From IMG/VR virus record IMGVR_UViG_3300050821_014047, positions 1 to 63,432 of that record: 63,432 nucleotides of DNA; one strand, written 5' to 3'. Under the pieces are notes generated by a model. It saw only the letters and a program-made list of their open reading frames with translations. It did not search any database and had not been told where the DNA came from. The position numbers were made by a program, and so were the translations under genes. This document shows positions 1-63,432 of this stretch, in pieces. The number at the start of each line of letters is the position of its first letter. Position 1 is the first letter of the stretch. Source of the stretch: a virus.

Positions 1-98
1 CATCGGTCAGACGGGGCAGTTCGCTGACTTCAACTCCATCGTTCAAGGCGACGTTTCGCAGCAGGACTGGCAAATCATCACGCCGGGAGACGCGCCGA
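1..98. repeat. Terminal direct repeat, left copy (circular closure)
   Basis: These 98 bases are identical to 63335-63432. The repeat lies inside a protein-coding gene and the reading frame stays open across the join, which is what an assembled circular molecule looks like. A true short terminal redundancy is the alternative; it would be odd in the middle of a coding sequence. Confidence 0.95.
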
Positions 99-1546
99 CC
101 ATTCAGCCAAACGCTGCCTCGTCTGGGGACGGGTACCTCGACGCGACCCTCGTCAACCCGTCGCTCGGTACCGGGACGTACGTTCTTGAACAGGCGTTTT
201 CGGCTCCGCCTGGCGTAACGTCAATGTCGTTCGAGATCGACGCGACGAGCGGCCCCAACGGGACCAACACATTCCAAATCTTCTTCATGGACACGAGCGG
301 AACCGTCACGCTGGCCTCCGCAAACGTAACGACAACCGGTTTGGTATCGACTTACTCGACCGGGCCCGTGAACGTTACGCCGGGGACGAATTACCGAGCT
401 CGCATTCTTCTCAATTCGGTCACCAATCCGTCGCAGGCGCTCATTAGCCGAGCTCGCGTGAGGGTTCTTGCGGGAACGAACGCTCTCTTTCAAGAGCCGT
501 GGGTGAGGTACAACGCTTCGCCTCAGTTTCTTTGGGACAATGGGCACGATGAGCTCGTGGCGGTGTTCAACTCCACATACAACTACGTGCGTTACCACTC
601 TCCCATGTCTCGTCTGGTGTTTGAGACCGACGCGGACGTTATTGGGATTCAGACAATAAACGTACTCGGCTTCTCTACACCTTCGGGCGGTTTTGCTCAG
701 GTTCTTGTTGTTGTAAACGGTCGACCATGGAAAACGGTCGTTGGTGCGCTAGGGGCGTACGACGTTCAAACCGTCGACCTGCCAGACGGAACCAACACGG
801 TCGAAGTCGTAGCAAGCTGGGGCGAATTTTACGGAGATTCTGTCCCCACTCCCACGGAGCCCATCTACAAATATACGCAGCAGTCATTTCTCTGCTCGGT
901 CATGGCACCGATCGAGGCAGCATTCAAAATTATCATGCCTCCGCAGCCGAACACCAGACTGCTCATTTTCGGTGACTCAAAAGATACTGGATACGCTGCG
1001 ACCATCCCGACCGTGCAGGGATGGCCCGCACTTCTTCGAAAAGATTTTCCAACAGCAAGCGTAGCGATGGAATGTCAGGCTTCCGCTTCGCTATACGCTA
1101 ACGCGTATACCGCAGCGATTCAGCAGGCAACCATCACCAGGATGGTGCAGTATCGGCCCACTACACTGCTGTTTATGCACGGAAGAAATGACTGGGGAGA
1201 TAGCTACCAGTCGGCTGCATCTTATCAGACAATGGTTGAGACGTTCCTATCGGCGTTTCACGCTGTATACCCTTCCTGTTCGATTGTTTGCATATCGACG
1301 TGGCTCGAGAGTACGGCTCAGGAATCGTCGACAAACACGTTTGGCGAAACGCTTCAGCAATACCGAAACGCGATGCAGGCCGCGGCAGCGACGCAGGCGT
1401 ATTACGGATTTTTGGACGGAACTACGATTCCTGGTTGGAATCAGGTCACCAGTCTATACGACGGCATTCATCCGAACGACCAGGGAAGCTACCAGATCGA
1501 AAATTGGCTAGTTCCGTTGCTTGCGATTCCGCAATCGGTAGGGTGA
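1..1546 (+). CDS. Fibre/spike protein with SGNH (GDSL-like) hydrolase domain, main part
   Basis: This is the continuation of the gene that starts at 63249; joined across the 98-base overlap the protein is 543 residues. The N-terminus (starting MRETLARRAKT) is a short helix followed by a Gly/Ser hinge and matches the N-terminus of the next gene. After beta-rich sequence, the C-terminal third carries SGNH hydrolase blocks: GDS with Ser near residue 355, an Asn-Asp near 425-426, and DGIHP with Asp 516 and His 519 as the likely catalytic partners. In fibres such domains deacetylate or de-esterify host surface glycans. An ATG at 224 is only an internal methionine. It is followed after three bases by the next fibre gene. 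Confidence 0.85.
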   Translation, partial: IGQTGQFADFNSIVQGDVSQQDWQIITPGDAPTIQPNAASSGDGYLDATLVNPSLGTGTYVLEQAFSAPPGVTSMSFEIDATSGPNGTNTFQIFFMDTSGTVTLASANVTTTGLVSTYSTGPVNVTPGTNYRARILLNSVTNPSQALISRARVRVLAGTNALFQEPWVRYNASPQFLWDNGHDELVAVFNSTYNYVRYHSPMSRLVFETDADVIGIQTINVLGFSTPSGGFAQVLVVVNGRPWKTVVGALGAYDVQTVDLPDGTNTVEVVASWGEFYGDSVPTPTEPIYKYTQQSFLCSVMAPIEAAFKIIMPPQPNTRLLIFGDSKDTGYAATIPTVQGWPALLRKDFPTASVAMECQASASLYANAYTAAIQQATITRMVQYRPTTLLFMHGRNDWGDSYQSAASYQTMVETFLSAFHAVYPSCSIVCISTWLESTAQESSTNTFGETLQQYRNAMQAAAATQAYYGFLDGTTIPGWNQVTSLYDGIHPNDQGSYQIENWLVPLLAIPQSVG

Positions 1547-1549
1547 GAA

Positions 1550-2587
1550 ATGAACAACGTGCTATCCCGCAGGGCAAAGACAATCGCCGACGAAGCTCTC
1601 CTTCGGTCGGTTCACAACGGCGGTGGCGGCGGCGGTATCACGCAGCTGACGGGAGAAGTCATGGCCGGCCCCGGGTCCGGAGCTCAGGTCGCGACGGTGG
1701 CCGGTGGGTACGAAGGGGCCTTGTATGTTACGCCAACAGGCAACGATACGACCGGCAACGGTACGATTTACAAGCCATACGCAACGATCTCCAAGGCGCT
1801 TCTGGAGGCTGCCACAGGCGCCAGCATCGCCACTCCAGCCACCGTGCTCGTGGGCGCCGGAACATACGCTGAAAGCTTGCTGCTGCCGCCTAGCGTTACG
1901 GTCATTGGTATAGATCCATCACAGACAGTGGCCATAACCGGAGACGTTTCGCTCTCCTCTGGCTGGACCGGCCTATCTGACCAAGAGCAGACAGGGCTGT
2001 CTAATATCTTCGTAGAAGGAACTACGACAATCGATTGGGCTGCGCAATCTCAAGACAGCGGTATCGTGTTCTTCTTCAACTGCTCCATAGAGGCTATTTC
2101 GGCAACTGGACTAGGTACAGACAACGAAGTCGTATTTGTGGCCTGCTTTATTTCTGGGCTCGGAACATTTACCTCTGTCGAAATGTCAACTCAGAGCTGT
2201 GCTTTTTCAGCAGGAGTTGCGCTGGCCTCAACGGTCAGCCATCCGGCAGAATACCTGTCTAACGGAGACTCGATTACACCTACATTTAGTGTCACGTCAC
2301 CGTCCGGTGGCGATGAATGTACTTTCATTGGACTAGGTACTGCGGTGGCGGGTACCCTCACAATCAACGGCGCGAACACCAGCTATACGACGTCCGCAGA
2401 CGGAATCCCGCTGACCGTTACTCAACTGAACGGTGCTCCTGCTCCGATCATCTCTTCAGGCGGAGCTGGCGCAACCGTTTACACTCCTACCGTTCCCGGT
2501 AACTGGGCTGGCTCGCCGCCAACGACCGTACAGCAAGCACTCGACAGAATCGCAGCGAACACGAGCAACACTCATCCTATTCCATGA
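1550..2587 (+). CDS. Fibre protein with predicted right-handed beta-helix
   Basis: A 345-residue protein. Its first 20 residues (MNNVLSRRAKTIADEALLRS) resemble the N-terminus of the preceding SGNH fibre, followed by a hexaglycine linker and one ITQLTGE...AGPGSG repeat that is also found three times in the fibre at 60192. The middle has YVTPTGND...GTIYKPYATISKAL, typical of the DUF1565/pectate-lyase-like beta-helix entry, and then short repeating strands. The shared N-terminus probably docks on the particle while the helix contacts or cleaves host polysaccharide. No catalytic residues could be assigned. Confidence 0.75.
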   Translation: MNNVLSRRAKTIADEALLRSVHNGGGGGGITQLTGEVMAGPGSGAQVATVAGGYEGALYVTPTGNDTTGNGTIYKPYATISKALLEAATGASIATPATVLVGAGTYAESLLLPPSVTVIGIDPSQTVAITGDVSLSSGWTGLSDQEQTGLSNIFVEGTTTIDWAAQSQDSGIVFFFNCSIEAISATGLGTDNEVVFVACFISGLGTFTSVEMSTQSCAFSAGVALASTVSHPAEYLSNGDSITPTFSVTSPSGGDECTFIGLGTAVAGTLTINGANTSYTTSADGIPLTVTQLNGAPAPIISSGGAGATVYTPTVPGNWAGSPPTTVQQALDRIAANTSNTHPIP

Positions 2588-2943
2588 CCCCAGGCATCGT
2601 CACCTTCCCGAGCAAAGCGACCGTCTCGGTTGACATCGCCGAACGGCCCGAAGAGCAAGCGAAGGGTCTCTCAGGTCGGACGAGTCTCACGGCGGACAGC
2701 GGGATGCTCTTCTGGTTCGGGACGAGGGCCGATCATGGCTTCTGGATGAAGCGCACCCTCATCCCGCTCGACATCGTCTTCATCGATTACGGGCGCGTCG
2801 TGGGCATCTTGACGCTCCAGCCGCTCGATGAGCGTTCGTTCCGGTGCGGAAGGCTTTCTTCGTGTGTCTTGGAAGTGAATGGGGGCTTTTGCGAGAAGAA
2901 CGGGATTTTGGTCGGAGATTCGGCCCAGATCTCTCTCGCGTGA
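2584..2943 (+). CDS. DUF192 family protein
   Basis: A 119-residue protein that matches DUF192 across its length: the RPEEQAKGLSGR element, a GMLFWF strand, the GFWMKRT.IPLDIVFID core, and a final GDSAQI strand. DUF192 proteins are small beta-barrels, usually exported; their biochemical role is not settled. There is no signal peptide here, unlike most cellular members. The ATG overlaps the stop of the fibre gene by four bases, so it is translated with the fibre cassette, perhaps as an assembly factor or minor particle protein. Confidence 0.75.
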   Translation: MTPGIVTFPSKATVSVDIAERPEEQAKGLSGRTSLTADSGMLFWFGTRADHGFWMKRTLIPLDIVFIDYGRVVGILTLQPLDERSFRCGRLSSCVLEVNGGFCEKNGILVGDSAQISLA

Positions 2944-2962
2944 CACTCTCGCGGCAGCCGGC

Positions 2963-3373
2963 ATGAGAGCCTCCCGTCTCGCCAATCCGACCGCTGCCGA
3001 AGCTCTTCTTCGTACCTTCACCCAGCAGAGCTCGGATCCGCCGAGCCCGGACGGAGAGACGGTCCAGGCGGTCGCGTTCACCTACGACAGCTCAAGCCCC
3101 GTCGTCTTCCAGACCATCAAACCAGGGCAAATCATGAATCGGGCGGTTCTTCTCATCGAGGAGGGCTTCGACGATCCGTCGGCGGTCATCGAGTTCGGCA
3201 CGACCGCCGAACCAGGTCTGTTCCTTGCGGACGACGAGTCGACCATCAGCTCACCGGGGCAGACCGAAAACGACACGCTCTATCCCATCGTTGCGACGGA
3301 TTTTCTCATCCTCACGATTTCGCCTGGCGCCTCGACGATGGGATCCGGGATCCTTTTGTACAAGTTGAAGTAA
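2963..3373 (+). CDS. Hypothetical protein of fibre cassette
   Basis: A 136-residue protein not recognised by family. The N-terminus (MRASRLANPTAAEALLRTF) is a short helix that loosely resembles the helix opening the neighbouring fibres; the rest is a predicted beta-rich domain (VQAVAFTY, PVVFQTIKPGQIM, DFLILTISPG). I chose ATG 2963 because upstream in-frame sequence overlaps the DUF192 gene. Its place between fibre genes suggests a small fibre cap or adaptor. Confidence 0.6.
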   Translation: MRASRLANPTAAEALLRTFTQQSSDPPSPDGETVQAVAFTYDSSSPVVFQTIKPGQIMNRAVLLIEEGFDDPSAVIEFGTTAEPGLFLADDESTISSPGQTENDTLYPIVATDFLILTISPGASTMGSGILLYKLK

Positions 3374-3385
3374 CCGGCGTAAGCT
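3356..3385 (+). promoter_or_regulatory. Candidate promoter giving a leaderless message
   Basis: TTGTAC and TAAGCT are separated by 18 bases, and the second box ends 7 bases before the ATG at 3393. No Shine-Dalgarno sequence lies between them. Confidence 0.5.
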
Positions 3386-3392
3386 CTGCCGC

Positions 3393-4211
3393 ATGCCCAA
3401 CGGCGTTTTCTCGAAGCTGCTCGGAACCATCTCCTCCTTCTTCCAATTCGGAGGAACCGCGGGGCCTGGTATCAACGCCAACGGCAGCGCTCTCGAGACC
3501 AAGAACGCCGGCAACAGTGCTTTCGCTGTGCATCGCGGCGCGGTTCCCGTGGGGGACAACGACTTCACGACGAAGGCCTACGTCGACAAGATCGCAGCCA
3601 AACCGCTCCCTGCGAGCCTGCAGTTCAACGGCAACTCAGCGCTTCCGTCGAACAGCGGAACAGAGCAGTACTACGTCGTCACGACCACAGGTACGAACGC
3701 GACCATAGGGCAGATCCTGTGGGACGACGGTTCGGGCACGGGGACCGTTGCGGTCATCGCTGCTGTGACGGGCAACACGATCGTTACGACCGCGGCTTTC
3801 ACAGGCGGAACCATCACGCTCGCCGCCAACCAGATGTACGTCTGGACGGGCTCTGCGTGGCTCGACATCTCTCCGTCTATTTCCGGCGTGACGTACATGA
3901 TCCGTACGGCACTCGCACTCGCTACGGCGAGTTCGGCGACGCAGATTCCTGCGAATGCCATCATTTACGATGCGCGACTCGACGTGACGACAGCCTACTC
4001 GGCGGGCACGACGATTTCACTCGGAATCACGGGCACGGTTGCTCTCTTCATGGCGACAGGCGACAACACGGCAACCGTCCTCGGGCTTTACCAGGTCATG
4101 CAGGACGCGTCGGTGGGGGCTAGCGCTGCGGCCCTCCTGGGGACGGTCACAGGCTCCCCGAGTGTGGGAGCTGCTCAGATGATCGTGCTCTACAGCGTGC
4201 CTAACGCTTGA
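3393..4211 (+). CDS. Fibre-like protein
   Basis: A 272-residue protein rich in Ala, Thr, Gly and Val with alternating strand patterns. It contains TKAYVDK near residue 63, a motif common in tail-fibre and head-decoration proteins, and WTGSAWLDIS, a typical phage fibre turn. The C-terminal 110 residues look like a compact beta domain of the type found in receptor-binding tips. A promoter-like box sits just upstream. The next gene overlaps its stop by four bases and seems to be a partial duplicate of this C-terminal domain. Confidence 0.65.
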   Translation: MPNGVFSKLLGTISSFFQFGGTAGPGINANGSALETKNAGNSAFAVHRGAVPVGDNDFTTKAYVDKIAAKPLPASLQFNGNSALPSNSGTEQYYVVTTTGTNATIGQILWDDGSGTGTVAVIAAVTGNTIVTTAAFTGGTITLAANQMYVWTGSAWLDISPSISGVTYMIRTALALATASSATQIPANAIIYDARLDVTTAYSAGTTISLGITGTVALFMATGDNTATVLGLYQVMQDASVGASAAALLGTVTGSPSVGAAQMIVLYSVPNA

Positions 4212-4752
4212 GTTCGCTCCTCTCGCTTCCGAAGATCTTGGCGCGCGTCTTCGCGCAGACGAGCTTTGGAGCTGTATCGACAGAGCTCGTAGGGATTTCT
4301 CACAGGGATTCCGGTAGGGACACTTGTCGCCGGACGCATCTTACGCGTGAGACTCTGGGGCGTTTCGACGAACATCGCTACCGCGAGCACCCTCACGCTA
4401 CGATGTCGCATTGGAACGGCTACGGTCGGCGCGACAGGAACTGCAGCAAGCACGAACGCGATAGGAGCAAGCTTGGCGCTTGCGACAGCCGCTGCGGCAA
4501 AAACGCTCGTCCCTTGGACCTACTGGGCCGATGTTGCTATTTTGACGGCGGGAACGAGCGGCACGATGCTCGGACAGTGCGGCTTCTCCGGGGGGGCCTG
4601 CGGGAGCGGTCGTGCAGACCGGAGGAGGTCTTACGACAGCCGCCGCCGTGAACACGACTGTGGCGAACAACCTGGAGCTGTCGCTACAACCAGGCTCGGC
4701 TACCGACATCACGCAGACGACGGTACAGGGCGGCACGCTGGAGCTCTTGTAA
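4208..4752 (+). pseudogene. Fibre-tip-like gene with two apparent +1 frameshifts
   Basis: Three reading frames must be joined to obtain one sensible protein. The first runs from 4208 to about 4294, the second from about 4296 to 4596, the third from 4597 to the TAA at 4752. Each switch equals one extra base: one near 4295 and one in the seven-G run at 4590-4596. The joined protein (about 180 residues) has alternating strands (IPVGTLVAGRILRVRLWGV, ASTLTLRC, NNLELSLQPGS) like the C-terminal domain of the preceding gene. Either this is a decaying duplicate, a phase-variable fibre, or the assembly has homopolymer errors. Confidence 0.6.
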
Positions 4753-4769
4753 AGCCACGCGCAGCGTGC

Positions 4770-4798
4770 GTGACCTGTCAAGGGGGCTGAGGTATGCT
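4770..4798 (+). promoter_or_regulatory. Candidate promoter for membrane-protein operon 4822-7311
   Basis: GTGACC and TATGCT are 17 bases apart. The second box lies in TGAGGTATGCTC, which recurs at 17842 and, with one change, at 47481. The mRNA would have a short leader with an AAGGAG ribosome site at 4805 before the ATG at 4822. Confidence 0.5.
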
Positions 4799-4821
4799 CG
4801 CCGCAAGGAGAGACCTTCCCC

Positions 4822-5088
4822 ATGAAGACCCGATCGGCTCGGTACTATCGCTCGAACCCACTCTCAGACACCGAGCTAATCGTCGGCGGTCTCGTCGGCG
4901 TAGCAGTGTTGGGCATAGGAGGCTACTTCTTGTACAGCCACTTTTCGACTGCAGGTCAGGCTGCAGCTCAGGCTGGCACAAACCAACTCACCTCGGGCGC
5001 ACCTTCCGCTGGTGGGGTTGCCGTCCAGGGGGTCGACGCCAACGGCAACCCGACGATCAACGGCTACCCTGTCGTATCTGGGGGCTAG
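4822..5088 (+). CDS. Small single-span membrane protein, RxNPL family
   Basis: An 88-residue protein. A basic N-terminus (MKTRSARYYR) leads into SNPLSDTEL, then a membrane span (about residues 20-39, VGGLVGVAVLGIGGYFLY), then a Gly/Ala/Ser-rich tail. The layout of basic segment, Asn-Pro, acidic residue and span is shared with the next three genes and with distant genes at 25147, 26401, 26647, 28145 and 51656. It is first in a nine-gene run. A virion membrane protein is the most likely role; the function is unknown. Confidence 0.8.
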   Translation: MKTRSARYYRSNPLSDTELIVGGLVGVAVLGIGGYFLYSHFSTAGQAAAQAGTNQLTSGAPSAGGVAVQGVDANGNPTINGYPVVSGG

Positions 5089-5091
5089 CCC

Positions 5092-5403
5092 ATGCGGCGT
5101 CGTAGAGGCTACCACCGTCCGAATCCGCTCGTGGAGGTCGACTCGACCGATCTGCTCATCGGCGGGCTCATCCTCGGCGGCGCTGCCATTGCGGTGGGGT
5201 ATCTGGTTGGAAACGCAACCAGTTCTGCAACGACGAGCTCGGCACCTACGGTCGCGCCTGCAACGACCCCGACAGGCGGAGGTCAGAGCACCAGCGCAAC
5301 TACGTCGACCCCCACGGCCCCAGTTCCATTCCCACCTGCCGGTCACGTCGTAAACAGCACCATCTCTGGAAACGGCATCAACACCGGAGGATCCTTCGCA
5401 TGA
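5092..5403 (+). CDS. Small single-span membrane protein, RxNPL family
   Basis: A 103-residue paralogue in layout of the gene before it: MRRRRGYHRPNPLVEVD, then a span of about 20 residues (LLIGGLILGGAAIAVGYLV), then a long Thr/Ser/Pro-rich low-complexity tail. It is separated from the previous stop by only three bases, and its own stop overlaps the next ATG. No catalytic motif is visible. Confidence 0.8.
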   Translation: MRRRRGYHRPNPLVEVDSTDLLIGGLILGGAAIAVGYLVGNATSSATTSSAPTVAPATTPTGGGQSTSATTSTPTAPVPFPPAGHVVNSTISGNGINTGGSFA

Positions 5404-5819
5404 GACGCCATCGCTACTCGAGGCCGAACCCCCTCTCCGATACGACCATCCTTCTTCTCCTCGGTGGCAGCGTGCTCGCTATCGGTGCCATCGTGCTCTA
5501 CTCGAGCCCAGCGCAAGCCTCGAACGCCTGGCCCGCGTCGCAGTTCACATTGAGTCCCACACAGGAAGCTCAGTCTCCGGGCGGCCAGGCTCAGGTTGGC
5601 GAGTTCGTGATCCTAAACGATTCGACGACGGGGCAGAGCATCATCGTACAGGTCACGTCGACCGACGGTGTCTCGGCTGCAGGGACCGTCGCCTACGCTC
5701 CAACCCTCGCGTCCGAAAGTACGGGCGATAGCGTGATGTTCAACCTCGTAGACGTCGTCGCGGTCGGAACGAGTATTTCACAGCTACAGAGCCAGACCGG
5801 CATCTGGCAGTCGCTGTAG
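5400..5819 (+). CDS. Membrane protein, RxNPL family, with folded C-terminal domain
   Basis: A 139-residue protein. It opens with MRRHRYSRPNPLSDTT and a span at about residues 16-35 (ILLLLGGSVLAIGAIVLY). Unlike its neighbours, the region after the span (residues 45-139) looks folded, with strands such as GEFVILND, SIIVQVTSTDG and VMFNLVDVVAVG, so it could expose a small beta domain on one side of a membrane. Confidence 0.8.
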   Translation: MRRHRYSRPNPLSDTTILLLLGGSVLAIGAIVLYSSPAQASNAWPASQFTLSPTQEAQSPGGQAQVGEFVILNDSTTGQSIIVQVTSTDGVSAAGTVAYAPTLASESTGDSVMFNLVDVVAVGTSISQLQSQTGIWQSL

Positions 5820-5828
5820 GTTTTCGAG

Positions 5829-5999
5829 ATGAAGGACGAGTCGCTCTCGGATACCGAGCTCATCGCGGGCGGCCTTGCGAGCGTTCTCCTTCTAGGACTG
5901 GGGGTATTCCTGGTGACCAAAGCTACGCAGACTGCTACCACGCCAACCGACTCGCTCGAGGATACGACGGCGTTGGCGACGATTGCGACAGTCGTATGA
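5829..5999 (+). CDS. Small membrane protein, 56 residues
   Basis: This short gene reads MKDESLSDTELIAGG followed by a hydrophobic span ending near residue 30, then a Thr-rich tail. SLSDTELIAGG is almost the same as the SNPLSDTELIVGG of the gene at 4822, but the basic residues and the Asn-Pro have been lost, so it looks like a truncated paralogue. Its stop overlaps the next start (ATGATG). Confidence 0.75.
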   Translation: MKDESLSDTELIAGGLASVLLLGLGVFLVTKATQTATTPTDSLEDTTALATIATVV

Positions 6000-6427
6000 T
6001 GGCAGCCATGGCACTCGGAGCGCTAGCGTTGGGAGAGCTACCGCCACCGGCAGAGGGAGACCAGGAACCGATGGGGTTTGGACGCATCCCGCTCGAGCCG
6101 CACCTGTACGGCGCGTGGCCGTTCACAGGTTTTCCACAGCAAGTCTCGATCAACGGCGTGACGTACGTGAAGGCTCGCTACCGCCTGCCGATGAGCGGCG
6201 TTGTGCAGCAGTACCGCGAAAACGTGCCAACAAACGCGCAGCACCTTTGCGTCTACCGAGACGGCAGCTACCTCTGTAACCACATGGACGAGGTTAACCC
6301 CGTCTCGTTCTCCACATGGCTGCAGCACGCCGCAGTCGACACGCCCGGACTGCTCGCCAAGACGCTCGCGATCGCAGGCTTCGGCATTGGGCTCGTTGGC
6401 GGGCTTTTGCTTTTGGAGGACTCATGA
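5996..6427 (+). CDS. Tail-anchored protein of membrane-protein operon
   Basis: A 143-residue protein with a soluble region that contains PMGFGRIPLEPHLYG, a strand-rich middle with a CVYRDGSYLC pair of cysteines, and a C-terminal membrane span (about residues 118-138, LLAKTLAIAGFGIGLVGGLL). The orientation is opposite to its neighbours, whose span is near the N-terminus. PMGFGR resembles the GxGQ-type motif of the structural genes, but lacks Gln. Confidence 0.7.
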   Translation: MMAAMALGALALGELPPPAEGDQEPMGFGRIPLEPHLYGAWPFTGFPQQVSINGVTYVKARYRLPMSGVVQQYRENVPTNAQHLCVYRDGSYLCNHMDEVNPVSFSTWLQHAAVDTPGLLAKTLAIAGFGIGLVGGLLLLEDS

Positions 6428-6681
6428 ACTCCCCGAGCGGTGTCGCTCTCGCCGAGGAGGACCTCATCCTGATCGGCGTCGGGCTCTTCGTACTCAGCGT
6501 CGCGGGTTGGCTCATCTATCGAAAGGTGAACCAGGAGCTCGATATCGTTGCGGATGCTCTTCCGTCCGGCTCTGACGCGCAGTCTGCGGTAAACAACATC
6601 TTCACGGGACCTGCGAACCAAGGCTCGGACGTGATGCCAGGCTCCCCAGACGACCCCGAGAACTATCAGGGGTATGAATAG
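6424..6681 (+). CDS. Small single-span membrane protein
   Basis: An 85-residue protein with a short acidic N-terminus (LAEEDLI), a span at about 12-33 (ILIGVGLFVLSVAGWLIY) and an acidic C-terminal tail ending in DDPENYQGYE. ATG 6424 overlaps the previous stop. It shares LAEE before the span with the next gene, so the two appear to be a tandem pair. Confidence 0.75.
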   Translation: MNSPSGVALAEEDLILIGVGLFVLSVAGWLIYRKVNQELDIVADALPSGSDAQSAVNNIFTGPANQGSDVMPGSPDDPENYQGYE

Positions 6682-6684
6682 ACC

Positions 6685-6960
6685 ATGGGTTTCGTCGACC
6701 TCGCGGAAGAAGAGATCGTCCTGATCAGCGCCGGCGTCGTCATCGTTGGCGTCATGGGATACCTGATCTACCAGAAGGCCTCGAGCGCAGCGGCGTCGCC
6801 GGCAGGGCAGGATTTCCAGCAGGGGCTCATCAACGGACTCGTTCCTTCGCTCGATACGCAACCAGCGACCATCGCCGGCCAAGCCGCGGGTGCTGCAGCC
6901 GGGGCTGTCGCGCCTGTACAAGGAACCAATTCGCCCTCCGCAGGAGGTCCGGGTGCCTAA
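6685..6960 (+). CDS. Small single-span membrane protein
   Basis: A 91-residue protein starting MGFVDLAEEEIVLI with a span to about residue 28 and then an Ala/Gly-rich tail. It resembles the preceding gene (acidic LAEEE, then VGVMGYLIY ending in a Tyr-basic border). Confidence 0.75.
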   Translation: MGFVDLAEEEIVLISAGVVIVGVMGYLIYQKASSAAASPAGQDFQQGLINGLVPSLDTQPATIAGQAAGAAAGAVAPVQGTNSPSAGGPGA

Positions 6961-7183
6961 GCTCGTCAAGTACTCCTCGACCATCGAGGTCGACGACAGC
7001 ACGAAGACCGTGCTGATGGTCGCGGGTGTCGCGACCGTTGGCGTGCTCGGCTACATTCTCCTCAGCAAGCTCCTCCCGAGCGCTCCGACCGCGTCCGCTG
7101 TCAGCTACGCGGCGACCGACGACGCGACATCGCCCGTACCCACGCCGATCGGTACAAGCCCGCTGCCTGTGCCACCGAACTGA
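6953..7183 (+). CDS. Small single-span membrane protein, GTG start
   Basis: A 76-residue protein. GTG 6953 is chosen because CAGGAGG lies directly upstream and the next in-frame starts would remove the basic N-terminus. After VPKLVKYSSTIEVDDSTK comes a span (VLMVAGVATVGVLGYILL), then a Ser/Thr/Pro tail. It overlaps the gene before by eight bases. Confidence 0.7.
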   Translation: MPKLVKYSSTIEVDDSTKTVLMVAGVATVGVLGYILLSKLLPSAPTASAVSYAATDDATSPVPTPIGTSPLPVPPN

Positions 7184-7311
7184 TGATCGTCATCTTCCCG
7201 AAACGCTTCTTTGACGAGCTCGTTCGCGACCACCCTTCGTTCGCCGTGATCTTCTTGCTCTGCGGCGCGACCCTGTTCGGCTTCGCGGTATGGCTGGTGT
7301 TCTGGGGCTAG
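7183..7311 (+). CDS. Short hydrophobic protein, 42 residues
   Basis: The ATG overlaps the previous TGA. The protein has a short amphipathic start (MIVIFPKRFFDELVRDHPS) and a C-terminal span (FAVIFLLCGATLFGFAVWLV). It ends against the convergent gene at 7308-7634, so the membrane operon stops here. Confidence 0.65.
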   Translation: MIVIFPKRFFDELVRDHPSFAVIFLLCGATLFGFAVWLVFWG

Positions 7312-7634
7312 TAGTTGTTTGGATCCACTCCGCGCCATACGGGGAGGTCGACCGTTTGCCCCTTGAGAGCGTGCGTACAGTCTCCCAGGTACTGCACCTT
7401 CCCAGCTCGCACGTAGGAGTGGCACTGTGGGCGTCCGATCGACGCGTCGGCATGGACGAGAATGCTCCCGTCGAATGTCGGAGAACTTTCGTCCCCCGAC
7501 AGCTTCCAACGCGAATCGCACGCGTGAGCATCCTTGCAACCAGGACACCACCAAAACCATGCGTAGTGCTGTCCTGCTTTTTCGTGGTTGGGGCCGTAGA
7601 CCGCTTCGTGTAACCGGCTCACGCGTCGGCCCAC
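7308..7634 (-). CDS. DUF6527-like zinc protein
   Basis: A 108-residue protein with a pattern common in small phage proteins: FWWCPGCKDAHAC, then W-x-hydrophobic-G, PTFDGSILV, CHSYVRAGKVQYLGDCTHALKGQTVDLP. Conserved Cys and His residues suggest one structural metal site. The name DUF6527 is from memory of the pattern; function is unknown. It runs against the membrane operon and follows another minus-strand gene by a 16-base overlap. Confidence 0.7.
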   Translation of the reverse strand: MGRRVSRLHEAVYGPNHEKAGQHYAWFWWCPGCKDAHACDSRWKLSGDESSPTFDGSILVHADASIGRPQCHSYVRAGKVQYLGDCTHALKGQTVDLPVWRGVDPNNY

Positions 7635-7876
7635 TCGGGGCGTCGAGGGCCTACACCGGCCGGATGCTCTGCCTCACCGACGATTCCAACGCTCGCAGGG
7701 AGCCCCGACTGCCACTGCCAGACGACAACACGCCCAGCGACGCTGTTCGCCATGGCGTTCGCAGCTGCGAGAGCTCGCTCGAGGCTCTCCCTTGAGTCTG
7801 TGAAGGGGAACACGTCGTGTCGCGTGGTGCGCGGAAGGGAGTGACTGGTCACCTTGAGGTAGTTCGTTGGACGCAT
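7619..7876 (-). CDS. Hypothetical protein
   Basis: An 85-residue soluble protein; ATG 7876 has GGAGG upstream. It contains TDSRESLERALAAANAMANSV followed by VVVWQWQSGLPASVGIV, a helix then beta-strand arrangement of the sort seen in small phage proteins. Its coding sequence contains a GTGAC-T-GGTCAC palindrome at 7841-7852 similar to operator-like sites at 9590-9660. Confidence 0.55.
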   Translation of the reverse strand: MRPTNYLKVTSHSLPRTTRHDVFPFTDSRESLERALAAANAMANSVAGRVVVWQWQSGLPASVGIVGEAEHPAGVGPRRPEWADA

Positions 7877-8061
7877 CGGGGCCTCCGGACACTCAGATGA
7901 GCACAGCATGTCACGCGGACGTGAACAAGGGCTCTCCGAGGCGTGTGGCGCTGGGATGGGGCATTCTCGCGTTGGTTTTCGCTCGAGCTGGGGTCCATTG
8001 ACAGCAGAATTATGGGTAGTGATAATGGGGGCTATCGCTAACAGTTCCTCGAGGAATGTAA

Positions 8062-9051
8062 ATGTCCCCTGACGCCATCGTCCGAGTCGAACAGCCCCAG
8101 CTCCCACTGGCACGAGAGCTACTCGAGCAGGCTGATATCTACGCCGGAGCAGCGCTCTCCCCAAACACCAGGCGTGCGTACCGCCGAGACTGGGAGGTTT
8201 TCGTCGCGTGGTGCTCTCAGAACGGCCGAAACGCGCTTCCGGCCGACCCTCAGACCGTCGTGGCCTACCTCGCGAGCCTCGCGGAGCAGAAGAAACCCGA
8301 CGGAACCCCCAAGTTTCGCGTTGCTTCGATAGAGCGCGCGCTCACTTCCATTTCAACAGCACACGACGTGGCTGGGTTTCTCGCTTCCCGCAAGAACAAG
8401 CTCGTTAGCAAGACCATGAGCGGCATCGCGAAGACGTTCGGCGAGCCTCAGACGCAGAAAGCCCCCCTTCGACCGAACATGCTGGGAGACATGCTGCTCC
8501 ATCTGCCCCCAGGGCTCCTCGGAATGCGCGATCGAGCTCTCTTGCTCGTCGGATTCTGCGGCGGATTCCGTCGATCGGAGCTCGTTGCTCTCGACGTGAA
8601 GGACCTCGCGTTCGTCGAGGACGGGCTCCAGGTCATGATCCGGCGAAGCAAGACCGATCAGCGAGGGAAGGGACGCAAGATCGGACTTCCAATGGGCTCA
8701 ACAGCTCTCAGATGTCCCGTTCGCTCGACGAAAGCTTGGCTGGACGCTGTTTCTCTCACAGAGGGCCCTGTCTTCCGTGCTGTTTCGCGCCACGGAAAGC
8801 TTTCGCAGGACCGTCTTTCCCCTCAGACGGTCGCTCTGGTGGTCAAGCGGTACGCAAAGGCCGCTAAAATCAACGAGAAGAGCGTTTCTGGGCACTCACT
8901 TCGCGCGGGGCTAGTGACGTCTGCCTACAAGGCGCACAAGACGCACGACGCAATCATGGCGCAAACAGGGCACCTTTCGTTCGAAATGGTCCGTCGGTAC
9001 ATTCGGGACGCGTCACTGTTCGAGGACAACGCAGCCGCGGGCCTGCTGTGA
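8062..9051 (+). CDS. Tyrosine recombinase / integrase
   Basis: A 329-residue protein of normal length. The N-terminal 110 residues form a SAM-like core-binding domain (SPNTRRAYRRDWEVFVAWC). The catalytic domain shows the full set: Arg 170/171 in GGFRRSEL, Lys 197 in SKTDQ, His 278 and Arg 281 in GHSLR, His 304 in TGH and the nucleophile Tyr 313 in RRYIRD. It starts after GAGGAATGTAA and stands alone between minus-strand genes. It may integrate the element into the host chromosome, or resolve multimers of a circular genome. No attachment site could be identified. Confidence 0.92.
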   Translation: MSPDAIVRVEQPQLPLARELLEQADIYAGAALSPNTRRAYRRDWEVFVAWCSQNGRNALPADPQTVVAYLASLAEQKKPDGTPKFRVASIERALTSISTAHDVAGFLASRKNKLVSKTMSGIAKTFGEPQTQKAPLRPNMLGDMLLHLPPGLLGMRDRALLLVGFCGGFRRSELVALDVKDLAFVEDGLQVMIRRSKTDQRGKGRKIGLPMGSTALRCPVRSTKAWLDAVSLTEGPVFRAVSRHGKLSQDRLSPQTVALVVKRYAKAAKINEKSVSGHSLRAGLVTSAYKAHKTHDAIMAQTGHLSFEMVRRYIRDASLFEDNAAAGLL

Positions 9052-9081
9052 AAACGCACTGTCTCCCCGACACGAGCACGA

Positions 9082-9273
9082 TCACTTCCCTCGCTCCGCG
9101 CGTCCTAGCGGATCAGGCTCCAAAACCGCAGGAATAGTAGCCGCGAGCCGATCCATCCGTGTCTGCTCGACGGGTGGGGCCTGCGGAGGGTCGTAGTGCC
9201 GAACCTCGGCTTTCGACCCACCGTAGCCGTCGTAGCTCTCCACCACGTCCTTTCGAAACGCCCAGGCTGCCAT
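9082..9273 (-). CDS. Small hypothetical protein
   Basis: A 63-residue hydrophilic protein starting MAAWAFRKDVVESYDGYGG. The start is supported by a TAGTCT box that ends 7 bases upstream of the ATG on this strand. The C-terminal half has TRMDRLAATIPAVLEPDP. No family recognised. It converges with the integrase. Confidence 0.5.
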   Translation of the reverse strand: MAAWAFRKDVVESYDGYGGSKAEVRHYDPPQAPPVEQTRMDRLAATIPAVLEPDPLGRAERGK

Positions 9274-9280
9274 TGTCGCG

Positions 9281-9286
9281 AGACTA
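9281..9286 (-). promoter_or_regulatory. TAGTCT box, leaderless start for 9273
   Basis: TAGTCT on the minus strand ends 7 bases before the ATG at 9273. No clear -35 element was seen. Confidence 0.4.
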
Positions 9287-9634
9287 GCACCCTCGGTGGC
9301 TCCGCGGTGGCCTGTCGTGGCCCCCAGAAGCGCCCAGCGGGCCACCACGCGGCTACCGACAACCGCGGTGTCTTATGCCTCAGGAAGCCTCTATGTGGCC
9401 GCTCGCCCAGAATCCCTCGGGTGCTTCCGCAAGCGCCCACGTATACCCGTACATTGGTACCAAGTTACACAGGTGTGGATGTCGCGCTGGTACCGGAAGG
9501 CAGTTCTCCGGTTCGCACTGGGGTGCGTCCGGTTTTCGGACATGTCCGAGTGGAGGACATGTCCGGATCTGTTGACACTTGCGGGATCTCGATGGGTGAC
9601 TTGTGGGTTTTTCTTGTCACCCGACTGGGTGACC

Positions 9635-9662
9635 TTGCGTGTCACATGAGAGTGACTAGGTT
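9635..9662 (+). promoter_or_regulatory. Promoter for 9701
   Basis: TTGCGT and TAGGTT are 16 bases apart, with GTCAC and GTGAC half-sites in the spacer. The sequence aligns with the promoter at 10370-10398 (shared CATGAG and TCACTAGG/TGACTAGG). The gene has an AAGAAAGGTC ribosome site. Confidence 0.6.
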
Positions 9663-9700
9663 GCTTGTGGAGGGGAGACCCCCTCTAAGAAAGGTCAGCC

Positions 9701-9970
9701 ATGCGAGTGAGGATCGGACAACGAGTCGAAGTGGTAGCCGACAGAGAGGCCTTGAAGGCAGGGACCATCGGGATCGTTATGATCGTCAATCCGGACATGG
9801 CGCTTGTTCAGGTCTATCCGGCGGCGGCCTGGATCAAGGTCGGGGCGCTCCGTGCCTGCCCGACAAGCCGAATCCCACGCTGCAAGGATTGCGGGAACCA
9901 AGATTGCCCAGAAGCCGTTGGTGTGGATATCGACTCCGCGATGACTCGTTGCCCGGCGGCTCATTCGTGA
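9701..9970 (+). CDS. Small protein with KOW-like N-terminus
   Basis: An 89-residue protein. MRVRIGQRVEVVADREALKAGTIGIVMIV has the shape of a small KOW/SH3-like barrel (strand, loop, Gly, strand). The C-terminal part has four cysteines (RCKDCGNQDC...RC) that could bind zinc. It leads an operon under the promoter at 9635-9662, with a lipoprotein overlapping its stop. Confidence 0.6.
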   Translation: MRVRIGQRVEVVADREALKAGTIGIVMIVNPDMALVQVYPAAAWIKVGALRACPTSRIPRCKDCGNQDCPEAVGVDIDSAMTRCPAAHS

Positions 9971-10287
9971 ATCGCGTTCTCACGACCCTCCTAGCCCTGC
10001 CCCTCATGGCGTGCGCGGCCGCTCCTAGTCCCACGGACTCGGATCCGGCCTCCCCCTCTGACGTCACGTGCCTCGATTCAGCCGCGAGCGAGTGCCGAAT
10101 CGTCGAAGGTGCATGCGCCGCGGGCTCGGTCGAAGTGACCGCGTGCCCTCCAAACCCTCAAGCGTGCTGCAGCTACGCCGCGGGACCGACCGAGAGCGTT
10201 TGCCTGTACGTCACGTTCAGCGAGGCGATCGGTTACGAAACCGAATGTGTCCAGGGCGGCGGCACTTGGAATTGGGGCGGTCAGTGA
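9967..10287 (+). CDS. Lipoprotein, cysteine-rich
   Basis: A 106-residue protein starting at GTG 9967 (GTGA overlap). A signal peptide runs to a lipobox LPLMAC, so the mature protein would be lipid-anchored at Cys 17. The mature part is rich in cysteines (about eight) and ends in GGGTWNWGGQ, suggesting a disulfide-stabilised surface protein. A role in superinfection exclusion or surface change in a lysogen is possible, given its place next to the control region, but nothing shows it. Confidence 0.75.
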   Translation: MNRVLTTLLALPLMACAAAPSPTDSDPASPSDVTCLDSAASECRIVEGACAAGSVEVTACPPNPQACCSYAAGPTESVCLYVTFSEAIGYETECVQGGGTWNWGGQ

Positions 10288-10373
10288 CCGCCACGATCGC
10301 CTCTCTAGAGGCCACGATCGCACGTCTCGGCGCGCTACGCCTCATGATCGCGATTCGCGCAACGAAGACTTGA
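10284..10373 (+). CDS. Possible 29-residue peptide
   Basis: GTG 10284 overlaps the stop of the lipoprotein gene. The predicted peptide is an amphipathic helix (ATIASLEATIARLGALRLMI). Overlap and spacing are the same as for its neighbours, but the short length makes this uncertain. Confidence 0.35.
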   Translation: MTATIASLEATIARLGALRLMIAIRATKT

Positions 10374-10398
10374 CTCGTGTAACATGAGTCACTAGGCT
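10370..10398 (+). promoter_or_regulatory. Strong candidate promoter with internal inverted repeat
   Basis: TTGACT and TAGGCT are 17 bases apart. Inside it, TGACTC (10371-10376) and GAGTCA (10386-10391) form an inverted repeat over the -35 and spacer, which would suit an operator. The downstream leader has TGTATTACA at 10414 and a GAAAGGT ribosome site before ATG 10443. Confidence 0.7.
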
Positions 10399-10442
10399 CT
10401 CGTTGTCTACGGCTGTATTACAACCCACGAAAGGTCAAACCC

Positions 10443-11927
10443 ATGTTCACTATTATGGCTGGAAACACCAGCGAAAAGTGTGGCCCTGAGGCCATGCTCG
10501 AAACCTGCGATCGTCTCGCCTTACTCGGACCCCTCACGATCTTCGAGGGCGAACGCTGCATCTTGAAGGACGGGAAGCCTCCGTCATGCAACGTAGCCCC
10601 CGCGGCTGACGTGCAGCTTGCCGTGGTCGCGCAAGCCCCCGCGCCTGTCTACTCGGAAGGTTTCGGCGAAGGGAAGCAAGTCACGGATGACCTGGCCAAG
10701 ACGCGCATCGAAGCCCAGCATGCGACCATCATCGCGGCTGGCATCAAAGTCGACGCTTCGGAGCAACTTTTCTCGACCGGGACGCGCATGATGCGCGAAG
10801 GGTACGACACCCAAGCGCGCCGCAAGGCCGATCATGCTTCGATGATGCTCGCGCGAGAAGCGGGGAACGAGCTTCGCGAGACCATCCTCAAAGAGGGTCG
10901 CGAGGACCGCGTAGCCACGGGCCGCGAGATTGCACAGGCCATAACGGTCAACGGTAAGATCTCTTGTTTCGGCCTGACTCTGACCGAACCGGCGATCCGT
11001 GGCCTCGCTACCAGGCTGGAAAGCCCCATGCTGGGTTACATCCTAGGGCTTCGGAACCGGATCGCGGCTGAACACGCCAAGGGCGACGCGCGAGACCGTG
11101 AGGCGATTCAACGCGACCGAGCGAAGATCGCGGAGGTAGTCCCGCACGAGTGCTACCGCGCGGGGGACGTCGAAGTGAAGCTCCGCACGCGAGCAGGGGT
11201 GGGCGACGTCTACGCCGCGGTCTCGCCGTCGTACGTTCCGGCCGATGCCCCCGCGGTCCTTGACCAGATCCTTCCGGACCTCCCCCGAGACGCGCGCGGC
11301 TCGTGGAATTACGATCCATCGTCTACCGCGTGGGAGCTTCGGGCCAACGTTTGGACTCCGACCCCTGTGGAAGAGCAAGCGGTAGGGGAGGCCTTCTCTG
11401 GGCACGTCTCGTTTCGGAGCCGCGACAACGGAAGCTCGTCCTTCAAGGGTGACGGAGGGGTGCTCCTACTCCGTTGTCTCAATGCCTCGTATTACACTGC
11501 AGACTCTAGCGAGGTCTCACGCGTACACCGTGGGCGCATCATGTACGATGTCGGCCTCATGCTCCGAGGCGCGACAAAGGCGATTCGTGCCCTTTGCGAG
11601 GCCTGGGGCACAAACCGAGCGCAAGAGGTAGAGCTTCCCCCCGTGCCTCTCTCTGAGGCGATCCCAGGCTTCTACTCCTGGCTTCTACGCGACCGTCAAA
11701 GCGTCCTTGCGGGCGTCCTTCCCGGCCGGTCGGCGGAACACGTCAAGGGTTTGACCCAGGCCTTCTTTGACGAGCGACGCGAGCCCACGAAGCTCATTCG
11801 TTCCGACTTCGCGCAAGGCTGGACCAAGTACGTACAGCAATGCGAAGCGTCCACTCGACGCGAGGCGGAGAGCGCGATCGGTGACTGGCTTGTGCACCAA
11901 GGCAAGCTTGGCTGTGACTTGTCATGA
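10443..11927 (+). CDS. DUF932-like phage/plasmid protein
   Basis: A 494-residue soluble protein. The central part has features of the DUF932 phage/plasmid family: a VSPSYVPADAPAVLDQIL strand-helix element and later SFRSRDNGSSSFKGDGGVLLLRCLNA. An Arg-rich helical region (residues 110-165) precedes it. DUF932 proteins are widespread on mobile elements and of unknown biochemical role. It is the largest gene of the left arm and is driven by the promoter at 10370-10398. The family call rests on general pattern rather than a full match. Confidence 0.5.
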   Translation: MFTIMAGNTSEKCGPEAMLETCDRLALLGPLTIFEGERCILKDGKPPSCNVAPAADVQLAVVAQAPAPVYSEGFGEGKQVTDDLAKTRIEAQHATIIAAGIKVDASEQLFSTGTRMMREGYDTQARRKADHASMMLAREAGNELRETILKEGREDRVATGREIAQAITVNGKISCFGLTLTEPAIRGLATRLESPMLGYILGLRNRIAAEHAKGDARDREAIQRDRAKIAEVVPHECYRAGDVEVKLRTRAGVGDVYAAVSPSYVPADAPAVLDQILPDLPRDARGSWNYDPSSTAWELRANVWTPTPVEEQAVGEAFSGHVSFRSRDNGSSSFKGDGGVLLLRCLNASYYTADSSEVSRVHRGRIMYDVGLMLRGATKAIRALCEAWGTNRAQEVELPPVPLSEAIPGFYSWLLRDRQSVLAGVLPGRSAEHVKGLTQAFFDERREPTKLIRSDFAQGWTKYVQQCEASTRREAESAIGDWLVHQGKLGCDLS

Positions 11928-12175
11928 GCGGTCGGCACTCGCACAACAGGCCTCCGGTCGCGGCTCCCAAGTTCCTTCTGCATCTGTCGAAAACGACACT
12001 TGCCGATCTTGCTTGGGACCTAGCCCGAACATGTTGCGACGGCGGAATTGACGATGCCGTATCGACGGCCGACGAGCTTGCGAACCGGGCGGAAGCTGTG
12101 GCTCAAGTCGAGGCGAAAAAGATTCGAGCGTGGGCGCTGAGTCTCCACGCAAACCCTCTCTCAGAAAGTGACTAA
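11924..12175 (+). CDS. Hypothetical helical protein
   Basis: An 83-residue protein, mostly helical (TTLADLAWDLARTCC, DELANRAEAVAQVEAKKIRAWALSL). Its ATG overlaps the previous stop. It ends just before two large hairpins that probably terminate this transcript. Confidence 0.55.
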   Translation: MSGRHSHNRPPVAAPKFLLHLSKTTLADLAWDLARTCCDGGIDDAVSTADELANRAEAVAQVEAKKIRAWALSLHANPLSESD

Positions 12176-12187
12176 GCCACGGCTCTC

Positions 12188-12265
12188 GGGGCCTCTCCGA
12201 CCAAAGAGAGGCCCCTCCGAGTGGGCGCGCGAGACATCCCCCCATGTCTTCGCGCGTCCACTCGG
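12188..12265 (+). terminator. Two adjacent strong hairpins
   Basis: The first hairpin pairs GGGGCCTCTC (12188-12197) with GAGAGGCCCC (12206-12215) around an 8-base loop. The second pairs 12217-12237 with 12244-12265: about 21 pairs with one mismatch and one bulge, six-base loop of C. Neither is followed by a T tract; the second runs straight into the ribosome site of the gene at 12284. They may act as terminator plus attenuator, or as an RNA structure that hides or protects the ribosome site. Confidence 0.6.
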
Positions 12266-12283
12266 GGGAAAGAAAGGTCAAGC

Positions 12284-12499
12284 ATGTTTCAGGAGATCTC
12301 TAGGGCCGCACGCGCGGCTGGGTTACATGTACGTAACTGGTCATCGGGCAAAGACTACCTCTTTGCCGTCTACCAAAACGATGGGTACCTCGGAACGGTT
12401 CGTCCGACCGACGGGAGCCTCGTCCAAGATCGACCTTGGTTCAAGCGAGACAAGGCACACTTCGATCGTCTCGTAACGTTGTTTCGAGGTGCGCCGTGA
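12284..12499 (+). CDS. Small hypothetical protein
   Basis: A 71-residue protein with alternating strands (GLHVRNW, KDYLFAVYQNDGYLGTVRP) and a basic C-terminus. ATG 12284 follows GAAAGAAAGGTC, the same ribosome-site form seen at 9690, 10430 and 12832. Family unknown. Confidence 0.55.
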   Translation: MFQEISRAARAAGLHVRNWSSGKDYLFAVYQNDGYLGTVRPTDGSLVQDRPWFKRDKAHFDRLVTLFRGAP

Positions 12500-12617
12500 T
12501 CTCCGCCTCTACCCCGGTCCGTCGACTGACCCACTGGTCACCCGGTACCCTCTGGAGGGTTAGTAGGCCGAGCAACGTATCTACCGCGAGATCATGGATC
12601 TCTAGCCCCCCCCTCCC
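12500..12617. other. Short spacer with palindrome
   Basis: This spacer holds TGACCCACTGGTCA (12525-12538), a palindrome built from the same GTCA/TGAC halves as the control region at 9274-9700. A GTG at 12496 opens a frame to 12621, but the product is Ser/Arg-rich without visible structure, so I do not call it. Confidence 0.4.
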
Positions 12618-12785
12618 ATGACCGACCTACGCCGACCGTGCTCAGACCATCGCATGTTTTGCGTGTTTGTTACGCACACCGGGTGGCGGGTCTTACAGTG
12701 CCTCGCGTGCGGTGAAGGCGAGATACTCCCGCCCGAAGATGAAGACGATCGCGCCTCGAACCCTGCTCGCGTGCGGGTTACTTGA
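12618..12785 (+). CDS. Small protein, 55 residues
   Basis: It reads MTDLRRPCSDHRMFCVFVTHTGWRVLQCLACGEGEILPPED and so on. The paired strands and CLACGE near residue 30 suggest a zinc-ribbon fragment. There is no clear ribosome site (CCCTCCC precedes the ATG). Confidence 0.45.
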   Translation: MTDLRRPCSDHRMFCVFVTHTGWRVLQCLACGEGEILPPEDEDDRASNPARVRVT

Positions 12786-12841
12786 CCTTTCACGTACGAG
12801 GGCAGGGTTCGGCGCACGAAAACCTAAAAAGGAAAGGTCCG

Positions 12842-13081
12842 ATGAACGAATATCTATTCGGAAGTGGCAATGGGCGAGTCGAGTCTGCGACGGCGAACCG
12901 AATCGATCGCATCGCGCGTAAGCACGGGGCGACGTTCGTCTCGTGCTCGATACCGGGAGACGGCCCACGATACTGGTTTGCCTGCCCGAATCGAGGGAAT
13001 CCGTTCGATCAGGCGACGCGTGATGCTGTTTTCGCTGCCCTGTCCGAGGTCGGGTTGCGTGACGCGATAGGCCCGAAATGA
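12842..13081 (+). CDS. Small hypothetical protein
   Basis: A 79-residue protein with a beta pattern (ATFVSCSIPGDGPRYWFACPN) and a C-terminal helix (DQATRDAVFAALSEVGL). ATG 12842 follows AAAGGAAAGGTCCG. Its stop overlaps the next ATG. Confidence 0.55.
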   Translation: MNEYLFGSGNGRVESATANRIDRIARKHGATFVSCSIPGDGPRYWFACPNRGNPFDQATRDAVFAALSEVGLRDAIGPK

Positions 13082-13242
13082 CACGTCTCCCACGCGGCGT
13101 AGCGGAGGGGAGGGCCATGGTCGAGATCTCAACCGAGACCTGGGCTCTCATGGTCGCGCTTCTCGTGCGTGCGGCTCCGCATTGTCCGGAGGCGCTCAAG
13201 ACCGAGATCCGCGCGCTGCTCAAGAAAGGCTTCTCGACGTGA
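13078..13242 (+). CDS. Small helical protein, 54 residues
   Basis: ATG 13078 overlaps the previous TGA. The product is mainly helical (TETWALMVALLVRAA, EALKTEIRALLKKGF). An internal ATG at 13117 after GGAGGGGAGGGCC could be the true start, giving a 41-residue protein. Confidence 0.5.
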   Translation: MTRLPRGVAEGRAMVEISTETWALMVALLVRAAPHCPEALKTEIRALLKKGFST

Positions 13243-13682
13243 TGCACATCAGACCGTTTCACATGTGGGTCGTCGACGTAGAGCAGGAGGCCAAGGTGGC
13301 GCTTGCGCGCCCGCTCTCGCCCGAATGGCGCAAGCGCCTACAGCTCTGGCAAGACTCCGGCGAGAGCGTCTCGGGCGCGGCGTACATGCTCCGCACCATG
13401 GAAGAGAACAGGCGCCGCGAGGCAGCATCCTGGGAAGCCGACATGCGTCGCGCGTGTCGAGCTGCCACCCTCGACAACTGCGAAGTCTGCCAGATCGTTG
13501 CGCGGCGCAAGAATCCGTCGCACGTGCACCACTGCCACGATTCGTGGGCCGTCTGCCAAGAGCGTGGGTACTGCCTATGCGAGTGTGGAGCGGTACAGAA
13601 CTGGGAGCCGTCGGAGTCGGAGGAGTGGATCCGGCCTACAATCGGCTGGACCCTTTCAAGTCGAGGTCCCGATGTCTTCTAA
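13242..13682 (+). CDS. Hypothetical zinc-binding protein
   Basis: A 146-residue protein. The N-terminal half is helical; the C-terminal half carries a Cys/His cluster: CEVCQIVARR, HVHHCHDSW, CQERGYCLCECG. This resembles a treble-clef zinc site. It overlaps the previous stop by one base. Specific family unknown. Confidence 0.6.
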   Translation: MHIRPFHMWVVDVEQEAKVALARPLSPEWRKRLQLWQDSGESVSGAAYMLRTMEENRRREAASWEADMRRACRAATLDNCEVCQIVARRKNPSHVHHCHDSWAVCQERGYCLCECGAVQNWEPSESEEWIRPTIGWTLSSRGPDVF

Positions 13683-13968
13683 AAATAAGGTCGTGCAGCT
13701 GCATCCAAGACGAGAGCCAAGACGAGAGCCCCCTATCCGAGATGAGCCCATCATTCGGCGCATCTTGATGGTCCCATGTCCAGATTGTGGCGCACCAGGT
13801 GGCGTCGCTTGCGGCTATCCAGATGACCCAAACCATCGCAAATGCGATTGCGGTAAAACCTGTTGCTGCGGCGACTATATCCACATTCTCAGAATCATAC
13901 GCCGAATCGAAGATCTCAACCGAGACCTTGTCCGGAAGAGCAAACAACCCATGAGGCAAAAGGAGTAA
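13672..13968 (+). CDS. Zinc-binding protein with CxxC clusters
   Basis: A 98-residue protein. A basic Arg/Pro-rich N-terminus is followed by MVPCPDCGAPGGVAC and KCDCGKTCCCGD, enough cysteines for two metal sites, then a helix (IIRRIEDLNRDLV). It overlaps the end of the previous gene by 11 bases. MVPCPDCGAPGGVAC is common in small phage zinc proteins of unknown role. Confidence 0.6.
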   Translation: MSSKNKVVQLHPRREPRREPPIRDEPIIRRILMVPCPDCGAPGGVACGYPDDPNHRKCDCGKTCCCGDYIHILRIIRRIEDLNRDLVRKSKQPMRQKE

Positions 13969-13973
13969 CAGAA

Positions 13974-14540
13974 ATGACACCCGCGCTCAAGAGACTCAAT
14001 CTACCAAAGGTCGAAGCAACGAAACCGCTCCTAATCGAGCTGTTGCCAGAAGACATCAAAGCCTCCACTCGAAACAATCCCGCTAAGTGCGCATTTTCTA
14101 CAGCTTGCCGGCGCTCCAGTAAGGGCGTGGTGGGCGCCTACTTCTACCGCACGACCGCGTGGCTTCAGTACAGGAATCGTCTTGTCAGGTACGTGCTACC
14201 AATCTCGGTGCAGAAAGAGATAGTCGCATTTGACCGGGCAAAAAAGCCAGATCCAGGGTCTTACCAGCTCAACCCGCCGTCGCCAGCCAACCGACTCTCG
14301 GCCGTACGAGCTCGTCGCCGTGAGAGCCGACATGACTATCCCAAAAAAGCTAAGCGTTCGAAGTTTGTTCGCCACTTAGTGCCAAAGCCGGACATCTATA
14401 CCCTTGATGCCCTAAAGACCGCCCTCTTGGCTCTCGGCACACCGACTTGCCTGTGTGGGCATGCGGTCAAGGCTCGTCATGAGCGAGGCAAGTGCAAAGA
14501 TTGTCCCTGCACTAACCTCATCCCGAGTCCGGATCGATGA
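13974..14540 (+). CDS. Hypothetical basic protein
   Basis: A 188-residue basic protein, start chosen at ATG 13974 after AGGAG. It has AKCAFSTACRRSSKGVVGAYF early and TCLCGHAVKARHERGKCKDCPC at the end, so a C-terminal zinc site is likely. High Lys/Arg content suggests nucleic-acid contact. The base composition is more A-rich than that of neighbouring genes. Confidence 0.6.
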   Translation: MTPALKRLNLPKVEATKPLLIELLPEDIKASTRNNPAKCAFSTACRRSSKGVVGAYFYRTTAWLQYRNRLVRYVLPISVQKEIVAFDRAKKPDPGSYQLNPPSPANRLSAVRARRRESRHDYPKKAKRSKFVRHLVPKPDIYTLDALKTALLALGTPTCLCGHAVKARHERGKCKDCPCTNLIPSPDR

Positions 14541-15073
14541 GATCCTCTTTCCTCGACCGAGCTGGCCTCTGTTCCGCCTTCGCGCTTGCAGCGTGCGGCT
14601 CACCATTCGACACCGGCAAAGACCCCATCGAGGCCTCCGACTCGTCCACGGAGCTCGACACTGGTAACCACCCCGACCACGCGTTACCAAACGATGCACC
14701 GCCCGACGTCCACGAATCATCCACGACCGACCACGACGACCCCATAGACGCTGTGGTTCCTGTGGACTCTGGCCACGATTCGCCCGCCCCTCCGGAGGAC
14801 TCGGGCTGTACACCATTCGGTCCCGCAACGGTCCTCTGCCCGGGAGACTCGGTGGAGTCGACCACCCCGACGCAGTACTGCGTCTACGACTCGACCCAAG
14901 GGACGAGCAAGACAGTCGTCACACCAGCCGCTTGCACGTGCAAGGCTACCTACACGTGCGCATGTCTCGAGGCTTCGGTGACCGTCACGAGCGAGCTTTG
15001 CGCAACGGGACAGGTCTACGCCGAATGTTCGGAAAACGACGTCGCTCCGATGGTAACGTGCGAGGATCCATGA
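14537..15073 (+). CDS. Lipoprotein with acidic linker and Cys-rich domain
   Basis: A 178-residue protein. Signal peptide to a lipobox FALAAC, then an Asp/Ser/Pro-rich linker (residues 22-90), then a domain with ten cysteines (CTCKATYTCACLE). Such acidic-linker lipoproteins are common in myxobacteria. Its start overlaps the previous stop. A cell-surface role during infection or lysogeny is possible. Confidence 0.7.
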   Translation: MRSSFLDRAGLCSAFALAACGSPFDTGKDPIEASDSSTELDTGNHPDHALPNDAPPDVHESSTTDHDDPIDAVVPVDSGHDSPAPPEDSGCTPFGPATVLCPGDSVESTTPTQYCVYDSTQGTSKTVVTPAACTCKATYTCACLEASVTVTSELCATGQVYAECSENDVAPMVTCEDP

Positions 15074-15255
15074 CCGACGCCGACTTCGCCTTTCCTCAAG
15101 CTCTCCTGCCGCGCTTGAAACCGCGCATGTCCCCCGCTCTCCTCGGCGAGCTCGCGCACCTCTTTCGAGTCGAAGCGCTTCATGCCGAGGACCAATCGGA
15201 ACAAGCTCGGCTGTTCTTCATCGCGAAGGACCTTGGCCGGCAGGCTGCGCGATGA
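15070..15255 (+). CDS. Small helical protein
   Basis: A 61-residue soluble protein: SPALLGELAHLFRVEALHAEDQSEQARLFF is one long amphipathic helix. It overlaps genes on both sides by four bases. Family unknown. Confidence 0.55.
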   Translation: MTDADFAFPQALLPRLKPRMSPALLGELAHLFRVEALHAEDQSEQARLFFIAKDLGRQAAR

Positions 15256-15644
15256 GAACCTCCCCCTACACCACGCCCCGGCTCCGTCGGGACGTTTTTC
15301 CAAAGGCTGACCCCATGTCGAAGATCGCAGAAACCGAAACCCCCGAGGTGGACGAAGACGGCGAAGACGGCGAAGAGCCGGAAACCCTTCTCGAGGCGTG
15401 GGAGACGGACAACGATGAAGTGTGCTACGAGCTCCACGGCTTCGATGACCACGACGAAGTGCTCGCGGTCGGGGGAGAGTCCGACCCCGACGACGAAGAG
15501 ACCGAGGGAGACGATCGCGTCGTTGCGCTCGCGCTCAATCTCAAGGAACTCGACGAAGCGATCGAGATCTTGACAGAGATCCGAGGCAAAATGGCCGAAC
15601 GCGACGCTGGGCGCGGTAGCGGGAAGTTGCGGCGAGCGAAGTAG
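15252..15644 (+). CDS. Very acidic small protein
   Basis: A 130-residue protein. Residues 30-95 are dominated by Asp and Glu; the C-terminus is a helix with a basic end (GKLRRAK). An internal ATG at 15315 (MSKIAETETPE) is a possible alternative start because the first 21 residues are basic and unlike the rest. Acidic small phage proteins often mimic DNA, but nothing specific shows that here. Confidence 0.55.
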   Translation: MRTSPYTTPRLRRDVFPKADPMSKIAETETPEVDEDGEDGEEPETLLEAWETDNDEVCYELHGFDDHDEVLAVGGESDPDDEETEGDDRVVALALNLKELDEAIEILTEIRGKMAERDAGRGSGKLRRAK

Positions 15645-15687
15645 GCCTTGCGTGCTGTTCGCGCGTGTATTACGAAAGTGACACACC

Positions 15688-16542
15688 ATGGAAAACGGAA
15701 CCATTCCCGCTGAGATCTTCCCCGTCGACAAGACGGACCCTACCGTCACGACCGAAGGTCCGAAGAAAGACTTCCCGGTCGAGCGAACGTTGGGGATCGT
15801 TGGTCACCTGAAGACCTACGCGCGCAGCCGGTTGTGGCGGTACGTGAACAAGGAAGTCCCCGGCATGGGCCCAGGATCGATTGGCCGCGATGCGTGTCTC
15901 TTCTTTGATCTCGACAGCAAAAGACCCACTGCCTTCGACATCGGAACGAACACCTGGGCGGTCTGGGCGGGAGATGGTCCGCCCGATTGCGAGCCGTTCG
16001 AAACCTACGCGCCCGAGACCGAAAAGGTCGCTGCGGACGAGACGACCACGTGCGTCGGCGACGTCAAGGTCCCGCCTGCCGGATCCGTCCAAGTCACCAT
16101 GGGCGATGGGACTCGCAAGTGGATGGCTCCGAAAGAGCTACAGGAAACAATCGCGAAACAAGTCGGCACCGAGAGAGCAAAAGAGATACTCGACGCGGTA
16201 AATGAGCCGAGCGACACAACTAGGAGAGTCGCTGTGGGGCCGCGGCCTCCGGTCTACTCCGTGCGCGACACCTTTCAGCGTATCAAAGAACTCGAGCACG
16301 CTCGCTCTGGCTTTACGACCATTCCGCAGAAGCCTCTCACTCCCGCCCAACTTCATGAATTTGGCATCGAGATCTACCGCGCAGGAAGGGCGCTCACGGC
16401 AACGGCCACGAAGCTCAATCTCACGCCCTGGCCTTCGGTCTCCACGATGCTCCAAGAAATGCATTTCGCCTCCAACAAGTTGCACGCTAGAGCCTCTGAA
16501 CTAGAGCTAGAGGCCGTACGCAAGGCGCTGGACTCGAAGTAA
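15688..16542 (+). CDS. Hypothetical protein with C-terminal helical domain
   Basis: A 284-residue protein. The first half includes SIGRDACLFFDLDS...AFDIGTNTWAVWAGDGPPDCEPFE, which looks like a compact beta domain; the second half (residues 190-284) is helical. It starts after TGTATTACGAAAG, a version of the recurring [CT]GTATT[AG]C element. Family unknown. Confidence 0.6.
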   Translation: MENGTIPAEIFPVDKTDPTVTTEGPKKDFPVERTLGIVGHLKTYARSRLWRYVNKEVPGMGPGSIGRDACLFFDLDSKRPTAFDIGTNTWAVWAGDGPPDCEPFETYAPETEKVAADETTTCVGDVKVPPAGSVQVTMGDGTRKWMAPKELQETIAKQVGTERAKEILDAVNEPSDTTRRVAVGPRPPVYSVRDTFQRIKELEHARSGFTTIPQKPLTPAQLHEFGIEIYRAGRALTATATKLNLTPWPSVSTMLQEMHFASNKLHARASELELEAVRKALDSK

Positions 16543-16779
16543 GTGCCGTCCGCATCCCCCACCAACACGCGGCTTTCGGCGCTTTGGGTCCTCGACCCGG
16601 ACAAGGCCATCGCTGTTGTGGCAAACGTCCTCGCTGAGGAGCGGGGCGACATGAAGCACGCGGCCATCCGGCTCCGCGTCGCGAGGCAGACCCTGTATCG
16701 ATGGGTCCAGGCAAACCAGAGACTACGAAGCGCGGTCGTCAGAGCAAGGTACGAGGCGAAAGAGGAGGCCAAGAGATGA
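16543..16779 (+). CDS. Helix-turn-helix protein
   Basis: A 78-residue protein beginning at GTG 16543 immediately after the previous stop. MKHAAIRLRVARQTLYRWVQANQRL (about residues 38-62) has the spacing of a Fis-type helix-turn-helix, and the preceding helix (KAIAVVANVLAEER) fits too. It is probably a small DNA-binding regulator. A coiled-coil gene overlaps its stop. Confidence 0.65.
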   Translation: MPSASPTNTRLSALWVLDPDKAIAVVANVLAEERGDMKHAAIRLRVARQTLYRWVQANQRLRSAVVRARYEAKEEAKR

Positions 16780-16934
16780 GCTCAGAGCAGGTATTCAAAC
16801 TCGGTCAGGAAAAGGAAGCCCTTCGGCGTGAGCTCGCGGAGGCGAAGGACAAGATTCGCCAGCTCACGAAGGAGCGAGACGAGGCGAGAGCGAAGCTCGC
16901 CGACCGCGAGGCTTCCGCGCTCTCCGCGCCGTGA
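16776..16934 (+). CDS. Coiled-coil protein, 52 residues
   Basis: The product is one continuous heptad helix (EKEALRRELAEAKDKIRQL and onward) ending in Ala-Pro. ATG 16776 overlaps the previous stop. Confidence 0.6.
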   Translation: MSSEQVFKLGQEKEALRRELAEAKDKIRQLTKERDEARAKLADREASALSAP

Positions 16935-17125
16935 CTCTCACGAACGCGCAGCGCATCGAGCACGGACGGTGCTCGATCTGCCTTCACGTGACGCTCGTGA
17001 GGCAGTTCTATACGCCGCGGTACCAAGCGGTATGCGAGCCCTGCGCGCAGCGAGTCGTTGCCGATTTCAAAGACCACGAAGAGACCGAAGCCAGGAAGGT
17101 GAGAGGAGAGTACAGCTATGAGTGA
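16931..17125 (+). CDS. Small treble-clef-like zinc protein
   Basis: A 64-residue protein starting at GTG 16931. CSICLHVTLVRQFY followed by CEPCAQRV gives a four-cysteine zinc site with a helix after the second pair, typical of treble-clef and recombination-type zinc fingers. It overlaps genes on both sides. Confidence 0.65.
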   Translation: MTLTNAQRIEHGRCSICLHVTLVRQFYTPRYQAVCEPCAQRVVADFKDHEETEARKVRGEYSYE

Positions 17126-17444
17126 CGGCGACGTACTTCTCCCGGGCTGGCAATGTCCCGGCTGCCTAGTCTTCAACGGCGACGCCAAAGAGAGACTGGA
17201 AGCTTGTCGGTGTTGCGGCGGCCCTCGACCGAAAAACACGGATGAGGCGTTTCAGATGCTCGCAAAGACGCACGCGACGGTACTCGGAAATCTTCGAGAC
17301 ACGCAGGCCCGGTGCTCAGAGCTTCTCTTGTCGTATCGGAACCTGAAAGAGAAGCTCAAGCCCCTGATGACAGAGCTGGGGCCTCTCATCGAAGCCATGC
17401 CTTCGGGGCCAGCGTTCCTTGCGCTCGTAGGGGTGAAGAAGTGA
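17118..17444 (+). CDS. Zinc-ribbon protein with C-terminal helices
   Basis: A 108-residue protein. WQCPGCLVFNGDAKERLEACRCCG resembles a RanBP2-like zinc ribbon (W, two CxxC pairs, Asn-Gly), followed by helices containing LLSYRNLKEKLKPL. Known RanBP2-like ribbons bind single-stranded RNA or protein; no role can be assigned here. Confidence 0.6.
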   Translation: MSDGDVLLPGWQCPGCLVFNGDAKERLEACRCCGGPRPKNTDEAFQMLAKTHATVLGNLRDTQARCSELLLSYRNLKEKLKPLMTELGPLIEAMPSGPAFLALVGVKK

Positions 17445-17560
17445 CCGCCTCCCTCTGTTTTATCCTAGGCGCTCTTCTCGGGTGGCTCGCGCACAAGGGC
17501 GAGGTCGAACGAGAGCGAAGAAGAAATGTTTCGCTCGGAAAGGTGTTCGAGAAGCGATGA
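17441..17560 (+). CDS. Small membrane protein, 39 residues
   Basis: GTG 17441 overlaps the previous TGA. A short span (ASLCFILGALLGWLAH) is followed by a charged tail (KGEVERERRR). The layout is like the inner-membrane part of a spanin, but the tail is very short. Confidence 0.5.
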   Translation: MTASLCFILGALLGWLAHKGEVERERRRNVSLGKVFEKR

Positions 17561-17844
17561 CCCGCTCCGAGTTCATACAGCGAGCGACGATTGCGTTCGC
17601 AACAAGCCTGCCCGCGATTTATGGACAACCGCACAATGCGGCGGCGGAAGGATATGCTGTTGGTAGAGCTTTCGGGCTTGCCATCGCTCTCGAGAAGTCT
17701 GGCAACGCGCCTTGGACCGCCGAAGAGCTCGAGCCGCACGTACGACGAGACCCCTCATACACGTGCATGATTTGCGGGGCGCTCCCCCTGGCCGGCTGTA
17801 TCCGGCAGCACCCTGGCTGCGTCGGGTTCGGAACTCGAGGTTGA
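17557..17844 (+). CDS. Small hypothetical protein
   Basis: A 95-residue protein with a helical first half (FIQRATIAFATSLPAIYG) and a C-terminal cysteine set (CMICGALPLAGCIRQHPGC) that may hold zinc. Its ATG overlaps the previous stop. It ends three bases before a promoter-like box. Confidence 0.55.
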   Translation: MTRSEFIQRATIAFATSLPAIYGQPHNAAAEGYAVGRAFGLAIALEKSGNAPWTAEELEPHVRRDPSYTCMICGALPLAGCIRQHPGCVGFGTRG

Positions 17845-17846
17845 GG

Positions 17847-17852
17847 TATGCT
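17847..17852 (+). promoter_or_regulatory. TATGCT box for 17860
   Basis: The box lies in TTGAGGTATGCTC and ends 7 bases before ATG 17860, with no ribosome site between, which implies a leaderless mRNA. The same extended sequence occurs at 4788-4799. Confidence 0.5.
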
Positions 17853-17859
17853 CTCCGGC

Positions 17860-18537
17860 ATGAACCACATTCGCCGTCGAACGAGACCCATCCGTGGCCT
17901 TGGACAGAGCTACTCGCCCCCCGACTACTTCGATACGGGCTGGGCAAGCGTCTTCGTGGCTGGGTGCGAGAGCATCGGCGCAGATCCGCTGGACGTGGCG
18001 GGTCTTCTCTTGAACGAGAGCGTATTCAATCCGACTTCGCAGAACTCGATCGGCTGCGTCGGACTCAACCAGATCTGTCCAGGTAGCCAAGGGATCTTCT
18101 CGAGCGACTACACGGTGGACCAGTACCTAGCACTCCCTGTTAGCCAACAACTCCAGGCCGGAGTCTTCCCTTTTTGGCAACAGATGATGAGCAATGCTGG
18201 CGTATCAACCATCAGCGCCGCCGAGCTATACTGGCTGAATTTCTTGCCAGCGACGTTCGTTCCCAACTCGCCGTCGAGCTACGTTATCTCACAGCAAGGT
18301 GACCCGTACTACTCGGGCAACGCCTCACTCGACGTCGACGGCTCTGGGACGATCACACTCGGCGACCTTCAGCAGGTCATCCAGAACGCAAAGACCAACA
18401 ACCCAAATCTATATTCCTACCTCGAGACTCAGATCTGCCTTGCCGGAGGGTGTTTCCCGACTACGACGACGATGGTCATCGGCGGTCTCGTGGCTGGGTT
18501 CGCTGGGTTCTACGTATGGAGGTACGCTAGAGGATGA
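17860..18537 (+). CDS. Membrane-anchored lytic transglycosylase-like virion protein
   Basis: A 225-residue protein. A basic N-terminus (MNHIRRRTRPIR) runs into GLGQS at residues 13-17, the motif shared with several structural proteins. Then comes an SLT-like region: LLNESVFNP with the likely catalytic Glu 53, followed by GLNQI. Residues 157-168 (DVDGSGTITLGD) form an EF-hand/dockerin-like calcium loop. A membrane span lies at the C-terminus (VIGGLVAGFAGFYVW). A membrane-bound transglycosylase is the arrangement used by membrane-containing phages such as PRD1 (P7) to cross the cell wall. The ATG at 17848 is inside the promoter box, so 17860 is preferred. Confidence 0.65.
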   Translation: MNHIRRRTRPIRGLGQSYSPPDYFDTGWASVFVAGCESIGADPLDVAGLLLNESVFNPTSQNSIGCVGLNQICPGSQGIFSSDYTVDQYLALPVSQQLQAGVFPFWQQMMSNAGVSTISAAELYWLNFLPATFVPNSPSSYVISQQGDPYYSGNASLDVDGSGTITLGDLQQVIQNAKTNNPNLYSYLETQICLAGGCFPTTTTMVIGGLVAGFAGFYVWRYARG

Positions 18538-19172
18538 AAATAGCCATCGCCACGATGGGAGCTCGAGGGACCGACAGTGTCACGCCGATCACGCTGCTGG
18601 TCGCTCGGTCCCTAAGGCTTCTCAGTAACGACTTTTGCTGCCGCTACCTCTCGTCGATCACGCCGGCTGAACTCGCCACAATCCTTTCGTCGGGGCTCGC
18701 CTTCATTCCGTTCACGTACGCTGACCAGTTTGACGGCGCTACGACGGTCGCCCAGCTCAAGGCGCTCGGCATTCCGACTGGCGCGACGGTCTTTCTCGAC
18801 GTCGAGGGCATCGGCCCAGGCATCACGCCCACGCAGCTCATTACGAAAATCAACGCATGGGCCGACACTGTCATGGCTGCCGGTTTCATCGCTGGACTCT
18901 ACGTTGGCGCGAATGCGCAGCTCACAAGCGCGGAGGTCTACGCGCTTCACGTCACCCGCTACGCCAAGAGCCTTTCACGTCTCATGGACCGCTTCGGGAA
19001 CCTTGTCGAACCGGATTGCGGATGGTGCTTTATCCAGCTGTATCCGTCGACGACGTGGGCGGGCATCGGTGTGGATCTCGACTTCATCCAGTCTGACTAC
19101 CAGGGGCGCTTTCCTACGTGGGTCGTCGCTTCGCCGCCGTCGAGCGTTTCGACGCTGCCGCCTTCGGCTTGA
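18534..19172 (+). CDS. DUF1906-type glycoside-hydrolase-like protein
   Basis: A 212-residue protein resembling the DUF1906/Rv2525c family of TIM-barrel hydrolase-like proteins: FLDVEG in the second third, AGLYVGANAQL, WCFIQLYPST and GVDLDFIQSDYQGR. In phages these proteins act as putative cell-wall hydrolases. No signal peptide; the gene follows the membrane transglycosylase with a four-base overlap. It is a good endolysin candidate. Confidence 0.7.
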   Translation: MKIAIATMGARGTDSVTPITLLVARSLRLLSNDFCCRYLSSITPAELATILSSGLAFIPFTYADQFDGATTVAQLKALGIPTGATVFLDVEGIGPGITPTQLITKINAWADTVMAAGFIAGLYVGANAQLTSAEVYALHVTRYAKSLSRLMDRFGNLVEPDCGWCFIQLYPSTTWAGIGVDLDFIQSDYQGRFPTWVVASPPSSVSTLPPSA

Positions 19173-19188
19173 GCGCGTGAGGTGATCC

Positions 19189-19383
19189 ATGGACTACAAA
19201 GAACGAACATCGATGCTTGCGCGCATGCGGTGTATGGAGTGTCGCGAGCGGCCGACGTCGGCTGACGTTACGCAGATGATGGAGGTGTTCGGGCACGAGC
19301 TGCGCCCCGATGACGGGCCCAAGCTGCGGTGGCGGTGCCTTGCTTGCGTTGAGAAAGCTCGGAAGAAGGTGGTTCTTGCATGA
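19189..19383 (+). CDS. Small CxxC protein
   Basis: A 64-residue protein with CMECRERP near residue 15 and CLACVEKARKK near residue 52, a four-cysteine zinc site. It opens the cluster of tiny zinc proteins. TTGAGCGCGTGAGG just upstream may be a variant of the cluster's intergenic element. Confidence 0.6.
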   Translation: MDYKERTSMLARMRCMECRERPTSADVTQMMEVFGHELRPDDGPKLRWRCLACVEKARKKVVLA

Positions 19384-19556
19384 AGACGACAACGAGGTGC
19401 GTGCGATGCCTCAAGTCGGCGGTCGTATACACCGGATACGTACTACGGGGCCGCAGGGTGGTGCTGGCCGGATGGTGCCGACGGTGTCACAGCGAGCACG
19501 GTCACGCTTTTGTCGGTCACCATCAGAAACGAATGGGCCTTACGGAAGCCACCTAA
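19380..19556 (+). CDS. Small Cys/His protein, 58 residues
   Basis: ATG 19380 overlaps the previous stop. CVRCLKSAVV and WCRRCHSEHGHAFVGHH form a likely zinc ribbon. It ends at TAA 19556 against the first clear copy of the intergenic element. Confidence 0.55.
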   Translation: MKTTTRCVRCLKSAVVYTGYVLRGRRVVLAGWCRRCHSEHGHAFVGHHQKRMGLTEAT

Positions 19557-19578
19557 AAAATACGCGCGAGGTTGAGCG

Positions 19579-19794
19579 ATGGGTAGGAGGTCCTCAAACT
19601 TACTAGTAGAGGAGTTGTGCATGTCGCCCGACTGTCCGCTAGTTGGCACTCATTGGCACCCGTTTAGGCTAATAGACTACATCCATACCGCCAAGACAGA
19701 CATGGTTGCCAATGTCGAGTCCGTCGAATTCAGCGTGACGATTCGTGTTCGTCCGGTCAGTCGCGGCATTCTGAAACGCGCCAGGAAGAAGTGA
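19579..19794 (+). CDS. Small hypothetical protein
   Basis: A 71-residue protein with CMSPDCPLVGTHWH and a C-terminal strand region (VESVEFSVTIRVRPV). It begins 7 bases after the element AAATACGCGCGAGG. ATG 19621 (MSPDCPLVG) is an alternative start. Confidence 0.5.
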   Translation: MGRRSSNLLVEELCMSPDCPLVGTHWHPFRLIDYIHTAKTDMVANVESVEFSVTIRVRPVSRGILKRARKK

Positions 19795-19797
19795 GTT

Positions 19798-19977
19798 ATG
19801 ACCGAGAAGCAGATCCTGGAGGCGATGCGGACGTACATGAGGCGGCTCGCTGTCGCTCTCAACAACCTAGAGCGCGCGAGTGCGGATGTCACTCACGAGA
19901 GAGTAAACGTGAGACGGATGCAGACGGCATTGAGATCGGTCCGCGCGCGTAAAGGCCGCAAGACACGTTCCCGATGA
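19798..19977 (+). CDS. Small basic helical protein, 59 residues
   Basis: It reads MTEKQILEAMRTYMRRLAVAL and continues as an Arg-rich helix to KGRKTRSR. Its TGA overlaps the possible ATG at 19974 and the intergenic element that follows. Confidence 0.5.
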   Translation: MTEKQILEAMRTYMRRLAVALNNLERASADVTHERVNVRRMQTALRSVRARKGRKTRSR

Positions 19978-20249
19978 TACGCGCGGAGGTTCCAATGCGA
20001 GGAATGGTTGCCTGTCTAGGTTGTGGGTTCAACGTCGAGCAAGAGGACGTCAGGCCTATCGGTGAGACTGGCGGTTCAGCGACGTTTGAGGGGGAGTGGT
20101 GCCGCGCGTGTAGGCGCTGCATGGAGTGTCCGGACATGCGCGAGTCGTATCGACGCGGGTTCAATGCCGGGATGAACGCGATCGCCGACGCGCTTTCGAA
20201 GTCTCTCGGCGAGGCCCGCGCCGAGCTGAGAAGGCCGGACGGGCGGTAA
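19974..20249 (+). CDS. Small zinc-ribbon protein
   Basis: A 91-residue frame. The element TACGCGCGGAGG covers the first codons, so the true start may be ATG 19995 (MRGMVACLGCGF), giving 84 residues. CLGCGF and WCRACRRCMECP form the zinc site, followed by a long helix with GFNAGMNAIADAL. Confidence 0.55.
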   Translation: MIRAEVPMRGMVACLGCGFNVEQEDVRPIGETGGSATFEGEWCRACRRCMECPDMRESYRRGFNAGMNAIADALSKSLGEARAELRRPDGR

Positions 20250-20277
20250 CCAAAAACGTGTGCTCGCGAGGATACCA

Positions 20278-20565
20278 ATGACCATCGAGGCCTGTGCAAT
20301 CTGTCACGTCGACCACCTTGAGCCGAATGCTCCGAGGTGTAAGGCAGAGCCGGCGCAGCACTTGGAAGAGGAATATCCTGGCGAACCTTACGCGCTTCGG
20401 TTCCACCGCGAGCGTGACAAGGCGCTAGTCGAACAGGGGCGACGGGAGGAGCGGGCGCGCATCGTCGCCTTCATCCGGAACATCCCAGGTGTGGAGGAAC
20501 TGCCCACCGTGTGGACCTTCTGTCAGGATCTCGCCTCGCGCATCGAGCGAGACGCGCAAACATGA
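20278..20565 (+). CDS. Small Cys/His protein
   Basis: A 95-residue protein starting MTIEACAICHVDHLEPNAPRC, a CxxC-x-H type zinc site. The rest is charged and helical (EERARIVAFIRNIPG). Start chosen seven bases after the CTCGCGAGG element. The stop overlaps the next ATG. Confidence 0.55.
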   Translation: MTIEACAICHVDHLEPNAPRCKAEPAQHLEEEYPGEPYALRFHRERDKALVEQGRREERARIVAFIRNIPGVEELPTVWTFCQDLASRIERDAQT

Positions 20566-20846
20566 ACGTTTCTTATCGAACGCCTGCTCTCGTGCTTGTG
20601 CCGAGCGAGTATCGTGGGCCACGTGCCGTTTGTCCGGTCTGCGGTATGAAGCGATGGGCCCGCGACAACGACGGTCGCGATCCGTGGATCGCTGCGTGCT
20701 CGCGCGCTGTCGCATGTCGGGGTGCCGGATGGTTCCGGCGCACGTTCTTGAGAGGATGTCGGCGACTCGACCTCCACTTACATCAGTCGTGCACGTTTTG
20801 TGGTGCGAAGTGGACGTGCGGCCCGAACGCCGACGATGCCCGATAA
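20562..20846 (+). CDS. Small zinc-ribbon protein
   Basis: A 94-residue protein with two CxxC pairs: CPVCGMKRW and CTFCGAKWTCG. Between them is a basic stretch. It overlaps the previous stop by four bases. Confidence 0.55.
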   Translation: MNVSYRTPALVLVPSEYRGPRAVCPVCGMKRWARDNDGRDPWIAACSRAVACRGAGWFRRTFLRGCRRLDLHLHQSCTFCGAKWTCGPNADDAR

Positions 20847-20878
20847 CCGACAAGCCTAGAAATGTGCGCGAGGCGATC

Positions 20879-21073
20879 ATGAGGACGAGGAAGACGACGT
20901 GCCGACATCCCGCCGCGTGGCAACTGCGTTCCGTGAGGGTTGGTCGCGCTTCGGTGAGACACGAGTGCCTCAAGTGCGGGAAGGTCGCCTTTGACGACCG
21001 TAGTGGCCCTCCTCTTACCTGGATTGAGGGCAGCACGATCACCGAAAGGAAGCGGGAAGCAGGTACCCGATAA
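20879..21073 (+). CDS. Small zinc-ribbon protein
   Basis: A 64-residue protein. CRHPAAWQL...RHECLKCGKVAFDDRSG resembles a single zinc ribbon. ATG 20879 lies six bases after the element AAATGTGCGCGAGG. Confidence 0.55.
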   Translation: MRTRKTTCRHPAAWQLRSVRVGRASVRHECLKCGKVAFDDRSGPPLTWIEGSTITERKREAGTR

Positions 21074-21074
21074 G

Positions 21075-21314
21075 ATGCGCGCGAGGAAGAAAACATCGAA
21101 GGTCGTGGCCGAGAAGCCACCCATGTGCGTGACAGGCATGCCGTGTGTCTATGACTCGAGATTGGGAGGGGACTGTCTGAACCGATGCGGTTCGCAGTTG
21201 TTTCGAGGCAAGTACATCCCGGCACCTCGTCGCCAGACTCGACGACATTCGACGAGCGATCGAGTCTTAGAAATGCGCGCGATTCAGGCCGACACGAAGG
21301 AGACCAGCCGATGA
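21075..21314 (+). CDS. Small basic Cys-containing protein
   Basis: A 79-residue frame starting MRARKKTSKVVAEKPPMCVTGMPC. The element ATGCGCGCGAGG covers codons 1-4, so a start further downstream (GTG 21104) is possible. Cysteines at CVTGMPC and CLNRC could bind metal. Confidence 0.45.
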   Translation: MRARKKTSKVVAEKPPMCVTGMPCVYDSRLGGDCLNRCGSQLFRGKYIPAPRRQTRRHSTSDRVLEMRAIQADTKETSR

Positions 21315-21676
21315 GTGATTCGTGGAAAGAGCACGACAGACCTTGCCCGCCATGCCCCGATTGCGGGGCGGAGCTGTACGAGAGGTTCTGGGGTAACGGA
21401 GGGTGGGCCAAAACCGACAAGGCGACCGGAGGAGGTCACGGAACCACCGACTGCGTGCTTCGCCTTCGGCGCCGCGTGGTGTCGCTGGAGAGCGCCGTTC
21501 TCGAGGCAGCTAGGCACTTGTGCGGTCGATGTGAGTGTGCCGAAGATGAGATCGGGTGCGCGCAACGGACAGAAGATGCCCTAGAGCCCTTCGTGGATAC
21601 AGGTCCGCCGCCTACGTATGAGTTTCAGCTGAAGGGTCGGCTCTTTACTCCGGTCGACTCGGATTTCGTCAAGTGA
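21311..21676 (+). CDS. Small protein with zinc site and coiled segment
   Basis: A 121-residue protein. CPPCPDCGAELYERFWG is a zinc ribbon, followed by a helix (VLRLRRRVVSLESAVLEAARHLC) and a second cysteine group (CGRCECAEDEIGC). Patterns of this kind are common among uncharacterised phage proteins. ATG overlaps the previous stop. Confidence 0.6.
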   Translation: MSDSWKEHDRPCPPCPDCGAELYERFWGNGGWAKTDKATGGGHGTTDCVLRLRRRVVSLESAVLEAARHLCGRCECAEDEIGCAQRTEDALEPFVDTGPPPTYEFQLKGRLFTPVDSDFVK

Positions 21677-21771
21677 TCTGCGCGCGAAGGAGGGCTAGAC
21701 GGTGGAATTTCAGGTGGGCGAAGGAGAACCTTTACGAGGACGGGTCGCCTATCGTGCGTGCCATGAAAGGC

Positions 21772-21777
21772 TAGGTT
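21772..21777 (+). promoter_or_regulatory. TAGGTT box for 21785
   Basis: The box ends 7 bases before ATG 21785. The intervening GAGGAAG could also serve as a ribosome site if transcription begins further upstream. Confidence 0.4.
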
Positions 21778-21784
21778 GAGGAAG

Positions 21785-22060
21785 ATGAAACTAGAAGTGT
21801 TCTCGTGTGATTGGTGCGGCGCCCACGCGCCAGGCTATGGCAGCGTGGGAGAAGGTTGGGCCGTCCATCTCCCCGGGTCCATGCCCATCGACAAGGCCAA
21901 CTGGACTCACCTCTGTGCTGGGTGCGTCGCTGCCCGTATCGACGCGATCGAGGCAGCCAGGAAAGCGATTCAAGCGATTGCCCAGAAGAAGTCCGCCAAG
22001 TTACTCGGCCGGACGCACGACCCGGAGCGGTGCTGGTGCGGGGACGATCATTCGCCATGA
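21785..22060 (+). CDS. Small zinc protein
   Basis: A 91-residue protein. MKLEVFSCDWCGAHAPG...HLCAGCVAARID is a four-cysteine zinc site followed by a long helix; the end carries CWCGDDHSP. Similar zinc-ribbon-plus-helix proteins are frequent in phages of actinobacteria and proteobacteria. It overlaps the next gene by four bases. Confidence 0.6.
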   Translation: MKLEVFSCDWCGAHAPGYGSVGEGWAVHLPGSMPIDKANWTHLCAGCVAARIDAIEAARKAIQAIAQKKSAKLLGRTHDPERCWCGDDHSP

Positions 22061-22371
22061 CCACGAAAATGAACGACAAGTGCCTGCACTGCAACCGGCC
22101 ACGCATAGCTCATCTCGATGGCAAGGTAGCGGTCAAGAACCGGGAAGGTCGTTTCGTCATCCGAACGATCTTCGGGCTCTGCCCTGTCGGAACGCCGCTG
22201 ACGACCTACCAGGTCGCCACACCCAAGAACATCATCCAACAGAAAGCCGCAGCTCACGCTCGCGCGGCGAGGGTCTACGTCATGGGTCGGAACTGCGCCT
22301 CTCGCGTGAGCGAAGCTCTGGCAGACACCCGAAGACGGAACGAAGCGGCCCGAAAGCTGCATCAGGAGTAG
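22057..22371 (+). CDS. Small basic protein with N-terminal CxxC
   Basis: A 104-residue protein: CLHCNRPRIAHLDG at the start, a strand region (RFVIRTIFGLCP), and a basic helical C-terminus (NEAARKLHQE). Confidence 0.55.
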   Translation: MTTKMNDKCLHCNRPRIAHLDGKVAVKNREGRFVIRTIFGLCPVGTPLTTYQVATPKNIIQQKAAAHARAARVYVMGRNCASRVSEALADTRRRNEAARKLHQE

Positions 22372-22374
22372 CTC

Positions 22375-22593
22375 ATGCTAATCGCGCTGTTTATTCACCT
22401 CTTGGTAGCGGTCATCGTGTTTTCGTTACTATTTTACCTCGTCACGCTCGTGACGACGCTTCTCCAGCCCCCGATTGCTCAACCGGTCCGCGTTGTTTTG
22501 ATCGTTCTGCTCGTCCTGGTCGCGATCTCATTTCTCCTCGGCGATGTCGGGCTCTGGGGCGACTGGGGCATCGGGTATCACCACCGCTGGTGA
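22375..22593 (+). CDS. Two-span membrane protein, holin-like
   Basis: A 72-residue protein with spans at about residues 2-30 and 38-57 and a short C-terminal WGIGYHHRW. Its size and two-span layout fit a class II holin, and it precedes genes for another two-span protein, a lipoprotein and cell-wall enzymes. Confidence 0.5.
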   Translation: MLIALFIHLLVAVIVFSLLFYLVTLVTTLLQPPIAQPVRVVLIVLLVLVAISFLLGDVGLWGDWGIGYHHRW

Positions 22594-22603
22594 AAAAACG
22601 CGC

Positions 22604-22609
22604 TAGGCT
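22604..22609 (+). promoter_or_regulatory. TAGGCT box for 22618
   Basis: The box ends 8 bases before ATG 22618, and no ribosome site lies between. Confidence 0.45.
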
Positions 22610-22617
22610 GTGGCGAA

Positions 22618-22920
22618 ATGACAGAGACGCCTCCCTCACCTCCCGCCTCGCCTCTCCCTAACTGGGCCAAGCTCACGATCCACATCACGATCCTGACCAT
22701 CACAGGCGTGGCAGCACTCACGCAGGTTCCTCAGGTTTTCACGATGCTGGGCCTTCCCGCCGCAGCCCATTGGGCTGGGCTCGTCGTCACTTGGGCCGGG
22801 CTTGCGTGTGCCTACGTCCTCCGCTCCCCCTCGCTCCTCGGGTGGCTGTCTCTGCACGACCCGGACGATGTCATTGCGGCTGAGTCCGCTCGCATTCCAC
22901 TTGCCCAGGTGAAGCCATGA
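22618..22920 (+). CDS. Membrane protein, holin-like
   Basis: A 100-residue protein. After a Pro-rich start, spans lie at about 16-36 and 46-66, followed by an acidic tail (HDPDDVIAAE). Small two-span proteins beside lysis genes are often holins. It overlaps the following lipoprotein gene, as is usual in lysis cassettes. Confidence 0.5.
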   Translation: MTETPPSPPASPLPNWAKLTIHITILTITGVAALTQVPQVFTMLGLPAAAHWAGLVVTWAGLACAYVLRSPSLLGWLSLHDPDDVIAAESARIPLAQVKP

Positions 22921-23243
22921 AGAAGCTCCTCCTAATCCTTCCGCTTGCGATCGGGTGCGCCGACGTTCAGACCGCGCTCACCGACATCCAAATCGGCTGC
23001 ACGGCACTCGCTCTCGGACAGGCCGTCATCCCAGCCGGTACGCCTGCTTCAGTCGTTGCAGCCGATGTCGAGATCGGGTGCGACATTCTCGAAACTCTCG
23101 ACGCCGAAGTGCAGAAGATCGTCACGGCATACGAGGCCGATCAAGCGGCACAGGATGCTGGGCCACCCGTGAACGTTCCATATACCGCGGCCCCCTTCGT
23201 CCAGGAGCGCGTACGCGCGAGAAAGGCAGCGAAGCGGCTATGA
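22917..23243 (+). CDS. Lipoprotein
   Basis: A 108-residue protein: MKKLLLILPLAIGC is a classic lipoprotein signal with lipidated Cys 14. The mature part is helical and ends in a basic segment (VRARKAAKRL). It could be an outer-membrane spanin subunit, but no matching inner-membrane coiled-coil partner is obvious. Confidence 0.6.
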   Translation: MKKLLLILPLAIGCADVQTALTDIQIGCTALALGQAVIPAGTPASVVAADVEIGCDILETLDAEVQKIVTAYEADQAAQDAGPPVNVPYTAAPFVQERVRARKAAKRL

Positions 23244-24439
23244 CCTTCCCGGTTTCACACCTCAAACCCACGCCGCGTCACAAACTCGCCGCTGCGACAC
23301 CTCACGAAACTCAAGTCGCACCGTCGCAGTATCTCGCGCTTCCGTCGAAGCTGTCGATGTGGTGGAACAACGTCGACGGAGATTGTATTGCGGCGGGGGA
23401 AGCTGCCGCGAAGGCCACCACGGGCATCTTCATCACCGATGACACGGTGAAGGCGTGGGCGACCGCGAACAATGACCTGAACGGAGGGGACATCGAGTCG
23501 CTCTTGACGACAATGCAGACCGCGGGCTTTTCGCAGGACGGAAATACGTACTGCGACGGCCCACACACTGCTGTTGATTGGACCGTGCCGGCGACACTCC
23601 AAAGCGCGATCTCGCGGGGCCCTGTCAAGATCGGCGTGGCCGCTGCCCAGCTCCAGAACGTCCCTGGCATCGGTCAGGCGAATGGCTGGTTCGCGACTGG
23701 CTTTACGCCTGACCAAAACCTTGACCATGACACGGAGCTTCTCGGCTACGGCCCGATCGATTGGCTCGCTCAATGCCTGGGAATGCCCCCGCCACGAAAC
23801 GACGGACCTGGCTACGCTCTCTTCACATGGGGCACTGTCGGCATCATCGATGCCCCGAGCCTCTTGGCCATCGTGGGGGAAGCGTGGCTACGGAACCCCA
23901 CTACGGTCACCATTGGCACCTCTCCTCCCACCCCCGACTCGGTGGCTACCTTCCCGAAACCACTCTCTGACCCCGACGCAACCGCTCCTCACAGGTGGCT
24001 CATTGAACGAACAGATATGCAACTCTGCTACGCGCAGGACGGTCATCGTGTGGGGTGGGTGACCTTCAGCGATCCATTTGCCTGGAGGTTTGACACGCAA
24101 GCAGACGCGGATCGGATTATCGAGAGCCACAAGCTGCCCGACGTGCGCGCGAAGGAGGTGGAGATGATGCCTGACTACACGGTCATTCTCCCCACTGGTG
24201 CTCCACCGAAACCACTGAGGTCGTGCTCACGACCTCGGACCGGCAGCGAAGATCTCGTGAGCGCCGAGCGCGTGCGGGCCGCTCGGGACGACTTGTTGGC
24301 CTGGATGGATATTGTCGACAAGCATCCAGAGGACATGCCCGAGATTTCGGCGAAGATCGATGCCGAGTTCCGAGCATGCTGGGAAGAACTTGACGCCGCG
24401 CTCGACGAGCGAGCTAAGGAACGGGCGGCAAAGACTTGA
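23240..24439 (+). CDS. Papain-like fold protein, possible cysteine peptidase
   Basis: A 399-residue protein. WWNNVDGDCIAAGEAAAK places Cys 49 at the start of a helix, and LDHDTELLGYG places His 163 on a strand, with GPGYALFTWG after it. This Cys-His order and spacing fit a papain-like or C39-like peptidase or a related amidase. The C-terminal 150 residues are a separate domain: DRWLIER-type strands, then an acidic helical tail. Position near lysis genes suggests a cell-wall role; a virion maturation protease is an alternative. Confidence 0.55.
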   Translation: MTFPVSHLKPTPRHKLAAATPHETQVAPSQYLALPSKLSMWWNNVDGDCIAAGEAAAKATTGIFITDDTVKAWATANNDLNGGDIESLLTTMQTAGFSQDGNTYCDGPHTAVDWTVPATLQSAISRGPVKIGVAAAQLQNVPGIGQANGWFATGFTPDQNLDHDTELLGYGPIDWLAQCLGMPPPRNDGPGYALFTWGTVGIIDAPSLLAIVGEAWLRNPTTVTIGTSPPTPDSVATFPKPLSDPDATAPHRWLIERTDMQLCYAQDGHRVGWVTFSDPFAWRFDTQADADRIIESHKLPDVRAKEVEMMPDYTVILPTGAPPKPLRSCSRPRTGSEDLVSAERVRAARDDLLAWMDIVDKHPEDMPEISAKIDAEFRACWEELDAALDERAKERAAKT

Positions 24440-24442
24440 GGC

Positions 24443-24622
24443 TTACGCCTCCCCGGTTTCGTGCAGATAGTCAAAGAGGGTGTCCAGACCCTCGATTAGG
24501 TCTTTCTCCGCGCGCCCCTTAGTGTCTCCAAGGCCGTAGACGCCTGGAATTGACGGACAGTGGGCCGTCCAAACACCCTCATCCTGCCAGACAATGTAGT
24601 CGTAACTTCTTTCGCGACTCAT
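24443..24622 (-). CDS. HicB-like small protein
   Basis: A 59-residue protein on the minus strand: YDYIVWQDEGVWTAHCPSIPG, then GDTKGRAEKDLIEGLDTL. This is the HicB/UPF0150 fold pattern (strand, strand, Pro-Gly, helix). HicB proteins are antitoxins to HicA; no HicA-like gene is next to it, and there is no added DNA-binding domain. The start is supported by TATTCT ending 7 bases upstream. Confidence 0.7.
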   Translation of the reverse strand: MSRERSYDYIVWQDEGVWTAHCPSIPGVYGLGDTKGRAEKDLIEGLDTLFDYLHETGEA

Positions 24623-24629
24623 GCCCGAC

Positions 24630-24635
24630 AGAATA
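24630..24635 (-). promoter_or_regulatory. TATTCT box for 24622
   Basis: On the minus strand the box ends 7 bases before the ATG at 24622. Confidence 0.4.
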
Positions 24636-24637
24636 GG

Positions 24638-25060
24638 TCAAGGAACGAGCGCGACCACAGAAGACGGGGGCGGCTCGACCACGAGCCAGATCGACGCGAG
24701 GAGGGAGCGGTTCATGGCCATCTGCTCACACCGCTCCGTCCTGCGAGTACAGCCCATAAAACCATATAAGCCCTGCTCTCGAAGCCGATTCAGTGCCTCT
24801 CGAGCGCCATACGACCTCGCCGGAGGCATGACCTGCCACGCGCCTTGCTCGCCCAGTGCTCCATGGGCCGTTCGTTCGAATCCGCTCTCCATCCCCGCGA
24901 TTAGGATGAGCTGCGCGGCCTCTCCAGGCGCTGCGTCGGTACTCGCGACGTCGGAAGCAATCGCGCGAATCTCTCGGTCTGCGTGTCCATTTGGTACGAC
25001 ATGGGCGTGCCAGAAGATTGCGCAGAGGGCGTAGGCAAACGAGACGAGCCAGGTATTCAT
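24638..25060 (-). CDS. Lytic transglycosylase (SLT-like), exported
   Basis: A 140-residue protein. The start MNTWLVSFAYALCAIFWHA is a signal peptide or anchor, and GAGGGAGGG precedes the ATG at 25060. The core reads GMESGFERTAHGALGEQGAWQVMP, matching the SLT pattern with Glu in ESGF and GxxQ-like GAWQV. It cleaves peptidoglycan glycan strands. It lies convergent with the papain-like gene, in a small minus-strand pair with the HicB-like gene. Confidence 0.75.
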   Translation of the reverse strand: MNTWLVSFAYALCAIFWHAHVVPNGHADREIRAIASDVASTDAAPGEAAQLILIAGMESGFERTAHGALGEQGAWQVMPPARSYGAREALNRLREQGLYGFMGCTRRTERCEQMAMNRSLLASIWLVVEPPPSSVVALVP

Positions 25061-25133
25061 GGCCAGGGACCCTCCCTCGAGAGCCCGCCGCACGTCAACC
25101 CTTGACGAGCGTGCAATTCGGTACGTCCCCTTG

Positions 25134-25139
25134 TAAGCT
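25134..25139 (+). promoter_or_regulatory. TAAGCT box for second membrane-protein bank
   Basis: The box ends 7 bases before ATG 25147. TTGACG occurs at 25102 but is 26 bases away, so the -35 is uncertain. This promoter would drive the run 25147-28099. Confidence 0.45.
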
Positions 25140-25146
25140 CCCCTCC

Positions 25147-25533
25147 ATGGCGTCCAGGCACCACAAAGCTCGTGTCGAAGCTGCGCGTAGAGCGGGGTGG
25201 CGGGTCGAGCACGCTGGTAGCTGGAGCCGCTTTCGACGCGATCCGTTTCGTCGAACGTCCAAAGGGACGATCTACAAAGTCATCGACCCTCGCGGTCGAA
25301 CGCGCAAGAGCGGCTTCAAGTACCGCGAGACCGCCGAGCTTGCGATGATCGGGATGTACGAACGGAGCCTCGGTGCACGCGAGAACCCTGTCAAAGACTC
25401 AAGCGTCGCTCTCGGGGGCGCAGCGGTCCTCGCTGTCGCCGGGGCTGTCGTGTTTCTCATCGTTCAGAGCAAGACCGCACAGCAGACAGCGGCGCTCCAG
25501 GCCGCGCAATCGCAGGGAGTGCCGATTCCATGA
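25147..25533 (+). CDS. Membrane protein, RxNPL family, with basic N-terminal domain
   Basis: A 128-residue protein. Residues 1-75 are strongly basic (MASRHHKARVEAARRAGWRVEHA) and may bind nucleic acid; RENPVKDSS precedes the span (GGAAVLAVAGAVVFLIV, about 88-106); a Gln/Ala tail follows. It heads the second bank of small membrane proteins. Confidence 0.75.
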   Translation: MASRHHKARVEAARRAGWRVEHAGSWSRFRRDPFRRTSKGTIYKVIDPRGRTRKSGFKYRETAELAMIGMYERSLGARENPVKDSSVALGGAAVLAVAGAVVFLIVQSKTAQQTAALQAAQSQGVPIP

Positions 25534-25688
25534 CCACGGAGGAGACCGTCATCCTCGGCGTCTTCGGCGTGCTCGTCGTCGGACTCTTCGGCTACGCTCT
25601 CTACGCCAAGAGCTCTCCCGCACCCGCTGCGCAGGCTCCCGCTACTCCCTCCACAGACGCAGAACCTCCTTTCGTCCCCGGTTTCTAA
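25530..25688 (+). CDS. Small single-span membrane protein, 52 residues
   Basis: MTTEETVILGVFGVLVVGLFGYALY then a Pro/Ala tail. The acidic TEE before the span matches LAEEE at 6685 and STEEW at 26647. The ATG overlaps the previous stop. Confidence 0.7.
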   Translation: MTTEETVILGVFGVLVVGLFGYALYAKSSPAPAAQAPATPSTDAEPPFVPGF

Positions 25689-25702
25689 CCAAGGATCTCA
25701 GC

Positions 25703-26119
25703 ATGGCCCGTCGACATTCCAGAAGGCGTCACTCCTCGCGGCATCACATGTCGGCCGCGGCACGGCACCACGCCATCGCGCACGCGGGCAAGAAGCCCTG
25801 GACGACCGAAGAGAAGGTCATCGCAGGAGGCTTCGCCGCCGTCGCTATCGGCGTGCTCGGCTACATCCTTCTGGCCCCCGGCGTGGCGAGTGCTTCGACG
25901 AGCTCGAGCTCGGCTCTGCCGGGTGGGTCCGGAGGTTCGGGCGGTAGCGGCGGCTCGGGCGGCGGAAGTTCAGGCGGCGGATCTTCGGGAGGGGGTGGCG
26001 GCGGAGGTGGCACGTCCGTAACGGGCGGCCCCTTCTCGACCGACCTCGGCCCGGGCGGCTCGAACACCAACCTTGGCCCGGCAAACACGTCGACGGGCGA
26101 CATCGGAGATGGAGGCTGA
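25703..26119 (+). CDS. Membrane protein with basic head and polyglycine tail
   Basis: A 138-residue protein: a His/Arg-rich head (MARRHSRRRHSSRHHMS), TTEEK, a span at about 38-58, and then a long Gly/Ser tail including a run of eight Gly. An ideal flexible linker follows the membrane, so the C-terminus may be a spacer in the particle. AAGGA precedes the ATG. Confidence 0.75.
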   Translation: MARRHSRRRHSSRHHMSAAARHHAIAHAGKKPWTTEEKVIAGGFAAVAIGVLGYILLAPGVASASTSSSSALPGGSGGSGGSGGSGGGSSGGGSSGGGGGGGGTSVTGGPFSTDLGPGGSNTNLGPANTSTGDIGDGG

Positions 26120-26122
26120 GCC

Positions 26123-26404
26123 ATGGCGAAGAAGAACAGCAACACGAAGACTGTCCTGGCTGTAGCCGGCGCTGTCGGGTGCGCTGGTCTGGCCTACTGG
26201 CTGTGGAGCTCGAGCCAGACAGCCGCAGCGGCGCCCGCCTCAACGACCTCGCTCGCGCAGTCGATGACACTGCCCAACCCAAACCAGAACTCACTTCCTG
26301 CCGCGTCGACGACGGGGACGACTACGCCGGCCACTCCTCCGTCGGCGGCGGTCCCGACGCCGGTTCTTCAGAGCGGTGGTGAGGGAGGATTCTCGTTCGC
26401 ATGA
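26123..26404 (+). CDS. Small single-span membrane protein
   Basis: A 93-residue protein with MAKKNSNTK, a span (TVLAVAGAVGCAGLAYWLW), and a Ser/Thr/Pro-rich tail. GGAGG lies before the ATG. Confidence 0.7.
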   Translation: MAKKNSNTKTVLAVAGAVGCAGLAYWLWSSSQTAAAAPASTTSLAQSMTLPNPNQNSLPAASTTGTTTPATPPSAAVPTPVLQSGGEGGFSFA

Positions 26405-26646
26405 AGCGATTCAAGAAACGTAACCCGCTCACCTCGACCGAGGACGGCCTTCTCGGTATCGCGGCCATCGGCATCATGGCGCTCGTCGGGTACGCGATCT
26501 ATTCGAAGCAGGCGCAAGCCTCTTCGGGTGCCGTCGCCCCACCAAATCCGCTTATCAACCAGCTCCAGAGCTCCGCGACGACGGCTGCCGCAGGGGGGTT
26601 CAATCAGGGGGCTTCACCGTACGCACCTTCAGGGACCACAGGCTAA
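26401..26646 (+). CDS. Small single-span membrane protein, RxNPL family
   Basis: An 81-residue protein: MKRFKKRNPLTSTEDGLLGI, span, YSKQAQASS and a low-complexity tail. The Asn-Pro-Leu and following acidic residue match the genes at 4822 and 5400. Confidence 0.8.
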   Translation: MKRFKKRNPLTSTEDGLLGIAAIGIMALVGYAIYSKQAQASSGAVAPPNPLINQLQSSATTAAAGGFNQGASPYAPSGTTG

Positions 26647-26979
26647 ATGAGACGCAACCCTGCGGGTCCCCTTGGCCTCTCGACGGAAGAGTGGCTCCTC
26701 GTCGGTGTTGGCGGGGTGGTCGTAGGGGCCATCGTCTGGGCGGTCTACAACGTCCAGGAAGCCGCCCAAAACGCTGCCGACTCGGCAGGTGGAGCAGGCA
26801 CCGCGGCGCAGGCGGCAGCCGACCAGGCGTCCGCAGCGGCCGACCAAGTGGGAGAGCAGCTCTACCAGGTCCAGCAGACCGGTCAGGACGTACAGGGGCA
26901 AATTGCCTCAGCTCAAGGGCAAGCAGCTCCCGCGACGAACCTCGCGCAGCGGGTCGAGAACTGGTGGGATAGTCTATGA
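26647..26979 (+). CDS. Membrane protein, RxNP family, with helical tail
   Basis: A 110-residue protein: MRRNPAGPLGLSTEEW, a span at about 17-35, then an Ala/Gln-rich helix of about 60 residues that could form a coiled coil (NAADSAGGAG, AAADQVGEQLYQV) ending in NWWDSL. It starts directly after the previous stop. Confidence 0.75.
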   Translation: MRRNPAGPLGLSTEEWLLVGVGGVVVGAIVWAVYNVQEAAQNAADSAGGAGTAAQAAADQASAAADQVGEQLYQVQQTGQDVQGQIASAQGQAAPATNLAQRVENWWDSL

Positions 26980-27209
26980 GCGCCGGATTCGCCGTCTCGC
27001 TCGGGTCGCTGGGTGCCGTCCTCGGCATTACGGCGGCTGTCATCTCGACTGGCAGCGACGGACGCAAGGTCGCTCAGATCGCTGGCCTAACGCTCGCTGG
27101 CGTCGGCCTGGGGCTCTTCCTCGACCCGGATGGGGGAGCGGGCGAGACGACCGCTGGGCTCGCTGCAGGCGCACTGGGGACCGGTATCGCGGTGTTCGGG
27201 GGCCAATGA
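26976..27209 (+). CDS. Hydrophobic protein with Gly-zipper spans
   Basis: A 77-residue protein with two or three Gly/Ala-rich hydrophobic stretches (GFAVSLGSLGAVLGITAAVI, AGLTLAGVGLGLFL, AGALGTGIAVFGG) and no basic head. It may span the membrane twice or insert as a hairpin. Confidence 0.65.
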   Translation: MSAGFAVSLGSLGAVLGITAAVISTGSDGRKVAQIAGLTLAGVGLGLFLDPDGGAGETTAGLAAGALGTGIAVFGGQ

Positions 27210-27460
27210 GCGCCAAGACGCGCATCTACGGCAAGGGAGCCTCTGATCTGGCCGTAGTCGGTCTGACCGCAGGCTTGGCCGTGTGCGTCGGCTACATCGT
27301 GTACAGCTACCGACAAGCTACTGCGTTGCAGGCTCAAGCCGACGCCTACAGCTCGCAAGCCCAACAGACCCAACAGACGATCCTGCAAGGCCTCCAAACC
27401 CCAAGCGTTCCAAGCGCTCCCCCCGATTTCGGGCCTTTATACCCCGGTGGCTACACATGA
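27206..27460 (+). CDS. Small single-span membrane protein
   Basis: An 84-residue protein: basic MSAKTRIYGKGASD, a span, then a Gln-rich helical segment (QQTQQTILQGLQT) and a Pro-rich end. It overlaps genes on both sides by four bases. Confidence 0.7.
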   Translation: MSAKTRIYGKGASDLAVVGLTAGLAVCVGYIVYSYRQATALQAQADAYSSQAQQTQQTILQGLQTPSVPSAPPDFGPLYPGGYT

Positions 27461-27642
27461 ACAAGGCTCGCCGTCGCCTCCAGAAGGCTCGTAGACGTGC
27501 CAGGCGACTCGTAAACTTCTTTCTTCTCAACACATGGAAACCGATGTGGGATCACATGATAACAGCGCCACCAAGAGGCGGTAGCTTGATCATTACGGCC
27601 ATCGATCGTCAACCTGGCGTACTGAGTGTGGCGCAGCCATGA
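27457..27642 (+). CDS. Small basic protein
   Basis: A 61-residue protein opening MNKARRRLQKARRRARRLVNFF, a strongly basic amphipathic helix followed by an amphipathic or membrane-touching segment. It could bind nucleic acid at the membrane surface. Confidence 0.6.
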   Translation: MNKARRRLQKARRRARRLVNFFLLNTWKPMWDHMITAPPRGGSLIITAIDRQPGVLSVAQP

Positions 27643-27884
27643 CCTGCGCCTGTTCCTACCGCGCGGGCGACCGAGTCAAGGTCGTGATGGGGGTCATGGG
27701 CTCGAGGACGGTGTACGGCACCGTCCGCGATTGGCCTGAGGAACGGTGTCATTTCGTCCAGTGGGATGGCGCCGGCGGCTCTACGGGGCTCCCAAACCTG
27801 AACGTTGAGCGCGTCGACCACGACACGTTTTACGACGGCGTACTCACGTGGGACATCTGCCGCGTGTCGGAGATCCAGGCATGA
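27639..27884 (+). CDS. Small beta-barrel-like protein
   Basis: An 81-residue protein. CACSYRAGDRVKVVMGVMGSRTVYGTVRDW...CHFVQWDG has the strand pattern of an SH3/KOW-like barrel. It is the only clearly soluble protein in this run. Confidence 0.55.
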   Translation: MTCACSYRAGDRVKVVMGVMGSRTVYGTVRDWPEERCHFVQWDGAGGSTGLPNLNVERVDHDTFYDGVLTWDICRVSEIQA

Positions 27885-28099
27885 CCGCCCCCCTCACGCT
27901 CGTCCCGGCCGGGCTCGCAGGAGCTGCGGCCTACGCCTACGAAGGCGGCAGGACCGACGAGGAGGCCTTGGTGCTCATCGGAGGCGCCTCGGCGGTGGGA
28001 CTCGGCGTGTCGCTCATGGCCGTCGAGCAGAACTACGTTTGGGGCGGCCTGCTCGCTGCGGTGGGCGCGTACGTGGCGTATTCGACCATGCGAAGGTAG
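27881..28099 (+). CDS. Small hydrophobic protein
   Basis: A 72-residue protein with TDEEAL followed by GGASAVGLGVSLM and a second stretch GGLLAAVGAYVAY; two spans are likely. It ends the second bank. A palindrome ACTCCGGAGT at 28134-28143 lies between it and the convergent gene. Confidence 0.6.
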   Translation: MTAPLTLVPAGLAGAAAYAYEGGRTDEEALVLIGGASAVGLGVSLMAVEQNYVWGGLLAAVGAYVAYSTMRR

Positions 28100-28144
28100 C
28101 CGCGCTGCCGGGCGGGCGCGGGCTGGCGCTTGTACTCCGGAGTG

Positions 28145-28333
28145 TTATGGGCCGTCCGCCGCTGCAGGCGTGCTCGCCGGAAGCGATGCCTGAAGGTCCG
28201 CGATCTGCTGCGCGCTCTTGCCGGCCGCGTACAGCAAGTACCCCAACGTTCCGGCCACGAAGAGACTTGCGCCCGCGAGCCAGAGAGACTGTTCGTTGTT
28301 GAACGTCGTAATCGGGTTTCGCCTGCGCCTCAT
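28145..28333 (-). CDS. Small single-span membrane protein, RxNPI family, minus strand
   Basis: A 62-residue protein: MRRRRNPITTFNNEQS, a span (LWLAGASLFVAGTLGYLLY), then a short tail. It has the same layout as the plus-strand family but sits at the end of the minus-strand operon, showing that the family is spread over both strands. Confidence 0.75.
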   Translation of the reverse strand: MRRRRNPITTFNNEQSLWLAGASLFVAGTLGYLLYAAGKSAQQIADLQASLPASTPAAADGP

Positions 28334-28578
28334 GGATCGACCTTATCACGGCCTTCTTTCAAGATCTCTTCGACCTTCGCCGCCGTAAACTTGTCCCCCG
28401 AGCCGCGTCGCTCAGGCTTCGTAGGCGCTTCGCTCTCGAGGAACGTCCCCATCTCGATCCGGTCCAGTCGCTGTGTGAGCACTTCCAGGAGCTCCCACAG
28501 CGCTGGAGAAACGCTCGTGTCCAGCCGGAGGCGGTTCAGAAGATCGACGGTCTGGGCTCGAAGGGCTTCTCGGTCCAC
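28330..28578 (-). CDS. Small soluble helical protein, GTG start
   Basis: An 82-residue protein: LRAQTVDLLNRLRLD...WELLEVLTQRLDRIE, then FTAAKVEEILKEGRD. GTG 28578 is supported by TAGGCT ending six bases upstream on this strand. Its stop overlaps the start of the membrane gene. Confidence 0.6.
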   Translation of the reverse strand: MDREALRAQTVDLLNRLRLDTSVSPALWELLEVLTQRLDRIEMGTFLESEAPTKPERRGSGDKFTAAKVEEILKEGRDKVDP

Positions 28579-28584
28579 ACCGTA

Positions 28585-28590
28585 AGCCTA
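28585..28590 (-). promoter_or_regulatory. TAGGCT box for 28578
   Basis: On the minus strand the box ends six bases before the GTG at 28578, another leaderless arrangement. Confidence 0.45.
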
Positions 28591-28848
28591 ACAGGCCTTC
28601 GCACGCTCGCCCTGCGCGCAGGAACACTTCTCCGCAGCCTCGCCGCACTCCGGGCACCACGTCTCGTGCAGTACCGTGTAGAGCGCCACGCGAGTCTCTG
28701 GCTGGAGACCCCGCATCACCGCGCCGTAGTAGAGCTCAGGCTTCATCTTCGCCGACGCGTGACAGAACCACCACACGAACGTCCCGATGAGCGCCGTCCA
28801 AGACATCATCGCGACGAGAGCAGCGAGAAAGACCTCGGCGAAGGTCAC
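28588..28848 (-). CDS. Membrane protein with C-terminal cysteine site
   Basis: An 86-residue protein. A span lies at about 3-30 (VFLAALVAMMSWTALIGTFVWWF); the C-terminus has WCPECGEAAEKCSC, a zinc-ribbon-like group. Its start overlaps the previous stop. Confidence 0.6.
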   Translation of the reverse strand: MTFAEVFLAALVAMMSWTALIGTFVWWFCHASAKMKPELYYGAVMRGLQPETRVALYTVLHETWCPECGEAAEKCSCAQGERAKAC

Positions 28849-29039
28849 GGCAACTTCCCCGCAAAGCGTAGCTTGAGAATCTCTCGCTCCTTCGGAGTCA
28901 ACGTCGAGAGGATGCGCTCAATGCGACGCTTTGACTCCCGGCTGGCGTCGATGATGTCCGAGGATGGAGGCTGCACCTGTTGGTGCTCCACACATACCCC
29001 GCCGGGCGACTGCTCGCAGGCCGAGCACGCAGCGCTCAC
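28845..29039 (-). CDS. Small protein with sigma-region-4-like segment
   Basis: A 64-residue protein starting at GTG 29039 (GTGA overlap). The C-terminus KRRIERILSTLTPKEREIL is the first half of a sigma-70 region 4 / LuxR-type helix-turn-helix, but the protein stops ten residues later without the recognition helix. It may bind core polymerase or a regulator, or be a remnant. ATG 29114 gives a longer frame that overlaps the upstream gene. Confidence 0.5.
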   Translation of the reverse strand: MSAACSACEQSPGGVCVEHQQVQPPSSDIIDASRESKRRIERILSTLTPKEREILKLRFAGKLP

Positions 29040-29410
29040 GCGACCTCCGCGGCAGCTCTCTCTGGCGACGCCGTCACCTGATTCGCTCGAGCCACCGCTA
29101 CGGCACGGATCCATGAGCCCAGGTGCTGCTGGTCCTGCATCGCAGCTCGGCGCACGCGCCGGTAGTCCGCAGGTCGAAGCCGAAGGCTCGCAGGCTCACC
29201 ATCGCCCTTCGACGTCTCGAAACGAAGCGTAGGTGTCGGGATACCCTCTTCGGTCATAGCGAGACGCAGCAAGACCGCTTCGCGGATCCAGACGGTCACA
29301 ATCTCTCCCTCTTTTGCCGCGGCGGCACGCACGGTCTGAAGGTCCCGACGGGGGAACCGGATGCAGATGGGGAAGATCGGCGAAGCCTTGGTCGCTGGTT
29401 TCTTAGCCAC
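29036..29410 (-). CDS. Tandem ribbon-helix-helix-like DNA-binding protein
   Basis: A 124-residue protein with two similar units: IRFPRRDLQTVRAAAAKEGE...WIREAVLLR (about 17-51) and LRLRPADYRRVRRAAMQDQQ...WIRAVAVAR (about 76-108). Each has a beta strand then two helices, as in Arc/MetJ-type ribbon-helix-helix domains, so a single chain could form the two-chain fold. Probable transcriptional regulator of this operon. Confidence 0.6.
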   Translation of the reverse strand: MAKKPATKASPIFPICIRFPRRDLQTVRAAAAKEGEIVTVWIREAVLLRLAMTEEGIPTPTLRFETSKGDGEPASLRLRPADYRRVRRAAMQDQQHLGSWIRAVAVARANQVTASPERAAAEVA

Positions 29411-29466
29411 GGATCGGAAGCCTACGATGCTCGCGAACGTATTGCAACGGACCTCGGTTCATCACG

Positions 29467-29676
29467 TTACAGGCCACGCATCCTACGGTCCATCACCTCT
29501 CGCTCAAGACGCTTGATCGCGCAGCTGTGTTGGTAGATGGATTCGAGGAGCCTGCAGGTTCGACAGCGTAGGGTCTCGATGTTTGTCGACCTTGCCGCCC
29601 TCGTAAGTGGTCCGACCTTGCGCGATCGACCACACCGCGGACACCGAACCTTCACGGCCACGGGGCTGCCAGTCAT
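29467..29676 (-). CDS. Small zinc-ribbon protein
   Basis: A 69-residue basic protein: VRCPRCGRSRKVG and TLRCRTCRLLESI give a four-cysteine ribbon. ATG 29676 overlaps the previous TGA. Confidence 0.55.
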   Translation of the reverse strand: MTGSPVAVKVRCPRCGRSRKVGPLTRAARSTNIETLRCRTCRLLESIYQHSCAIKRLEREVMDRRMRGL

Positions 29677-29990
29677 ACAAACGGCCCCGCGTACGTCGCT
29701 CGCTCGAGATCTTCCGGGTAGAAGCGATCGAGACCACTTCGAAGACGTGGTGGTTGTGCGAGAGCTACCTGACGGTGAGCCTGGGCGATATACCTGAAGT
29801 TGTCGCTCCCGACGCTCAAGATCTCCCAACGTCGACCATCCAAGAGAAATTGCACCGGCACGCCCAGCCGAACCCATGCTGGAAACGACTTTCTCTGATA
29901 CCCGCACTTCGGACAAGGCTCTTCGCGGTCTTTGAGCAGATGCCCGTCGCGCGTCAGGCGCTCCGGATCCATGTAGCGTCCGAGGGTCAT
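29673..29990 (-). CDS. Small hypothetical protein with CxxC
   Basis: A 105-residue protein: CPKCGYQRKSF, then strands VPVQFLLDGRRWEILSVGSDNFRYIA. It resembles a zinc finger followed by a small beta domain. Overlaps genes on both sides by four bases. Confidence 0.55.
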   Translation of the reverse strand: MTLGRYMDPERLTRDGHLLKDREEPCPKCGYQRKSFPAWVRLGVPVQFLLDGRRWEILSVGSDNFRYIAQAHRQVALAQPPRLRSGLDRFYPEDLERATYAGPFV

Positions 29991-30316
29991 TCCTGCCTCG
30001 CTACCCGCGATCGTAGGTCTCGCAACGCAACGGCTTTGTTCTTGAGCGTCGACCGCTCATCTTCAGACACTGCGCCGAGACCCGTCGGTTTGTGATAGAT
30101 CTCGACCCTGGTACCCGGCCCGATGACGATGCGAAGGTCCTCGAGACGGAGGACCTCGCTCCAGTCTACTTTCGTCGCGTCCTCAGCCGCTAGCAGAGCG
30201 TACGCTGCCGAGGCCGCGTCTCGGACCGTACTGTCGAGGGCTCCGTTGACGGAGTCGTGCAAGTCTCTCAGTGCGACGATCAGCTGCTCTCGAGTGGGGC
30301 GGGTCACTTCACTCAC
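29987..30316 (-). CDS. Hypothetical helical protein, GTG start
   Basis: A 109-residue protein starting VSEVTRPTREQLIVALRDLHD. GTG 30316 overlaps the previous stop. The C-terminal part (STLKNKAVALRDLRSRVA) is helical. Family unknown. Confidence 0.55.
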   Translation of the reverse strand: MSEVTRPTREQLIVALRDLHDSVNGALDSTVRDAASAAYALLAAEDATKVDWSEVLRLEDLRIVIGPGTRVEIYHKPTGLGAVSEDERSTLKNKAVALRDLRSRVARQE

Positions 30317-30735
30317 GGTAGCTCCCGTTCGATGTCTTCGGCGATGAGCTTGCGAATCGTGTACGTGCATGCCGAAGATGGGGGCCCGTTGCGGAGGTAC
30401 TCAAGGATGCGAGCACGCTCGGACTTGTCCGCAGATTTCCATAGGTCCCCGCAGGTTGGGCAGGGAACACTGAGATCTCCTGGGAGGCCTTCAAGAAACG
30501 CATCTGTCTCTGACCCCAGATCGCCCCCAGAGTGTCCTCGCCAGCGACGAAGTAAAGCTGTCGCTTGCATCAGTCTCGTCAAATCGACGATCGCTCGCGT
30601 ACTTCGTTCGAGCTCGCCTCGAACCTCGGCCGCAATCTCACTGACAACCTGAGCGCACAAGGCCGTATGTTCGGCCCTCGGTTTCTCGTCTGGAATCGCT
30701 CCGCCACACACCTTGCACGAAATCATCCACGCCAC
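30313..30735 (-). CDS. Hypothetical zinc protein
   Basis: A 140-residue protein with CKVCGGAIPDE at the start and CPTCGDLWKSADK later, separated by a long helix (RGELERSTRAIVDLTRLMQATAL). GTG 30735 is the start. It is transcribed away from the gene at 30786. Confidence 0.55.
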   Translation of the reverse strand: MAWMISCKVCGGAIPDEKPRAEHTALCAQVVSEIAAEVRGELERSTRAIVDLTRLMQATALLRRWRGHSGGDLGSETDAFLEGLPGDLSVPCPTCGDLWKSADKSERARILEYLRNGPPSSACTYTIRKLIAEDIERELP

Positions 30736-30773
30736 TCTACCTGTCTACGTACGTATTGCAACAAGTCTCATGT

Positions 30774-30779
30774 TACATT
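30774..30779 (+). promoter_or_regulatory. TACATT box for 30786
   Basis: The box ends six bases before ATG 30786. CGTATTGCA at 30752-30760 lies just upstream. Confidence 0.4.
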
Positions 30780-30785
30780 TGGACG

Positions 30786-31022
30786 ATGCACTGGCTCACC
30801 ATCGACGAGGAAGACGTGCTTCTCGAAATTTCCTCTGCCTACCCCCACGCCGATCACGAAGACGTGTCGCCTTACACGCATCCCGACGACGTCTGCGATC
30901 GTCTTGTCGCTCGAGGCCTCGCTCGCGAGACCCCGTGCCCGACTGATCCAGATGCCATCCACATGGAGATTACGGACACCGGCCGCCTCCTGCTCAGGCT
31001 GGCGGGGGCGGTGAGGGAGTGA
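30786..31022 (+). CDS. Small winged-helix-like protein
   Basis: A 78-residue protein: TIDEEDVLLEISSAYPHA, DDVCDRLVARGLA, then MEITDTGRLLLRLAG. The last segment is the wing-and-helix pattern of small winged-helix proteins (T-x-x-G-R-x-L-L-L). It is the only plus-strand gene in the minus block and may regulate it. Confidence 0.55.
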   Translation: MHWLTIDEEDVLLEISSAYPHADHEDVSPYTHPDDVCDRLVARGLARETPCPTDPDAIHMEITDTGRLLLRLAGAVRE

Positions 31023-31042
31023 AGGGCTGTGTAGAGCTTTGG

Positions 31043-31675
31043 TTACCGACCTCCACCTTGAGAAAGATTGGCTCGCGCGCTTGTGAGCTGAAGAACCGCG
31101 TGTTGCGCATGAAAGTTTTGCCACCGACGAGCAAGCTCAACGTCGCATAGCTCCGTTGTCGTACTTCCGTCTTTGGTCGGCTGAACCGAGATGTTCTCGT
31201 AGGTCAGTCCGACCTCAGCCAGAAAGGACTCGACCAACGAGAGAAAGGTCTTCGGCGGACGGTGATCCACGTGTGCGGAGTGACGCGTCACTTGGATCCC
31301 AGTGATCGCGCACCGAGCGTCCGTTTCGATCGCAAGGTCTCTGAACTCGAGCACCTGGTACATAACAAGGCGACGGAGAGCCGAACGCACCTCCTGTTCG
31401 TGCGTTGGCGGAGTTAGACACGATCGGAAACTCCAGTCTGTCTTGCTCCCATCCAACCGCTCTAGCCAGAAACAGCGCCCACCGAAACCGTCTGGGTTCA
31501 CGAAGAAGCGAGCGACTCCAACTCCTACTTTCTGCTCATATTCCGGATGCATAGCTAGCAGATCGAGAAGAAAAACCTCGTCTACGGGCCCACCGTCCAG
31601 CATTGAGCGACACTGCGCCGTCACAGCTGCCTTCGTTGGGTAGTCCCTGCCCGCAAGGCAGTACGATTTCTTCAT
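31043..31675 (-). CDS. DCL/DUF3223-like protein with possible HNH-type site
   Basis: A 210-residue protein. RFFVNPDGFGGRCFWLERLDGSKTDWSF near the middle followed by CAITGIQVTRHSAHVDHRPPKTFLSLVESFL matches the DUF3223/DCL pattern, in which Cys and His residues form an HNH-like metal site. It lies downstream of the candidate origin and of the primase gene, in the same direction, so a role in replication or DNA cleavage is possible. Confidence 0.55.
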   Translation of the reverse strand: MKKSYCLAGRDYPTKAAVTAQCRSMLDGGPVDEVFLLDLLAMHPEYEQKVGVGVARFFVNPDGFGGRCFWLERLDGSKTDWSFRSCLTPPTHEQEVRSALRRLVMYQVLEFRDLAIETDARCAITGIQVTRHSAHVDHRPPKTFLSLVESFLAEVGLTYENISVQPTKDGSTTTELCDVELARRWQNFHAQHAVLQLTSARANLSQGGGR

Positions 31676-32056
31676 ATCATCACGATAAAATAGAATTTTC
31701 TCATATTTACAACCTCACTGTTATGGTTGAGCTGGTGGAAGCAAAGGTGGAAGCGGTGGAAGCCAGGTGGAAGCAGCAGTGTAAACGCCTCCACCACTTT
31801 ATTGTATTGTTACGATGGTTTGAAAAAAAAGTGGAAGAGGTGGAAGCATTTCCTTGGATCAGGACATTAGCGCGCGCGCACGCACGCGCACGCGCACGCG
31901 CGCATGATCCCGGTTACCGAGAATCGGCTCCACCGCCTCCACCGAAGCTAAAAATTGGCCATTCATTTTTAGTTCAACCCACTAGGATCCTTGAAAAATT
32001 CTCCCTGCGATGGTCCGGTGGAAGCAACATCGGTCGCCTCCACCGGGCCTCCACCA
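31676..32056. other. Candidate replication origin with iterons
   Basis: The motif GGTGGAAGC occurs at 31734, 31746, 31755, 31766, 31839 and 32017, and its inverted form GCCTCCACC at 31787, 31935, 32036 and 32047, with a variant at 31926. Next to them are AT-rich blocks (31687-31710 and 31801-31830) and an alternating GC/CA tract of 37 bases at 31870-31906 able to form Z-DNA. The last copies lie within the 3' end of the primase gene. The 294-base gap is the most AT-rich non-coding stretch I saw. Confidence 0.6.
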
Positions 32057-34221
32057 AGACCGACAGCCCCAACCATCGAAATGAGTGAACATCCAGCTAT
32101 ATGGATTGGATAAACATTTGATATTTTGGTCTTTTTTACCGCAAATCCCAACTCACGTAAACGTCCAGCGAACTTCGAGCTCGACACTGCGCGGTGCCCA
32201 TTGAGCTCCGCCCACTCGCGGTAGACCCTGTAAGCCTCTCCCGCAGGCACGCCTCGCCCAGAAGGGGCCGGAGTGACCCGATCCTCCATGAAGGCCGTTA
32301 TCTGGTCTGCTGAGCGGCACCAAACAGCCATTTCCCGCTCATGGCTACTCGGGATCGTGTGTCCCTTCTGAGCGAGGATGCGAACCGCTCCCTGCAGCGC
32401 CCACGAGACGAGCTGCGCCTTCTCGGCAGCAATGATCTTCTCGGCAATGAGGGGGTCGCGAGCCGAGTCTCCCGTGAACGACCGATTGAAACGGACGACG
32501 ATGAACCGACGCCAGAAGCCTCGAGTCTGGTCTGGAGTCCCTGGGAGGCGGTTGGCTAGAAACAGATGTCCGGCACGGGGCTTGAACGTAAACGGATCGT
32601 GCCGAATGCGGCGCCCGGTGATGGGATCCCCCGCCACCACGGCCTTGAAGGCCTCGCTGGAGATGATGTCGCTTTCGGGGAGCTCAGCCACGGTGTTGAG
32701 CAGCTTCCCGGCGAGCATCGCGCGACGGTATTCCTGGCCCCACTCCTGAGGCGGGATCGATTCGATCGAACCAGGAGGAAAAGCTGTTGCGATGATTTTC
32801 GCGAGCGTGCTCTTGCCCTCGTCACCCTCGCCGATGCAGATCACGCAGCGCTGGAACGTCGTTGCGAGTCCGGCGAGTGATGCTCCGAGGTGCTCTTGGA
32901 GAGCCGCAATCTTCTCGGCTTTGTCATCGTCGTCTCGAAAGAGGTCGTGGAGGAAACTCACGAACCGCTCGGCGGGAGCGGTCTGTTCAAACGGGAATGG
33001 GTAGCCGAAGCGCGCGCGATTCTCGGGCACGTGGGGCGAGAGCGTGACCCCTTCTGGCGAGACAGTCGCGAAGCCGTTGGAGAACGCGAGCCCCGGAGGC
33101 GCTTCCGAGAAATAACCAAGCTTTGCGACGCGGTCGTAGGCAAATTGCCTAGCGCCGTTCGAGTCGCTCAGTTTGATGCGAAGCGACTTGCTCTCCCCCT
33201 TTACGGGTGAGCCGGCCATGCCCTGGACAAACAAGGACTGCTCTTCACGCGCGACGAGAGCGTGAAGGCCTCGCTCGGGGTTGTAGCCAAAGAGTTCGCT
33301 CTCATCTCCCGTGAGAATCGTCCTGTCCTTGTTCTGTAGGAGGGTTAGCAAGCGGTCTGCGATTTCGACTTGGTCGCCACGAAGGAACTTGAACGCGCCG
33401 GGCGTTGCGGACGGAGTCGAGCCGTTCAGGTTTTCGGGAGGTGGAGGAGGCTGAAGCTCGGGTCCGTTGGGTGACGGCCACGGCTCGAGGCTGTCGAGGT
33501 CGCCTCCGGCTTCGAAGTGATCGGTAATGTCCTTGCCGAGCTTGGACTCAACGACGATGAGCGAGCGAGCGATCCCGTTTAGGCTGGAAAAGACAGCCTT
33601 GGCGTATTGGCGACCAGGCTCGTCGGCGTCGGAGACGATGACAACATCTCGTCCCAAAAGAACTTTGCGAGCGTTATCGACCGAAGCGTTCCAACTCTTC
33701 GCGCCCATCGCGCTTGTCGTCGCGACGCGCCCGCGGGCCAAGAGAGACTCGACATCTTTTTCACCCTCAACAAAGAAGACGGTTTCTTCGGGTGAGGCCG
33801 AAACAAGCTCTGGTAGCCGGTAGAGAACCCGGCGAACCCCTTTGGTCCCCGTAGCCCAGTCACTTCCCTGCGGGCGTCGTTGCCAAAACCTCTTGGGCCA
33901 GGTTCGAACTACCTGAAACAGGAGGCCCCCCTTTTCGTCCCTGTAGTCGTATTCGATGTCAGGGATCTTCCGGATATCAGACCTTGCCTCGTTGTGGGTC
34001 GTCCCGCAGTCACACGGGCCATACACCTTGTGGACGAACTCTCCATGATCGTTGGGATCAAGGTTCCCGGCGCGATCTCTGCGAGAGCAGTGAACCAACT
34101 TTCCGTCGGTAGAGGTAAACCCCCCACACCGTCTACCTTCTCCTCGCGGGTCCTGGTCCGCTCCGTCGCAAATCGGGCAACGGTTGCGCTTGGAGTGGCG
34201 CTGGACCCTGGAGACCGTCAT
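31969..34221 (-). CDS. Primase-helicase (zinc finger, TOPRIM-like, D5/SF3 helicase)
   Basis: A 750-residue protein. The N-terminus has a primase-type zinc site (CPICDG, HCSR). A TOPRIM-like part follows (TVFFVEGEKDVESLL near 145 and VVIVSDADEPGRQYA near 193). The C-terminal half is a D5-type SF3 helicase: Walker A GEGDEGKST, then AGKLLNTVAELPESDI, and HLFLANRLPGTPDQTRGFWRRF. A final winged-helix-like segment ends the protein. This fusion primes and unwinds DNA and marks replication as plasmid- or virus-like, using a host polymerase, since no polymerase gene is present. A palindrome GGTCGG-ATA-CCGACC touches its start codon. Confidence 0.85.
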   Translation of the reverse strand: MTVSRVQRHSKRNRCPICDGADQDPRGEGRRCGGFTSTDGKLVHCSRRDRAGNLDPNDHGEFVHKVYGPCDCGTTHNEARSDIRKIPDIEYDYRDEKGGLLFQVVRTWPKRFWQRRPQGSDWATGTKGVRRVLYRLPELVSASPEETVFFVEGEKDVESLLARGRVATTSAMGAKSWNASVDNARKVLLGRDVVIVSDADEPGRQYAKAVFSSLNGIARSLIVVESKLGKDITDHFEAGGDLDSLEPWPSPNGPELQPPPPPENLNGSTPSATPGAFKFLRGDQVEIADRLLTLLQNKDRTILTGDESELFGYNPERGLHALVAREEQSLFVQGMAGSPVKGESKSLRIKLSDSNGARQFAYDRVAKLGYFSEAPPGLAFSNGFATVSPEGVTLSPHVPENRARFGYPFPFEQTAPAERFVSFLHDLFRDDDDKAEKIAALQEHLGASLAGLATTFQRCVICIGEGDEGKSTLAKIIATAFPPGSIESIPPQEWGQEYRRAMLAGKLLNTVAELPESDIISSEAFKAVVAGDPITGRRIRHDPFTFKPRAGHLFLANRLPGTPDQTRGFWRRFIVVRFNRSFTGDSARDPLIAEKIIAAEKAQLVSWALQGAVRILAQKGHTIPSSHEREMAVWCRSADQITAFMEDRVTPAPSGRGVPAGEAYRVYREWAELNGHRAVSSSKFAGRLRELGFAVKKTKISNVYPIHIAGCSLISMVGAVGLGGGPVEATDVASTGPSQGEFFKDPSGLN

Positions 34222-34609
34222 GGTCGGATACCGACCTCACGACACAGTCTTCGGTCCTGAACAAAAGCCTCACCCATCGCGAGCCGCCCCACGGCTTTTC
34301 CTCGCCCTAAGTGGAGCCCCACGGAGACCACGAGGTGGGGCCAGGAGGCACCCCGTGGGTCCCCACTGAGAGCGAGGAAGCGACCGTTTTGCCGGATGCC
34401 ATCTCATCCGTCAACAACTCCGATTTTTTCGCCCTCAAGCCAGGATGAGGAAGCTTTGGCGTTTCGCGACCATGGCGCCGCAGATCTCAAAAGACGTGCA
34501 GCTGCGAGGACGAGATTTTCGTTGCTCGATGTCGACGTGCGTATTACAGCTTGGCTCGTCGTTCGAGGTTGTCGGTTACCGCGAAGCGGAGAAGGGCCAG
34601 GGAAGAGAC
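34222..34609. promoter_or_regulatory. Divergent control region with large cruciform
   Basis: Between the primase gene and the plus-strand operon. A near-perfect hairpin spans 34298-34379: outer arms TTCCTCGC (34298-34305) and GCGAGGAA (34372-34379), inner arms 34310-34324 and 34353-34367 pairing at 13 of 15 positions, and a small CCACGAGGTGG hairpin at the top. CGTATTACA occurs at 34540. A frame opens at ATG 34445, but I place the first gene start at 34610. The structure could be a second origin element, an RNA, or a terminator between divergent units. Confidence 0.55.
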
Positions 34610-34849
34610 GTGAACGTAGGAGAGCTACGGAAACTGTTGCGCGGCCTCGATGCCTCGATGCCTGTTGCGCTTGAGATAGATCAGGCAGACATGCCTGAGA
34701 GCATGGAGCCTAGAGGGATATCGATGTGCGACCTGTCTCGGGCAGTCGTAGAGGAACGCGGCGACGAGGTCGAGCGGCTCTACCTGTGGGGTGACGAGGA
34801 GGAGCTGGGGGCGGAAGAGACTCGAGCTGAGTTGAGTGTGGTCAAGTGA
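34610..34849 (+). CDS. Small hypothetical protein
   Basis: A 79-residue acidic protein: VNVGELRKLLRGLDASMPVAL, then SMEPRGISMCDLSRAVVEE and DEVERLYLWGDEEE. Start GTG 34610 follows GGGAAGAG; an in-frame ATG at 34445 would cover the CGTATTACA element and adds residues of different character. The pattern V-x-L-x-x-x-L-x-x-L-x-x-x-M-P-V is common in small phage proteins of unknown role. Confidence 0.55.
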   Translation: MNVGELRKLLRGLDASMPVALEIDQADMPESMEPRGISMCDLSRAVVEERGDEVERLYLWGDEEELGAEETRAELSVVK

Positions 34850-35421
34850 GTCGCCGTGCAGAGAGCCGGGGAGACGTGCTTCGAAGGGTCGTGGAGTGGC
34901 TTGCCGATCGTCTTCCTGCGCCGCGTGTCATCTACGACCGAGATGGAAAGAGCCCGTACCTCTCTCGCTACTATCTGCGGGGCCGACCGACGATGCCGGA
35001 TGGCTCGGAGCCGTTCGCGTCTGACGGCTCCCCGAAAGTAGATTCGATCGGGCCTGAAGGGATTGGCGTCTATCTTCACAAGTTTCATCGAGGCGACTCG
35101 GACGAGGCGTTGCACAACCATCCCTGGATCTGGTCGCGGAGCCTTGTGCTGGTCGGCGGCTACGTCGAGGAGCGACGGGTTGAACGATGTGTTGAGCGCC
35201 GAATCGTCCGCCCGTTCACGTGGAACAAGATCGATGCGAACGACTTTCATCGAGTCGATCTCATCGAGAAAGATTGTTGGAGCCTGTTTATTGCCGGCCC
35301 GAAGACTGGGAAGTCGTGGGGCTTCTGGGATCGGTGGACGGGCCGGTTTCTGCCGTGGCGCGACTTCATTACACAAGTGCGTGGCAAGGGGTGGGACTCC
35401 GGCGACTCGGTGCGATCTTGA
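34846..35421 (+). CDS. Cupin-like phage protein
   Basis: A 191-residue protein. YLHKFHRGDSDEALHNHPW carries the His-x-His of a cupin metal site, followed by VLVGGYVEER, NDFHRVDLI and WSLFIAGPKTGKSWGFWD, a pattern often seen in phage genomes near replication genes. The substrate is unknown. GTG 34846 overlaps the previous stop. Confidence 0.65.
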   Translation: MSRRAESRGDVLRRVVEWLADRLPAPRVIYDRDGKSPYLSRYYLRGRPTMPDGSEPFASDGSPKVDSIGPEGIGVYLHKFHRGDSDEALHNHPWIWSRSLVLVGGYVEERRVERCVERRIVRPFTWNKIDANDFHRVDLIEKDCWSLFIAGPKTGKSWGFWDRWTGRFLPWRDFITQVRGKGWDSGDSVRS

Positions 35422-36332
35422 GCCTCCGCGCAGGCGTCGAGTGTGTAAGCAGCTCGGAACTGTCTATGTTCCGTCGTTGCGCGCGCGAGCACTACTTCAG
35501 CTACGGCCTCCGTCGCGCGAAGCGAGCACCGAAGAAGGAAGCTCTTACGAAGGGCCTAGCGGTCCACGGCGCGGTGGGTGCGCACCACCGCCACGAACCC
35601 GTCGATCTCTCGCTACTGGGTCCGGATCTCCGGGCTCTCTATCACGGATACGTCGGTTACTGGACCGATGAGACAGGTCGAGACCGGATGATCGACGTCG
35701 AGCGAACCGACGTTCCGTTTAGGATCACGATCGAAGGCATCCAGGTTCAAGGCGAGCTCGACGGAGTTGGTGTGCGTCGCGACACCGGCAAGCGCGTCAT
35801 CATCGAGCACAAAACATCCAGCGAGGACATCTCCACGGGGAGTGCGTATTGGCAGAAGGTCTCCGCGACCGACGCGCAAGTGTCGATCTACCTGGCCGCG
35901 AGCGCGCAGAAAGGCTGGGGTCAGACGGAAGTTCTCTATGACGTCCTCTGGAAGCCGCGCCTTCGACTGAAGAAGGACGAGACCGAGCAGGAGTTCGAGG
36001 GGAGGGTGCTCGAGGACATCGCAAACGCGCCAGAGAAGTATTACCAGCGCGCGACCGTGGTCCGTCTCGAGTACGAACACGACGCGCACTTCAGGGACTT
36101 GGTTGGCACCGTGCACCTCATGCAAGCGGCTCGCGCGATGGGTCCGCACGTCCCTCGCAACGTCGATTCGTGCTTCAAATGGGGCTCGCCTTGCGAGTTC
36201 TGGGCTGTGTGTGGCGGTGGCGCGGACATATCGGATGACACCCTGTTCATGGAAAAGCCTCGGAAGCCGAAGAAGGACGCGGAAGAGATGAAGTTTGATC
36301 CGGCTCCCACGGCGCCGGTTTACCAGTTCTAG
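35418..36332 (+). CDS. PD-(D/E)XK exonuclease, RecB/Cas4-like
   Basis: A 304-residue protein starting at TTG 35418 (TTGA overlap). VSSSELSMFRRCAREHYFSYGL is the entry motif of RecB-type nucleases; QGELDGVGVRRDTGKRVIIEHKTS supplies the catalytic Asp and the E-x-K; DAQVSIYLAA is the QxxxY-like element. A C-terminal cysteine (CFKWGSPCEFWAVC) may hold an iron-sulfur or metal site as in Cas4. It precedes the Sak4-like ATPase, and the two would act together in recombination. Confidence 0.8.
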   Translation: MSLRAGVECVSSSELSMFRRCAREHYFSYGLRRAKRAPKKEALTKGLAVHGAVGAHHRHEPVDLSLLGPDLRALYHGYVGYWTDETGRDRMIDVERTDVPFRITIEGIQVQGELDGVGVRRDTGKRVIIEHKTSSEDISTGSAYWQKVSATDAQVSIYLAASAQKGWGQTEVLYDVLWKPRLRLKKDETEQEFEGRVLEDIANAPEKYYQRATVVRLEYEHDAHFRDLVGTVHLMQAARAMGPHVPRNVDSCFKWGSPCEFWAVCGGGADISDDTLFMEKPRKPKKDAEEMKFDPAPTAPVYQF

Positions 36333-36342
36333 GAGACTAGCA

Positions 36343-37473
36343 ATGACGCAAACAGGTTGGTTTGGTTCGATCGTAAAGGGCGGCCAGCAGAAGGTTCAGT
36401 CGCCAAGGTTATTCATCTATGGCGTTGCCGGCATTGGCAAGAGCACATTCGGGGCGAGCCTCCCAGCTCCGCTCTTCATCGACTTCGATCGAGGCATCGA
36501 TGAGATCAAGGTTGACCGTATTCCTGGACCTCGAGCCTGGAAGGATACGCTGACATTGCTACGTGGCATTGCTGCGGAGCCTCACGGGTACAAGTCAATC
36601 GTGATTGACACGGTCGATCCGCTCGAAGAGCTGGCGATCGAGCACGTCAGTGCCGAGGCCGGAAAAAGCTTCGACAAGATGAATGACGACTTCGGCGCCG
36701 GGCATGTCGCGGTGGGGATGGCTTGGAAGCTATTTCTCGCGGAGCTCGACGCGTGTCGCGCGGCCGGCCTCATCGTTTGCCTAATTGGGCACGCTATCGT
36801 GCGTCAAGCGTCTGATCCCACCATCGGAAATTTCGACCAGTTCACCAGCGCCTTGTCGAAAAGACCCTGGAATCTGAGCGCCCGGTGGAGCGACATGATC
36901 GGTTTTGCAAACTTCGATAGCGCGCTCGTCGACAAGAAAGACGAGCAGCGCGTTATCGTCACGGGCAAGCGCGTTCTGTACACGGTTCGATCCGGCGGCC
37001 TCGAAGCGAAGAACCGCTACTCGCTCGACCCGAAGATCCCTCTCTCTTGGGAGGCAGTCTCGGCCGGTATCGATCGGCATCGTCAGACCGCTGAGGCCGT
37101 CGAGGCGAAGATCACTGCGCTCGCCGCGAAGGTTGGAGGCGAAGCTCCCGAGAAGGCTCGCAAGTACGTCGCCGACGCGAAGAAGGATCTCGGCGAGCTG
37201 CTCGAGATCGAGAAGGCGCTCCAGGCGAAACTCCAGGCGAAACTGGACGTGCCTACGGCGGTTGCGGTGATGCCTCCGCAGCCGTCCCTTCCGGCGATCG
37301 TGATGCCATATTACGATCGCATATCGACGCTAGCGAACCAGATCGGAGGCGAGGCTCCGGTCAAGGCTCGCGGGTACATCGAGGAAGCCAAAGGTGACCT
37401 TGTGAAGTTGCAACGAATCGTCGAGGCGTTGGAAGCCAAACTAGGAAACGGAAAGCAGGAAGCTCATGTCTGA
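36343..37473 (+). CDS. Sak4-like RecA-type ATPase with C-terminal repeat
   Basis: A 376-residue protein. Walker A is GVAGIGKST (residues 27-35), followed by YKSIVIDTVDPLEELA (Walker B region) and VCLIGHAIVRQ; this is the phage Sak4/AAA_24 pattern for single-strand annealing. The C-terminal 120 residues contain two copies of a 40-residue unit (VGGEAPEKARKYVADAKKDL and IGGEAPVKARGYIEEAKGDL) joined by a Pro-rich linker; this tail is unusual. ATG 36343 has AGGAG upstream. Confidence 0.8.
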   Translation: MTQTGWFGSIVKGGQQKVQSPRLFIYGVAGIGKSTFGASLPAPLFIDFDRGIDEIKVDRIPGPRAWKDTLTLLRGIAAEPHGYKSIVIDTVDPLEELAIEHVSAEAGKSFDKMNDDFGAGHVAVGMAWKLFLAELDACRAAGLIVCLIGHAIVRQASDPTIGNFDQFTSALSKRPWNLSARWSDMIGFANFDSALVDKKDEQRVIVTGKRVLYTVRSGGLEAKNRYSLDPKIPLSWEAVSAGIDRHRQTAEAVEAKITALAAKVGGEAPEKARKYVADAKKDLGELLEIEKALQAKLQAKLDVPTAVAVMPPQPSLPAIVMPYYDRISTLANQIGGEAPVKARGYIEEAKGDLVKLQRIVEALEAKLGNGKQEAHV

Positions 37474-38002
37474 GAATCTCATCAGCGAAGGGTCGTACAT
37501 GGCGAAGGCTCTCCCCCCGAGGGAGACGATCTTCATCAAGGCCGGAACGGGGAGTGCGGGCGTCCACCTCATGTTTCAGCTCATCGACGACGGCCCCTTC
37601 AAGGGGCGAGAGATCGAGTGGTCGGGATGGCTCACGGACAAGACGAAGGAGCGTACGGCAGAGAGCCTTACGATTTGCGGTTTCGACGGAGACGACGAGC
37701 AGACGGTTACAAGGAACGTCGTGCAGCTCGTCATCGAGCACGAGAGCAACGTTTCCGAGAAGAGCGGCAAGACGTACGTCAACGCACGGGTCAAATGGAT
37801 CAATGATCCGAGCCGCTCAAGAACGCAATTCACGCCGATGGACGAGGCTTCACGGCTGCAGGCTAAGGCTACGCTCCGCGGGCTTGTGCTCGCTAGCAAG
37901 GAGGCTCGATCGAAGTCGGCGCCGCCTGGCGATGCTTCTAGCTTCAACTATGGAGCCAACGCGCCCGTAGGCGGCAAGCCGGACCCGGCGGTAAAGTTCT
38001 GA
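37466..38002 (+). CDS. Sak4-associated single-strand DNA-binding-like protein
   Basis: A 178-residue protein. The beta-rich core (AGVHLMFQLIDDGPFKGREIEWSGW...TICGFDGDD...VVQLVIEHES...YVNARVKWIND) is like DUF669 proteins that accompany Sak4, which have an OB-like fold. The end is Gly/Pro-rich (DASSFNYGANAPVGGKPDP), as in single-strand-binding protein tails. ATG 37466 overlaps the ATPase gene by eight bases; ATG 37499 is an alternative. Confidence 0.7.
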   Translation: MSENLISEGSYMAKALPPRETIFIKAGTGSAGVHLMFQLIDDGPFKGREIEWSGWLTDKTKERTAESLTICGFDGDDEQTVTRNVVQLVIEHESNVSEKSGKTYVNARVKWINDPSRSRTQFTPMDEASRLQAKATLRGLVLASKEARSKSAPPGDASSFNYGANAPVGGKPDPAVKF

Positions 38003-38301
38003 TGGAGTACGGTACCGCCAGCGTGCTCCGTGAGGTGCATTTTGAGAGGCAACGTCAGGAAGAGCTTCGGTTGGCTGGCAAGTTTCTTTGGACGTGCGCG
38101 CATCCCAAGGAATCCAATGCGCGGAAGCTTGCGGTGCTCTCCGAAGAGTTTGGTGAAGTCGCTCGCAAGGTGACGGATGAGATCAATCTGGAGGACAAGG
38201 TTCTTCCGGCGGAAGCTGCGGAGTGCCGTGTCAGGCTACGCAAGGAACTGATCCAGGTCGCGGCGGTATGCGTGGCTTGGGTGGAGTCGCTAAAGACGTG
38301 A
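38002..38301 (+). CDS. MazG-like nucleotide pyrophosphohydrolase-related protein
   Basis: A 99-residue protein. KLAVLSEEFGEVARKVTDEIN supplies the E-x-x-E part of a MazG-like all-alpha pyrophosphatase, and LRKELIQVAAVCVAWVESL the second helix with E and the V-x-x-W pattern. These enzymes cleave nucleoside triphosphates. It overlaps the helicase gene by four bases. Confidence 0.7.
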   Translation: MEYGTASVLREVHFERQRQEELRLAGKFLWTCAHPKESNARKLAVLSEEFGEVARKVTDEINLEDKVLPAEAAECRVRLRKELIQVAAVCVAWVESLKT

Positions 38302-40970
38302 CCTCTCCTGTCCTCCGCCCGTACCAGCTAGCTGGTGTAGAAGCTGCCCGCGCGCATATCCGCGCGGGACGGAGGCGGGTGATCCTTTGTTGCCCGACGG
38401 GTGGAGGAAAGACGGTCAACGCCTGTTACATCATTCAGTCGGCTCGCGAGCATTTTCAGGCAAAGGTTCTTTTTGTGGCGCATCGCGTGGAGCTCATCGA
38501 TCAGGCGGTTCGACAGCTAGCACGCTGGGGCGTGACGGAGGTTGGCGTCATCCGCGCCAACGATGAGCGGACGAACGCGCTGATGCCGGTACAGGTAGCG
38601 ACGGTACAGAGTCTCAGCCGGCGACAGCCACCGCCAGCCGACATTGTCTTCATCGATGAATGCCACCGCGCCGCTGCTCAATCCTACAAGAAGGTCCTCG
38701 AGATCTATCCTGAGGCTATCGTATTGGGGCTCACCGCCACCCCTAGCCGAGCGGACGGGAAGCCGCTGGGCGACGTATTCGACGCGATCGAGATCGTCGC
38801 GACCTACTCGGAGCTCATCAAAGACGGCTTCATCGTGGCGCCTCGCTGCTTTGCGGCGAAAGCGAAGGTCCACCTCGAGAACGTGAAGACCGTTGCGGGA
38901 GACTACGTTCTCGACCAGCTCGAGAGCGCGATGATGGAGGTTGACGTTCTCGGTGACGTACTCAAGGAGTACCAGCTTCGAGCCGAAGGACGACGGACCG
39001 TCATCTTTGCGTGCACCGTCAAGCACTCGAAGGCAATTCAAGCTCAGCTCGTAGAGGCTGGCATTCGGTGCGCGCACGTCGATGCAGAGACGCCGGAGGG
39101 GGAGCGGGCCGACGTGTCGCGGAAGCTTCGGGCTGGCGAGCTCGATGTCGTGAGCAACGTGGGGATCTATTGTCTTGATGATAAGACGGAGATCTTGACG
39201 TCGGACGGTTGGGTTGGCATCGACGAAATGACAACCAAGCACTTGGTGGCAAACTGGGATAATGGAAATGTAACTTTCGAGGCCCCATCGGAAGTGGTTC
39301 GACGTCAGCGGCGGAAGGAAGAGCGAATGATCGTACTCGATAGCCCTCGGCTTAGCGTCCGGGTTACCGAGTCGCACCGGATGCTGTATCGGACCTTGCG
39401 CGATGGACAATTTCTAAAATGTCAGGCTCAAGAGTTAGTGGAAAGGCAGGTTTGCCTTCCAGTGTCCGGACTGGCCAAGCCGGCTCGAGTGTCGGTGGTC
39501 ACGCCGGAGCCTGTAGCGAGTATAGAAAAAGCGATCAGTCACACCGCCCACAACCTCAGGAAGCGAAACGGATACGATTGGAACGCTTCGCTTGTCGAGG
39601 CGACCAGACGCGTAAATCGTTTTCGGTCTCTTCAGTACAAACAACCTGCGGACTTGTCTACGGACGAGTGCGCCTTGATCGGATTTTGGATCGGCGACGG
39701 CAGCGTAACTAAGCGTTCTGGAGTCGGTGTTGAATATAAGTTATTCCAGCCAGAGTCTAAACCTAAAATTGTTGAGTGGTTGGATCACATTTTGATGATG
39801 TGTGGAATAGACAGTTTGCGATCTGGACCGCGACCAGCCAGGTCGATTTACGGGGTCGATTGGAAGAGGGGATATCAGTGGTCACTGGCTCGCGGAACGG
39901 GTAGCGGCACACAGGAGCGTCGAGGCGTATTTTCGATCGAACCGTACCTCAAAAAAGACGGAACATATCTTTTTTGGGGTATGTCTGAATGCCAATTCGA
40001 TGCGCTTTTGTATGGCTTTTGGATGGCGAACGGGGACCATCTCGACGGCTCCGATCCTAATCCTAAGCGCGCCAGAAAGTTTTATAGCGTCAATTCAAGA
40101 CTTCTGGATCTGCTTCAGGCCGTAGCCACCGTTCGCGGCTATCGCGCAAAGGTGGCTAGAAGGAGCGGTACCAACATTCTGACGCTAACGCTGCATAAGA
40201 CAGACGATTTTTGTCTAGGCAAGAAGTACCTTTTATATGCCGAGGAGGGCTGGAAGTCAGAGCGTGTCTGGTGCGTGAAGACGCGAACCAAGAACATCAT
40301 TACTCGACGACGAGGTACCGTAGTAGTGACCGGAAACACCGAGGGCTGGGATGAGCCGTGCGTGAAGCACGTCATTCTCGCACGCCCAACGAAGAGCCTC
40401 ACCCTCTTCATGCAGATGTGCGGGCGAGGACTCCGGCCGTGGGAGAACGTAACCCCAATCTTGTCAGACCTGGGGGAGAACATCGACCGTCACGGCTTCC
40501 CGCACGAGGATCGTGTGTGGTCGCTCGACGAGCGAGTAGAGAAGCCAGCTCGCAAGCCGAGTAAATGCATCAAGTGCCGCGCGTACCTGCGTGCCTACCC
40601 GTGTCCTGAGTGCGGCTACGCGCCGGAGGTTTCGCCGAGGGAAGTGCGTATCGACTACTCCGCCACGACCGAAGAGAAGACGTTTCAGGACCCTCGCCGC
40701 GCGTACTTTGACATGCAGGTCGAGACGGCGCGGAGTCGAGGGTACAAGCCAGGTTTCGCTGCGGCGAAGTTCAAGGAGAAGTTCGGGACGTGGCCACCTT
40801 GGTCTTTTTCAAACGAAGCGAAGGCAGCTTTTTCTCGCGACGATGGATGGCAGCGCCGTAACACGAACCACGAGGCCAATAAGGCTCGTTGGGCAAAACA
40901 CAACGCGGAAACGGCGGAGCCTGCCTACGACAGCGACGACGATTTCCTCAATTTTGTGAGAGGTGAGTGA
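38298..40970 (+). CDS. SF2 DEAD/DEAH-type helicase interrupted by an intein
   Basis: An 890-residue precursor starting at GTG 38298, four bases into the previous stop. LRPYQ opens the helicase, Walker A is CPTGGGKT (residues 32-39), motif II is DECH and motif III is LTATPSR. The intein interrupts motif V between NVGIY and TEGWDEP. Mature helicase: about 501 residues, ending in a zinc-ribbon segment (CIKCRAYLRAYPCPECG) and an acidic tail. It resembles UvsW/RAD25-like phage helicases that restart forks. In-frame sequence upstream of 38298 overlaps the MazG gene and is not used. Confidence 0.88.
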   Translation: MTSPVLRPYQLAGVEAARAHIRAGRRRVILCCPTGGGKTVNACYIIQSAREHFQAKVLFVAHRVELIDQAVRQLARWGVTEVGVIRANDERTNALMPVQVATVQSLSRRQPPPADIVFIDECHRAAAQSYKKVLEIYPEAIVLGLTATPSRADGKPLGDVFDAIEIVATYSELIKDGFIVAPRCFAAKAKVHLENVKTVAGDYVLDQLESAMMEVDVLGDVLKEYQLRAEGRRTVIFACTVKHSKAIQAQLVEAGIRCAHVDAETPEGERADVSRKLRAGELDVVSNVGIYCLDDKTEILTSDGWVGIDEMTTKHLVANWDNGNVTFEAPSEVVRRQRRKEERMIVLDSPRLSVRVTESHRMLYRTLRDGQFLKCQAQELVERQVCLPVSGLAKPARVSVVTPEPVASIEKAISHTAHNLRKRNGYDWNASLVEATRRVNRFRSLQYKQPADLSTDECALIGFWIGDGSVTKRSGVGVEYKLFQPESKPKIVEWLDHILMMCGIDSLRSGPRPARSIYGVDWKRGYQWSLARGTGSGTQERRGVFSIEPYLKKDGTYLFWGMSECQFDALLYGFWMANGDHLDGSDPNPKRARKFYSVNSRLLDLLQAVATVRGYRAKVARRSGTNILTLTLHKTDDFCLGKKYLLYAEEGWKSERVWCVKTRTKNIITRRRGTVVVTGNTEGWDEPCVKHVILARPTKSLTLFMQMCGRGLRPWENVTPILSDLGENIDRHGFPHEDRVWSLDERVEKPARKPSKCIKCRAYLRAYPCPECGYAPEVSPREVRIDYSATTEEKTFQDPRRAYFDMQVETARSRGYKPGFAAAKFKEKFGTWPPWSFSNEAKAAFSRDDGWQRRNTNHEANKARWAKHNAETAEPAYDSDDDFLNFVRGE
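39171..40337 (+). other. Intein with LAGLIDADG homing endonuclease domain
   Basis: A 389-residue in-frame insertion. Block A is CLDDKTEILT (Cys 1), block B VTESHRMLY, and the end is VVVTGN followed by Thr +1 of the helicase. ALIGFWIGDGS and LLYGFWMANGDH are the two dodecapeptide LAGLIDADG motifs with their acidic residues. The penultimate residue is Gly rather than the usual His, as in some inteins. Base use is noticeably more A/T-rich than the flanking helicase, which suggests recent arrival. Confidence 0.9.
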
Positions 40971-41227
40971 TGGAGCGAGAGAAACTTGCCAAATTGGCTG
41001 CGCGGGCACTTGAGCCTTGGACTAGTGAAGATGGCGGCCCGGACGATCACGAGATCGCGACGCTGACTGACCTTCTTGTGCGTGTTGACTTCGAGTCTCG
41101 TGTTTCGGCACTCACTGACGTCTGCGCCCTTGTGCTTGGTGGCGCCATAAAGCTGTCCCCGGACCAGGCTCTCTCGGTTCTTCAAGCCGTGCATGCGCTT
41201 TCTGTTAGGTCAAAACTGCAGCCATGA
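40970..41227 (+). CDS. Small helical protein
   Basis: An 85-residue protein: MEREKLAKLAARALEPW, then HEIATLTDLLVRVDFESRVSALTDV, all predicted helix. ATG 40970 overlaps the helicase stop by one base. No family recognised. Confidence 0.55.
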   Translation: MEREKLAKLAARALEPWTSEDGGPDDHEIATLTDLLVRVDFESRVSALTDVCALVLGGAIKLSPDQALSVLQAVHALSVRSKLQP

Positions 41228-41565
41228 TCTTCGACTGCCCCACGTGCGACCGACGCGGATGGATCCTTCACGGCCGAAAGGGCGTCGACTGGGCGGACTC
41301 GTGCAAGGCGTGCGAGGGGCGAGGAAAGCTGACGATCGCGCAGCTCGCTGATGTGATCGATGAGGATGTGAAGGTGCTCGAGTCGGTGCTCGAGTGCCGA
41401 TGCTGGTTCAAGACCGCGCGACGCGTGTTTGGAAAGTTGGTGATGCGATGGCCTATCCGGGACCCGAGACGCGAAAGCTGTACGCGAGGTACTACGCAAG
41501 GTTCGGCGAGTGGGGCCAGCTCGATCTCATCCTTCAAGGAGACCCCGTTCCGCCCGACCTTCTGA
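41224..41565 (+). CDS. DnaJ-type zinc finger protein
   Basis: A 113-residue protein: CPTCDRRGWILHG and CKACEGRGKLTIAQL are two CxxCxGxG-like repeats of the DnaJ zinc finger. The last 39 residues overlap the next gene in a different frame and look like low-quality sequence (RESCTRGTTQGSASGASS), so the real product may end earlier through a frameshift or the overlap is genuine. Confidence 0.55.
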   Translation: MIFDCPTCDRRGWILHGRKGVDWADSCKACEGRGKLTIAQLADVIDEDVKVLESVLECRCWFKTARRVFGKLVMRWPIRDPRRESCTRGTTQGSASGASSISSFKETPFRPTF

Positions 41566-41723
41566 CGGCTGCGAAAAGACTGCGAGCAGTGTACTTGGCG
41601 GAAGAAGAGAGGAGGCAGCTGGCGGAGAACTTGGGGCCGAAGCCGAAGAGGATTCGCGTGGAGTGGGTGACGGAAGACGGTGAACAGGTCGCGGTCGAAG
41701 GGTACGAGGTGGAGGCGACATGA
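41448..41723 (+). CDS. Small hypothetical protein
   Basis: A 91-residue protein: MAYPGPETRKLYARYYARFGEWGQLDLILQG...LTAAKRLRAVYLAEEERRQL, then IRVEWVTEDGEQVAVEGYEVEAT. A helical first half and a two-strand end. It overlaps the upstream gene by 118 bases, unusual for this genome. Confidence 0.55.
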   Translation: MAYPGPETRKLYARYYARFGEWGQLDLILQGDPVPPDLLTAAKRLRAVYLAEEERRQLAENLGPKPKRIRVEWVTEDGEQVAVEGYEVEAT

Positions 41724-42691
41724 AGAAGCTTGGGTGCGACGGGTGTGGTGTAATCGAAGAGGGCGGCAACTACGCCGTGCTCATCGTCGCGGGGCAAGTC
41801 TGGACCGCCTGCTCGGGCAAGTGCGCGAAGGCGGCGCTCGAGGAGGCAGTTCGGGGCGGAGCTGTCTTGCCGAACGGGGGACGGGTAGCGAAGCCCAGTC
41901 GCGAGCAGGTTCGCCAAGATGAGGCGACGCTCGACAATTTCGAGGGACATCAGAACGAGCCACCCACCACGTGCGCGGCTTGTCGCAAAGGTACTGCCTA
42001 CACGCCCGAGACCGCCTACCTCCACACTGGGCTTGGTGTTGCCTGCTCGATGCCGACCACCGCGGCAGGCCTTGATACCGAGCTTGCGCGCCTCAAGGCG
42101 ATACGCGACGAGGAAGAGCTAGTGAAGCTGCGGCAAACGGAGAGCGAGAAACCGAAGCGGAAGAACGGTCGCAAGAATGGCAGTCTCGAGAACCCACTCG
42201 CGAAAGCCAAGACCCCTCCGGGGCCGACTGTGCTGCATGACACGGTAAGGTTTGTGGCGGAGAACCCTGGAGTAAACCCGAATGACTTGACGCAGGATCA
42301 AATCACGGTGTTCAACGCCAAGCTGCAGATGGCTGAGCGACAGAGGACGAATGAGCCGCCTCGGTGGTGCAAGTGCGGGCGCCCTGTTGTTATGAGTCCA
42401 AGCCCCTTCGGACGAGGCGTCTGGGAGTGTAGTGATGGGCACAAGAACGCCGAGGGGCTCTTGACGGTAAATCAAGGCGAACCCGGCGAGAACCTCTCTC
42501 AGCTCTTGACGGATTGCGCTGGGAAGGGGCTCAAGCTGAGTCTCGTCGACGTTGCGACGTGGCCTGTGATGAAGCGGCATGTGCTGCGCGCGTGGGTGCA
42601 GCAGGGCGGAGACCTGCCCGACGACTTCTTCCCTGGCGCGAGAGAGGTTCCTGTACCGTCACCCGCAGCGAACGAGGGGTACGCGTTTTGA
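41720..42691 (+). CDS. Multi-zinc-site protein of unknown role
   Basis: A 323-residue protein with three Cys groups: CDGCGVIEEGGNYAV...ACSGKCAKAALEEAV (residues 6-43), CAACRKGTAY (about 84), and CKCGRPVVMSPSPFGRGVWECSDG (about 217-241). A basic linker with KPKRKNGRKNG separates the second and third. The first resembles a MYM/TRASH-like finger. Probably a nucleic-acid-binding protein of the replication operon. Confidence 0.55.
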   Translation: MKKLGCDGCGVIEEGGNYAVLIVAGQVWTACSGKCAKAALEEAVRGGAVLPNGGRVAKPSREQVRQDEATLDNFEGHQNEPPTTCAACRKGTAYTPETAYLHTGLGVACSMPTTAAGLDTELARLKAIRDEEELVKLRQTESEKPKRKNGRKNGSLENPLAKAKTPPGPTVLHDTVRFVAENPGVNPNDLTQDQITVFNAKLQMAERQRTNEPPRWCKCGRPVVMSPSPFGRGVWECSDGHKNAEGLLTVNQGEPGENLSQLLTDCAGKGLKLSLVDVATWPVMKRHVLRAWVQQGGDLPDDFFPGAREVPVPSPAANEGYAF

Positions 42692-42912
42692 AATCTCGCA
42701 TCCGAGGTCCGTCTCATCTGACGACCGTGCAGCTTTTGGCCGGGCCGCAGAACAAGCTCGAGACCCTAGTTCGGAAGTTCGGCGAGGAAGGCGCGGCGCG
42801 TCGCATTGGCTGCGCGTGGTCGACGGTTGTGCGCCTTCGCGACGATGGGAGCGCGCCCGTGAAGACGGTCGAGCGGGTGCAGCGAAAACTGGAGGAACTC
42901 GCCGATGGCTAA
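42688..42912 (+). CDS. Small helix-turn-helix protein, TTG start
   Basis: A 74-residue protein. TTG 42688 overlaps the previous TGA. TLVRKFGEEGAARRIGCAWS...TVVRLRDDGSAPVKTVERVQRKL has the layout of a Cro/XRE-like helix-turn-helix (ARRIG, turn, STVVRL). A regulator of the operon is likely. Confidence 0.6.
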   Translation: MKSRIRGPSHLTTVQLLAGPQNKLETLVRKFGEEGAARRIGCAWSTVVRLRDDGSAPVKTVERVQRKLEELADG

Positions 42913-43213
42913 GCCTTCCAAGAAGCCTCGCCGTCCGACTCGAGCAACGCGTCTCAAGACCCTTCCGCTCAAGCAGGGCCCCCTTGTCATCCCAGACGGG
43001 ATGGGAGAGTGGGTCGAGTTTGTATGCTGCGAGAGCTGCGGGTCGACGGCTGTCCTAGTTGGTCTCCCGCACACGAAACAAGCGGGCAGGTACCTTCTCG
43101 AGTTCGTTTCGCACGGCAACCGCCTGACCGTGCTCGTGGGTCGTAATTTCGCAAAGAGGCTGGGTAAGGCCCTTCTGGAGGACGCCACGATGCAGGAAAC
43201 GGTGCTCAATTGA
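42905..43213 (+). CDS. Small basic protein with CxxC-type pair
   Basis: A 102-residue protein with a Lys/Arg/Pro-rich N-terminus, then FVCCESCGSTAVLVGL and a strand-rich segment (RYLLEFVSHGNRLTVLVG). Family unknown. Confidence 0.5.
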   Translation: MAKPSKKPRRPTRATRLKTLPLKQGPLVIPDGMGEWVEFVCCESCGSTAVLVGLPHTKQAGRYLLEFVSHGNRLTVLVGRNFAKRLGKALLEDATMQETVLN

Positions 43214-43434
43214 GGCGACTCATCTCTGACCAAGAGAAGTCTCAAGTCTGGCTCGCGTTTGCCTCGGCATCGGTGTCCGGTTTGGGGGCCGACGGGAATT
43301 TGACTGTCGAGGACGTCGCTGAGGAGTCGGAGGAGCTTGCCGACGTCATGCTCGATGCTTATCTCTCGAGGTTCGACGAGGATTACGAAGATCTCGAACC
43401 GGAGCCGAAACCCAAACGTCGCATGAAGCGCTAG
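43210..43434 (+). CDS. Small acidic protein with basic end, TTG start
   Basis: A 74-residue protein: a helical middle (VEDVAEESEELADVMLDAYL), an acidic stretch (FDEDYEDLEPEPK) and a final PKRRMKR. TTG 43210 overlaps the previous stop. Confidence 0.5.
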   Translation: MRRLISDQEKSQVWLAFASASVSGLGADGNLTVEDVAEESEELADVMLDAYLSRFDEDYEDLEPEPKPKRRMKR

Positions 43435-43474
43435 CTTTCTGTTTTTGACCGTATTACAAGGAGACCGCGCGGGC

Positions 43475-43720
43475 ATGACTCCCAAGTTCCTCGAAGATCT
43501 TCGTGCCATGCAACGGGTCGCGCGACAGCGTCAGGATGCGTGGAGGACCTACGTCGCGGCAGTCGAGGCAAAGAACACGGAGCAGGCGGACAAGGCCCAG
43601 CGAGACAGGGATAGGCTCTCCAACGAGTGGGAGCTCGCGAGGCGAAACGTAGAGACAGGCATCTTGACGGAAGACCTTGGCTCGAAGCCAGAGGTCGAAG
43701 AGGGAGACCGGAAGTCATGA
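43475..43720 (+). CDS. Coiled-coil protein
   Basis: An 81-residue protein, helical throughout (LEDLRAMQRVARQRQDAWRTYVAAVEAK and on). ATG 43475 follows AAGGAG. CGTATTACA at 43450-43458 lies just upstream, as it does for several operon starts. Confidence 0.55.
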   Translation: MTPKFLEDLRAMQRVARQRQDAWRTYVAAVEAKNTEQADKAQRDRDRLSNEWELARRNVETGILTEDLGSKPEVEEGDRKS

Positions 43721-44058
43721 ACGAGTCGAAAAAGTGGGAAGCGCATGCAGGGTGCCTCTTCTGTGAGAAGGTCGAGTACGACCCGTACCATGGCAAGCTG
43801 GTACTCCCAGGCAACAAGAACAAGCAGACGGTCTTCCGCGTCTTGAACGTTGGTCCTGGGGTCGAGGGGTACGCGGTCGGGGACCTCATCGTGACGGAAA
43901 AGGCCCTGGATACGGTCATGGGAAGCTTCATTCGAAGTCCTTTCGTGATGGGAAAGTTGTCGGTCAACCACATGAACGGCAACGACGCGATCCCTCCGTC
44001 TCCCGCGTCTCGTGCTGCGGCTGACGAGCTCCTGGATGCGATGACGGCGGCCGACTGA
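43717..44058 (+). CDS. GroES-like co-chaperonin-related protein
   Basis: A 113-residue protein. KVEYDPYHGKLVLPGNKNKQ...FRVLNVGPGVEGYAVGDLIV has the GroES barrel order: strand, long mobile-loop region, K, V-x-N-V-G-P-G, acidic/Gly turn, GD-x-hydrophobic. Phage GroES-like proteins such as T4 gp31 help host GroEL to fold the capsid protein. The match is general, without the classic roof loop. ATG overlaps the previous stop. Confidence 0.5.
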   Translation: MNESKKWEAHAGCLFCEKVEYDPYHGKLVLPGNKNKQTVFRVLNVGPGVEGYAVGDLIVTEKALDTVMGSFIRSPFVMGKLSVNHMNGNDAIPPSPASRAAADELLDAMTAAD

Positions 44059-44077
44059 GCTGTTCGGGACATTCTGA

Positions 44078-44083
44078 TATCCT
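44078..44083 (+). promoter_or_regulatory. TATCCT box for 44091
   Basis: The box ends seven bases before ATG 44091. CTCCTCC in between is not a ribosome site. Confidence 0.45.
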
Positions 44084-44090
44084 CTCCTCC

Positions 44091-45077
44091 ATGAACCACG
44101 CCCAGAACACGCCCGGCTACCCCGTCCGTATCCAAGTCGTCTTCACGCTTCGTGATGGCGTTTCTCGGGCGTGGATGGTGACTGAGCTCGGAGGGTGCGG
44201 CGCGCTTGTAGCGATGCCGTTCGAGACCGCAAAGGCCTTCGTTGAGAAGGACCAGGCCGACGAGTTCCTTGGTCCGGTGCCGTTGAATTTTGGGCGAGCG
44301 TTGCCGCTGGCGAATCTTGAGAAGGAGGCGGGTCCCTCTGGTTCTTGCGGTTGTCACAAGCCGGCCGCCAGGAATCCACAAGGAAGGCTCGCGGGTGAGG
44401 TCGCAGTAGGCGAGCCACTCTTTGCGGTTGCTGAGGGGGAAGATCTCCGCGTTGCATGCGCGGGGGAGGAGTGCTGCGAAGAAGAAATTGGCGAAGGGAC
44501 CCCGAAGGGTATCCGCTTTGACCGCTATGCCGTGGCGGAGGACGGAGGCTATGAGCTTCGTGATTCGGTCCAGGCCGAGCTCCCGAAGCGACTCGTCGAG
44601 ATCTACGGCAAGCGCGCTCCAGCGTGTCTGCCGTGGGTGAGGATCTCGCGCGACCCAGCGCGCTTCCGGCAGTGTCTCGCTCGAGCGAAGGCACTCGGTC
44701 CGATGGACAATCCGGAGTCGATTTACAAGCTCGTCGGCGAACATCTCGCGAGCGAAGATCAGGAGGTCTTCCTGGTCATCCTCCTCGACTCGCAGCTCCA
44801 TGTCCGCGCGGTGAGCGAGCTCGCTCGAGGATCACGCGATCGGACTGCCGTATCGATTCCCGATACACTTCGAGTTGCCCTTGTCGAAGGTTCGATGGCG
44901 TTTGTTGTGGTGCACAATCACCCGTCGGGGGTTCTGAAGCCGTCAGAGGCCGACGAACAGCTCACCGAAGCTCTTCGTGACGCGGCGAAGAAGGTGCAGC
45001 TCAACTTGATGGACCACGTGATCGTTGGCGCGAACGGTTACTACTCGTTTTACCAGCATCGAAACGTCCTGAAGTAG
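44091..45077 (+). CDS. radC: RadC-like JAB-domain protein
   Basis: A 328-residue protein. The C-terminal 130 residues are a RadC/MPN domain with the metal motif HNHPSGVLKPSEADEQLT and then MDHVIVG. The N-terminal 190 residues are extra and contain a Cys-rich strip (SGSCGCHKP, CAGEECCEEE). RadC-like proteins are common on mobile elements and are linked to DNA repair or natural competence, with the exact activity still debated. A leaderless-type box precedes it. Confidence 0.8.
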   Translation: MNHAQNTPGYPVRIQVVFTLRDGVSRAWMVTELGGCGALVAMPFETAKAFVEKDQADEFLGPVPLNFGRALPLANLEKEAGPSGSCGCHKPAARNPQGRLAGEVAVGEPLFAVAEGEDLRVACAGEECCEEEIGEGTPKGIRFDRYAVAEDGGYELRDSVQAELPKRLVEIYGKRAPACLPWVRISRDPARFRQCLARAKALGPMDNPESIYKLVGEHLASEDQEVFLVILLDSQLHVRAVSELARGSRDRTAVSIPDTLRVALVEGSMAFVVVHNHPSGVLKPSEADEQLTEALRDAAKKVQLNLMDHVIVGANGYYSFYQHRNVLK

Positions 45078-45093
45078 GGGCGCAAAGGAACGC

Positions 45094-45543
45094 ATGAACA
45101 CGACCAATCAAGCTCCCGCGGCAGGCGAGACTCCGCCGGCCAAGCTCTTTACCGTTCTTCTCGATGACGGCACCGTGTGGCAGCTCTACGAGTCGGTGCC
45201 CGAGACCGACAAGCTCGGGGCGGTGCGGGATGGGAAGATCGTCGAAGAGCTCCGTGGTAAGCAGGCCATGAAGGTCATGGCGATGTATGAGCTCGAGGAC
45301 GGCGCGGTCGTCGTTTACGCGATGCCCGTCCCTGGGAGCGCGTTCGATGCCCAGAAGACGGCGGCGATCATGCGGCTCTACCCGCGGACGATCCGACACA
45401 CGGTGACCGTCGCGCGATTTGACGAGTGGCATCGCCTCCTGGCAGAGGAAGATCTTGATCCGGACGGAGACGATCCGAACGAGCCTGAGGAGGTGCCGGC
45501 CAATGGCGCGGCGGCCTTGCCGGCTGCGGGTGGTGCGTCGTGA
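45094..45543 (+). CDS. Hypothetical protein
   Basis: A 149-residue protein: FTVLLDDGTVWQLYESVP, DGKIVEELRGKQAMKVMAMYEL and a second beta/helix stretch, then an acidic Ala-rich tail. It is the first gene of the block that leads to the virion proteins. Family unknown. Confidence 0.55.
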   Translation: MNTTNQAPAAGETPPAKLFTVLLDDGTVWQLYESVPETDKLGAVRDGKIVEELRGKQAMKVMAMYELEDGAVVVYAMPVPGSAFDAQKTAAIMRLYPRTIRHTVTVARFDEWHRLLAEEDLDPDGDDPNEPEEVPANGAAALPAAGGAS

Positions 45544-45863
45544 GTTCGACGGCGACGCTCGCGTACTCGGCGACGGCTCGAGGACCCGTTTCAGTTGCGG
45601 CACTCGCGGCAGCGATGGCTGCTGTTGCGATCGACTATACCCAGATTCAAGAAGTGACAGGCGCGGTCGAGACGTCGGACCAAACAGCTTCGACAGGGCA
45701 GGTCGTCACTCGAACGATTATCTTTGGGATCACCTCGGCGCAGTTTCAGAGTCAGTTTCCGGCAGGGACGGACCAGGCCCAAGCGTTTCGGGGTCTCTAC
45801 ACCCAGCAGCTCTCGCAGGCGCTTGATACGTACATCACAGAGACCCCGGTGGTGATTGCCTGA
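45540..45863 (+). CDS. Small beta-rich protein
   Basis: A 107-residue protein starting at GTG 45540. An Ala-rich start is followed by strands (ASTGQVVTRTIIFGITSAQF) and a helix (AFRGLYTQQLSQALDTYI). It could be a small particle protein; nothing specific is visible. Confidence 0.5.
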   Translation: MSSTATLAYSATARGPVSVAALAAAMAAVAIDYTQIQEVTGAVETSDQTASTGQVVTRTIIFGITSAQFQSQFPAGTDQAQAFRGLYTQQLSQALDTYITETPVVIA

Positions 45864-47401
45864 TGGCCCGCAGAAAACGCATCGGTGAAGACGATCTCGA
45901 TCCGAACGTGTCCATGGAAGACGTCGCGGCAATGGTTTTGCCCGAAGGGGTTCCTCAGAACCCTGATGGCACACCGCGCACCGACGGGGACGTGACGGTT
46001 GACCAGGCGCAAGAAATTGGCGCGATTGACATCGACTCGGCAGCGCAGAACAAGCGCTTCGCTCGAACGCTTCGCGACAAGGTTGCTGGGAAAACGGACG
46101 TCGCGTGGAATGCCGAGGACCCGATGCAGCTCTACGCGGGGCTGCGGACGGCATTCGCGGGCGAGTTCAACACGATGATGATCGTGGTCTCGAGGGTCGA
46201 GCCTGCTCCTCGGGTGCAGTACCCACCGGTCTACGCGTCGACGGTCAAGGACGGCGCGGCGCTCTACTCGCTCGTCGAGAAGTATCACGGCAATTCGCCA
46301 AACCCGTCGACGTACAGGGTGAAGTTCACGGTGCACGGTGGCGCGGTGCGAGGTCAGGCCAGCCTGTCGCTCGATGGGGCACCCGCAGCTACGCCACAGG
46401 TGCAGCCGACGCAGCAGCAGATGTACCCCTACGGCCCCCCTCCTGGGTACCCGCAGAGGCAGGAGGGCCACGACCCTCGTGTAATCGTCAACGTTCCGCC
46501 GCAGCAAGCTGCGCCGGTCATGGCGCCCGATTTTCGAAACCCCTACGAGCACGATCGGATCGCAGACCTCGTTGCGAGCTCGCAGAACCAGATGAAGGAG
46601 ATGATGGGAGCTTTTCTTCAGATCGTCGAAACGCTCAAGAAGCCAGCGGTGCAGATGCCGGCGGGATTCGTTCCTCTTCCGGATGGGTACCCCATTCCTC
46701 CGGGGTATGTTGCACTTCCCGGCGGATGCGTGCCGGCTCCGCCTGTGGCGCAGGTGCCCGTGCAGCCGCAAGTCGTCTACCGCGACGCGCCTGCGGCAAG
46801 CCACCCGGCGGTCCCGGTGCAGTCGTCGACGCAGCTTGTTGCGCCGCCGCAGGTCCAGCTCGATCCGTCGCAGCAGGTTGCTTCGGCGGTCAAGATGATG
46901 TCGGGGCTCTATAAGGGGATGGAGGAGTTCAAGAGTCTCTTCCAGCAACAGGGGGCCGTGGCGGGAGCCGCAGCCGATATGGTCGAGGACGTTGCCGAAG
47001 AGACGGTGCAGTCGGCGGTCACGACCACGCAGGTTGGGGATCTTACGATGGCCTTCAATAAGAAGGATGGTTCGACCAACTGGCCCGCGACGCTCATCTC
47101 TGCACTTCCGAAGCTCGTTGACGTCGTGAAGGGCGGCATCACTGAGTATTCGAAGGCGGCGGAGAAGCACCACAACATGACGCAGCAGGCGGTACAGGCT
47201 CGCATCCGTCTCGCGCAGGAAGTGCAGAGGGCGCAGCAAGGGCTTCAGCCGGCGGCGCTTCCGCAGCAACCTCCACAGACGCAGCCGCCTCCGGCAGTGG
47301 CTTCCCCTCCGGTCCAAGTCGCGCCGACACCTACGAACGGCGCAGCCGTGAAGATGAAGAAGACCGGGCTTCCGGAAAACATGAAGCCGCTCTGGGAATG
47401 A
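45863..47401 (+). CDS. Large Pro/Gln-rich protein, possible virion or scaffold protein
   Basis: A 512-residue protein. Residues 1-165 look folded (DVAAMVLPEG, FNTMMIVVSRVEPA, VKFTVHGGAVRG). Residues 166-340 are Pro/Gln/Ala-rich and repetitive (PPGYPQRQEGHD, VPLPDGYPIPPGYV-type repeats). Residues 340-450 are helical, and the end is again Pro/Gln-rich. No family match. The gene ends at the 47401-47470 hairpin. Confidence 0.5.
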   Translation: MARRKRIGEDDLDPNVSMEDVAAMVLPEGVPQNPDGTPRTDGDVTVDQAQEIGAIDIDSAAQNKRFARTLRDKVAGKTDVAWNAEDPMQLYAGLRTAFAGEFNTMMIVVSRVEPAPRVQYPPVYASTVKDGAALYSLVEKYHGNSPNPSTYRVKFTVHGGAVRGQASLSLDGAPAATPQVQPTQQQMYPYGPPPGYPQRQEGHDPRVIVNVPPQQAAPVMAPDFRNPYEHDRIADLVASSQNQMKEMMGAFLQIVETLKKPAVQMPAGFVPLPDGYPIPPGYVALPGGCVPAPPVAQVPVQPQVVYRDAPAASHPAVPVQSSTQLVAPPQVQLDPSQQVASAVKMMSGLYKGMEEFKSLFQQQGAVAGAAADMVEDVAEETVQSAVTTTQVGDLTMAFNKKDGSTNWPATLISALPKLVDVVKGGITEYSKAAEKHHNMTQQAVQARIRLAQEVQRAQQGLQPAALPQQPPQTQPPPAVASPPVQVAPTPTNGAAVKMKKTGLPENMKPLWE

Positions 47402-47470
47402 AGCGCGACCGTCTCGGACGGATGCCCTACCGTGTCGTGGCGATAGGAGAACCCTGAGACGGTCGCGCTT
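47401..47470 (+). terminator. Long-stem hairpin, likely terminator
   Basis: AAGCGCGACCGTCTC at 47401-47415 pairs perfectly with 47456-47470, and TTTGCTT follows partly within the stem. The loop is 40 bases, long for a terminator. It separates the block ending at 47401 from the operon starting at 47499. Confidence 0.6.
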
Positions 47471-47485
47471 TGCTTCTTGCTGAGG

Positions 47486-47491
47486 TAGGCT
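47486..47491 (+). promoter_or_regulatory. TAGGCT box for 47499
   Basis: The box lies in CTGAGGTAGGCTC and ends seven bases before the GTG at 47499. The upstream TGAGGTA is shared with the boxes at 4793 and 17847 and may be an extended -10 element of the late promoters. Confidence 0.5.
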
Positions 47492-47498
47492 CCCGTTC

Positions 47499-48806
47499 GT
47501 GGGCTTCCAGCTACCCAACCCGGGGGACATTCAGGGGCAAGCGCAGCAGGGGTTGACGCTCATCAACCAGATCCAAAGCGGAAACACGAGCGCACTGCTG
47601 CAGGCTGGAGTCTCGCTGCTCGGAGCGATTCCTGGGTCTGGTGGAGCGATTCTGCAGGATGCGATTGGGGGTGCGTTTTCGGGATTCGCGATGGGCGGTC
47701 CATGCGGTGCCGTAATCGGTGGGATCGTGGGGCTCGCCGAGGGTGTCGAGAGTGTCATCGCTGGTGCGGACGCGGTTACGAGCGTGCTCGGGGTGTCGAA
47801 GGCCACGCAGATCATTGGCGCGCGAGTGGCTTCTCTATCAAACAAGAACGTCGCCGTTCTTTCTGGCAATCCGCAGGGTTGGGCAATGGCGGACTGGGTC
47901 TCTTTCGCGCATCCGCCGAACACGTCGGGGAACGCTGCCGGATTCATGACGCTCATGAAGAACGTCGCTGGGTACTACGTTTCGGTTGTCGATCCCGTCG
48001 GGCCAGCGGCGTTCGAGCCTTATATGTTTCAGGACGGCGACGGAAATCCGAACTGCATCGCCAACGCGCTCTGCGGGTCGAATTCGGCTCCGGCCTGCAA
48101 TCAGTACACGGCGAAACAGTTTCTTGGAAAACAGGGTCCGCTTTGCACGCCCGTGTGGTTCAACTGGTACCAGCCGTCGAACATTGTCGATTGCAATCAC
48201 TACCTTTCGTTCGGTAGCGGGGGCGCGGGAGGGGATGCCGCGGCGCTCTTGTCGACGTGGCAGCAAAGCACCTACGCGCAGGGCGGTCTCTCGCAGGCCG
48301 ATATCGTGCAACGAGCCATCGCGACGCTTCCCGATCGTCTGTACTGGAGCTACGACCTCTACGGGACGACGCTCCCGAGCGGCGTCGGTGGCTGGCAAAC
48401 CATCTACTACAACGTCGATCTCATGAACGCGATGGCCACCGTCCTCATGATGAGGTCGGCCGGAGGTAGCACGCAGACCATCGTCTCCGAGCTTCTCATC
48501 CAGTCAGCCATTCTGGCACAGAGTGGCGGTGTCGACCCGTCGGGTAACCCGCTCCCCGGGAATTTGACGCAAAATCAGTATGGATTTCACCGCTTCGTGG
48601 ACGACCACATCAAGATGGCGATCCAGGAAAATGCAGCCGCTGGCACAAGTCTGTCGACATCGGATATGGTAGGGGCAGTGGCGACCGGAGCGACGCTCAC
48701 TGTGTTGGCTGGAATTCTCGGATACTCGGCGTACACGAAGCAGTCCCCGGTGGCTGCAACCGGAGCGTTGCTCGCTCGAGGCAGGAGGCTTGGTCGATGG
48801 TTTTAG
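47499..48806 (+). CDS. Large membrane-associated virion candidate
   Basis: A 435-residue protein starting at GTG 47499. Residues 30-105 hold Gly/Ala-rich hydrophobic helices (LLQAGVSLLGAIPGSGGAIL, GGPCGAVIGGIVGLAEG). A soluble middle with several Cys follows, then a span near residues 388-408 (AVATGATLTVLAGILGYSAY) and an Arg-rich end (ARGRRLGRW). The gene starts the late operon. The hydrophobic N-terminal helices recall membrane-perturbing proteins of particles. Confidence 0.55.
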   Translation: MGFQLPNPGDIQGQAQQGLTLINQIQSGNTSALLQAGVSLLGAIPGSGGAILQDAIGGAFSGFAMGGPCGAVIGGIVGLAEGVESVIAGADAVTSVLGVSKATQIIGARVASLSNKNVAVLSGNPQGWAMADWVSFAHPPNTSGNAAGFMTLMKNVAGYYVSVVDPVGPAAFEPYMFQDGDGNPNCIANALCGSNSAPACNQYTAKQFLGKQGPLCTPVWFNWYQPSNIVDCNHYLSFGSGGAGGDAAALLSTWQQSTYAQGGLSQADIVQRAIATLPDRLYWSYDLYGTTLPSGVGGWQTIYYNVDLMNAMATVLMMRSAGGSTQTIVSELLIQSAILAQSGGVDPSGNPLPGNLTQNQYGFHRFVDDHIKMAIQENAAAGTSLSTSDMVGAVATGATLTVLAGILGYSAYTKQSPVAATGALLARGRRLGRWF

Positions 48807-49108
48807 CGAGAAGAGTAGGGCAGCCGCTTCTGCGCATGGGTCATGCGCGCGTACGCCGGCCGGTACGAGGGCTCGGGCAGAGCGCCGCTGCGGTCCTTGC
48901 GGATCAGGCTGCCATCGACAACGCCATCAATTCTGGTCAAGACCCGACGGCTGCAGAAAATCAGCTCGCTGCGGACCAGGCTCTGTATGTGGCGGCGCAG
49001 CCCACGACGGCACAAACCGCTGCCGCAGCATCGAGTACGACGTACATGCTCTACGGGGTAGCGGGCGTTGCGGTCATCGGGCTCCTCATCTATCTTGCCA
49101 CCGAGTAG
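48797..49108 (+). CDS. Tail-anchored small protein with RGLGQ motif
   Basis: A 103-residue protein. A basic N-terminus (MVLARRVGQPLLRMGHARVRR) ends in PVRGLGQSA, with Gln 28. A soluble helix follows, then a C-terminal span (YMLYGVAGVAVIGLLIYLA). If cut after the GLGQ motif, the basic part would be removed. It overlaps the previous gene by ten bases. Confidence 0.75.
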   Translation: MVLARRVGQPLLRMGHARVRRPVRGLGQSAAAVLADQAAIDNAINSGQDPTAAENQLAADQALYVAAQPTTAQTAAAASSTTYMLYGVAGVAVIGLLIYLATE

Positions 49109-49119
49109 GGAGAAAACTC

Positions 49120-50394
49120 ATGGAACGCGCTTTCGACTTCCAGCCGCCTCGTTCGACCGCTCATGTTTCGCCTCCTGCAGGGGTTCGACTCGAGGCTGCT
49201 GGGATGGGCGCTGTTCAGCCTAGGGGCGTCGGTCAAACGCCGTCCGGCACCTTCCAGATCGTGCAGCCCGTACGAAGGAACTGGGCGGTCGCGTACGTCG
49301 GCGGCGAGTCGAGCCCGCGGTACCATATTTCTGGCACCGGGTTTTCCTACAAGCAGGTCCTGCAAAGCTTCGTGAATTCCGGCCAAAAAGCCCTGTACTT
49401 CACCTACCAGGCGCCAGAGGGAAAGAAGTATCTATTCTCGTGCGTGTACGTGAACGGTACGCCGTGCGTTCGAATTGCAACAAACAAGCTTCAAGCGCAG
49501 AGGGGCGTCGGACGCAGGCCAGAGGGCCTTGGTCAATACACGGGCGGTCAGATCACCTACCTTCAGAACCAGGCTGCGGGTGGCGGATGCGGGTCGTGGG
49601 CGGAGATATCACCGACCGATCAGGTGGGCTGGCTCGCTGCGAATCCGGGTGTGCAGCAGGATCTTGCGAACATCATCACTTCGCTCACCGGGGCATGGAA
49701 CCATCCCGCCGAGGCTGGAGCCAACATCGCGAGCGACGGGCTCCTCTACTTCGACTACTCGAACACGAACACGGGTGCGACGACCGGTTTCGAGCAGATC
49801 TTCATGCGTTTCCATATCGCGAGTGGACAGCCGATCCTTGGTGTGTGCACGGCGCCGGGCAGCTCAGCCTCTGGAACGCCGGTCGTGCAAGGTGGAGGGC
49901 AGACGGTTGTTCAGAATCCGGGCGTGACGTCGACCAACGGGGGAAGCCTCTCGTGGTCGAACTACGCGTGGCTCTACTATTCGGCAGGGCAGACCGACAT
50001 CCCGACGGTTGTTCCTCCGGGGCAGCCGGCGGGAGCGACGGGCGCGTGGGTCGAGACGCGGAGCGGGCAGTTTGACTGGTACCCCGGTCCGACCGTGCTT
50101 TCGCAAGTCGTCGATCCGTCCGGCAACGTGTGGTGGGTGTATTCGAGCTACCACGCCGCGAACGGCTCAACCGGCGCGAGCGACGCGTTTCAGCCGCCGG
50201 ATCCCGGAACCGCGAACTACGCGGTACCTCCGCCCGCGCTCGCCGGGACGGCTGGCAACTGGTACCAGGCGCACCCTTACTACTACGTGTGGCTCTCGTC
50301 GGCGGTCGCGACGGGTCTCACGTCGGGCGAGCTCCTTCTTCTCCTTTTGCTCGGCGCTGGTGCAGTGGGAGGCGTCGCGTACGCGCTGTCATGA
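49120..50394 (+). CDS. Tail-anchored virion candidate with GVGQ motif
   Basis: A 424-residue protein. PRGVGQTP at residues 35-41 follows a flexible start; a later RRPEGLGQY is also present. The main part is beta-rich (NWAVAYVGGESSPRYHISG, ALYFTYQAPEGKKYLFSCVYV), with conserved-looking aromatics. A C-terminal span (GELLLLLLLGAGAVGGVAYAL) anchors it. An upstream in-frame GTG overlaps the previous gene and is not used, because ATG 49120 follows GGGAG. Confidence 0.7.
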   Translation: MERAFDFQPPRSTAHVSPPAGVRLEAAGMGAVQPRGVGQTPSGTFQIVQPVRRNWAVAYVGGESSPRYHISGTGFSYKQVLQSFVNSGQKALYFTYQAPEGKKYLFSCVYVNGTPCVRIATNKLQAQRGVGRRPEGLGQYTGGQITYLQNQAAGGGCGSWAEISPTDQVGWLAANPGVQQDLANIITSLTGAWNHPAEAGANIASDGLLYFDYSNTNTGATTGFEQIFMRFHIASGQPILGVCTAPGSSASGTPVVQGGGQTVVQNPGVTSTNGGSLSWSNYAWLYYSAGQTDIPTVVPPGQPAGATGAWVETRSGQFDWYPGPTVLSQVVDPSGNVWWVYSSYHAANGSTGASDAFQPPDPGTANYAVPPPALAGTAGNWYQAHPYYYVWLSSAVATGLTSGELLLLLLLGAGAVGGVAYALS

Positions 50395-50798
50395 GCAATC
50401 AGGTCTTCACTCCGGGGCAGCAGAACGACATTCCTGTGAACGCGCCCATTCCTTCCGGGTCCGTCCCCGCAGGCTCAACGTCTTCCGCACCCAATCTTGT
50501 GCAGGCGATACCACCTGGTGCGGGGCCCAATCTCGCGACCATTTCGGCAACGAATCCGACACACGGCGGGAGCGGTAACGGTCAAGAGCAGCTCACGTCG
50601 GGCCAGATCGCCGCGCAAGCACGGGTTCCTTCGTGGGCCTGGGTGCTAGCGGGGGTGCTAGGGCTCGGGCTTGTCGGCGCGATCGTGTGGTTTGTCACGA
50701 AGGATCCGGCACCCGCCGCTGGGGCCTCGGAGCCGCAGGAGAATCCGCTGCGCCATCGGCGGCGACCAGGACGCGGGCGGCGCAGAGCAAGGCGGTAG
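50391..50798 (+). CDS. Single-span membrane protein with basic C-terminus
   Basis: A 135-residue protein. A Ser/Pro/Gly-rich soluble part comes first, then a span (WAWVLAGVLGLGLVGAIVWFV, residues about 84-104), then QENPLRHRRRPGRGRRRARR. This mirrors the RxNPL layout with the basic segment on the other side of the span; the Asn-Pro-Leu lies next to it. The Arg tail could bind DNA. Confidence 0.7.
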   Translation: MSNQVFTPGQQNDIPVNAPIPSGSVPAGSTSSAPNLVQAIPPGAGPNLATISATNPTHGGSGNGQEQLTSGQIAAQARVPSWAWVLAGVLGLGLVGAIVWFVTKDPAPAAGASEPQENPLRHRRRPGRGRRRARR

Positions 50799-50801
50799 GT
50801 C

Positions 50802-51659
50802 GTGCCGGTTGGGTTGGGCAAAGGATTCGCACCCTCCGCAAACGCTGCTCAAGCTGCAGGTGTTCCGGTTCGGCAAGAACCACATCCGTCCGGCGTGAAG
50901 GGGACAACGTTCTCTCTTACAAAGATGGGTGAGTACGTTCGCGAAGGTCGAAACGATCCTCGAGTCCGCGGATGGGCAGGCCGCGTTCTTATGGCCGCCG
51001 GCAAGCCGAAGACGGCGACCGCGCAGGCGCAAGCGATTCTGAACGAGATTCGCGCAAAAACGGTTTACGTACAGGACCCGTGCAACACGGAGCTTATGGC
51101 AAAGCCGCACGTGACGCTTTGCCTTGACGAGGGGCTCTGTATGCCGGCGGCGGACTGCGACGACAGGTGCATCTGCTTCGCGTCGGCAACGATGTCGATC
51201 GGCATCGAGACGATGATCGTTGGGCAGGCGTACGGAACGCCGCAGGCAACACACGTGATTTGTGCGATTCTCGATCCCGACGTCGGGTGGCAGCGAGTCG
51301 ACCCGTCGGCAGAGAGCTATCCGGTCGGAAAATACTACCCAGCAACACGCGAGTTTTGGCTAGATCCGATCAGCGGATCGGTGAGGGATGACATGGACAC
51401 GAAGCCGCACACGTTGGGTCAAGAGCCCGAGCACGGCGATTTTATTGGCGTAGGCGCAATTCCATTTGTGCATGCGTTCGGCGGGGTCGACGAGGGATGC
51501 AACCAAGGTCCGTCGTACGTGTCGCCTGACTTGGCGCACGGGCATTGCCGAAAGTGCGGCAAGCCGCTAACGAATTGCACCGGCTTTGGTCTATTTCCGG
51601 AGCCGCAACGAGTGGTCGAGCCGGCCTTTGCGCCTGCAATGAGAGGAAGACTCAAATGA
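50802..51659 (+). CDS. Transglutaminase-like cysteine protein, candidate maturation protease
   Basis: A 285-residue protein. PAADCDDRCICFASA places Cys 119 at the start of a helix; ATHVICAI places His 151 on a strand; QRVDPSA supplies Asp 167. That is the transglutaminase/papain-like triad. Such domains occur in phage structural proteins and also as proteases. The N-terminus MPVGLGKGFAP looks like the GLGQ-type motif with Lys for Gln. It lies amid proteins that carry the motif. A C-terminal zinc site is likely (CRKCGKPLTNC). Confidence 0.65.
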   Translation: MPVGLGKGFAPSANAAQAAGVPVRQEPHPSGVKGTTFSLTKMGEYVREGRNDPRVRGWAGRVLMAAGKPKTATAQAQAILNEIRAKTVYVQDPCNTELMAKPHVTLCLDEGLCMPAADCDDRCICFASATMSIGIETMIVGQAYGTPQATHVICAILDPDVGWQRVDPSAESYPVGKYYPATREFWLDPISGSVRDDMDTKPHTLGQEPEHGDFIGVGAIPFVHAFGGVDEGCNQGPSYVSPDLAHGHCRKCGKPLTNCTGFGLFPEPQRVVEPAFAPAMRGRLK

Positions 51660-51934
51660 GCCGCAGGAAGTCAGGATACCTTCGCCGCACACGGTACGGG
51701 AAGAAGAACCCGATCACGACTGCAGAGGCTGTTGTTGGCGGAGTCGTGCTACTCGGTCTCATCGGAATGGTCGGAACGTTGATTGCGGAGCAGATGGCCA
51801 TCAACGCCCTGCCCGCCGCATCAAACGCGGTCGGCAATGCGACGGCCAACACCCAGACGCCGCAGACGACGCAGACGCCGCAGGCGACATACACCAACGG
51901 GCAGCCGATCCCGCCTCCGTTTACGGGGTCATGA
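51656..51934 (+). CDS. Small single-span membrane protein, RxNPI family
   Basis: A 92-residue protein: MSRRKSGYLRRTRYGKKNPITTAEAV, a span (VGGVVLLGLIGMVGTLI), then a Thr/Gln/Pro-rich tail. The head resembles genes 26401 and 28145. Confidence 0.8.
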   Translation: MSRRKSGYLRRTRYGKKNPITTAEAVVGGVVLLGLIGMVGTLIAEQMAINALPAASNAVGNATANTQTPQTTQTPQATYTNGQPIPPPFTGS

Positions 51935-52014
51935 ACGAACAGGAGGTTATCCAGTTCGCGATCGGTCTACTGCTACTGACGCTCGTCGTGGTCTACTTCG
52001 TCTTCGTTCGGTAG
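51931..52014 (+). CDS. 27-residue membrane peptide
   Basis: ATG 51931 overlaps the previous stop. The peptide is MNEQEVIQFAIGLLLLTLVV followed by a Tyr/Phe-rich end and one Arg: a single span with an acidic start. The stop codon overlaps the promoter box of the next gene. Confidence 0.6.
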   Translation: MNEQEVIQFAIGLLLLTLVVVYFVFVR

Positions 52015-52017
52015 GAT
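52012..52017 (+). promoter_or_regulatory. TAGGAT box for 52024
   Basis: The box ends six bases before ATG 52024. Confidence 0.4.
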
Positions 52018-52023
52018 GCGGTC

Positions 52024-52458
52024 ATGGAGAAGACGCCGAGTATCCAGATCGAGTCGACTCGGGTCGCTTTCGAAATGGCCGATGGTCGAGTGATCCGACT
52101 CCCGCCTGGGTACGGTACGTTTCACGATCCAACCGGAAAGTTGATTCCGAAATGCACGATCTACTTCGGCCCGTTCAAGAAAACGGGGCGACGAGTGGAG
52201 ATGACGCGCGAGCAGAGAAGGTACTTCGGGCCTGAGCACAAGGCGTACCTGGCCGTCATTCCCAATCTCAAAGAGGGAGGATGGAAAGTGCTCGGCAAGG
52301 CCGTGCAAATTTTCTATTTTCGACGAGGCCAGCGCGCAAGGGGTGGGTACTTTCACCCGTTCGTACACCACCCTGGAACACTCTCGAAGGCTGGCAGGAT
52401 CTACAAGCTCAACCTAGGGTCGTGTCTCGTTGACGATCGAGGGTACGTCTATCCATGA
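52024..52458 (+). CDS. Hypothetical soluble protein
   Basis: A 144-residue basic protein: IQIESTRVAFEMADGRVIRLPPGYG, YFGPFKKTGRRVEM, then KAVQIFYFRRGQRARGG. Strand-rich. No family recognised; it may be a minor structural protein or assembly factor. Confidence 0.55.
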   Translation: MEKTPSIQIESTRVAFEMADGRVIRLPPGYGTFHDPTGKLIPKCTIYFGPFKKTGRRVEMTREQRRYFGPEHKAYLAVIPNLKEGGWKVLGKAVQIFYFRRGQRARGGYFHPFVHHPGTLSKAGRIYKLNLGSCLVDDRGYVYP

Positions 52459-52790
52459 CCGGTCCAGCGCAGCGCGTGGAGCAGCTCATCGCGCTTGCGA
52501 CCGACCCCGCAGCGACCGAGCAGGAAGCGAGAACGGCCGCGCACTCAGCGTGCAAGGAGATCCGGAAGAACGATCTCGTCGTCGCGCAGCGTGGCCAGCC
52601 CCCAGTAGCGCAGAGCATCGCGCCGCAAACGAGACAGCTCGTAGGGCGCCCCGCACGCCTACCGACCGGCGTTGCTGCGCTGCCTGAGAAGCGGCGACCG
52701 ATGCATCATGTCGTCGACTTCGACTTCAAGGACTCGCCGCAGACGAAGAAGGAAGACTTCGCGTTCCCGCAGCACCTCTATCGCCGGTGA
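52455..52790 (+). CDS. DUF2786-like N-terminal segment protein
   Basis: A 111-residue protein. RVEQLIALATDPAATEQEARTAAHSACKEI matches the helical DUF2786 signature found in many phage proteins. The rest is Gln/Pro-rich and ends in KKEDFAFPQHLYRR. Role unknown. Its end overlaps the convergent gene at 52778 by 13 bases. Confidence 0.6.
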   Translation: MTGPAQRVEQLIALATDPAATEQEARTAAHSACKEIRKNDLVVAQRGQPPVAQSIAPQTRQLVGRPARLPTGVAALPEKRRPMHHVVDFDFKDSPQTKKEDFAFPQHLYRR

Positions 52791-53104
52791 CCGAGCGCAA
52801 ACGCCGCGAAGATCGCGAGAGCAACGAGAAGCCATCGTACCGGGCGAAGAAGCCTCGAGCGCGATTGCATGAGGTGTCGGTGCGTCCATCCATCGTCCGG
52901 CATCGTGGGAGGCTCGGGGCCGAACGACGAGCGCGGCGTGCGCGGAGGTGGAGTCGCTTCGCTCTCGTCTTCGGCGAGGATCGCCGCGACCTCGGATGGC
53001 TTCATCTTTGTTGTACTCTTGTGATCGTGCTCACCGTCGACGCGCACGAAGCCGGTTCCTTGGCAAATCTGACAGCGACGTAGCCGGTAGTTTCCCGAGT
53101 CCAT
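52778..53104 (-). CDS. Tail-anchored protein with DnaJ-like zinc motif
   Basis: A 108-residue minus-strand protein: RCQICQGTGFVRVDGEHDH resembles a DnaJ-type CxxCxGxG unit; a Pro-rich linker; and a C-terminal span (WLLVALAIFAAFALG) ending His-Arg-Arg. It is the only minus-strand gene in the late region. TAGATT ends six bases before its ATG, within the divergent gap to 53138. Confidence 0.65.
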   Translation of the reverse strand: MDSGNYRLRRCQICQGTGFVRVDGEHDHKSTTKMKPSEVAAILAEDESEATPPPRTPRSSFGPEPPTMPDDGWTHRHLMQSRSRLLRPVRWLLVALAIFAAFALGHRR

Positions 53105-53130
53105 GACTCGAATCTATCTCATGGTATCTT
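53103..53130 (+). promoter_or_regulatory. Candidate promoter for 53138
   Basis: ATGACT and TATCTT are 16 bases apart and the second ends seven bases before ATG 53138. It overlaps the divergent promoter for the minus-strand gene, so the two may exclude each other. Confidence 0.45.
53111..53116 (-). promoter_or_regulatory. TAGATT box for 53104
   Basis: On the minus strand the box ends six bases before the ATG at 53104. It is nested within the spacer of the plus-strand promoter. Confidence 0.45.
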
Positions 53131-53137
53131 GCGGTGC

Positions 53138-54862
53138 ATGAAGCGACGGAATGCATCGTACGTCGACCGCATGAACAGATTCAGATCAGACCCGGAATCG
53201 GCCGCTGCATACACGCGTATTGCAAAAAAGCGAAAACGTATTGCAAAGTCGTCTGTCAATAGACGTATTGCAGGTAGGCGTAACCATTCCTCGGCCAAAG
53301 ACAACGTGACGGCCGTCTATGTTGTAAACGCCAACGATCGAGCCAAAAAGAAGCTTCGTGGCTGCAATACAATTAGGCGAAAGGTCGCCCGCAAACGACC
53401 ATCTCACGCAAGAGGTTTGACGGATAAGACGCGCCTCGGTAGCTTCTCGGGAGCTAAGGAGACTCGCAATATGAAGTCACGTCGTAGGTCGAGGGCGGCC
53501 AAGGGCCGGAAGCGTGATGCGAAGGGTCACTTCGTGAAGGCGAGCTCAGCGCAAGCGCCGCGAAGGCGTAAGCGTAGGGCCCGCGCCGCAGCTCCCGCCG
53601 TTTCGTCCCCGAAGCGTCGACGACGCGCTCGTCGCAGAAACCCGTGGTACGGGCAACCGCGGCGCCACGCAAAGGCCGCTCGCAAGGGCTGGCGTCACCG
53701 CCGACGCGGCAAGGCTCGTCGGGCTCGCTCGCACGCGGCTCCGATCCGTCGGCGTCGTCGGCGCAGCCGCGCGATCATCGCGCGCGGAGTGGGTCGAGCT
53801 CGGCGCAGCGGATCGCGACGCAGCACGCCCATCAACATCAAGGTCTCACTCGCGCCGAAGCGTCGCTCGAGTCATCGCAAGGCTCGTCGTAGCCATACGA
53901 AGCGCCGGAGCTCTGCTCGTCGACACCGTCATTCGCAATACACTCCCGCGTCGCATCAGCTTGCGGCGGAAGGGTACGCGCTCTCGAACCCCTTGTCTGG
54001 AGGCGAGCTCGTTCTCGTCGGCATCACCGGTCTCGTGGGCTTCGGACTCGCCGACTTCGTGGGCCGGTACATGGAGACGACCGCGGTTGCTTCCGGCGCA
54101 GCCGCGAACAGCATCCCGGCTGGCGCTACTGTTCCGAACGACGTGGCCACCACCGCTTTCCCCTCGTGGCAAGCGATGGCAGCGCAGTTCGGTATCGCAG
54201 CGGTGCCCGGCATTGCAGCGGCGTTCGTCGATTCTCCGTGGGGCCGCGCGGCTCTTCAGGGAATGATGCTCGGCGCGGGGTTCTCGCTCTTCGGCGGGCT
54301 CTTCAAGAGCCTCATGGCGAGCATGATCGGCACGACGGCACTTGGTCAGCAGCTCTACTTGGCCGAGACCGAGGCGCAGGCTGCCGTGACGGCAGCTGGT
54401 GGAACAACGGCAGCTGCCACATCAACGACGACTCCGACGGCAACGGCCACCGGAGTGCAGGGTCTTCCTCGCGGCGTAGGCCGTCGGATGATTCCTGCAG
54501 GTCGAGGCGTCGGGCAGTCGCAGGTCTCTTCGGTTGTGATCCCGAAGGTCCAGCAGCCGACCGCTCCGCGCTTGTTTGTTCCGTCGGGCGTTCCTCCGTA
54601 CAACCCCGCCTCGAGCTCTGGTTCTCAAGCGATGCCGGCACCTCCCGGCATCGTGACGAACACGGGTGACGTGGTTCCGAGCCCCGCGCCAGGAACTCCG
54701 ACCCCCGGCGGAGCATCGACCGGTCCGATGTGCGCGCCCTGCACCAGCATGGCAGGAGGCATTGCAGGGACTCACGCGTCGGCCGTGTCGGCTATCCGTG
54801 ACGAGTCTTGCCTCGGCAAGCTTCCGAACGGAATGGGCCTCTATGCATCGTTCCCGGAGTGA
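53138..54862 (+). CDS. Protamine-like basic domain fused to membrane domain
   Basis: A 574-residue protein. About the first 270 residues are dense in Arg/Lys/Ser (for instance RRRKRRARAAAP, RRRRRRSRAII), like protamine or adenovirus core proteins. Then YALSNPLSGGEL, the family motif, precedes Gly/Ala-rich membrane segments (LVLVGITGLVGFGLADFV; LQGMMLGAGFSLFGGLF). The end is a Ser/Pro/Thr-rich tail with AGRGVGQSQ. It could tie the packaged DNA to a membrane. ATG 53471 (MKSRRRSRAAKG), preceded by AAGGAG, is a second possible start. The first 333 bases contain three CGTATTGCA and one inverted copy. Confidence 0.7.
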   Translation: MKRRNASYVDRMNRFRSDPESAAAYTRIAKKRKRIAKSSVNRRIAGRRNHSSAKDNVTAVYVVNANDRAKKKLRGCNTIRRKVARKRPSHARGLTDKTRLGSFSGAKETRNMKSRRRSRAAKGRKRDAKGHFVKASSAQAPRRRKRRARAAAPAVSSPKRRRRARRRNPWYGQPRRHAKAARKGWRHRRRGKARRARSHAAPIRRRRRRSRAIIARGVGRARRSGSRRSTPINIKVSLAPKRRSSHRKARRSHTKRRSSARRHRHSQYTPASHQLAAEGYALSNPLSGGELVLVGITGLVGFGLADFVGRYMETTAVASGAAANSIPAGATVPNDVATTAFPSWQAMAAQFGIAAVPGIAAAFVDSPWGRAALQGMMLGAGFSLFGGLFKSLMASMIGTTALGQQLYLAETEAQAAVTAAGGTTAAATSTTTPTATATGVQGLPRGVGRRMIPAGRGVGQSQVSSVVIPKVQQPTAPRLFVPSGVPPYNPASSSGSQAMPAPPGIVTNTGDVVPSPAPGTPTPGGASTGPMCAPCTSMAGGIAGTHASAVSAIRDESCLGKLPNGMGLYASFPE

Positions 54863-54938
54863 AACTACAAAGCCCACTGGGCGAAACAGCAAACAGCAGA
54901 TGTGAGGCCTCGGTAATCGGACCTCAGGAGAATCGAAA

Positions 54939-56201
54939 ATGAGGAAGTCGAATTTCAGTCGTGAGCAGAACCCCGGTCGTCTCATCGGTCTCGGGCAGAG
55001 CCCGGCCGACAACGTAGTCAACTCGGTTCTGTCCTGCGGCTTCACGCAGGTGCCGGTCATCGAGTACGTGACGTGGACGGTCGACTTGCCCGTTCCCGAC
55101 AGCGCGATTCCCGGCACCTTCGGTGACGAGATCGATGTCCTCCAGAACCCCAAGTCGGTTCCTGGCGTGACGGACGTCGACAGCTCGTTCGTCATCAACG
55201 GCATCCTCCAAGTCGACATGCTGGTCATCGGCTTCGGCATCCACGGCTTCGCGGAGCCGCAGAACGGAAGCCAGATCGGCAACTACGTCAACCCGGCCCC
55301 CACGGCCGGCGCCGTGAATCCGTCTCCCGACAGCTACACCCAGAACGACGTCATCAACGGCGCGCTCGGTGCGGACATCGGGACGGGCGGCGTGGCGGGT
55401 GCTTCGACCATCACCCCGGCGGTGCTCGAGTGGGGCGTCTGCGCGCAGAACGCGCTCTGGCACCTCATGAACGCGTACCAGTTCCAGTGGGTCATGCAGC
55501 AGCGCTACTTGCTCATCAATGAGCTGGCGGCGGACGTGGCCTACTTCGGCAGCTATGCCGAGGCGGTTGCTGCGGGCTCATCGAGCGAGGCGTTCCAGCG
55601 GCTCGTCAAGCGCGTCAACACCAAGTACGCCGATCTCGGCGCACCGGGCGCGTTTCTCCCGATCAATGCTCAGCGCATCGGGTCGACCACGACCCTCACG
55701 ACGAGCAACAAGGGCGTGTTCCACCCGACCCGCGCGTACGACCTTCTGGACGTGACCTGGGGCGGCCTTCGCGCTCAGGGCATGACGGGTATGATTCAGC
55801 CCTTCCGGAAGCTCTTCAAGCCCGTTCTTCTCGAGCGAGGCATTCCGATCGGAATGCTCCTACGAGCTCAGGACGAGTACCACCAGACGCTCATGCAGCA
55901 GTACCTGTCCCAGACGGACAGCTTGGGCGGTACGGTGTCGACGATCTCGATCGGCCCCGTCACGAGCGGTCTCACCTCGACGAGCTCCAGCGAGTTCAAC
56001 GAGCTCACCCTCGACGCGACCCCGGTCATCGCGAACCAGCAGGTTCAGACCGACCGCGTGCTCTTGAAGGGCGGCGCGCTCCAGCTTGCCATCCTCATCA
56101 AGGGCTTCGAGGTGTGGGGTCCCTGGAAGCAGTACATCCTGAACAACCTCGTCCCGAGCGGCGCGGTCGGCACGGCGCAGTCAGCCGGTTCGGCTTCGTA
56201 A
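54939..56201 (+). CDS. Candidate major capsid protein
   Basis: A 420-residue protein. NPGRLIGLGQSPADN places the GLGQ motif at residues 17-20. The rest is strand-rich (EYVTWTVDLPVPD, LQVDMLVIGFGIHGF, TVSTISIGPVTSG, LQLAILIKGFEVWG) with a helical centre (NALWHLMNAYQFQWVMQQRYLLINEL). No HK97-type signature is visible; two beta-rich halves around a helical insert could suit a jelly-roll capsid protein. A good AGGAG site, its own leader and a strong hairpin after the stop fit high expression. The identity is inferred from size, position and expression signals. Confidence 0.5.
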   Translation: MRKSNFSREQNPGRLIGLGQSPADNVVNSVLSCGFTQVPVIEYVTWTVDLPVPDSAIPGTFGDEIDVLQNPKSVPGVTDVDSSFVINGILQVDMLVIGFGIHGFAEPQNGSQIGNYVNPAPTAGAVNPSPDSYTQNDVINGALGADIGTGGVAGASTITPAVLEWGVCAQNALWHLMNAYQFQWVMQQRYLLINELAADVAYFGSYAEAVAAGSSSEAFQRLVKRVNTKYADLGAPGAFLPINAQRIGSTTTLTTSNKGVFHPTRAYDLLDVTWGGLRAQGMTGMIQPFRKLFKPVLLERGIPIGMLLRAQDEYHQTLMQQYLSQTDSLGGTVSTISIGPVTSGLTSTSSSEFNELTLDATPVIANQQVQTDRVLLKGGALQLAILIKGFEVWGPWKQYILNNLVPSGAVGTAQSAGSAS

Positions 56202-56217
56202 GGTCGGTTCACGTTGA

Positions 56218-56243
56218 GCCCTAGGCCAATGGCGGCCTAGGGC
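56218..56243 (+). terminator. Hairpin after candidate capsid gene
   Basis: GCCCTAGGCC (56218-56227) pairs with GGCCTAGGGC (56234-56243) around a six-base loop, without a T tract. It could trim or stabilise the upstream mRNA. Confidence 0.6.
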
Positions 56244-56269
56244 GACGGAGAAGAGAAGAGGAACCGCGG

Positions 56270-56875
56270 ATGGAGCCCAAGGCACAGTTTCTACAGGAAA
56301 TCGCGATGGTCGATCCCATCGCGGCCTACGGGATTGTCATGGGCATCCCCCGCATCCCGATCTCGTTCAACGCGGCGGGGAGCTTCTCCTCGTTCGCGCT
56401 AGGGGCCATTCCCATAGAGGCTGGGCTCGATACCACGATCGCGCAGCGCACGTGGATCGACAACATGCAGTACAGCCTGCAGCAGCCGAACGTGTTTACG
56501 GGGTCGGTCTTCAAGACTCTCTACGACGCGATGCTCAAGGCGCAGCCTGGTATCTCGATCCGCTGCACGGTGCATTCGGGACCTCGCTACATGGTGAGTC
56601 CGCAGTTCACCCCGCTCGAGAACTTCGTCAACCTGCTCGCGTCGCGGTACCCCGCTGGATGGCCGCTCTACAAGCAGCAGAACATCGAGATCGAGTACAT
56701 GCTGACGCAGGCGCCACCGTCGAGTGGCGGAAACGCGCCGCCCTACAACGTGACCCTCACGTTCAACGGCTGGCAGTTCCTTGATCACACGGTCGACGAG
56801 ATCTCGGTGGATGTTGCTGCGTGCAAGCTTCGCGATCTCGGATTCTTCGTCCCCAAGGCCGTGGAGTGCCCCTAG
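56270..56875 (+). CDS. Candidate structural protein (201 residues)
   Basis: A strand-rich protein: IPRIPISFNAAGSFSSFALG, ISIRCTVHSGPRYMVS, QNIEIEYMLTQAP, NVTLTFNGWQFLD. It has no signal or span. Its place between two larger candidate capsid proteins suggests a minor capsid, penton or vertex protein. AAGAGGAA precedes its ATG. Confidence 0.5.
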   Translation: MEPKAQFLQEIAMVDPIAAYGIVMGIPRIPISFNAAGSFSSFALGAIPIEAGLDTTIAQRTWIDNMQYSLQQPNVFTGSVFKTLYDAMLKAQPGISIRCTVHSGPRYMVSPQFTPLENFVNLLASRYPAGWPLYKQQNIEIEYMLTQAPPSSGGNAPPYNVTLTFNGWQFLDHTVDEISVDVAACKLRDLGFFVPKAVECP

Positions 56876-56890
56876 ACAGGAGGCACCCGC

Positions 56891-57829
56891 GTGCGTCGAA
56901 GCCGAATCGAAATCTCCACTGTCGGGTACAATCCGAACCTTGAGCTGGTCGGATCGTCTGCGCAGGGAGGGCCGAACGATCTAGGTCTGTTCATCGGGCC
57001 GAACGATGCGGCGACCGCGTCGAATCTGCGGCAGATGTTTGTCCTGGCGGCGAAGCACTTCAACGCGCATCAGAAGGGTCGTCTTGTCGGCTACCGGCAG
57101 TACTTGACCATCGGCGTGCCGCTTACGACGGCGTCGACCGACGCGTTTTATCTGCTCGAGCGGCCCGTCGTTACGCCGACGTGGAAGTTCGTGGATGGAA
57201 ACGTGTCCTGGGGCATCCGGAGGCTGGTCGACCCCAAGAACTATCCGGCTACGGGCAACAAAGAGGGCCTGATGTTCCGGTACTCGCAGACCCCCGCGCA
57301 GCTCTTCGAGACGATCTTCTCGACTGGTGGGATTCTGCCGTTCGACCCGGACATCCTCATCACGCCTCCGTACGGCGGGCAGTTCCAGGGTACGGCACTA
57401 TCGCCCGATCTTTTTCAGTTCTACGACATGCGTGCGGACTCGTGGTCGCGCATCATCGAAACGGACATCGAGTTTCAGGGGCCGTGCGACATCGCGTTCT
57501 TCGCGAGCATTCAGCAGACCAACCCCTCGACACGCGAGAACCCTCCGGCGACACCTACCTTCACGACGCTCGCGGGAGCGGTGCCGGAGGATGCGTTCGT
57601 GCAGACGTACGCGGGCGCGACGTACCAGCGCATCGCCGGCTCGCTCATCTTCGAGGTCGAGGAGTGGGCGCCGGGAGGGATGCCGAAGACGTACCTCCGC
57701 ACGGCTGACGGTGACCGCCTGACGCGCGACACGGCCGAGACCGGCAGCAACGAGATTCGACGAAGCGGGCAGGACACGGTCACAAACGAAGCGTGCGAAG
57801 GTGACCCAGCCATTCGGGTGAAGCCATGA
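56891..57829 (+). CDS. Candidate structural protein (312 residues)
   Basis: Starts at GTG 56891 with AGGAGG upstream. Beta-rich with a QYLTIGVPLTTASTDAF...RPVVTPTW strand region, GGILPFDPDILITPPYGG, and DIEFQGPCDIAFFASIQQTNP. No family match. By size it could be a second capsid protein or a spike base. Its stop overlaps the next ATG. Confidence 0.5.
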   Translation: MRRSRIEISTVGYNPNLELVGSSAQGGPNDLGLFIGPNDAATASNLRQMFVLAAKHFNAHQKGRLVGYRQYLTIGVPLTTASTDAFYLLERPVVTPTWKFVDGNVSWGIRRLVDPKNYPATGNKEGLMFRYSQTPAQLFETIFSTGGILPFDPDILITPPYGGQFQGTALSPDLFQFYDMRADSWSRIIETDIEFQGPCDIAFFASIQQTNPSTRENPPATPTFTTLAGAVPEDAFVQTYAGATYQRIAGSLIFEVEEWAPGGMPKTYLRTADGDRLTRDTAETGSNEIRRSGQDTVTNEACEGDPAIRVKP

Positions 57830-58179
57830 GCTACCGCTACGTCGAAGGTCTCGGCTGGTGCCCCTGCGCAGCACCTGCGGTGGGCGTCTCTCAAGCGCCG
57901 TCCTGTTGCGGCGGGTGTGCTTCCGGGACGGGGTGCGATACCGAGTGCTCGAGTGGCGGGTGCGGAGGCAACCCATGTACGCCGATCCCGCACGTCGTGC
58001 CGCAGGGTGTCCCTGGACGGTCGGCGTTTCCTGTCGGCTTCGGGCAGGCTTCGACAGCGAGTAACACGGCGACCATCGCAGCGTCGGCGGTGAGCGGGTG
58101 GGCGGTTCCTTTGGCGGTGGGGGCAATCTCGCTCGCTGCCGGGTTCGGTCTTGCGTACGTGATTTCAGGAAGGAAATAG
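57826..58179 (+). CDS. Tail-anchored Cys-rich small protein
   Basis: A 117-residue protein. Thirteen cysteines lie in the first 60 residues (CCGGCASGTGCDTECSSGGC), then FPVGFGQAS, then a span (AVPLAVGAISLAAGFGLAYVI) with a short basic end. The GFGQ resembles the processing-like motif and would free the Cys-rich part from the membrane anchor. Confidence 0.7.
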   Translation: MSYRYVEGLGWCPCAAPAVGVSQAPSCCGGCASGTGCDTECSSGGCGGNPCTPIPHVVPQGVPGRSAFPVGFGQASTASNTATIAASAVSGWAVPLAVGAISLAAGFGLAYVISGRK

Positions 58180-58183
58180 GCCC

Positions 58184-58555
58184 ATGGAGGACATGTACAG
58201 GCACCAGGTGCGCGGGCTCGGACAAGACCTCGGGTCGGCCGCGGGCATGGACGGGTCGGACGACGGTTCCGACAGCGGGAGCAACTCGCTTTCGAATCCA
58301 GACGCTGCAACCGTACTCAACCCGGTCGGAGGTGACGACTCCTCGAGCGGAGGAGGGTCTTCTGGCGGGTCTTCGGGCGGAAGCTCGGGAGCCGGCTCTT
58401 CTGTCTCGAGCGCGCTCAGCGGTCTCTCGGCCGACCTTTCGGGCAACCTCCCGCTTGTCCTCGGCGGCGTTGCTGTTGTCGGAGGCATTGGGGTGGTCGC
58501 GTACCTTGCGCATCGGAAGCATGTACAGGGCGGCGGCTCTAGAAAGAGGAAGTGA
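58184..58555 (+). CDS. Tail-anchored protein with RGLGQ motif
   Basis: A 123-residue protein: QVRGLGQDL with Gln 14, a Ser/Gly/Asp-rich disordered middle, then a span (LPLVLGGVAVVGGIGVVAYLA) and a basic end (HRKHVQGGGSRKRK). The end AYLAHRKxV is shared with the next gene, so the two are paralogues at the C-terminus. Confidence 0.75.
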   Translation: MEDMYRHQVRGLGQDLGSAAGMDGSDDGSDSGSNSLSNPDAATVLNPVGGDDSSSGGGSSGGSSGGSSGAGSSVSSALSGLSADLSGNLPLVLGGVAVVGGIGVVAYLAHRKHVQGGGSRKRK

Positions 58556-59199
58556 TGGGCGCGTTCTCTTGGAGCAAACCAGGCCGCAGCGCCACCGTCC
58601 CTCGTCGGAGCCCGATCGTGCACCGCCCTGGTGCTGGCGCGAAGGGCCCTCACAAGTCTGTGGCGTCGAAAGGTCGCGGACTCGAGTCCAACCCGTCGAA
58701 CGTTGGTGGAGGCGGAGTGAAGGCGAAGGGCCTCGGCCAGAATTACCAGTGGGACCGCTACCCCGGCGAGTACTTCCCGGATGTGCCGGCGCACACGATG
58801 AGTGTCGGTCTCGCGGGCACGTGGCCGCCAGCGGGCGTCTGGCCTCCCGCGAACATCCAAGACCCGCACATGCCTCCCGGGAGCGGTCCACTCGGACCTC
58901 AGGGTGGCGGGACGACCTATCCGCAGTGCTCCCCTCCGTGTCCTGTCGGTTTCGGGCAGAGCAGTGACGGGTCTGACCTTCCTGTCGTAAATACGCCTAT
59001 TCCAGGTGACGGGACCGACGCAACGACCTCGACGCTTACGCCGCTGCCAGGAGCCATCAACCAAACTGCGACTCCTGCGGCGACCGCGACGGGAACTTCG
59101 AGCACGAACACCGGCATGCTGGTCGTTGGCGTCTTGGCGCTCGCTGCTGGCATCGGCGGCATCGCCTACTTGGCCCACCGGAAGTCCGTAGGGGGTTGA
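58555..59199 (+). CDS. Tail-anchored protein with GLGQ and GFGQ motifs
   Basis: A 214-residue protein with a basic start, KAKGLGQNY at residues 57-64, a Pro/Gly-rich section (WPPAGVWPPAN), PVGFGQSS, a Thr-rich linker, and a C-terminal span (MLVVGVLALAAGIGGIAYLAHRK). Two motif copies in one chain would release a middle fragment. ATG 58555 overlaps the previous stop. Confidence 0.75.
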   Translation: MGAFSWSKPGRSATVPRRSPIVHRPGAGAKGPHKSVASKGRGLESNPSNVGGGGVKAKGLGQNYQWDRYPGEYFPDVPAHTMSVGLAGTWPPAGVWPPANIQDPHMPPGSGPLGPQGGGTTYPQCSPPCPVGFGQSSDGSDLPVVNTPIPGDGTDATTSTLTPLPGAINQTATPAATATGTSSTNTGMLVVGVLALAAGIGGIAYLAHRKSVGG

Positions 59200-59201
59200 A
59201 A

Positions 59202-59564
59202 ATGCGGATCCTGCTCGTCGAAGACAGTCCAAACGACTTTGTTCTCGAGTCGCGTGTCATACGCGCGGCCGGGCACGAGACCGTGTGGGCTCAGAACGGC
59301 GAGGAGTGTTTCAAGATCCTTCGAAGCGAAAAGATCGACGCCATCGTCCTCGATCTCGACCTCCCTCGAATGAACGGTCATGAGGTCCTCGGTCGCTTGA
59401 GGCTCTCTCGCTGGGAGCGCGTTCCGGTCGTCGTTTGCACCGGGGGCGATACGCACGAGGAGGGGACCTTTTTGACGGCGGTCGTCATGGTGAAGCCTCT
59501 TCAGGCACCTCGCCTCTTGGCTGCTATCGCTCGAGGTCAGCGACGACTCGCTGAAGCTTCTTGA
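59202..59564 (+). CDS. Stand-alone response-regulator receiver domain
   Basis: A 120-residue CheY-like protein. All key residues are present: acidic pair Glu 7 and Asp 8, phosphoacceptor Asp 51 in VLDLDLP, Thr 80 and Lys 98 in VKPL. No output domain follows. It would need a host histidine kinase. ATG 59202 is used; TTG 59196 overlaps the previous stop and would add two residues. A receiver domain in a virion-gene operon is unusual. Confidence 0.85.
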   Translation: MRILLVEDSPNDFVLESRVIRAAGHETVWAQNGEECFKILRSEKIDAIVLDLDLPRMNGHEVLGRLRLSRWERVPVVVCTGGDTHEEGTFLTAVVMVKPLQAPRLLAAIARGQRRLAEAS

Positions 59565-60199
59565 TGGCCTGCTATTCTATGGAAAGATTTTCGATGCCCG
59601 GCCCCCCCGAGAGACCCCCGCTGCCACCGCCCCCGGCGCCAGAAACGCTGCGCGGGGTGATTGACGGCATTCTGTCCATCAAAAAGAGTCTGGCAGAAGA
59701 GGCAGCAAAGGCGGAGCGCCGGCACGCAGAGACAACAAACGACGTCGCCGACGTGCACCAAGAGGTTCTCTATCACGGCGTGCGTTTGAAGCGAGTCGAG
59801 GAGGCTGTCGCGCTCCACACCGAGCAGATCATCGAGCTGCAGCGTCTCCCGCGCGTGCGGCAGGTGAAGGTTTCGGTTGACCAGCCGATTGACCTGGGCA
59901 GGTTCGTCGACGCCGGGGACAGCGGGATTCATAAGATCGTTGAGGGGGCTGAGATTCAGAAGTGGCTCGAGGAAAAGAAGGCTGCCGAGCTCGCGCTTCA
60001 GAAGGCGCTTGAGGAGCACGATCTCGAGAGGGAGAGAGCTGCTGCGCTTCGGAACCAGAAGTGGGTGCTTTCGAAGATCGGGGTGGTCGTTGTTGCTTTG
60101 GCGGTCACGGCCACGACAGCCATCGTAACGCTGTCGGTATCAGTGTTGCTAGACAAGGCCCGGCAAACGTCCGGGCACGTGGAGAAGAGCCATGAATAG
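59564..60199 (+). CDS. Coiled-coil protein with C-terminal membrane span
   Basis: A 211-residue protein. Pro-rich start, coiled coil at about 30-90 (SIKKSLAEEAAKAERRHAE), a second helix at about 140-165, then a span (IGVVVVALAVTATTAIVTLSV). It overlaps the receiver gene by one base and the fibre gene by eight. It could be an adaptor between membrane and fibre; its pairing with a receiver domain also allows a signalling role. Confidence 0.65.
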   Translation: MACYSMERFSMPGPPERPPLPPPPAPETLRGVIDGILSIKKSLAEEAAKAERRHAETTNDVADVHQEVLYHGVRLKRVEEAVALHTEQIIELQRLPRVRQVKVSVDQPIDLGRFVDAGDSGIHKIVEGAEIQKWLEEKKAAELALQKALEEHDLERERAAALRNQKWVLSKIGVVVVALAVTATTAIVTLSVSVLLDKARQTSGHVEKSHE

Positions 60200-61952
60200 G
60201 GGTATCCCGATCGCCGCCGTTGCGTTGTTGGCCGCCGAAGGTCTCTATCGCCCCGTGGGCGGAGGTGGAGGGGGTGGTGGCATTACGCAGCTCTTGAGCG
60301 ACGTGACGGCCGGTCCCGGCTCGGGAGCGGTTCCGGCAACGGTCGTCGCAATTCATGGCGCGTCCGTCCCTGCGGCGGGGGCCCTTACTACGGGGAACGT
60401 GCTTCAGGTCACGGGAGCTTCTGCTCTCGGCTACGCGCCCGTGAACCTCGCTGGCGGGGCCAATTTTGTCACCGGCCTCCTTCCTGTCACGAACATTGCA
60501 CCTGCCGGAACGAACGGCTTCGTTCTCACGACAACCGGTGGCGCAACGGTTTGGGCTGCTGCCGCAAGCGGCGGGATCACGCAGCTCACGGGTGATGGTA
60601 CCGCGGGCCCCGGCTCAGGATCTCAAGCGCTCACGGTCGTTCGGATCAACGGGGCGACAGTCCCGGCAGCCGGGTCTCTCACGACCGGCAACGGGCTCTA
60701 CGTCACTGGCACGAGCGCGCTCGGGTACTCGGCGCTCAACCTGGCTGGAGGTTCTGGGTACGTTACGGGTCTTTTGCCTGTGGCCAACATTGCCCCAGCA
60801 GGAACGAACGGGTTCGTTCTGACAACGACGGGAGGGGCGACCGTCTGGGCTGCGGCTTCTGGAGGAAGCGGGATCACGCAACTCACTCAAGATGTGACCG
60901 CTGGACCCGGGAGCGGATCGCAGGCGGCTACGGTCGTTCAAGCTCAGGCCGGCGTATTCGCTTTTTCGTCGGGCGGGACTCAGACGTGGTCGTCGGTATC
61001 GACGCCGATTCTTGTGCAGACCGCGACATCGGGTGCGACGGGCGCGAACTTTTCTATTACACCGCAGACGTCATCAAACGGTTCGGCCAACACTGGCGGA
61101 AGTCTCGTTGTCAATCTCCAAACCCCGCTGGGTAGCGGAACGGAGGCGGCCCTCCAGATCAACCGAGGTGGTACGCCCGTGGCGGCCATGGGCCCGCTTC
61201 CTAGCGCCGGTTCTACGTTTTCAGCCGTCTGGCTCGGAGCAGCATCACTGCCGACGACAGCATCGAACTACAACATAGGCAGTAACGGATCGACAACCAA
61301 CTTCAACGCTTCGACGCAGGTCAATGTCGTCATTGCCGGATCTCTCCCGGTCATGGCGGGCATCGGCGAAGGTGTTCAGCTATTCAGTTTTACTCCGGCT
61401 CTCGCTGGCGGCGTCGGCGTGCTGGGGATTACCGCAGCCGGGACACTGCCGACCACGCTACAGACGTCCGGCATCGTTCTCGCGTCTTCTATTGCGGCAG
61501 GATTGACCGGCCTTCATGGGTACCAGGCCGGCAGCTTCTTCACCGATCAAATGCTTTTCCCACTTTTCCAGGGAACGCAAAATACGCAGGTCGGGAAAAT
61601 TTACCAGTACGCAGGAGTATGCACGACGCCAGCCGGTTCCCCGGTAACGATCTGCGCAATTCCTCTCGCGACTGCAAGTACGTCGGTCGGTATTACCGCA
61701 ACGATGACCGGACGGAACGTGAACGGACTCGTGGCAGTCATCACTCAAGTCTTGGGGTTCAAGAACGTTTCGGGGACCGTGACTGCCGTCTCGACTCAAG
61801 CGACACAGCAAATTTCGGCCGATACGGGGCTCAGTACGTGTGCCATTGGCGTAAACATTTCTGGCACAACAGTGCAACTGACAGCGGTGCCGCCGGTCTC
61901 AAGCAGCACCAGCATCGACTGGACGATGAAGGTGGAGGCGATGTACACCTAG
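60192..61952 (+). CDS. Gly-rich repeat fibre
   Basis: A 586-residue protein. An Ala-rich N-terminus and an eight-Gly hinge are followed by three copies of a unit starting ITQL..D.TAGPGSG and containing NLAGG...TGLLPV.NIAPAGTNGF, with unit length of roughly 95 residues. The C-terminal 290 residues are a different, beta-rich domain. Repeats of this kind form trimeric shafts in phage fibres. It overlaps the coiled-coil gene by eight bases. Confidence 0.8.
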   Translation: MNRGIPIAAVALLAAEGLYRPVGGGGGGGGITQLLSDVTAGPGSGAVPATVVAIHGASVPAAGALTTGNVLQVTGASALGYAPVNLAGGANFVTGLLPVTNIAPAGTNGFVLTTTGGATVWAAAASGGITQLTGDGTAGPGSGSQALTVVRINGATVPAAGSLTTGNGLYVTGTSALGYSALNLAGGSGYVTGLLPVANIAPAGTNGFVLTTTGGATVWAAASGGSGITQLTQDVTAGPGSGSQAATVVQAQAGVFAFSSGGTQTWSSVSTPILVQTATSGATGANFSITPQTSSNGSANTGGSLVVNLQTPLGSGTEAALQINRGGTPVAAMGPLPSAGSTFSAVWLGAASLPTTASNYNIGSNGSTTNFNASTQVNVVIAGSLPVMAGIGEGVQLFSFTPALAGGVGVLGITAAGTLPTTLQTSGIVLASSIAAGLTGLHGYQAGSFFTDQMLFPLFQGTQNTQVGKIYQYAGVCTTPAGSPVTICAIPLATASTSVGITATMTGRNVNGLVAVITQVLGFKNVSGTVTAVSTQATQQISADTGLSTCAIGVNISGTTVQLTAVPPVSSSTSIDWTMKVEAMYT

Positions 61953-61989
61953 TGGTAATCGGATCGGGATCTCGCACCACGAGGGTTAC

Positions 61990-62391
61990 ATGCGCTACGT
62001 TCAGGTTCCACACACGATTCAGCTCAAAAACCTCATCACGAAAGAGGATGGGGAACGGCTCACATTTCGCGCGTACGCGTACCAGCTATGGCTGAACGAC
62101 CCACGTTGGGAGTCCCCGAAGACCAACCTTCTTCGTCTAGCGAAGGTGATGCCGGAGTTCGAAAAGCTTCCAGGGGAGTGGATGGAGCTCGAGGACCAGG
62201 ACTGGGCCATTCTCAAGGACATCATCGTGACTCCAGGGACTACAGCCGGGAACCCCAATCTTTTCGTTCCGCTCGTACAGGTCCAGGTTGGACCGAAGTT
62301 CGATGGAGCGGTACTCGACGCGCCGACCAAGGATCCTCGTGTTACGCTCAACGGAACGGCCACCGCCGAGAAAGCGATAGACAACCCATGA
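61990..62391 (+). CDS. Hypothetical protein of fibre cassette
   Basis: A 133-residue protein: QVPHTIQLKNLITKEDGERLTFRAYAYQLW...LAKVMPEFEKLPG, then a Val/Pro end. The helix-turn segment WMELEDQDWAILKDII resembles phage adaptor-like small proteins, but no family is clear. GAGGG lies before its ATG. Confidence 0.5.
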   Translation: MRYVQVPHTIQLKNLITKEDGERLTFRAYAYQLWLNDPRWESPKTNLLRLAKVMPEFEKLPGEWMELEDQDWAILKDIIVTPGTTAGNPNLFVPLVQVQVGPKFDGAVLDAPTKDPRVTLNGTATAEKAIDNP

Positions 62392-62600
62392 AGAGCTCCA
62401 AGAGGACCCCCCAGGCGTTTCTGGCTAAGCAGCTCGCCAGCGAGGCGCTCAGCTGGGCCAACTACGCCATCCATGCTGGGTCTCCGGCTGCAGCAGCCAA
62501 GATCTCGCACGTGCAGTCGGCTGATGCAGGTGGCCAGGGCCTCAAGCCTGTGCATCAGCAGATCTTGGCGCAGAGCGTCCAGCCATACTCCGGCATCTGA
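62388..62600 (+). CDS. Small helical protein
   Basis: A 70-residue protein: basic start, then AFLAKQLASEALSWANYAIHAG and an Ala/Gln-rich end. Family unknown. Confidence 0.55.
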   Translation: MKSSKRTPQAFLAKQLASEALSWANYAIHAGSPAAAAKISHVQSADAGGQGLKPVHQQILAQSVQPYSGI

Positions 62601-62611
62601 TCGCGAACGTA

Positions 62612-62640
62612 TTGCAGAATCTCGCCGCAGGCGTTAGCTT
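62612..62640 (+). promoter_or_regulatory. Candidate promoter for 62647
   Basis: TTGCAG (inside CGTATTGCA) and TAGCTT are 17 bases apart; the second ends six bases before ATG 62647. Confidence 0.5.
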
Positions 62641-62646
62641 CGTCGG

Positions 62647-62979
62647 ATGGAAGATTTTGACATCAACCAGTGGTGGCTCGTTTACACGAACGGGGAGAGG
62701 TTTGTTGGCAAACGCAACGGCGATAAGCTCGAGCATGTCCAGTCCTGCATCGTACAGACTGGAGTCGTCCAAGATGCTCGAGGGAATGCGAGACCTCGAA
62801 CGGCGGTCCTAACCTTCCCGTACTTCACGGACACTATCGTGATCCCCGCAGGGGCACTTTGGATCTCTTTGGCGGCAACTCACAACAAGGTCGAGTGGGT
62901 TCCGGTCATCGTATCGACCGAAAGGCTCAAGACGGAGCAGCGAGCCGAGCGCGCCGGCATCGCGCTGGTGGGGCACTGA
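62647..62979 (+). CDS. Small beta-rich protein
   Basis: A 110-residue protein: WWLVYTNGERFVGKRNGDKLEH, TFPYFTDTIVIPAGALWISL, WVPVIVST. Two-strand turns suggest a small barrel. It overlaps the next gene by one base. Family unknown. Confidence 0.55.
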   Translation: MEDFDINQWWLVYTNGERFVGKRNGDKLEHVQSCIVQTGVVQDARGNARPRTAVLTFPYFTDTIVIPAGALWISLAATHNKVEWVPVIVSTERLKTEQRAERAGIALVGH

Positions 62980-63203
62980 TGCCTCGGGGACTACCAAGGT
63001 CCATCCGCGTGCCACCTGTCGCACACAAACTGTTCGAGGCCTTTACGAAGCAGCTCAGTGAAGTCTTCACGAATGCCGTGGCGGGAGCGGTGGACGACGG
63101 GCTCGAGCGGGTCGAGACCAAGGTCCAGGAGGGCTTGGGACGTATCCGTCGTGCTAGAGGGGTGGCTCAAAGGCGCACCCGACGAGGCCGCAAGCCGTCG
63201 TGA
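62979..63203 (+). CDS. Small basic helical protein
   Basis: A 74-residue protein: HKLFEAFTKQLSEVFTNAVAGAVDDGLERVETKVQEGL then RIRRARGVAQRRTRRGRK. A helix with an Arg tail, maybe nucleic-acid binding. Confidence 0.55.
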   Translation: MPRGLPRSIRVPPVAHKLFEAFTKQLSEVFTNAVAGAVDDGLERVETKVQEGLGRIRRARGVAQRRTRRGRKPS

Positions 63204-63212
63204 CGGCTGTTC

Positions 63213-63241
63213 GTGACGTACGGCATAGGGTGAAGTAGTCT
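63213..63241 (+). promoter_or_regulatory. Promoter for SGNH fibre gene
   Basis: GTGACG and TAGTCT are 17 bases apart, the latter ending seven bases before ATG 63249. The same -35 form (GTGAC) is seen at 4770. Confidence 0.55.
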
Positions 63242-63248
63242 TGCGCTC

Positions 63249-63432
63249 ATGCGCGAGACACTGGCCCGTCGGGCAAAGACTGTGGCCGACATCGCGCTAT
63301 ACCGCGCGCTTCTAGCCTCTGGTGGTAGCGGCACCATCGGTCAGACGGGGCAGTTCGCTGACTTCAACTCCATCGTTCAAGGCGACGTTTCGCAGCAGGA
63401 CTGGCAAATCATCACGCCGGGAGACGCGCCGA
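63249..63432 (+). CDS. SGNH fibre gene, 5' part (continues at 1)
   Basis: The start of the 543-residue fibre. MRETLARRAKTVADIALYR is followed by Ser/Gly hinge and then the sequence found from base 2. Its first 20 residues match the N-terminus of the fibre at 1550 (RRAKT[VI]AD), which suggests a common docking segment. Confidence 0.85.
   Translation, partial: MRETLARRAKTVADIALYRALLASGGSGTIGQTGQFADFNSIVQGDVSQQDWQIITPGDAP
63335..63432. repeat. Terminal direct repeat, right copy
   Basis: These bases equal 1-98 exactly and keep the frame of the fibre gene. They should be removed once to obtain the circular sequence. Confidence 0.95.

Follow-up and report, generated by a model that had tools for sequence, protein, structure and literature searches.

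A predicted jelly-roll-type shell protein and a candidate maturation protease in an apparently undescribed family of large circular virus genomes without recognised tailed-phage hallmarks

Salisaeta icosahedral phage 1 (SSIP-1) has a circular dsDNA genome that carries an integrase and a lysozyme, and a tailless virion with an internal membrane (PMC6260650). With its 44 kb genome and T=49 particle, possibly of the single jelly-roll type, it is unsurpassed in size among the tailless membrane phages of the literature surveyed. Sulfolobus polyhedral virus 1 (SPV1) contains an internal lipid layer and a circular nucleoprotein core (PMC8459092), and a packaging ATPase is absent in SPV1 and in FLiP (PMC8812541). 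Most members of Varidnaviria/Bamfordvirae have a packaging ATPase of the FtsK/HerA (A32-like) type, FLiP and Odin being without one. Adenovirus encodes a cysteine protease beside its capsid genes, and has Gly-containing sites across several virion proteins and an Arg-rich core protein.

The DNA analysed here, hereafter the window, is the full 63,432 nt of IMG/VR record IMGVR_UViG_3300050821_014047 (Table 1). The identity of its ends over 98 bases, and an ORF encoding a GDSL/SGNH hydrolase that stays open for 532 codons across the join, give good support for a genome of 63,334 bp that is circular or circularly permuted, in agreement with an earlier note that had described the genome as complete and circular. 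A terminal overlap of 98 bp is the assembly signature of a circular genome.

Table 1. Coordinates of features in the window, with the evidence for each
Feature	Position	Strand	Evidence
98-bp terminal overlap, left copy	1..98		exact match to 63335-63432
98-bp terminal overlap, right copy	63335..63432		exact match to left copy; pattern search agrees
Receptor/fibre-like protein, 532 aa, GDSL/SGNH hydrolase domain, spans join	63282..63432 + 1..1546	+	PF13472 E 9.8e-12
Fibre-like protein	1550..2587	+	PHROG 4577 'tail protein' E 3.8e-7; N-terminal 51 aa common to relatives
Nine small single-TM proteins in an array, several with N-terminal NPLSDTE-type motif	4822..7311	+	hydropathy; similar genes in relatives
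Tyrosine recombinase/integrase	8062..9051	+	PF00589 E 1.4e-16
Lytic-transglycosylase-like protein, RGLGQ motif, hydrophobic C-terminus	17848..18537	+	weak SLT/hub matches; 6 loci
Second array of small single-TM proteins	25345..28333	mostly +	hydropathy, sequences
Toprim primase fused to D5/SF3-like helicase	31969..34221	-	PHROG 6088 E 4.7e-65; Pfam Pox_D5, Toprim
PD-(D/E)XK exonuclease	35466..36332	+	PF12705 E 3.1e-12
Sak4-like RecA-fold ATPase	36343..37473	+	phrog_124 E 3.3e-36; 7/11 complete genomes
SF2 helicase with intein-like insertion	38223..40970	+	PHROG 16 E 5.1e-84
RadC/JAB-domain protein, first of virion block	44091..45077	+	PF04002 E 2e-32; upstream of block in 21 loci
Pro/Gln-rich conserved virion-block protein	45863..47401	+	28 loci
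Glycine-rich protein, C-terminal TM	47499..48806	+	TM prediction; homologues in 3 close relatives
Three C-terminal-TM proteins (48797-49108, 49120-50394, 50391-50798)	48797..50798	+	hydropathy; RG[LV]GQ in two
Transglutaminase-fold cysteine peptidase, candidate maturation protease	50802..51659	+	PF01841; triad C119, H151, D167
Small conserved virion-block protein	52024..52458	+	7 loci
Arg/Lys-rich protein, two TM segments, RGVGR/RGVGQ motifs	53129..54862	+	33 loci; TM prediction
Predicted jelly-roll-type major capsid protein, 420 aa; family's best conserved protein	54939..56201	+	34 loci; AF2, Foldseek
Conserved shell protein candidate, 201 aa	56270..56875	+	34 loci; no credible database match
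Conserved shell protein candidate, 312 aa	56891..57829	+	34 loci; weak enterovirus VP1 profile match, E 0.055
Three C-terminal-TM proteins with G[LF]GQ (57826-58179, 58184-58555, 58552-59199)	57826..59199	+	hydropathy, motif scan
Repetitive Gly-rich fibre-like protein	60192..61952	+	sequence; N-terminal part common to relatives

Thirty-three further IMG/VR records, all metagenome sequences, are related to the window. Terminal overlaps mark 11 genomes, among them the window, as circles of 60-127 kb unit length; the size far above PRD1-like phages, pointed out earlier for the window, is thus a trait of the whole family and not of a single odd genome. Interpretation of the 127.5-kb relative as a dimer was not supported, as its virion block is present once. 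Across the 34 loci (window and relatives) this block keeps a fixed gene order: RadC/JAB protein, Pro/Gln-rich protein, transglutaminase-fold cysteine peptidase, very Arg/Lys-rich membrane-anchored protein and then the 420-, 201- and 312-aa proteins. Searches of largely open-access papers turned up no account of a family like this. The window and its relatives apparently represent a so far undescribed family of bacterial or archaeal viruses.

A circular molecule with an integrase and replication genes, known from its genes alone, might also be a non-viral element (plasmid or secondary replicon) that carries surface-protein genes. Against this stand the lysozymes, the fibres and a block that is syntenic in 34 IMG/VR loci, and the 420-aa protein found no match in 72,556 plasmids and no credible match in 84,980 species genomes; we regard this explanation as most improbable. 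The lone genome match (L072, a Rhodobacterales MAG, 24 aa) falls within a gene for an aminotransferase-type regulator whose neighbours are unrelated; we discarded it as chance or contig error.

Searches of practically all predicted window proteins against PHROGs, Pfam and NCBIfam yielded no terminase, portal, tape-measure, tail-tube or HK97 match. A sub-threshold 'tape measure' match (E 0.067) is not credible, nor is a 'terminase' match (E 0.026) that falls on the Sak4 ATPase. The absence of tailed-phage hallmarks put forward in the earlier note extends to ten further complete circular relatives: models for Terminase_6N, portal and HK97 detected nothing in the 11 complete genomes, while the same searches were positive in control genomes. 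Across 32 records, TerL (phrog_2) gave nothing beyond three weak matches, two of which (in G001 and G003) coincide with the SF2 helicase; the third is located in a frame of similar length. As judged by profile searches, the family appears to lack the large terminase, portal and HK97-fold capsid of Duplodnaviria/Caudoviricetes, remote fold-level homologues being conceivable.

The fibre-like genes, the PHROG 'tail protein' match, the lysozymes and the phage-type replication and recombination module would be explained by a tailed phage in which terminase, portal and capsid are too diverged to be recognised. However, besides the lack of credible matches in 11 complete genomes, no large tape-measure-like gene is present and the best conserved protein of the block has viral jelly-roll neighbours, so that we consider a tailed phage very unlikely. 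In the SF2 helicase, relatives align only outside the insert, which is not called by Pfam.

The search for packaging ATPases gave a similar outcome. A Walker-A scan of all frames returned coding matches only in the Sak4-like ATPase and the primase-helicase, besides two antisense frames, and the SF2 helicase was recognised by profile. The FtsK-type model PF01580 scored above cut-off in none of 32 records. Thus the window has no detectable packaging-motor ATPase, as had been claimed, and absence of the FtsK/A32 type that is usual in Varidnaviria/Bamfordvirae is family-wide, which sets the family apart from PRD1-like phages. A HerA-like ATPase was found in two of the 11 complete genomes, the window not among them, an observation that speaks against the reading favoured below.

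The 420-aa candidate shell protein was examined by structure prediction. AlphaFold2 gave a pLDDT of 31 with 6 sequences; with 30 sequences, which were needed, the model is beta-rich (pLDDT 70.4, pTM 0.71). In both libraries searched with Foldseek, almost all of its neighbours are jelly-roll capsid proteins of viruses, with no match reaching E 1e-3 and most global TM-scores around 0.1. SPV1 is among these neighbours (E 0.72, TM-score 0.16/0.33, the latter for the target), and the neighbour with the best probability is I1ZBH9 (211 aa; target TM-score 0.45). The length of I1ZBH9 is that of SSIP-1 gp46, to which it may correspond. No significant double-jelly-roll match was obtained with the model, and profile comparison of the two halves of the protein revealed no internal duplication, a result that is either negative or uninformative. 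For the 420-aa protein we infer from the model the role of a major shell protein of jelly-roll type. The earlier note had singled out the gene at 54939 for a structural check; the closest folds proved to be viral jelly-roll capsids, whether single or double being a matter of inference. Together with the missing hallmarks in 11 complete genomes, these neighbours support the proposal of a non-tailed virus, the particle itself being deduced.

The adjacent 201- and 312-aa proteins may be partner shell or vertex proteins. They fit the Helvetiavirae layout of two single-jelly-roll major capsid proteins in order and size only, resembling VP16 (174 aa)-VP17 (291 aa) of P23-77 and VP7-VP4 of SH1. Under a Helvetiavirae-like reading, the pair would supply the capsid proteins, one small and one large vertical single jelly roll, with the 420-aa protein as a vertex or sub-shell component, and the faint resemblance of the 312-aa profile to enterovirus VP1 would agree with this assignment. 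However, conservation is highest in the 420-aa protein, which itself looks jelly-roll-like; profile comparison of the three candidates with SSIP-1, P23-77, PM2, PRD1, SH1, FLiP and STIV (359 ORFs) gave a best probability of 3%; and no Helvetiavirae-type FtsK/HerA packaging ATPase was detected in the window by Walker-A scan, PF01580 or HerA-like search. We hold a Helvetiavirae-like arrangement to be unlikely. Searches of PDB profiles gave no significant match.

The peptidase of the block carries PF01841 (Transglut_core) in 21 of 26 members and an invariant Cys-His-Asp triad in 26/26, features that place it among the transglutaminase-core (papain-fold) cysteine peptidases. The motif G-[LVFM]-G-[QR], picked after inspection of the sequences, occurs 13 times in virion-block proteins against 1.1 expected (about 12-fold), and once outside the block against 1.9 expected. 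Enrichment in block proteins only suggests that the motifs are maturation sites of the peptidase. In the basic protein of the block, one 100-residue stretch contains 46 Arg/Lys, and K/R content reaches 42-57% over a 100-aa stretch in every untruncated copy of the family; this protein is a candidate membrane-anchored DNA-condensing core protein.

Hydropathy predicts a transmembrane segment in 33 of the 107 predicted window genes, a figure that justifies the earlier remark on the abundance of membrane proteins. An internal membrane, which the virion probably has, is consistent with the tail-anchored proteins of the block and with the two arrays of small single-TM proteins. The lytic-transglycosylase-like protein is likely a virion lysozyme.

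Altogether, we favour, with reasonable though incomplete confidence, a prokaryotic virus with a large tailless icosahedral particle, an internal membrane, motor-free packaging and protease maturation. The Arg/Lys-rich protein would condense the circular DNA and tether it to the inner membrane; as a proposal, the shell, formed by the 420-aa protein and its shell or vertex partners of 201 and 312 aa, could then build around this DNA-protein-membrane core, making a packaging motor dispensable. After assembly, G-[LVFM]-G-[QR] would be the sites at which the peptidase trims proteins of the shell, the core and the membrane, and the SGNH-esterase fibres and membrane-anchored lysozyme might act at entry. 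More tentatively, and with somewhat less than an even chance in our estimation, the family may constitute a lineage of order rank or above, defined by circles of 60-127 kb, tailless membrane particles, motor-free condensation on a protamine-like membrane protein, a transglutaminase-fold protease and a shell distant from or unrelated to known jelly-rolls.

If the family is tailless, such particles would hold up to 127 kb, and the question would arise of how so much DNA enters a shell without a recognisable motor. Surveys based on known hallmark genes would miss such viruses because their virion shell genes match no profile libraries; the conserved block offers new markers. The presence of a protease, a basic core protein and a shell in one block also bears on the evolution of adenovirus-like maturation.

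SSIP-1 shares with the window circular dsDNA far above PRD1 size, an integrase and a lysozyme, but has a virion ATPase (gp40) and profiles unlike those of the three shell candidates. Portogloboviridae, represented by SPV1, share circular dsDNA and the lack of a packaging ATPase, and SPV1 is a Foldseek neighbour; their own features are an SJR capsid, an inner lipid layer and a nucleoprotein core. In contrast, SPV1 is an archaeal virus of 20 kb, and its ICTV profile names no maturation protease. PRD1, PM2 and FLiP (Tectiviridae, Corticoviridae and Finnlakeviridae; double jelly roll) are tailless, with an internal membrane, many small membrane proteins and a lytic enzyme in the virion, but these families differ in genome size (9-15 kb), in the packaging ATPase of PRD1 and PM2, and in their dissimilar profiles. 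Lastly, the resemblance to adenovirus and other protease-bearing jelly-roll viruses is one of working and not of membership: the adenovirus protease is of the adenain/Ulp1 type, whereas the peptidase of this family has a transglutaminase fold, and no sequence relation was seen between them.

The 63,432-bp record begins and ends with an identical 98-bp sequence; across the join, a reading frame stays open for 532 codons, and its product has a GDSL/SGNH hydrolase domain. Because of the overlap and the open frame, the window is best interpreted as circular, with a genome length of 63,334 bp, as the earlier note had proposed in calling it complete. The same note had claimed that tailed-phage hallmarks are missing and that the primase-helicase, the Sak4-like ATPase and the SF2 helicase are the only Walker-type ATPases. 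Both claims stood: when almost every predicted protein was scanned against PHROGs, Pfam and NCBIfam, neither a terminase or portal nor a tail-tube, tape-measure or HK97 protein came up, and a Walker-A scan of all frames detected no additional coding P-loop protein. Profile scans identified a Toprim-primase/D5-like helicase, an SF2 helicase, a Sak4-like ATPase, a PD-(D/E)XK nuclease and a tyrosine recombinase, together with RadC/JAB, lysozyme-like, fibre-like, DUF192, response-regulator receiver and Rv2525c-type glycoside-hydrolase-like proteins. One ORF matched a cysteine-dioxygenase PHROG (E 4.7e-37), and an RF-1 release-factor domain was found in one ORF (E 1.1e-5).

Features of the window and of related or matching records
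Feature	Position	Remark
Single-TM protein arrays	4822-7311; 25345-28333	tiny proteins; common NPLSDTE-like N-terminal motif
Poorly defined coding	9-15 kb; 19-22 kb; 29-31 kb	few conserved genes
SF2 helicase	38223-40970 (+)	915 aa
RadC/JAB protein	44091..45077 (+)	
Cysteine peptidase	50802-51659 (+)	
Arg/Lys-rich TM protein	53129-54862 (+)	NPLSGGE, similar to the array motif, before TM
420-aa protein	54939-56201 (+)	
201-aa protein	56270-56875 (+)	
312-aa protein	56891-57829 (+)	
Receiver-only response regulator	59196-59564	between virion-block and fibre genes
Intein in a relative	L004:4874-7516	inserted at catalytic Cys of the peptidase (GD-C)
Match in a Rhodobacterales MAG	L072:9401-10081	24 aa, 79%
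HerA-like ATPase, 111-kb relative	L136:1204-2181	
HerA-like ATPase, 125-kb relative	L137:2171-3940	

The 420-aa protein had no match among 50,697 phage records or 72,556 plasmids, and no credible match among 84,980 species genomes; the short match in the Rhodobacterales MAG lies within an aminotransferase-type regulator gene and is probably due to chance or contig error. Stepwise alignment searches of IMG/VR detected relatives (41-88% identity) in 33 loci, a few of them near-identical to one another. Terminal overlaps mark 11 records, the window included, as complete circles, with units of 59.9, 63.3, 66.9, 70.5, 79.5, 80.1, 85.5, 111.3, 116.2, 124.5 and 127.4 kb. Since G+C varies widely (0.61 in the window versus 0.38 in one relative), sequence composition suggests that hosts are diverse. 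By eye, the 66.9-kb relative carries DNA polymerase A-like, RuvC-like and Dda-like helicase genes instead of the replication module, and retains the virion block.

When profiles built from the window's genes were run over the flanks fetched for each locus, the order RadC/JAB, Pro/Gln-rich, cysteine peptidase, Arg/Lys-rich TM, 420-, 201- and 312-aa protein was found to be kept, and the last three genes were recovered in 34/34 loci. The cysteine peptidase matches Pfam Transglut_core in 21/26 members, and its Cys119, His151 and Asp167 are invariant in all 26. In all copies of the basic protein that are not truncated, Lys+Arg make up 42-57% of a 100-residue stretch, which in the window is followed by two hydrophobic segments; several more proteins encoded in the window's block have a TM segment at the C-terminus. 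Inteins split the peptidase in some relatives (Hint in 4/26 members, LAGLIDADG in 2/26). For the SF2 helicase, close relatives have open frames of ~510-540 aa and align solely outside an insert with an intein-like start (C-LDDKTEIL) and end (GN-T), in which Pfam calls no Hint domain.

The motif G-[LVFM]-G-[QR], picked after inspection so that its count is exploratory, occurs 13 times in the set of 17 proteins from the virion block and the lysozymes, where shuffling predicts 1.1 (2000 shuffles, maximum 6), and once against 1.9 expected in all other proteins. Its two glycines are at least 90% conserved in the 420-aa protein, where they follow a variable basic N-terminus. The simplest reading is that the motif is the recognition site of the cysteine peptidase, which would act in maturation as the adenovirus protease does; alternatively, the RadC/JAB protein encoded in the same block might be the protease that acts on it.

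An AlphaFold2 model of the 420-aa protein (alignment of 30 sequences; pLDDT 70.4, pTM 0.71) is beta-rich, with 19 strands and helices that include residues 167-179, 216-232 and 313-323. Its closest Foldseek neighbours in PDB and BFVD, none at E < 1e-3, are overwhelmingly viral jelly-roll capsid proteins, among them papillomavirus L1, picornavirus VP2, IBDV VP2, SPV1, mavirus minor capsid protein and cressdnavirus capsids. The neighbour of highest probability, I1ZBH9 (211 aa, probability 0.51, target TM 0.45), is equal in length to SSIP-1 gp46 and may be that protein. The sole PDB match of the 312-aa profile, enterovirus VP1, is not significant (E 0.055).

No packaging motor could be recognised. 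Terminase_6N, portal and HK97 models, which do match control genomes, found nothing in the 11 complete genomes, and FtsK/SpoIIIE was above cut-off in 0/32 records. TerL (phrog_2) gave three weak matches in 32 records, two at the same place as the SF2 helicase. HerA-like ATPases, possibly accessory packaging ATPases, are present in only 2/11 complete genomes and are therefore not core to the family.

Compared by profile with proteins of SSIP-1, P23-77, PM2, PRD1, SH1, FLiP and STIV, the 420-, 201- and 312-aa shell candidates showed no similarity; we therefore claim no membership in the families of those viruses, and there is a substantial chance that this family is more distant from known kinds. 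The virus may work like a tailless internal-membrane virus. Jelly-roll viruses that lack a packaging ATPase have precedents in SPV1 and FLiP (PMC8812541), and SPV1 stores a circular nucleoprotein beneath its lipid layer (PMC8459092). By analogy, the Arg/Lys-rich TM protein is a natural candidate for an SPV1-like role, in which it would hold the circular DNA as nucleoprotein below a lipid layer.
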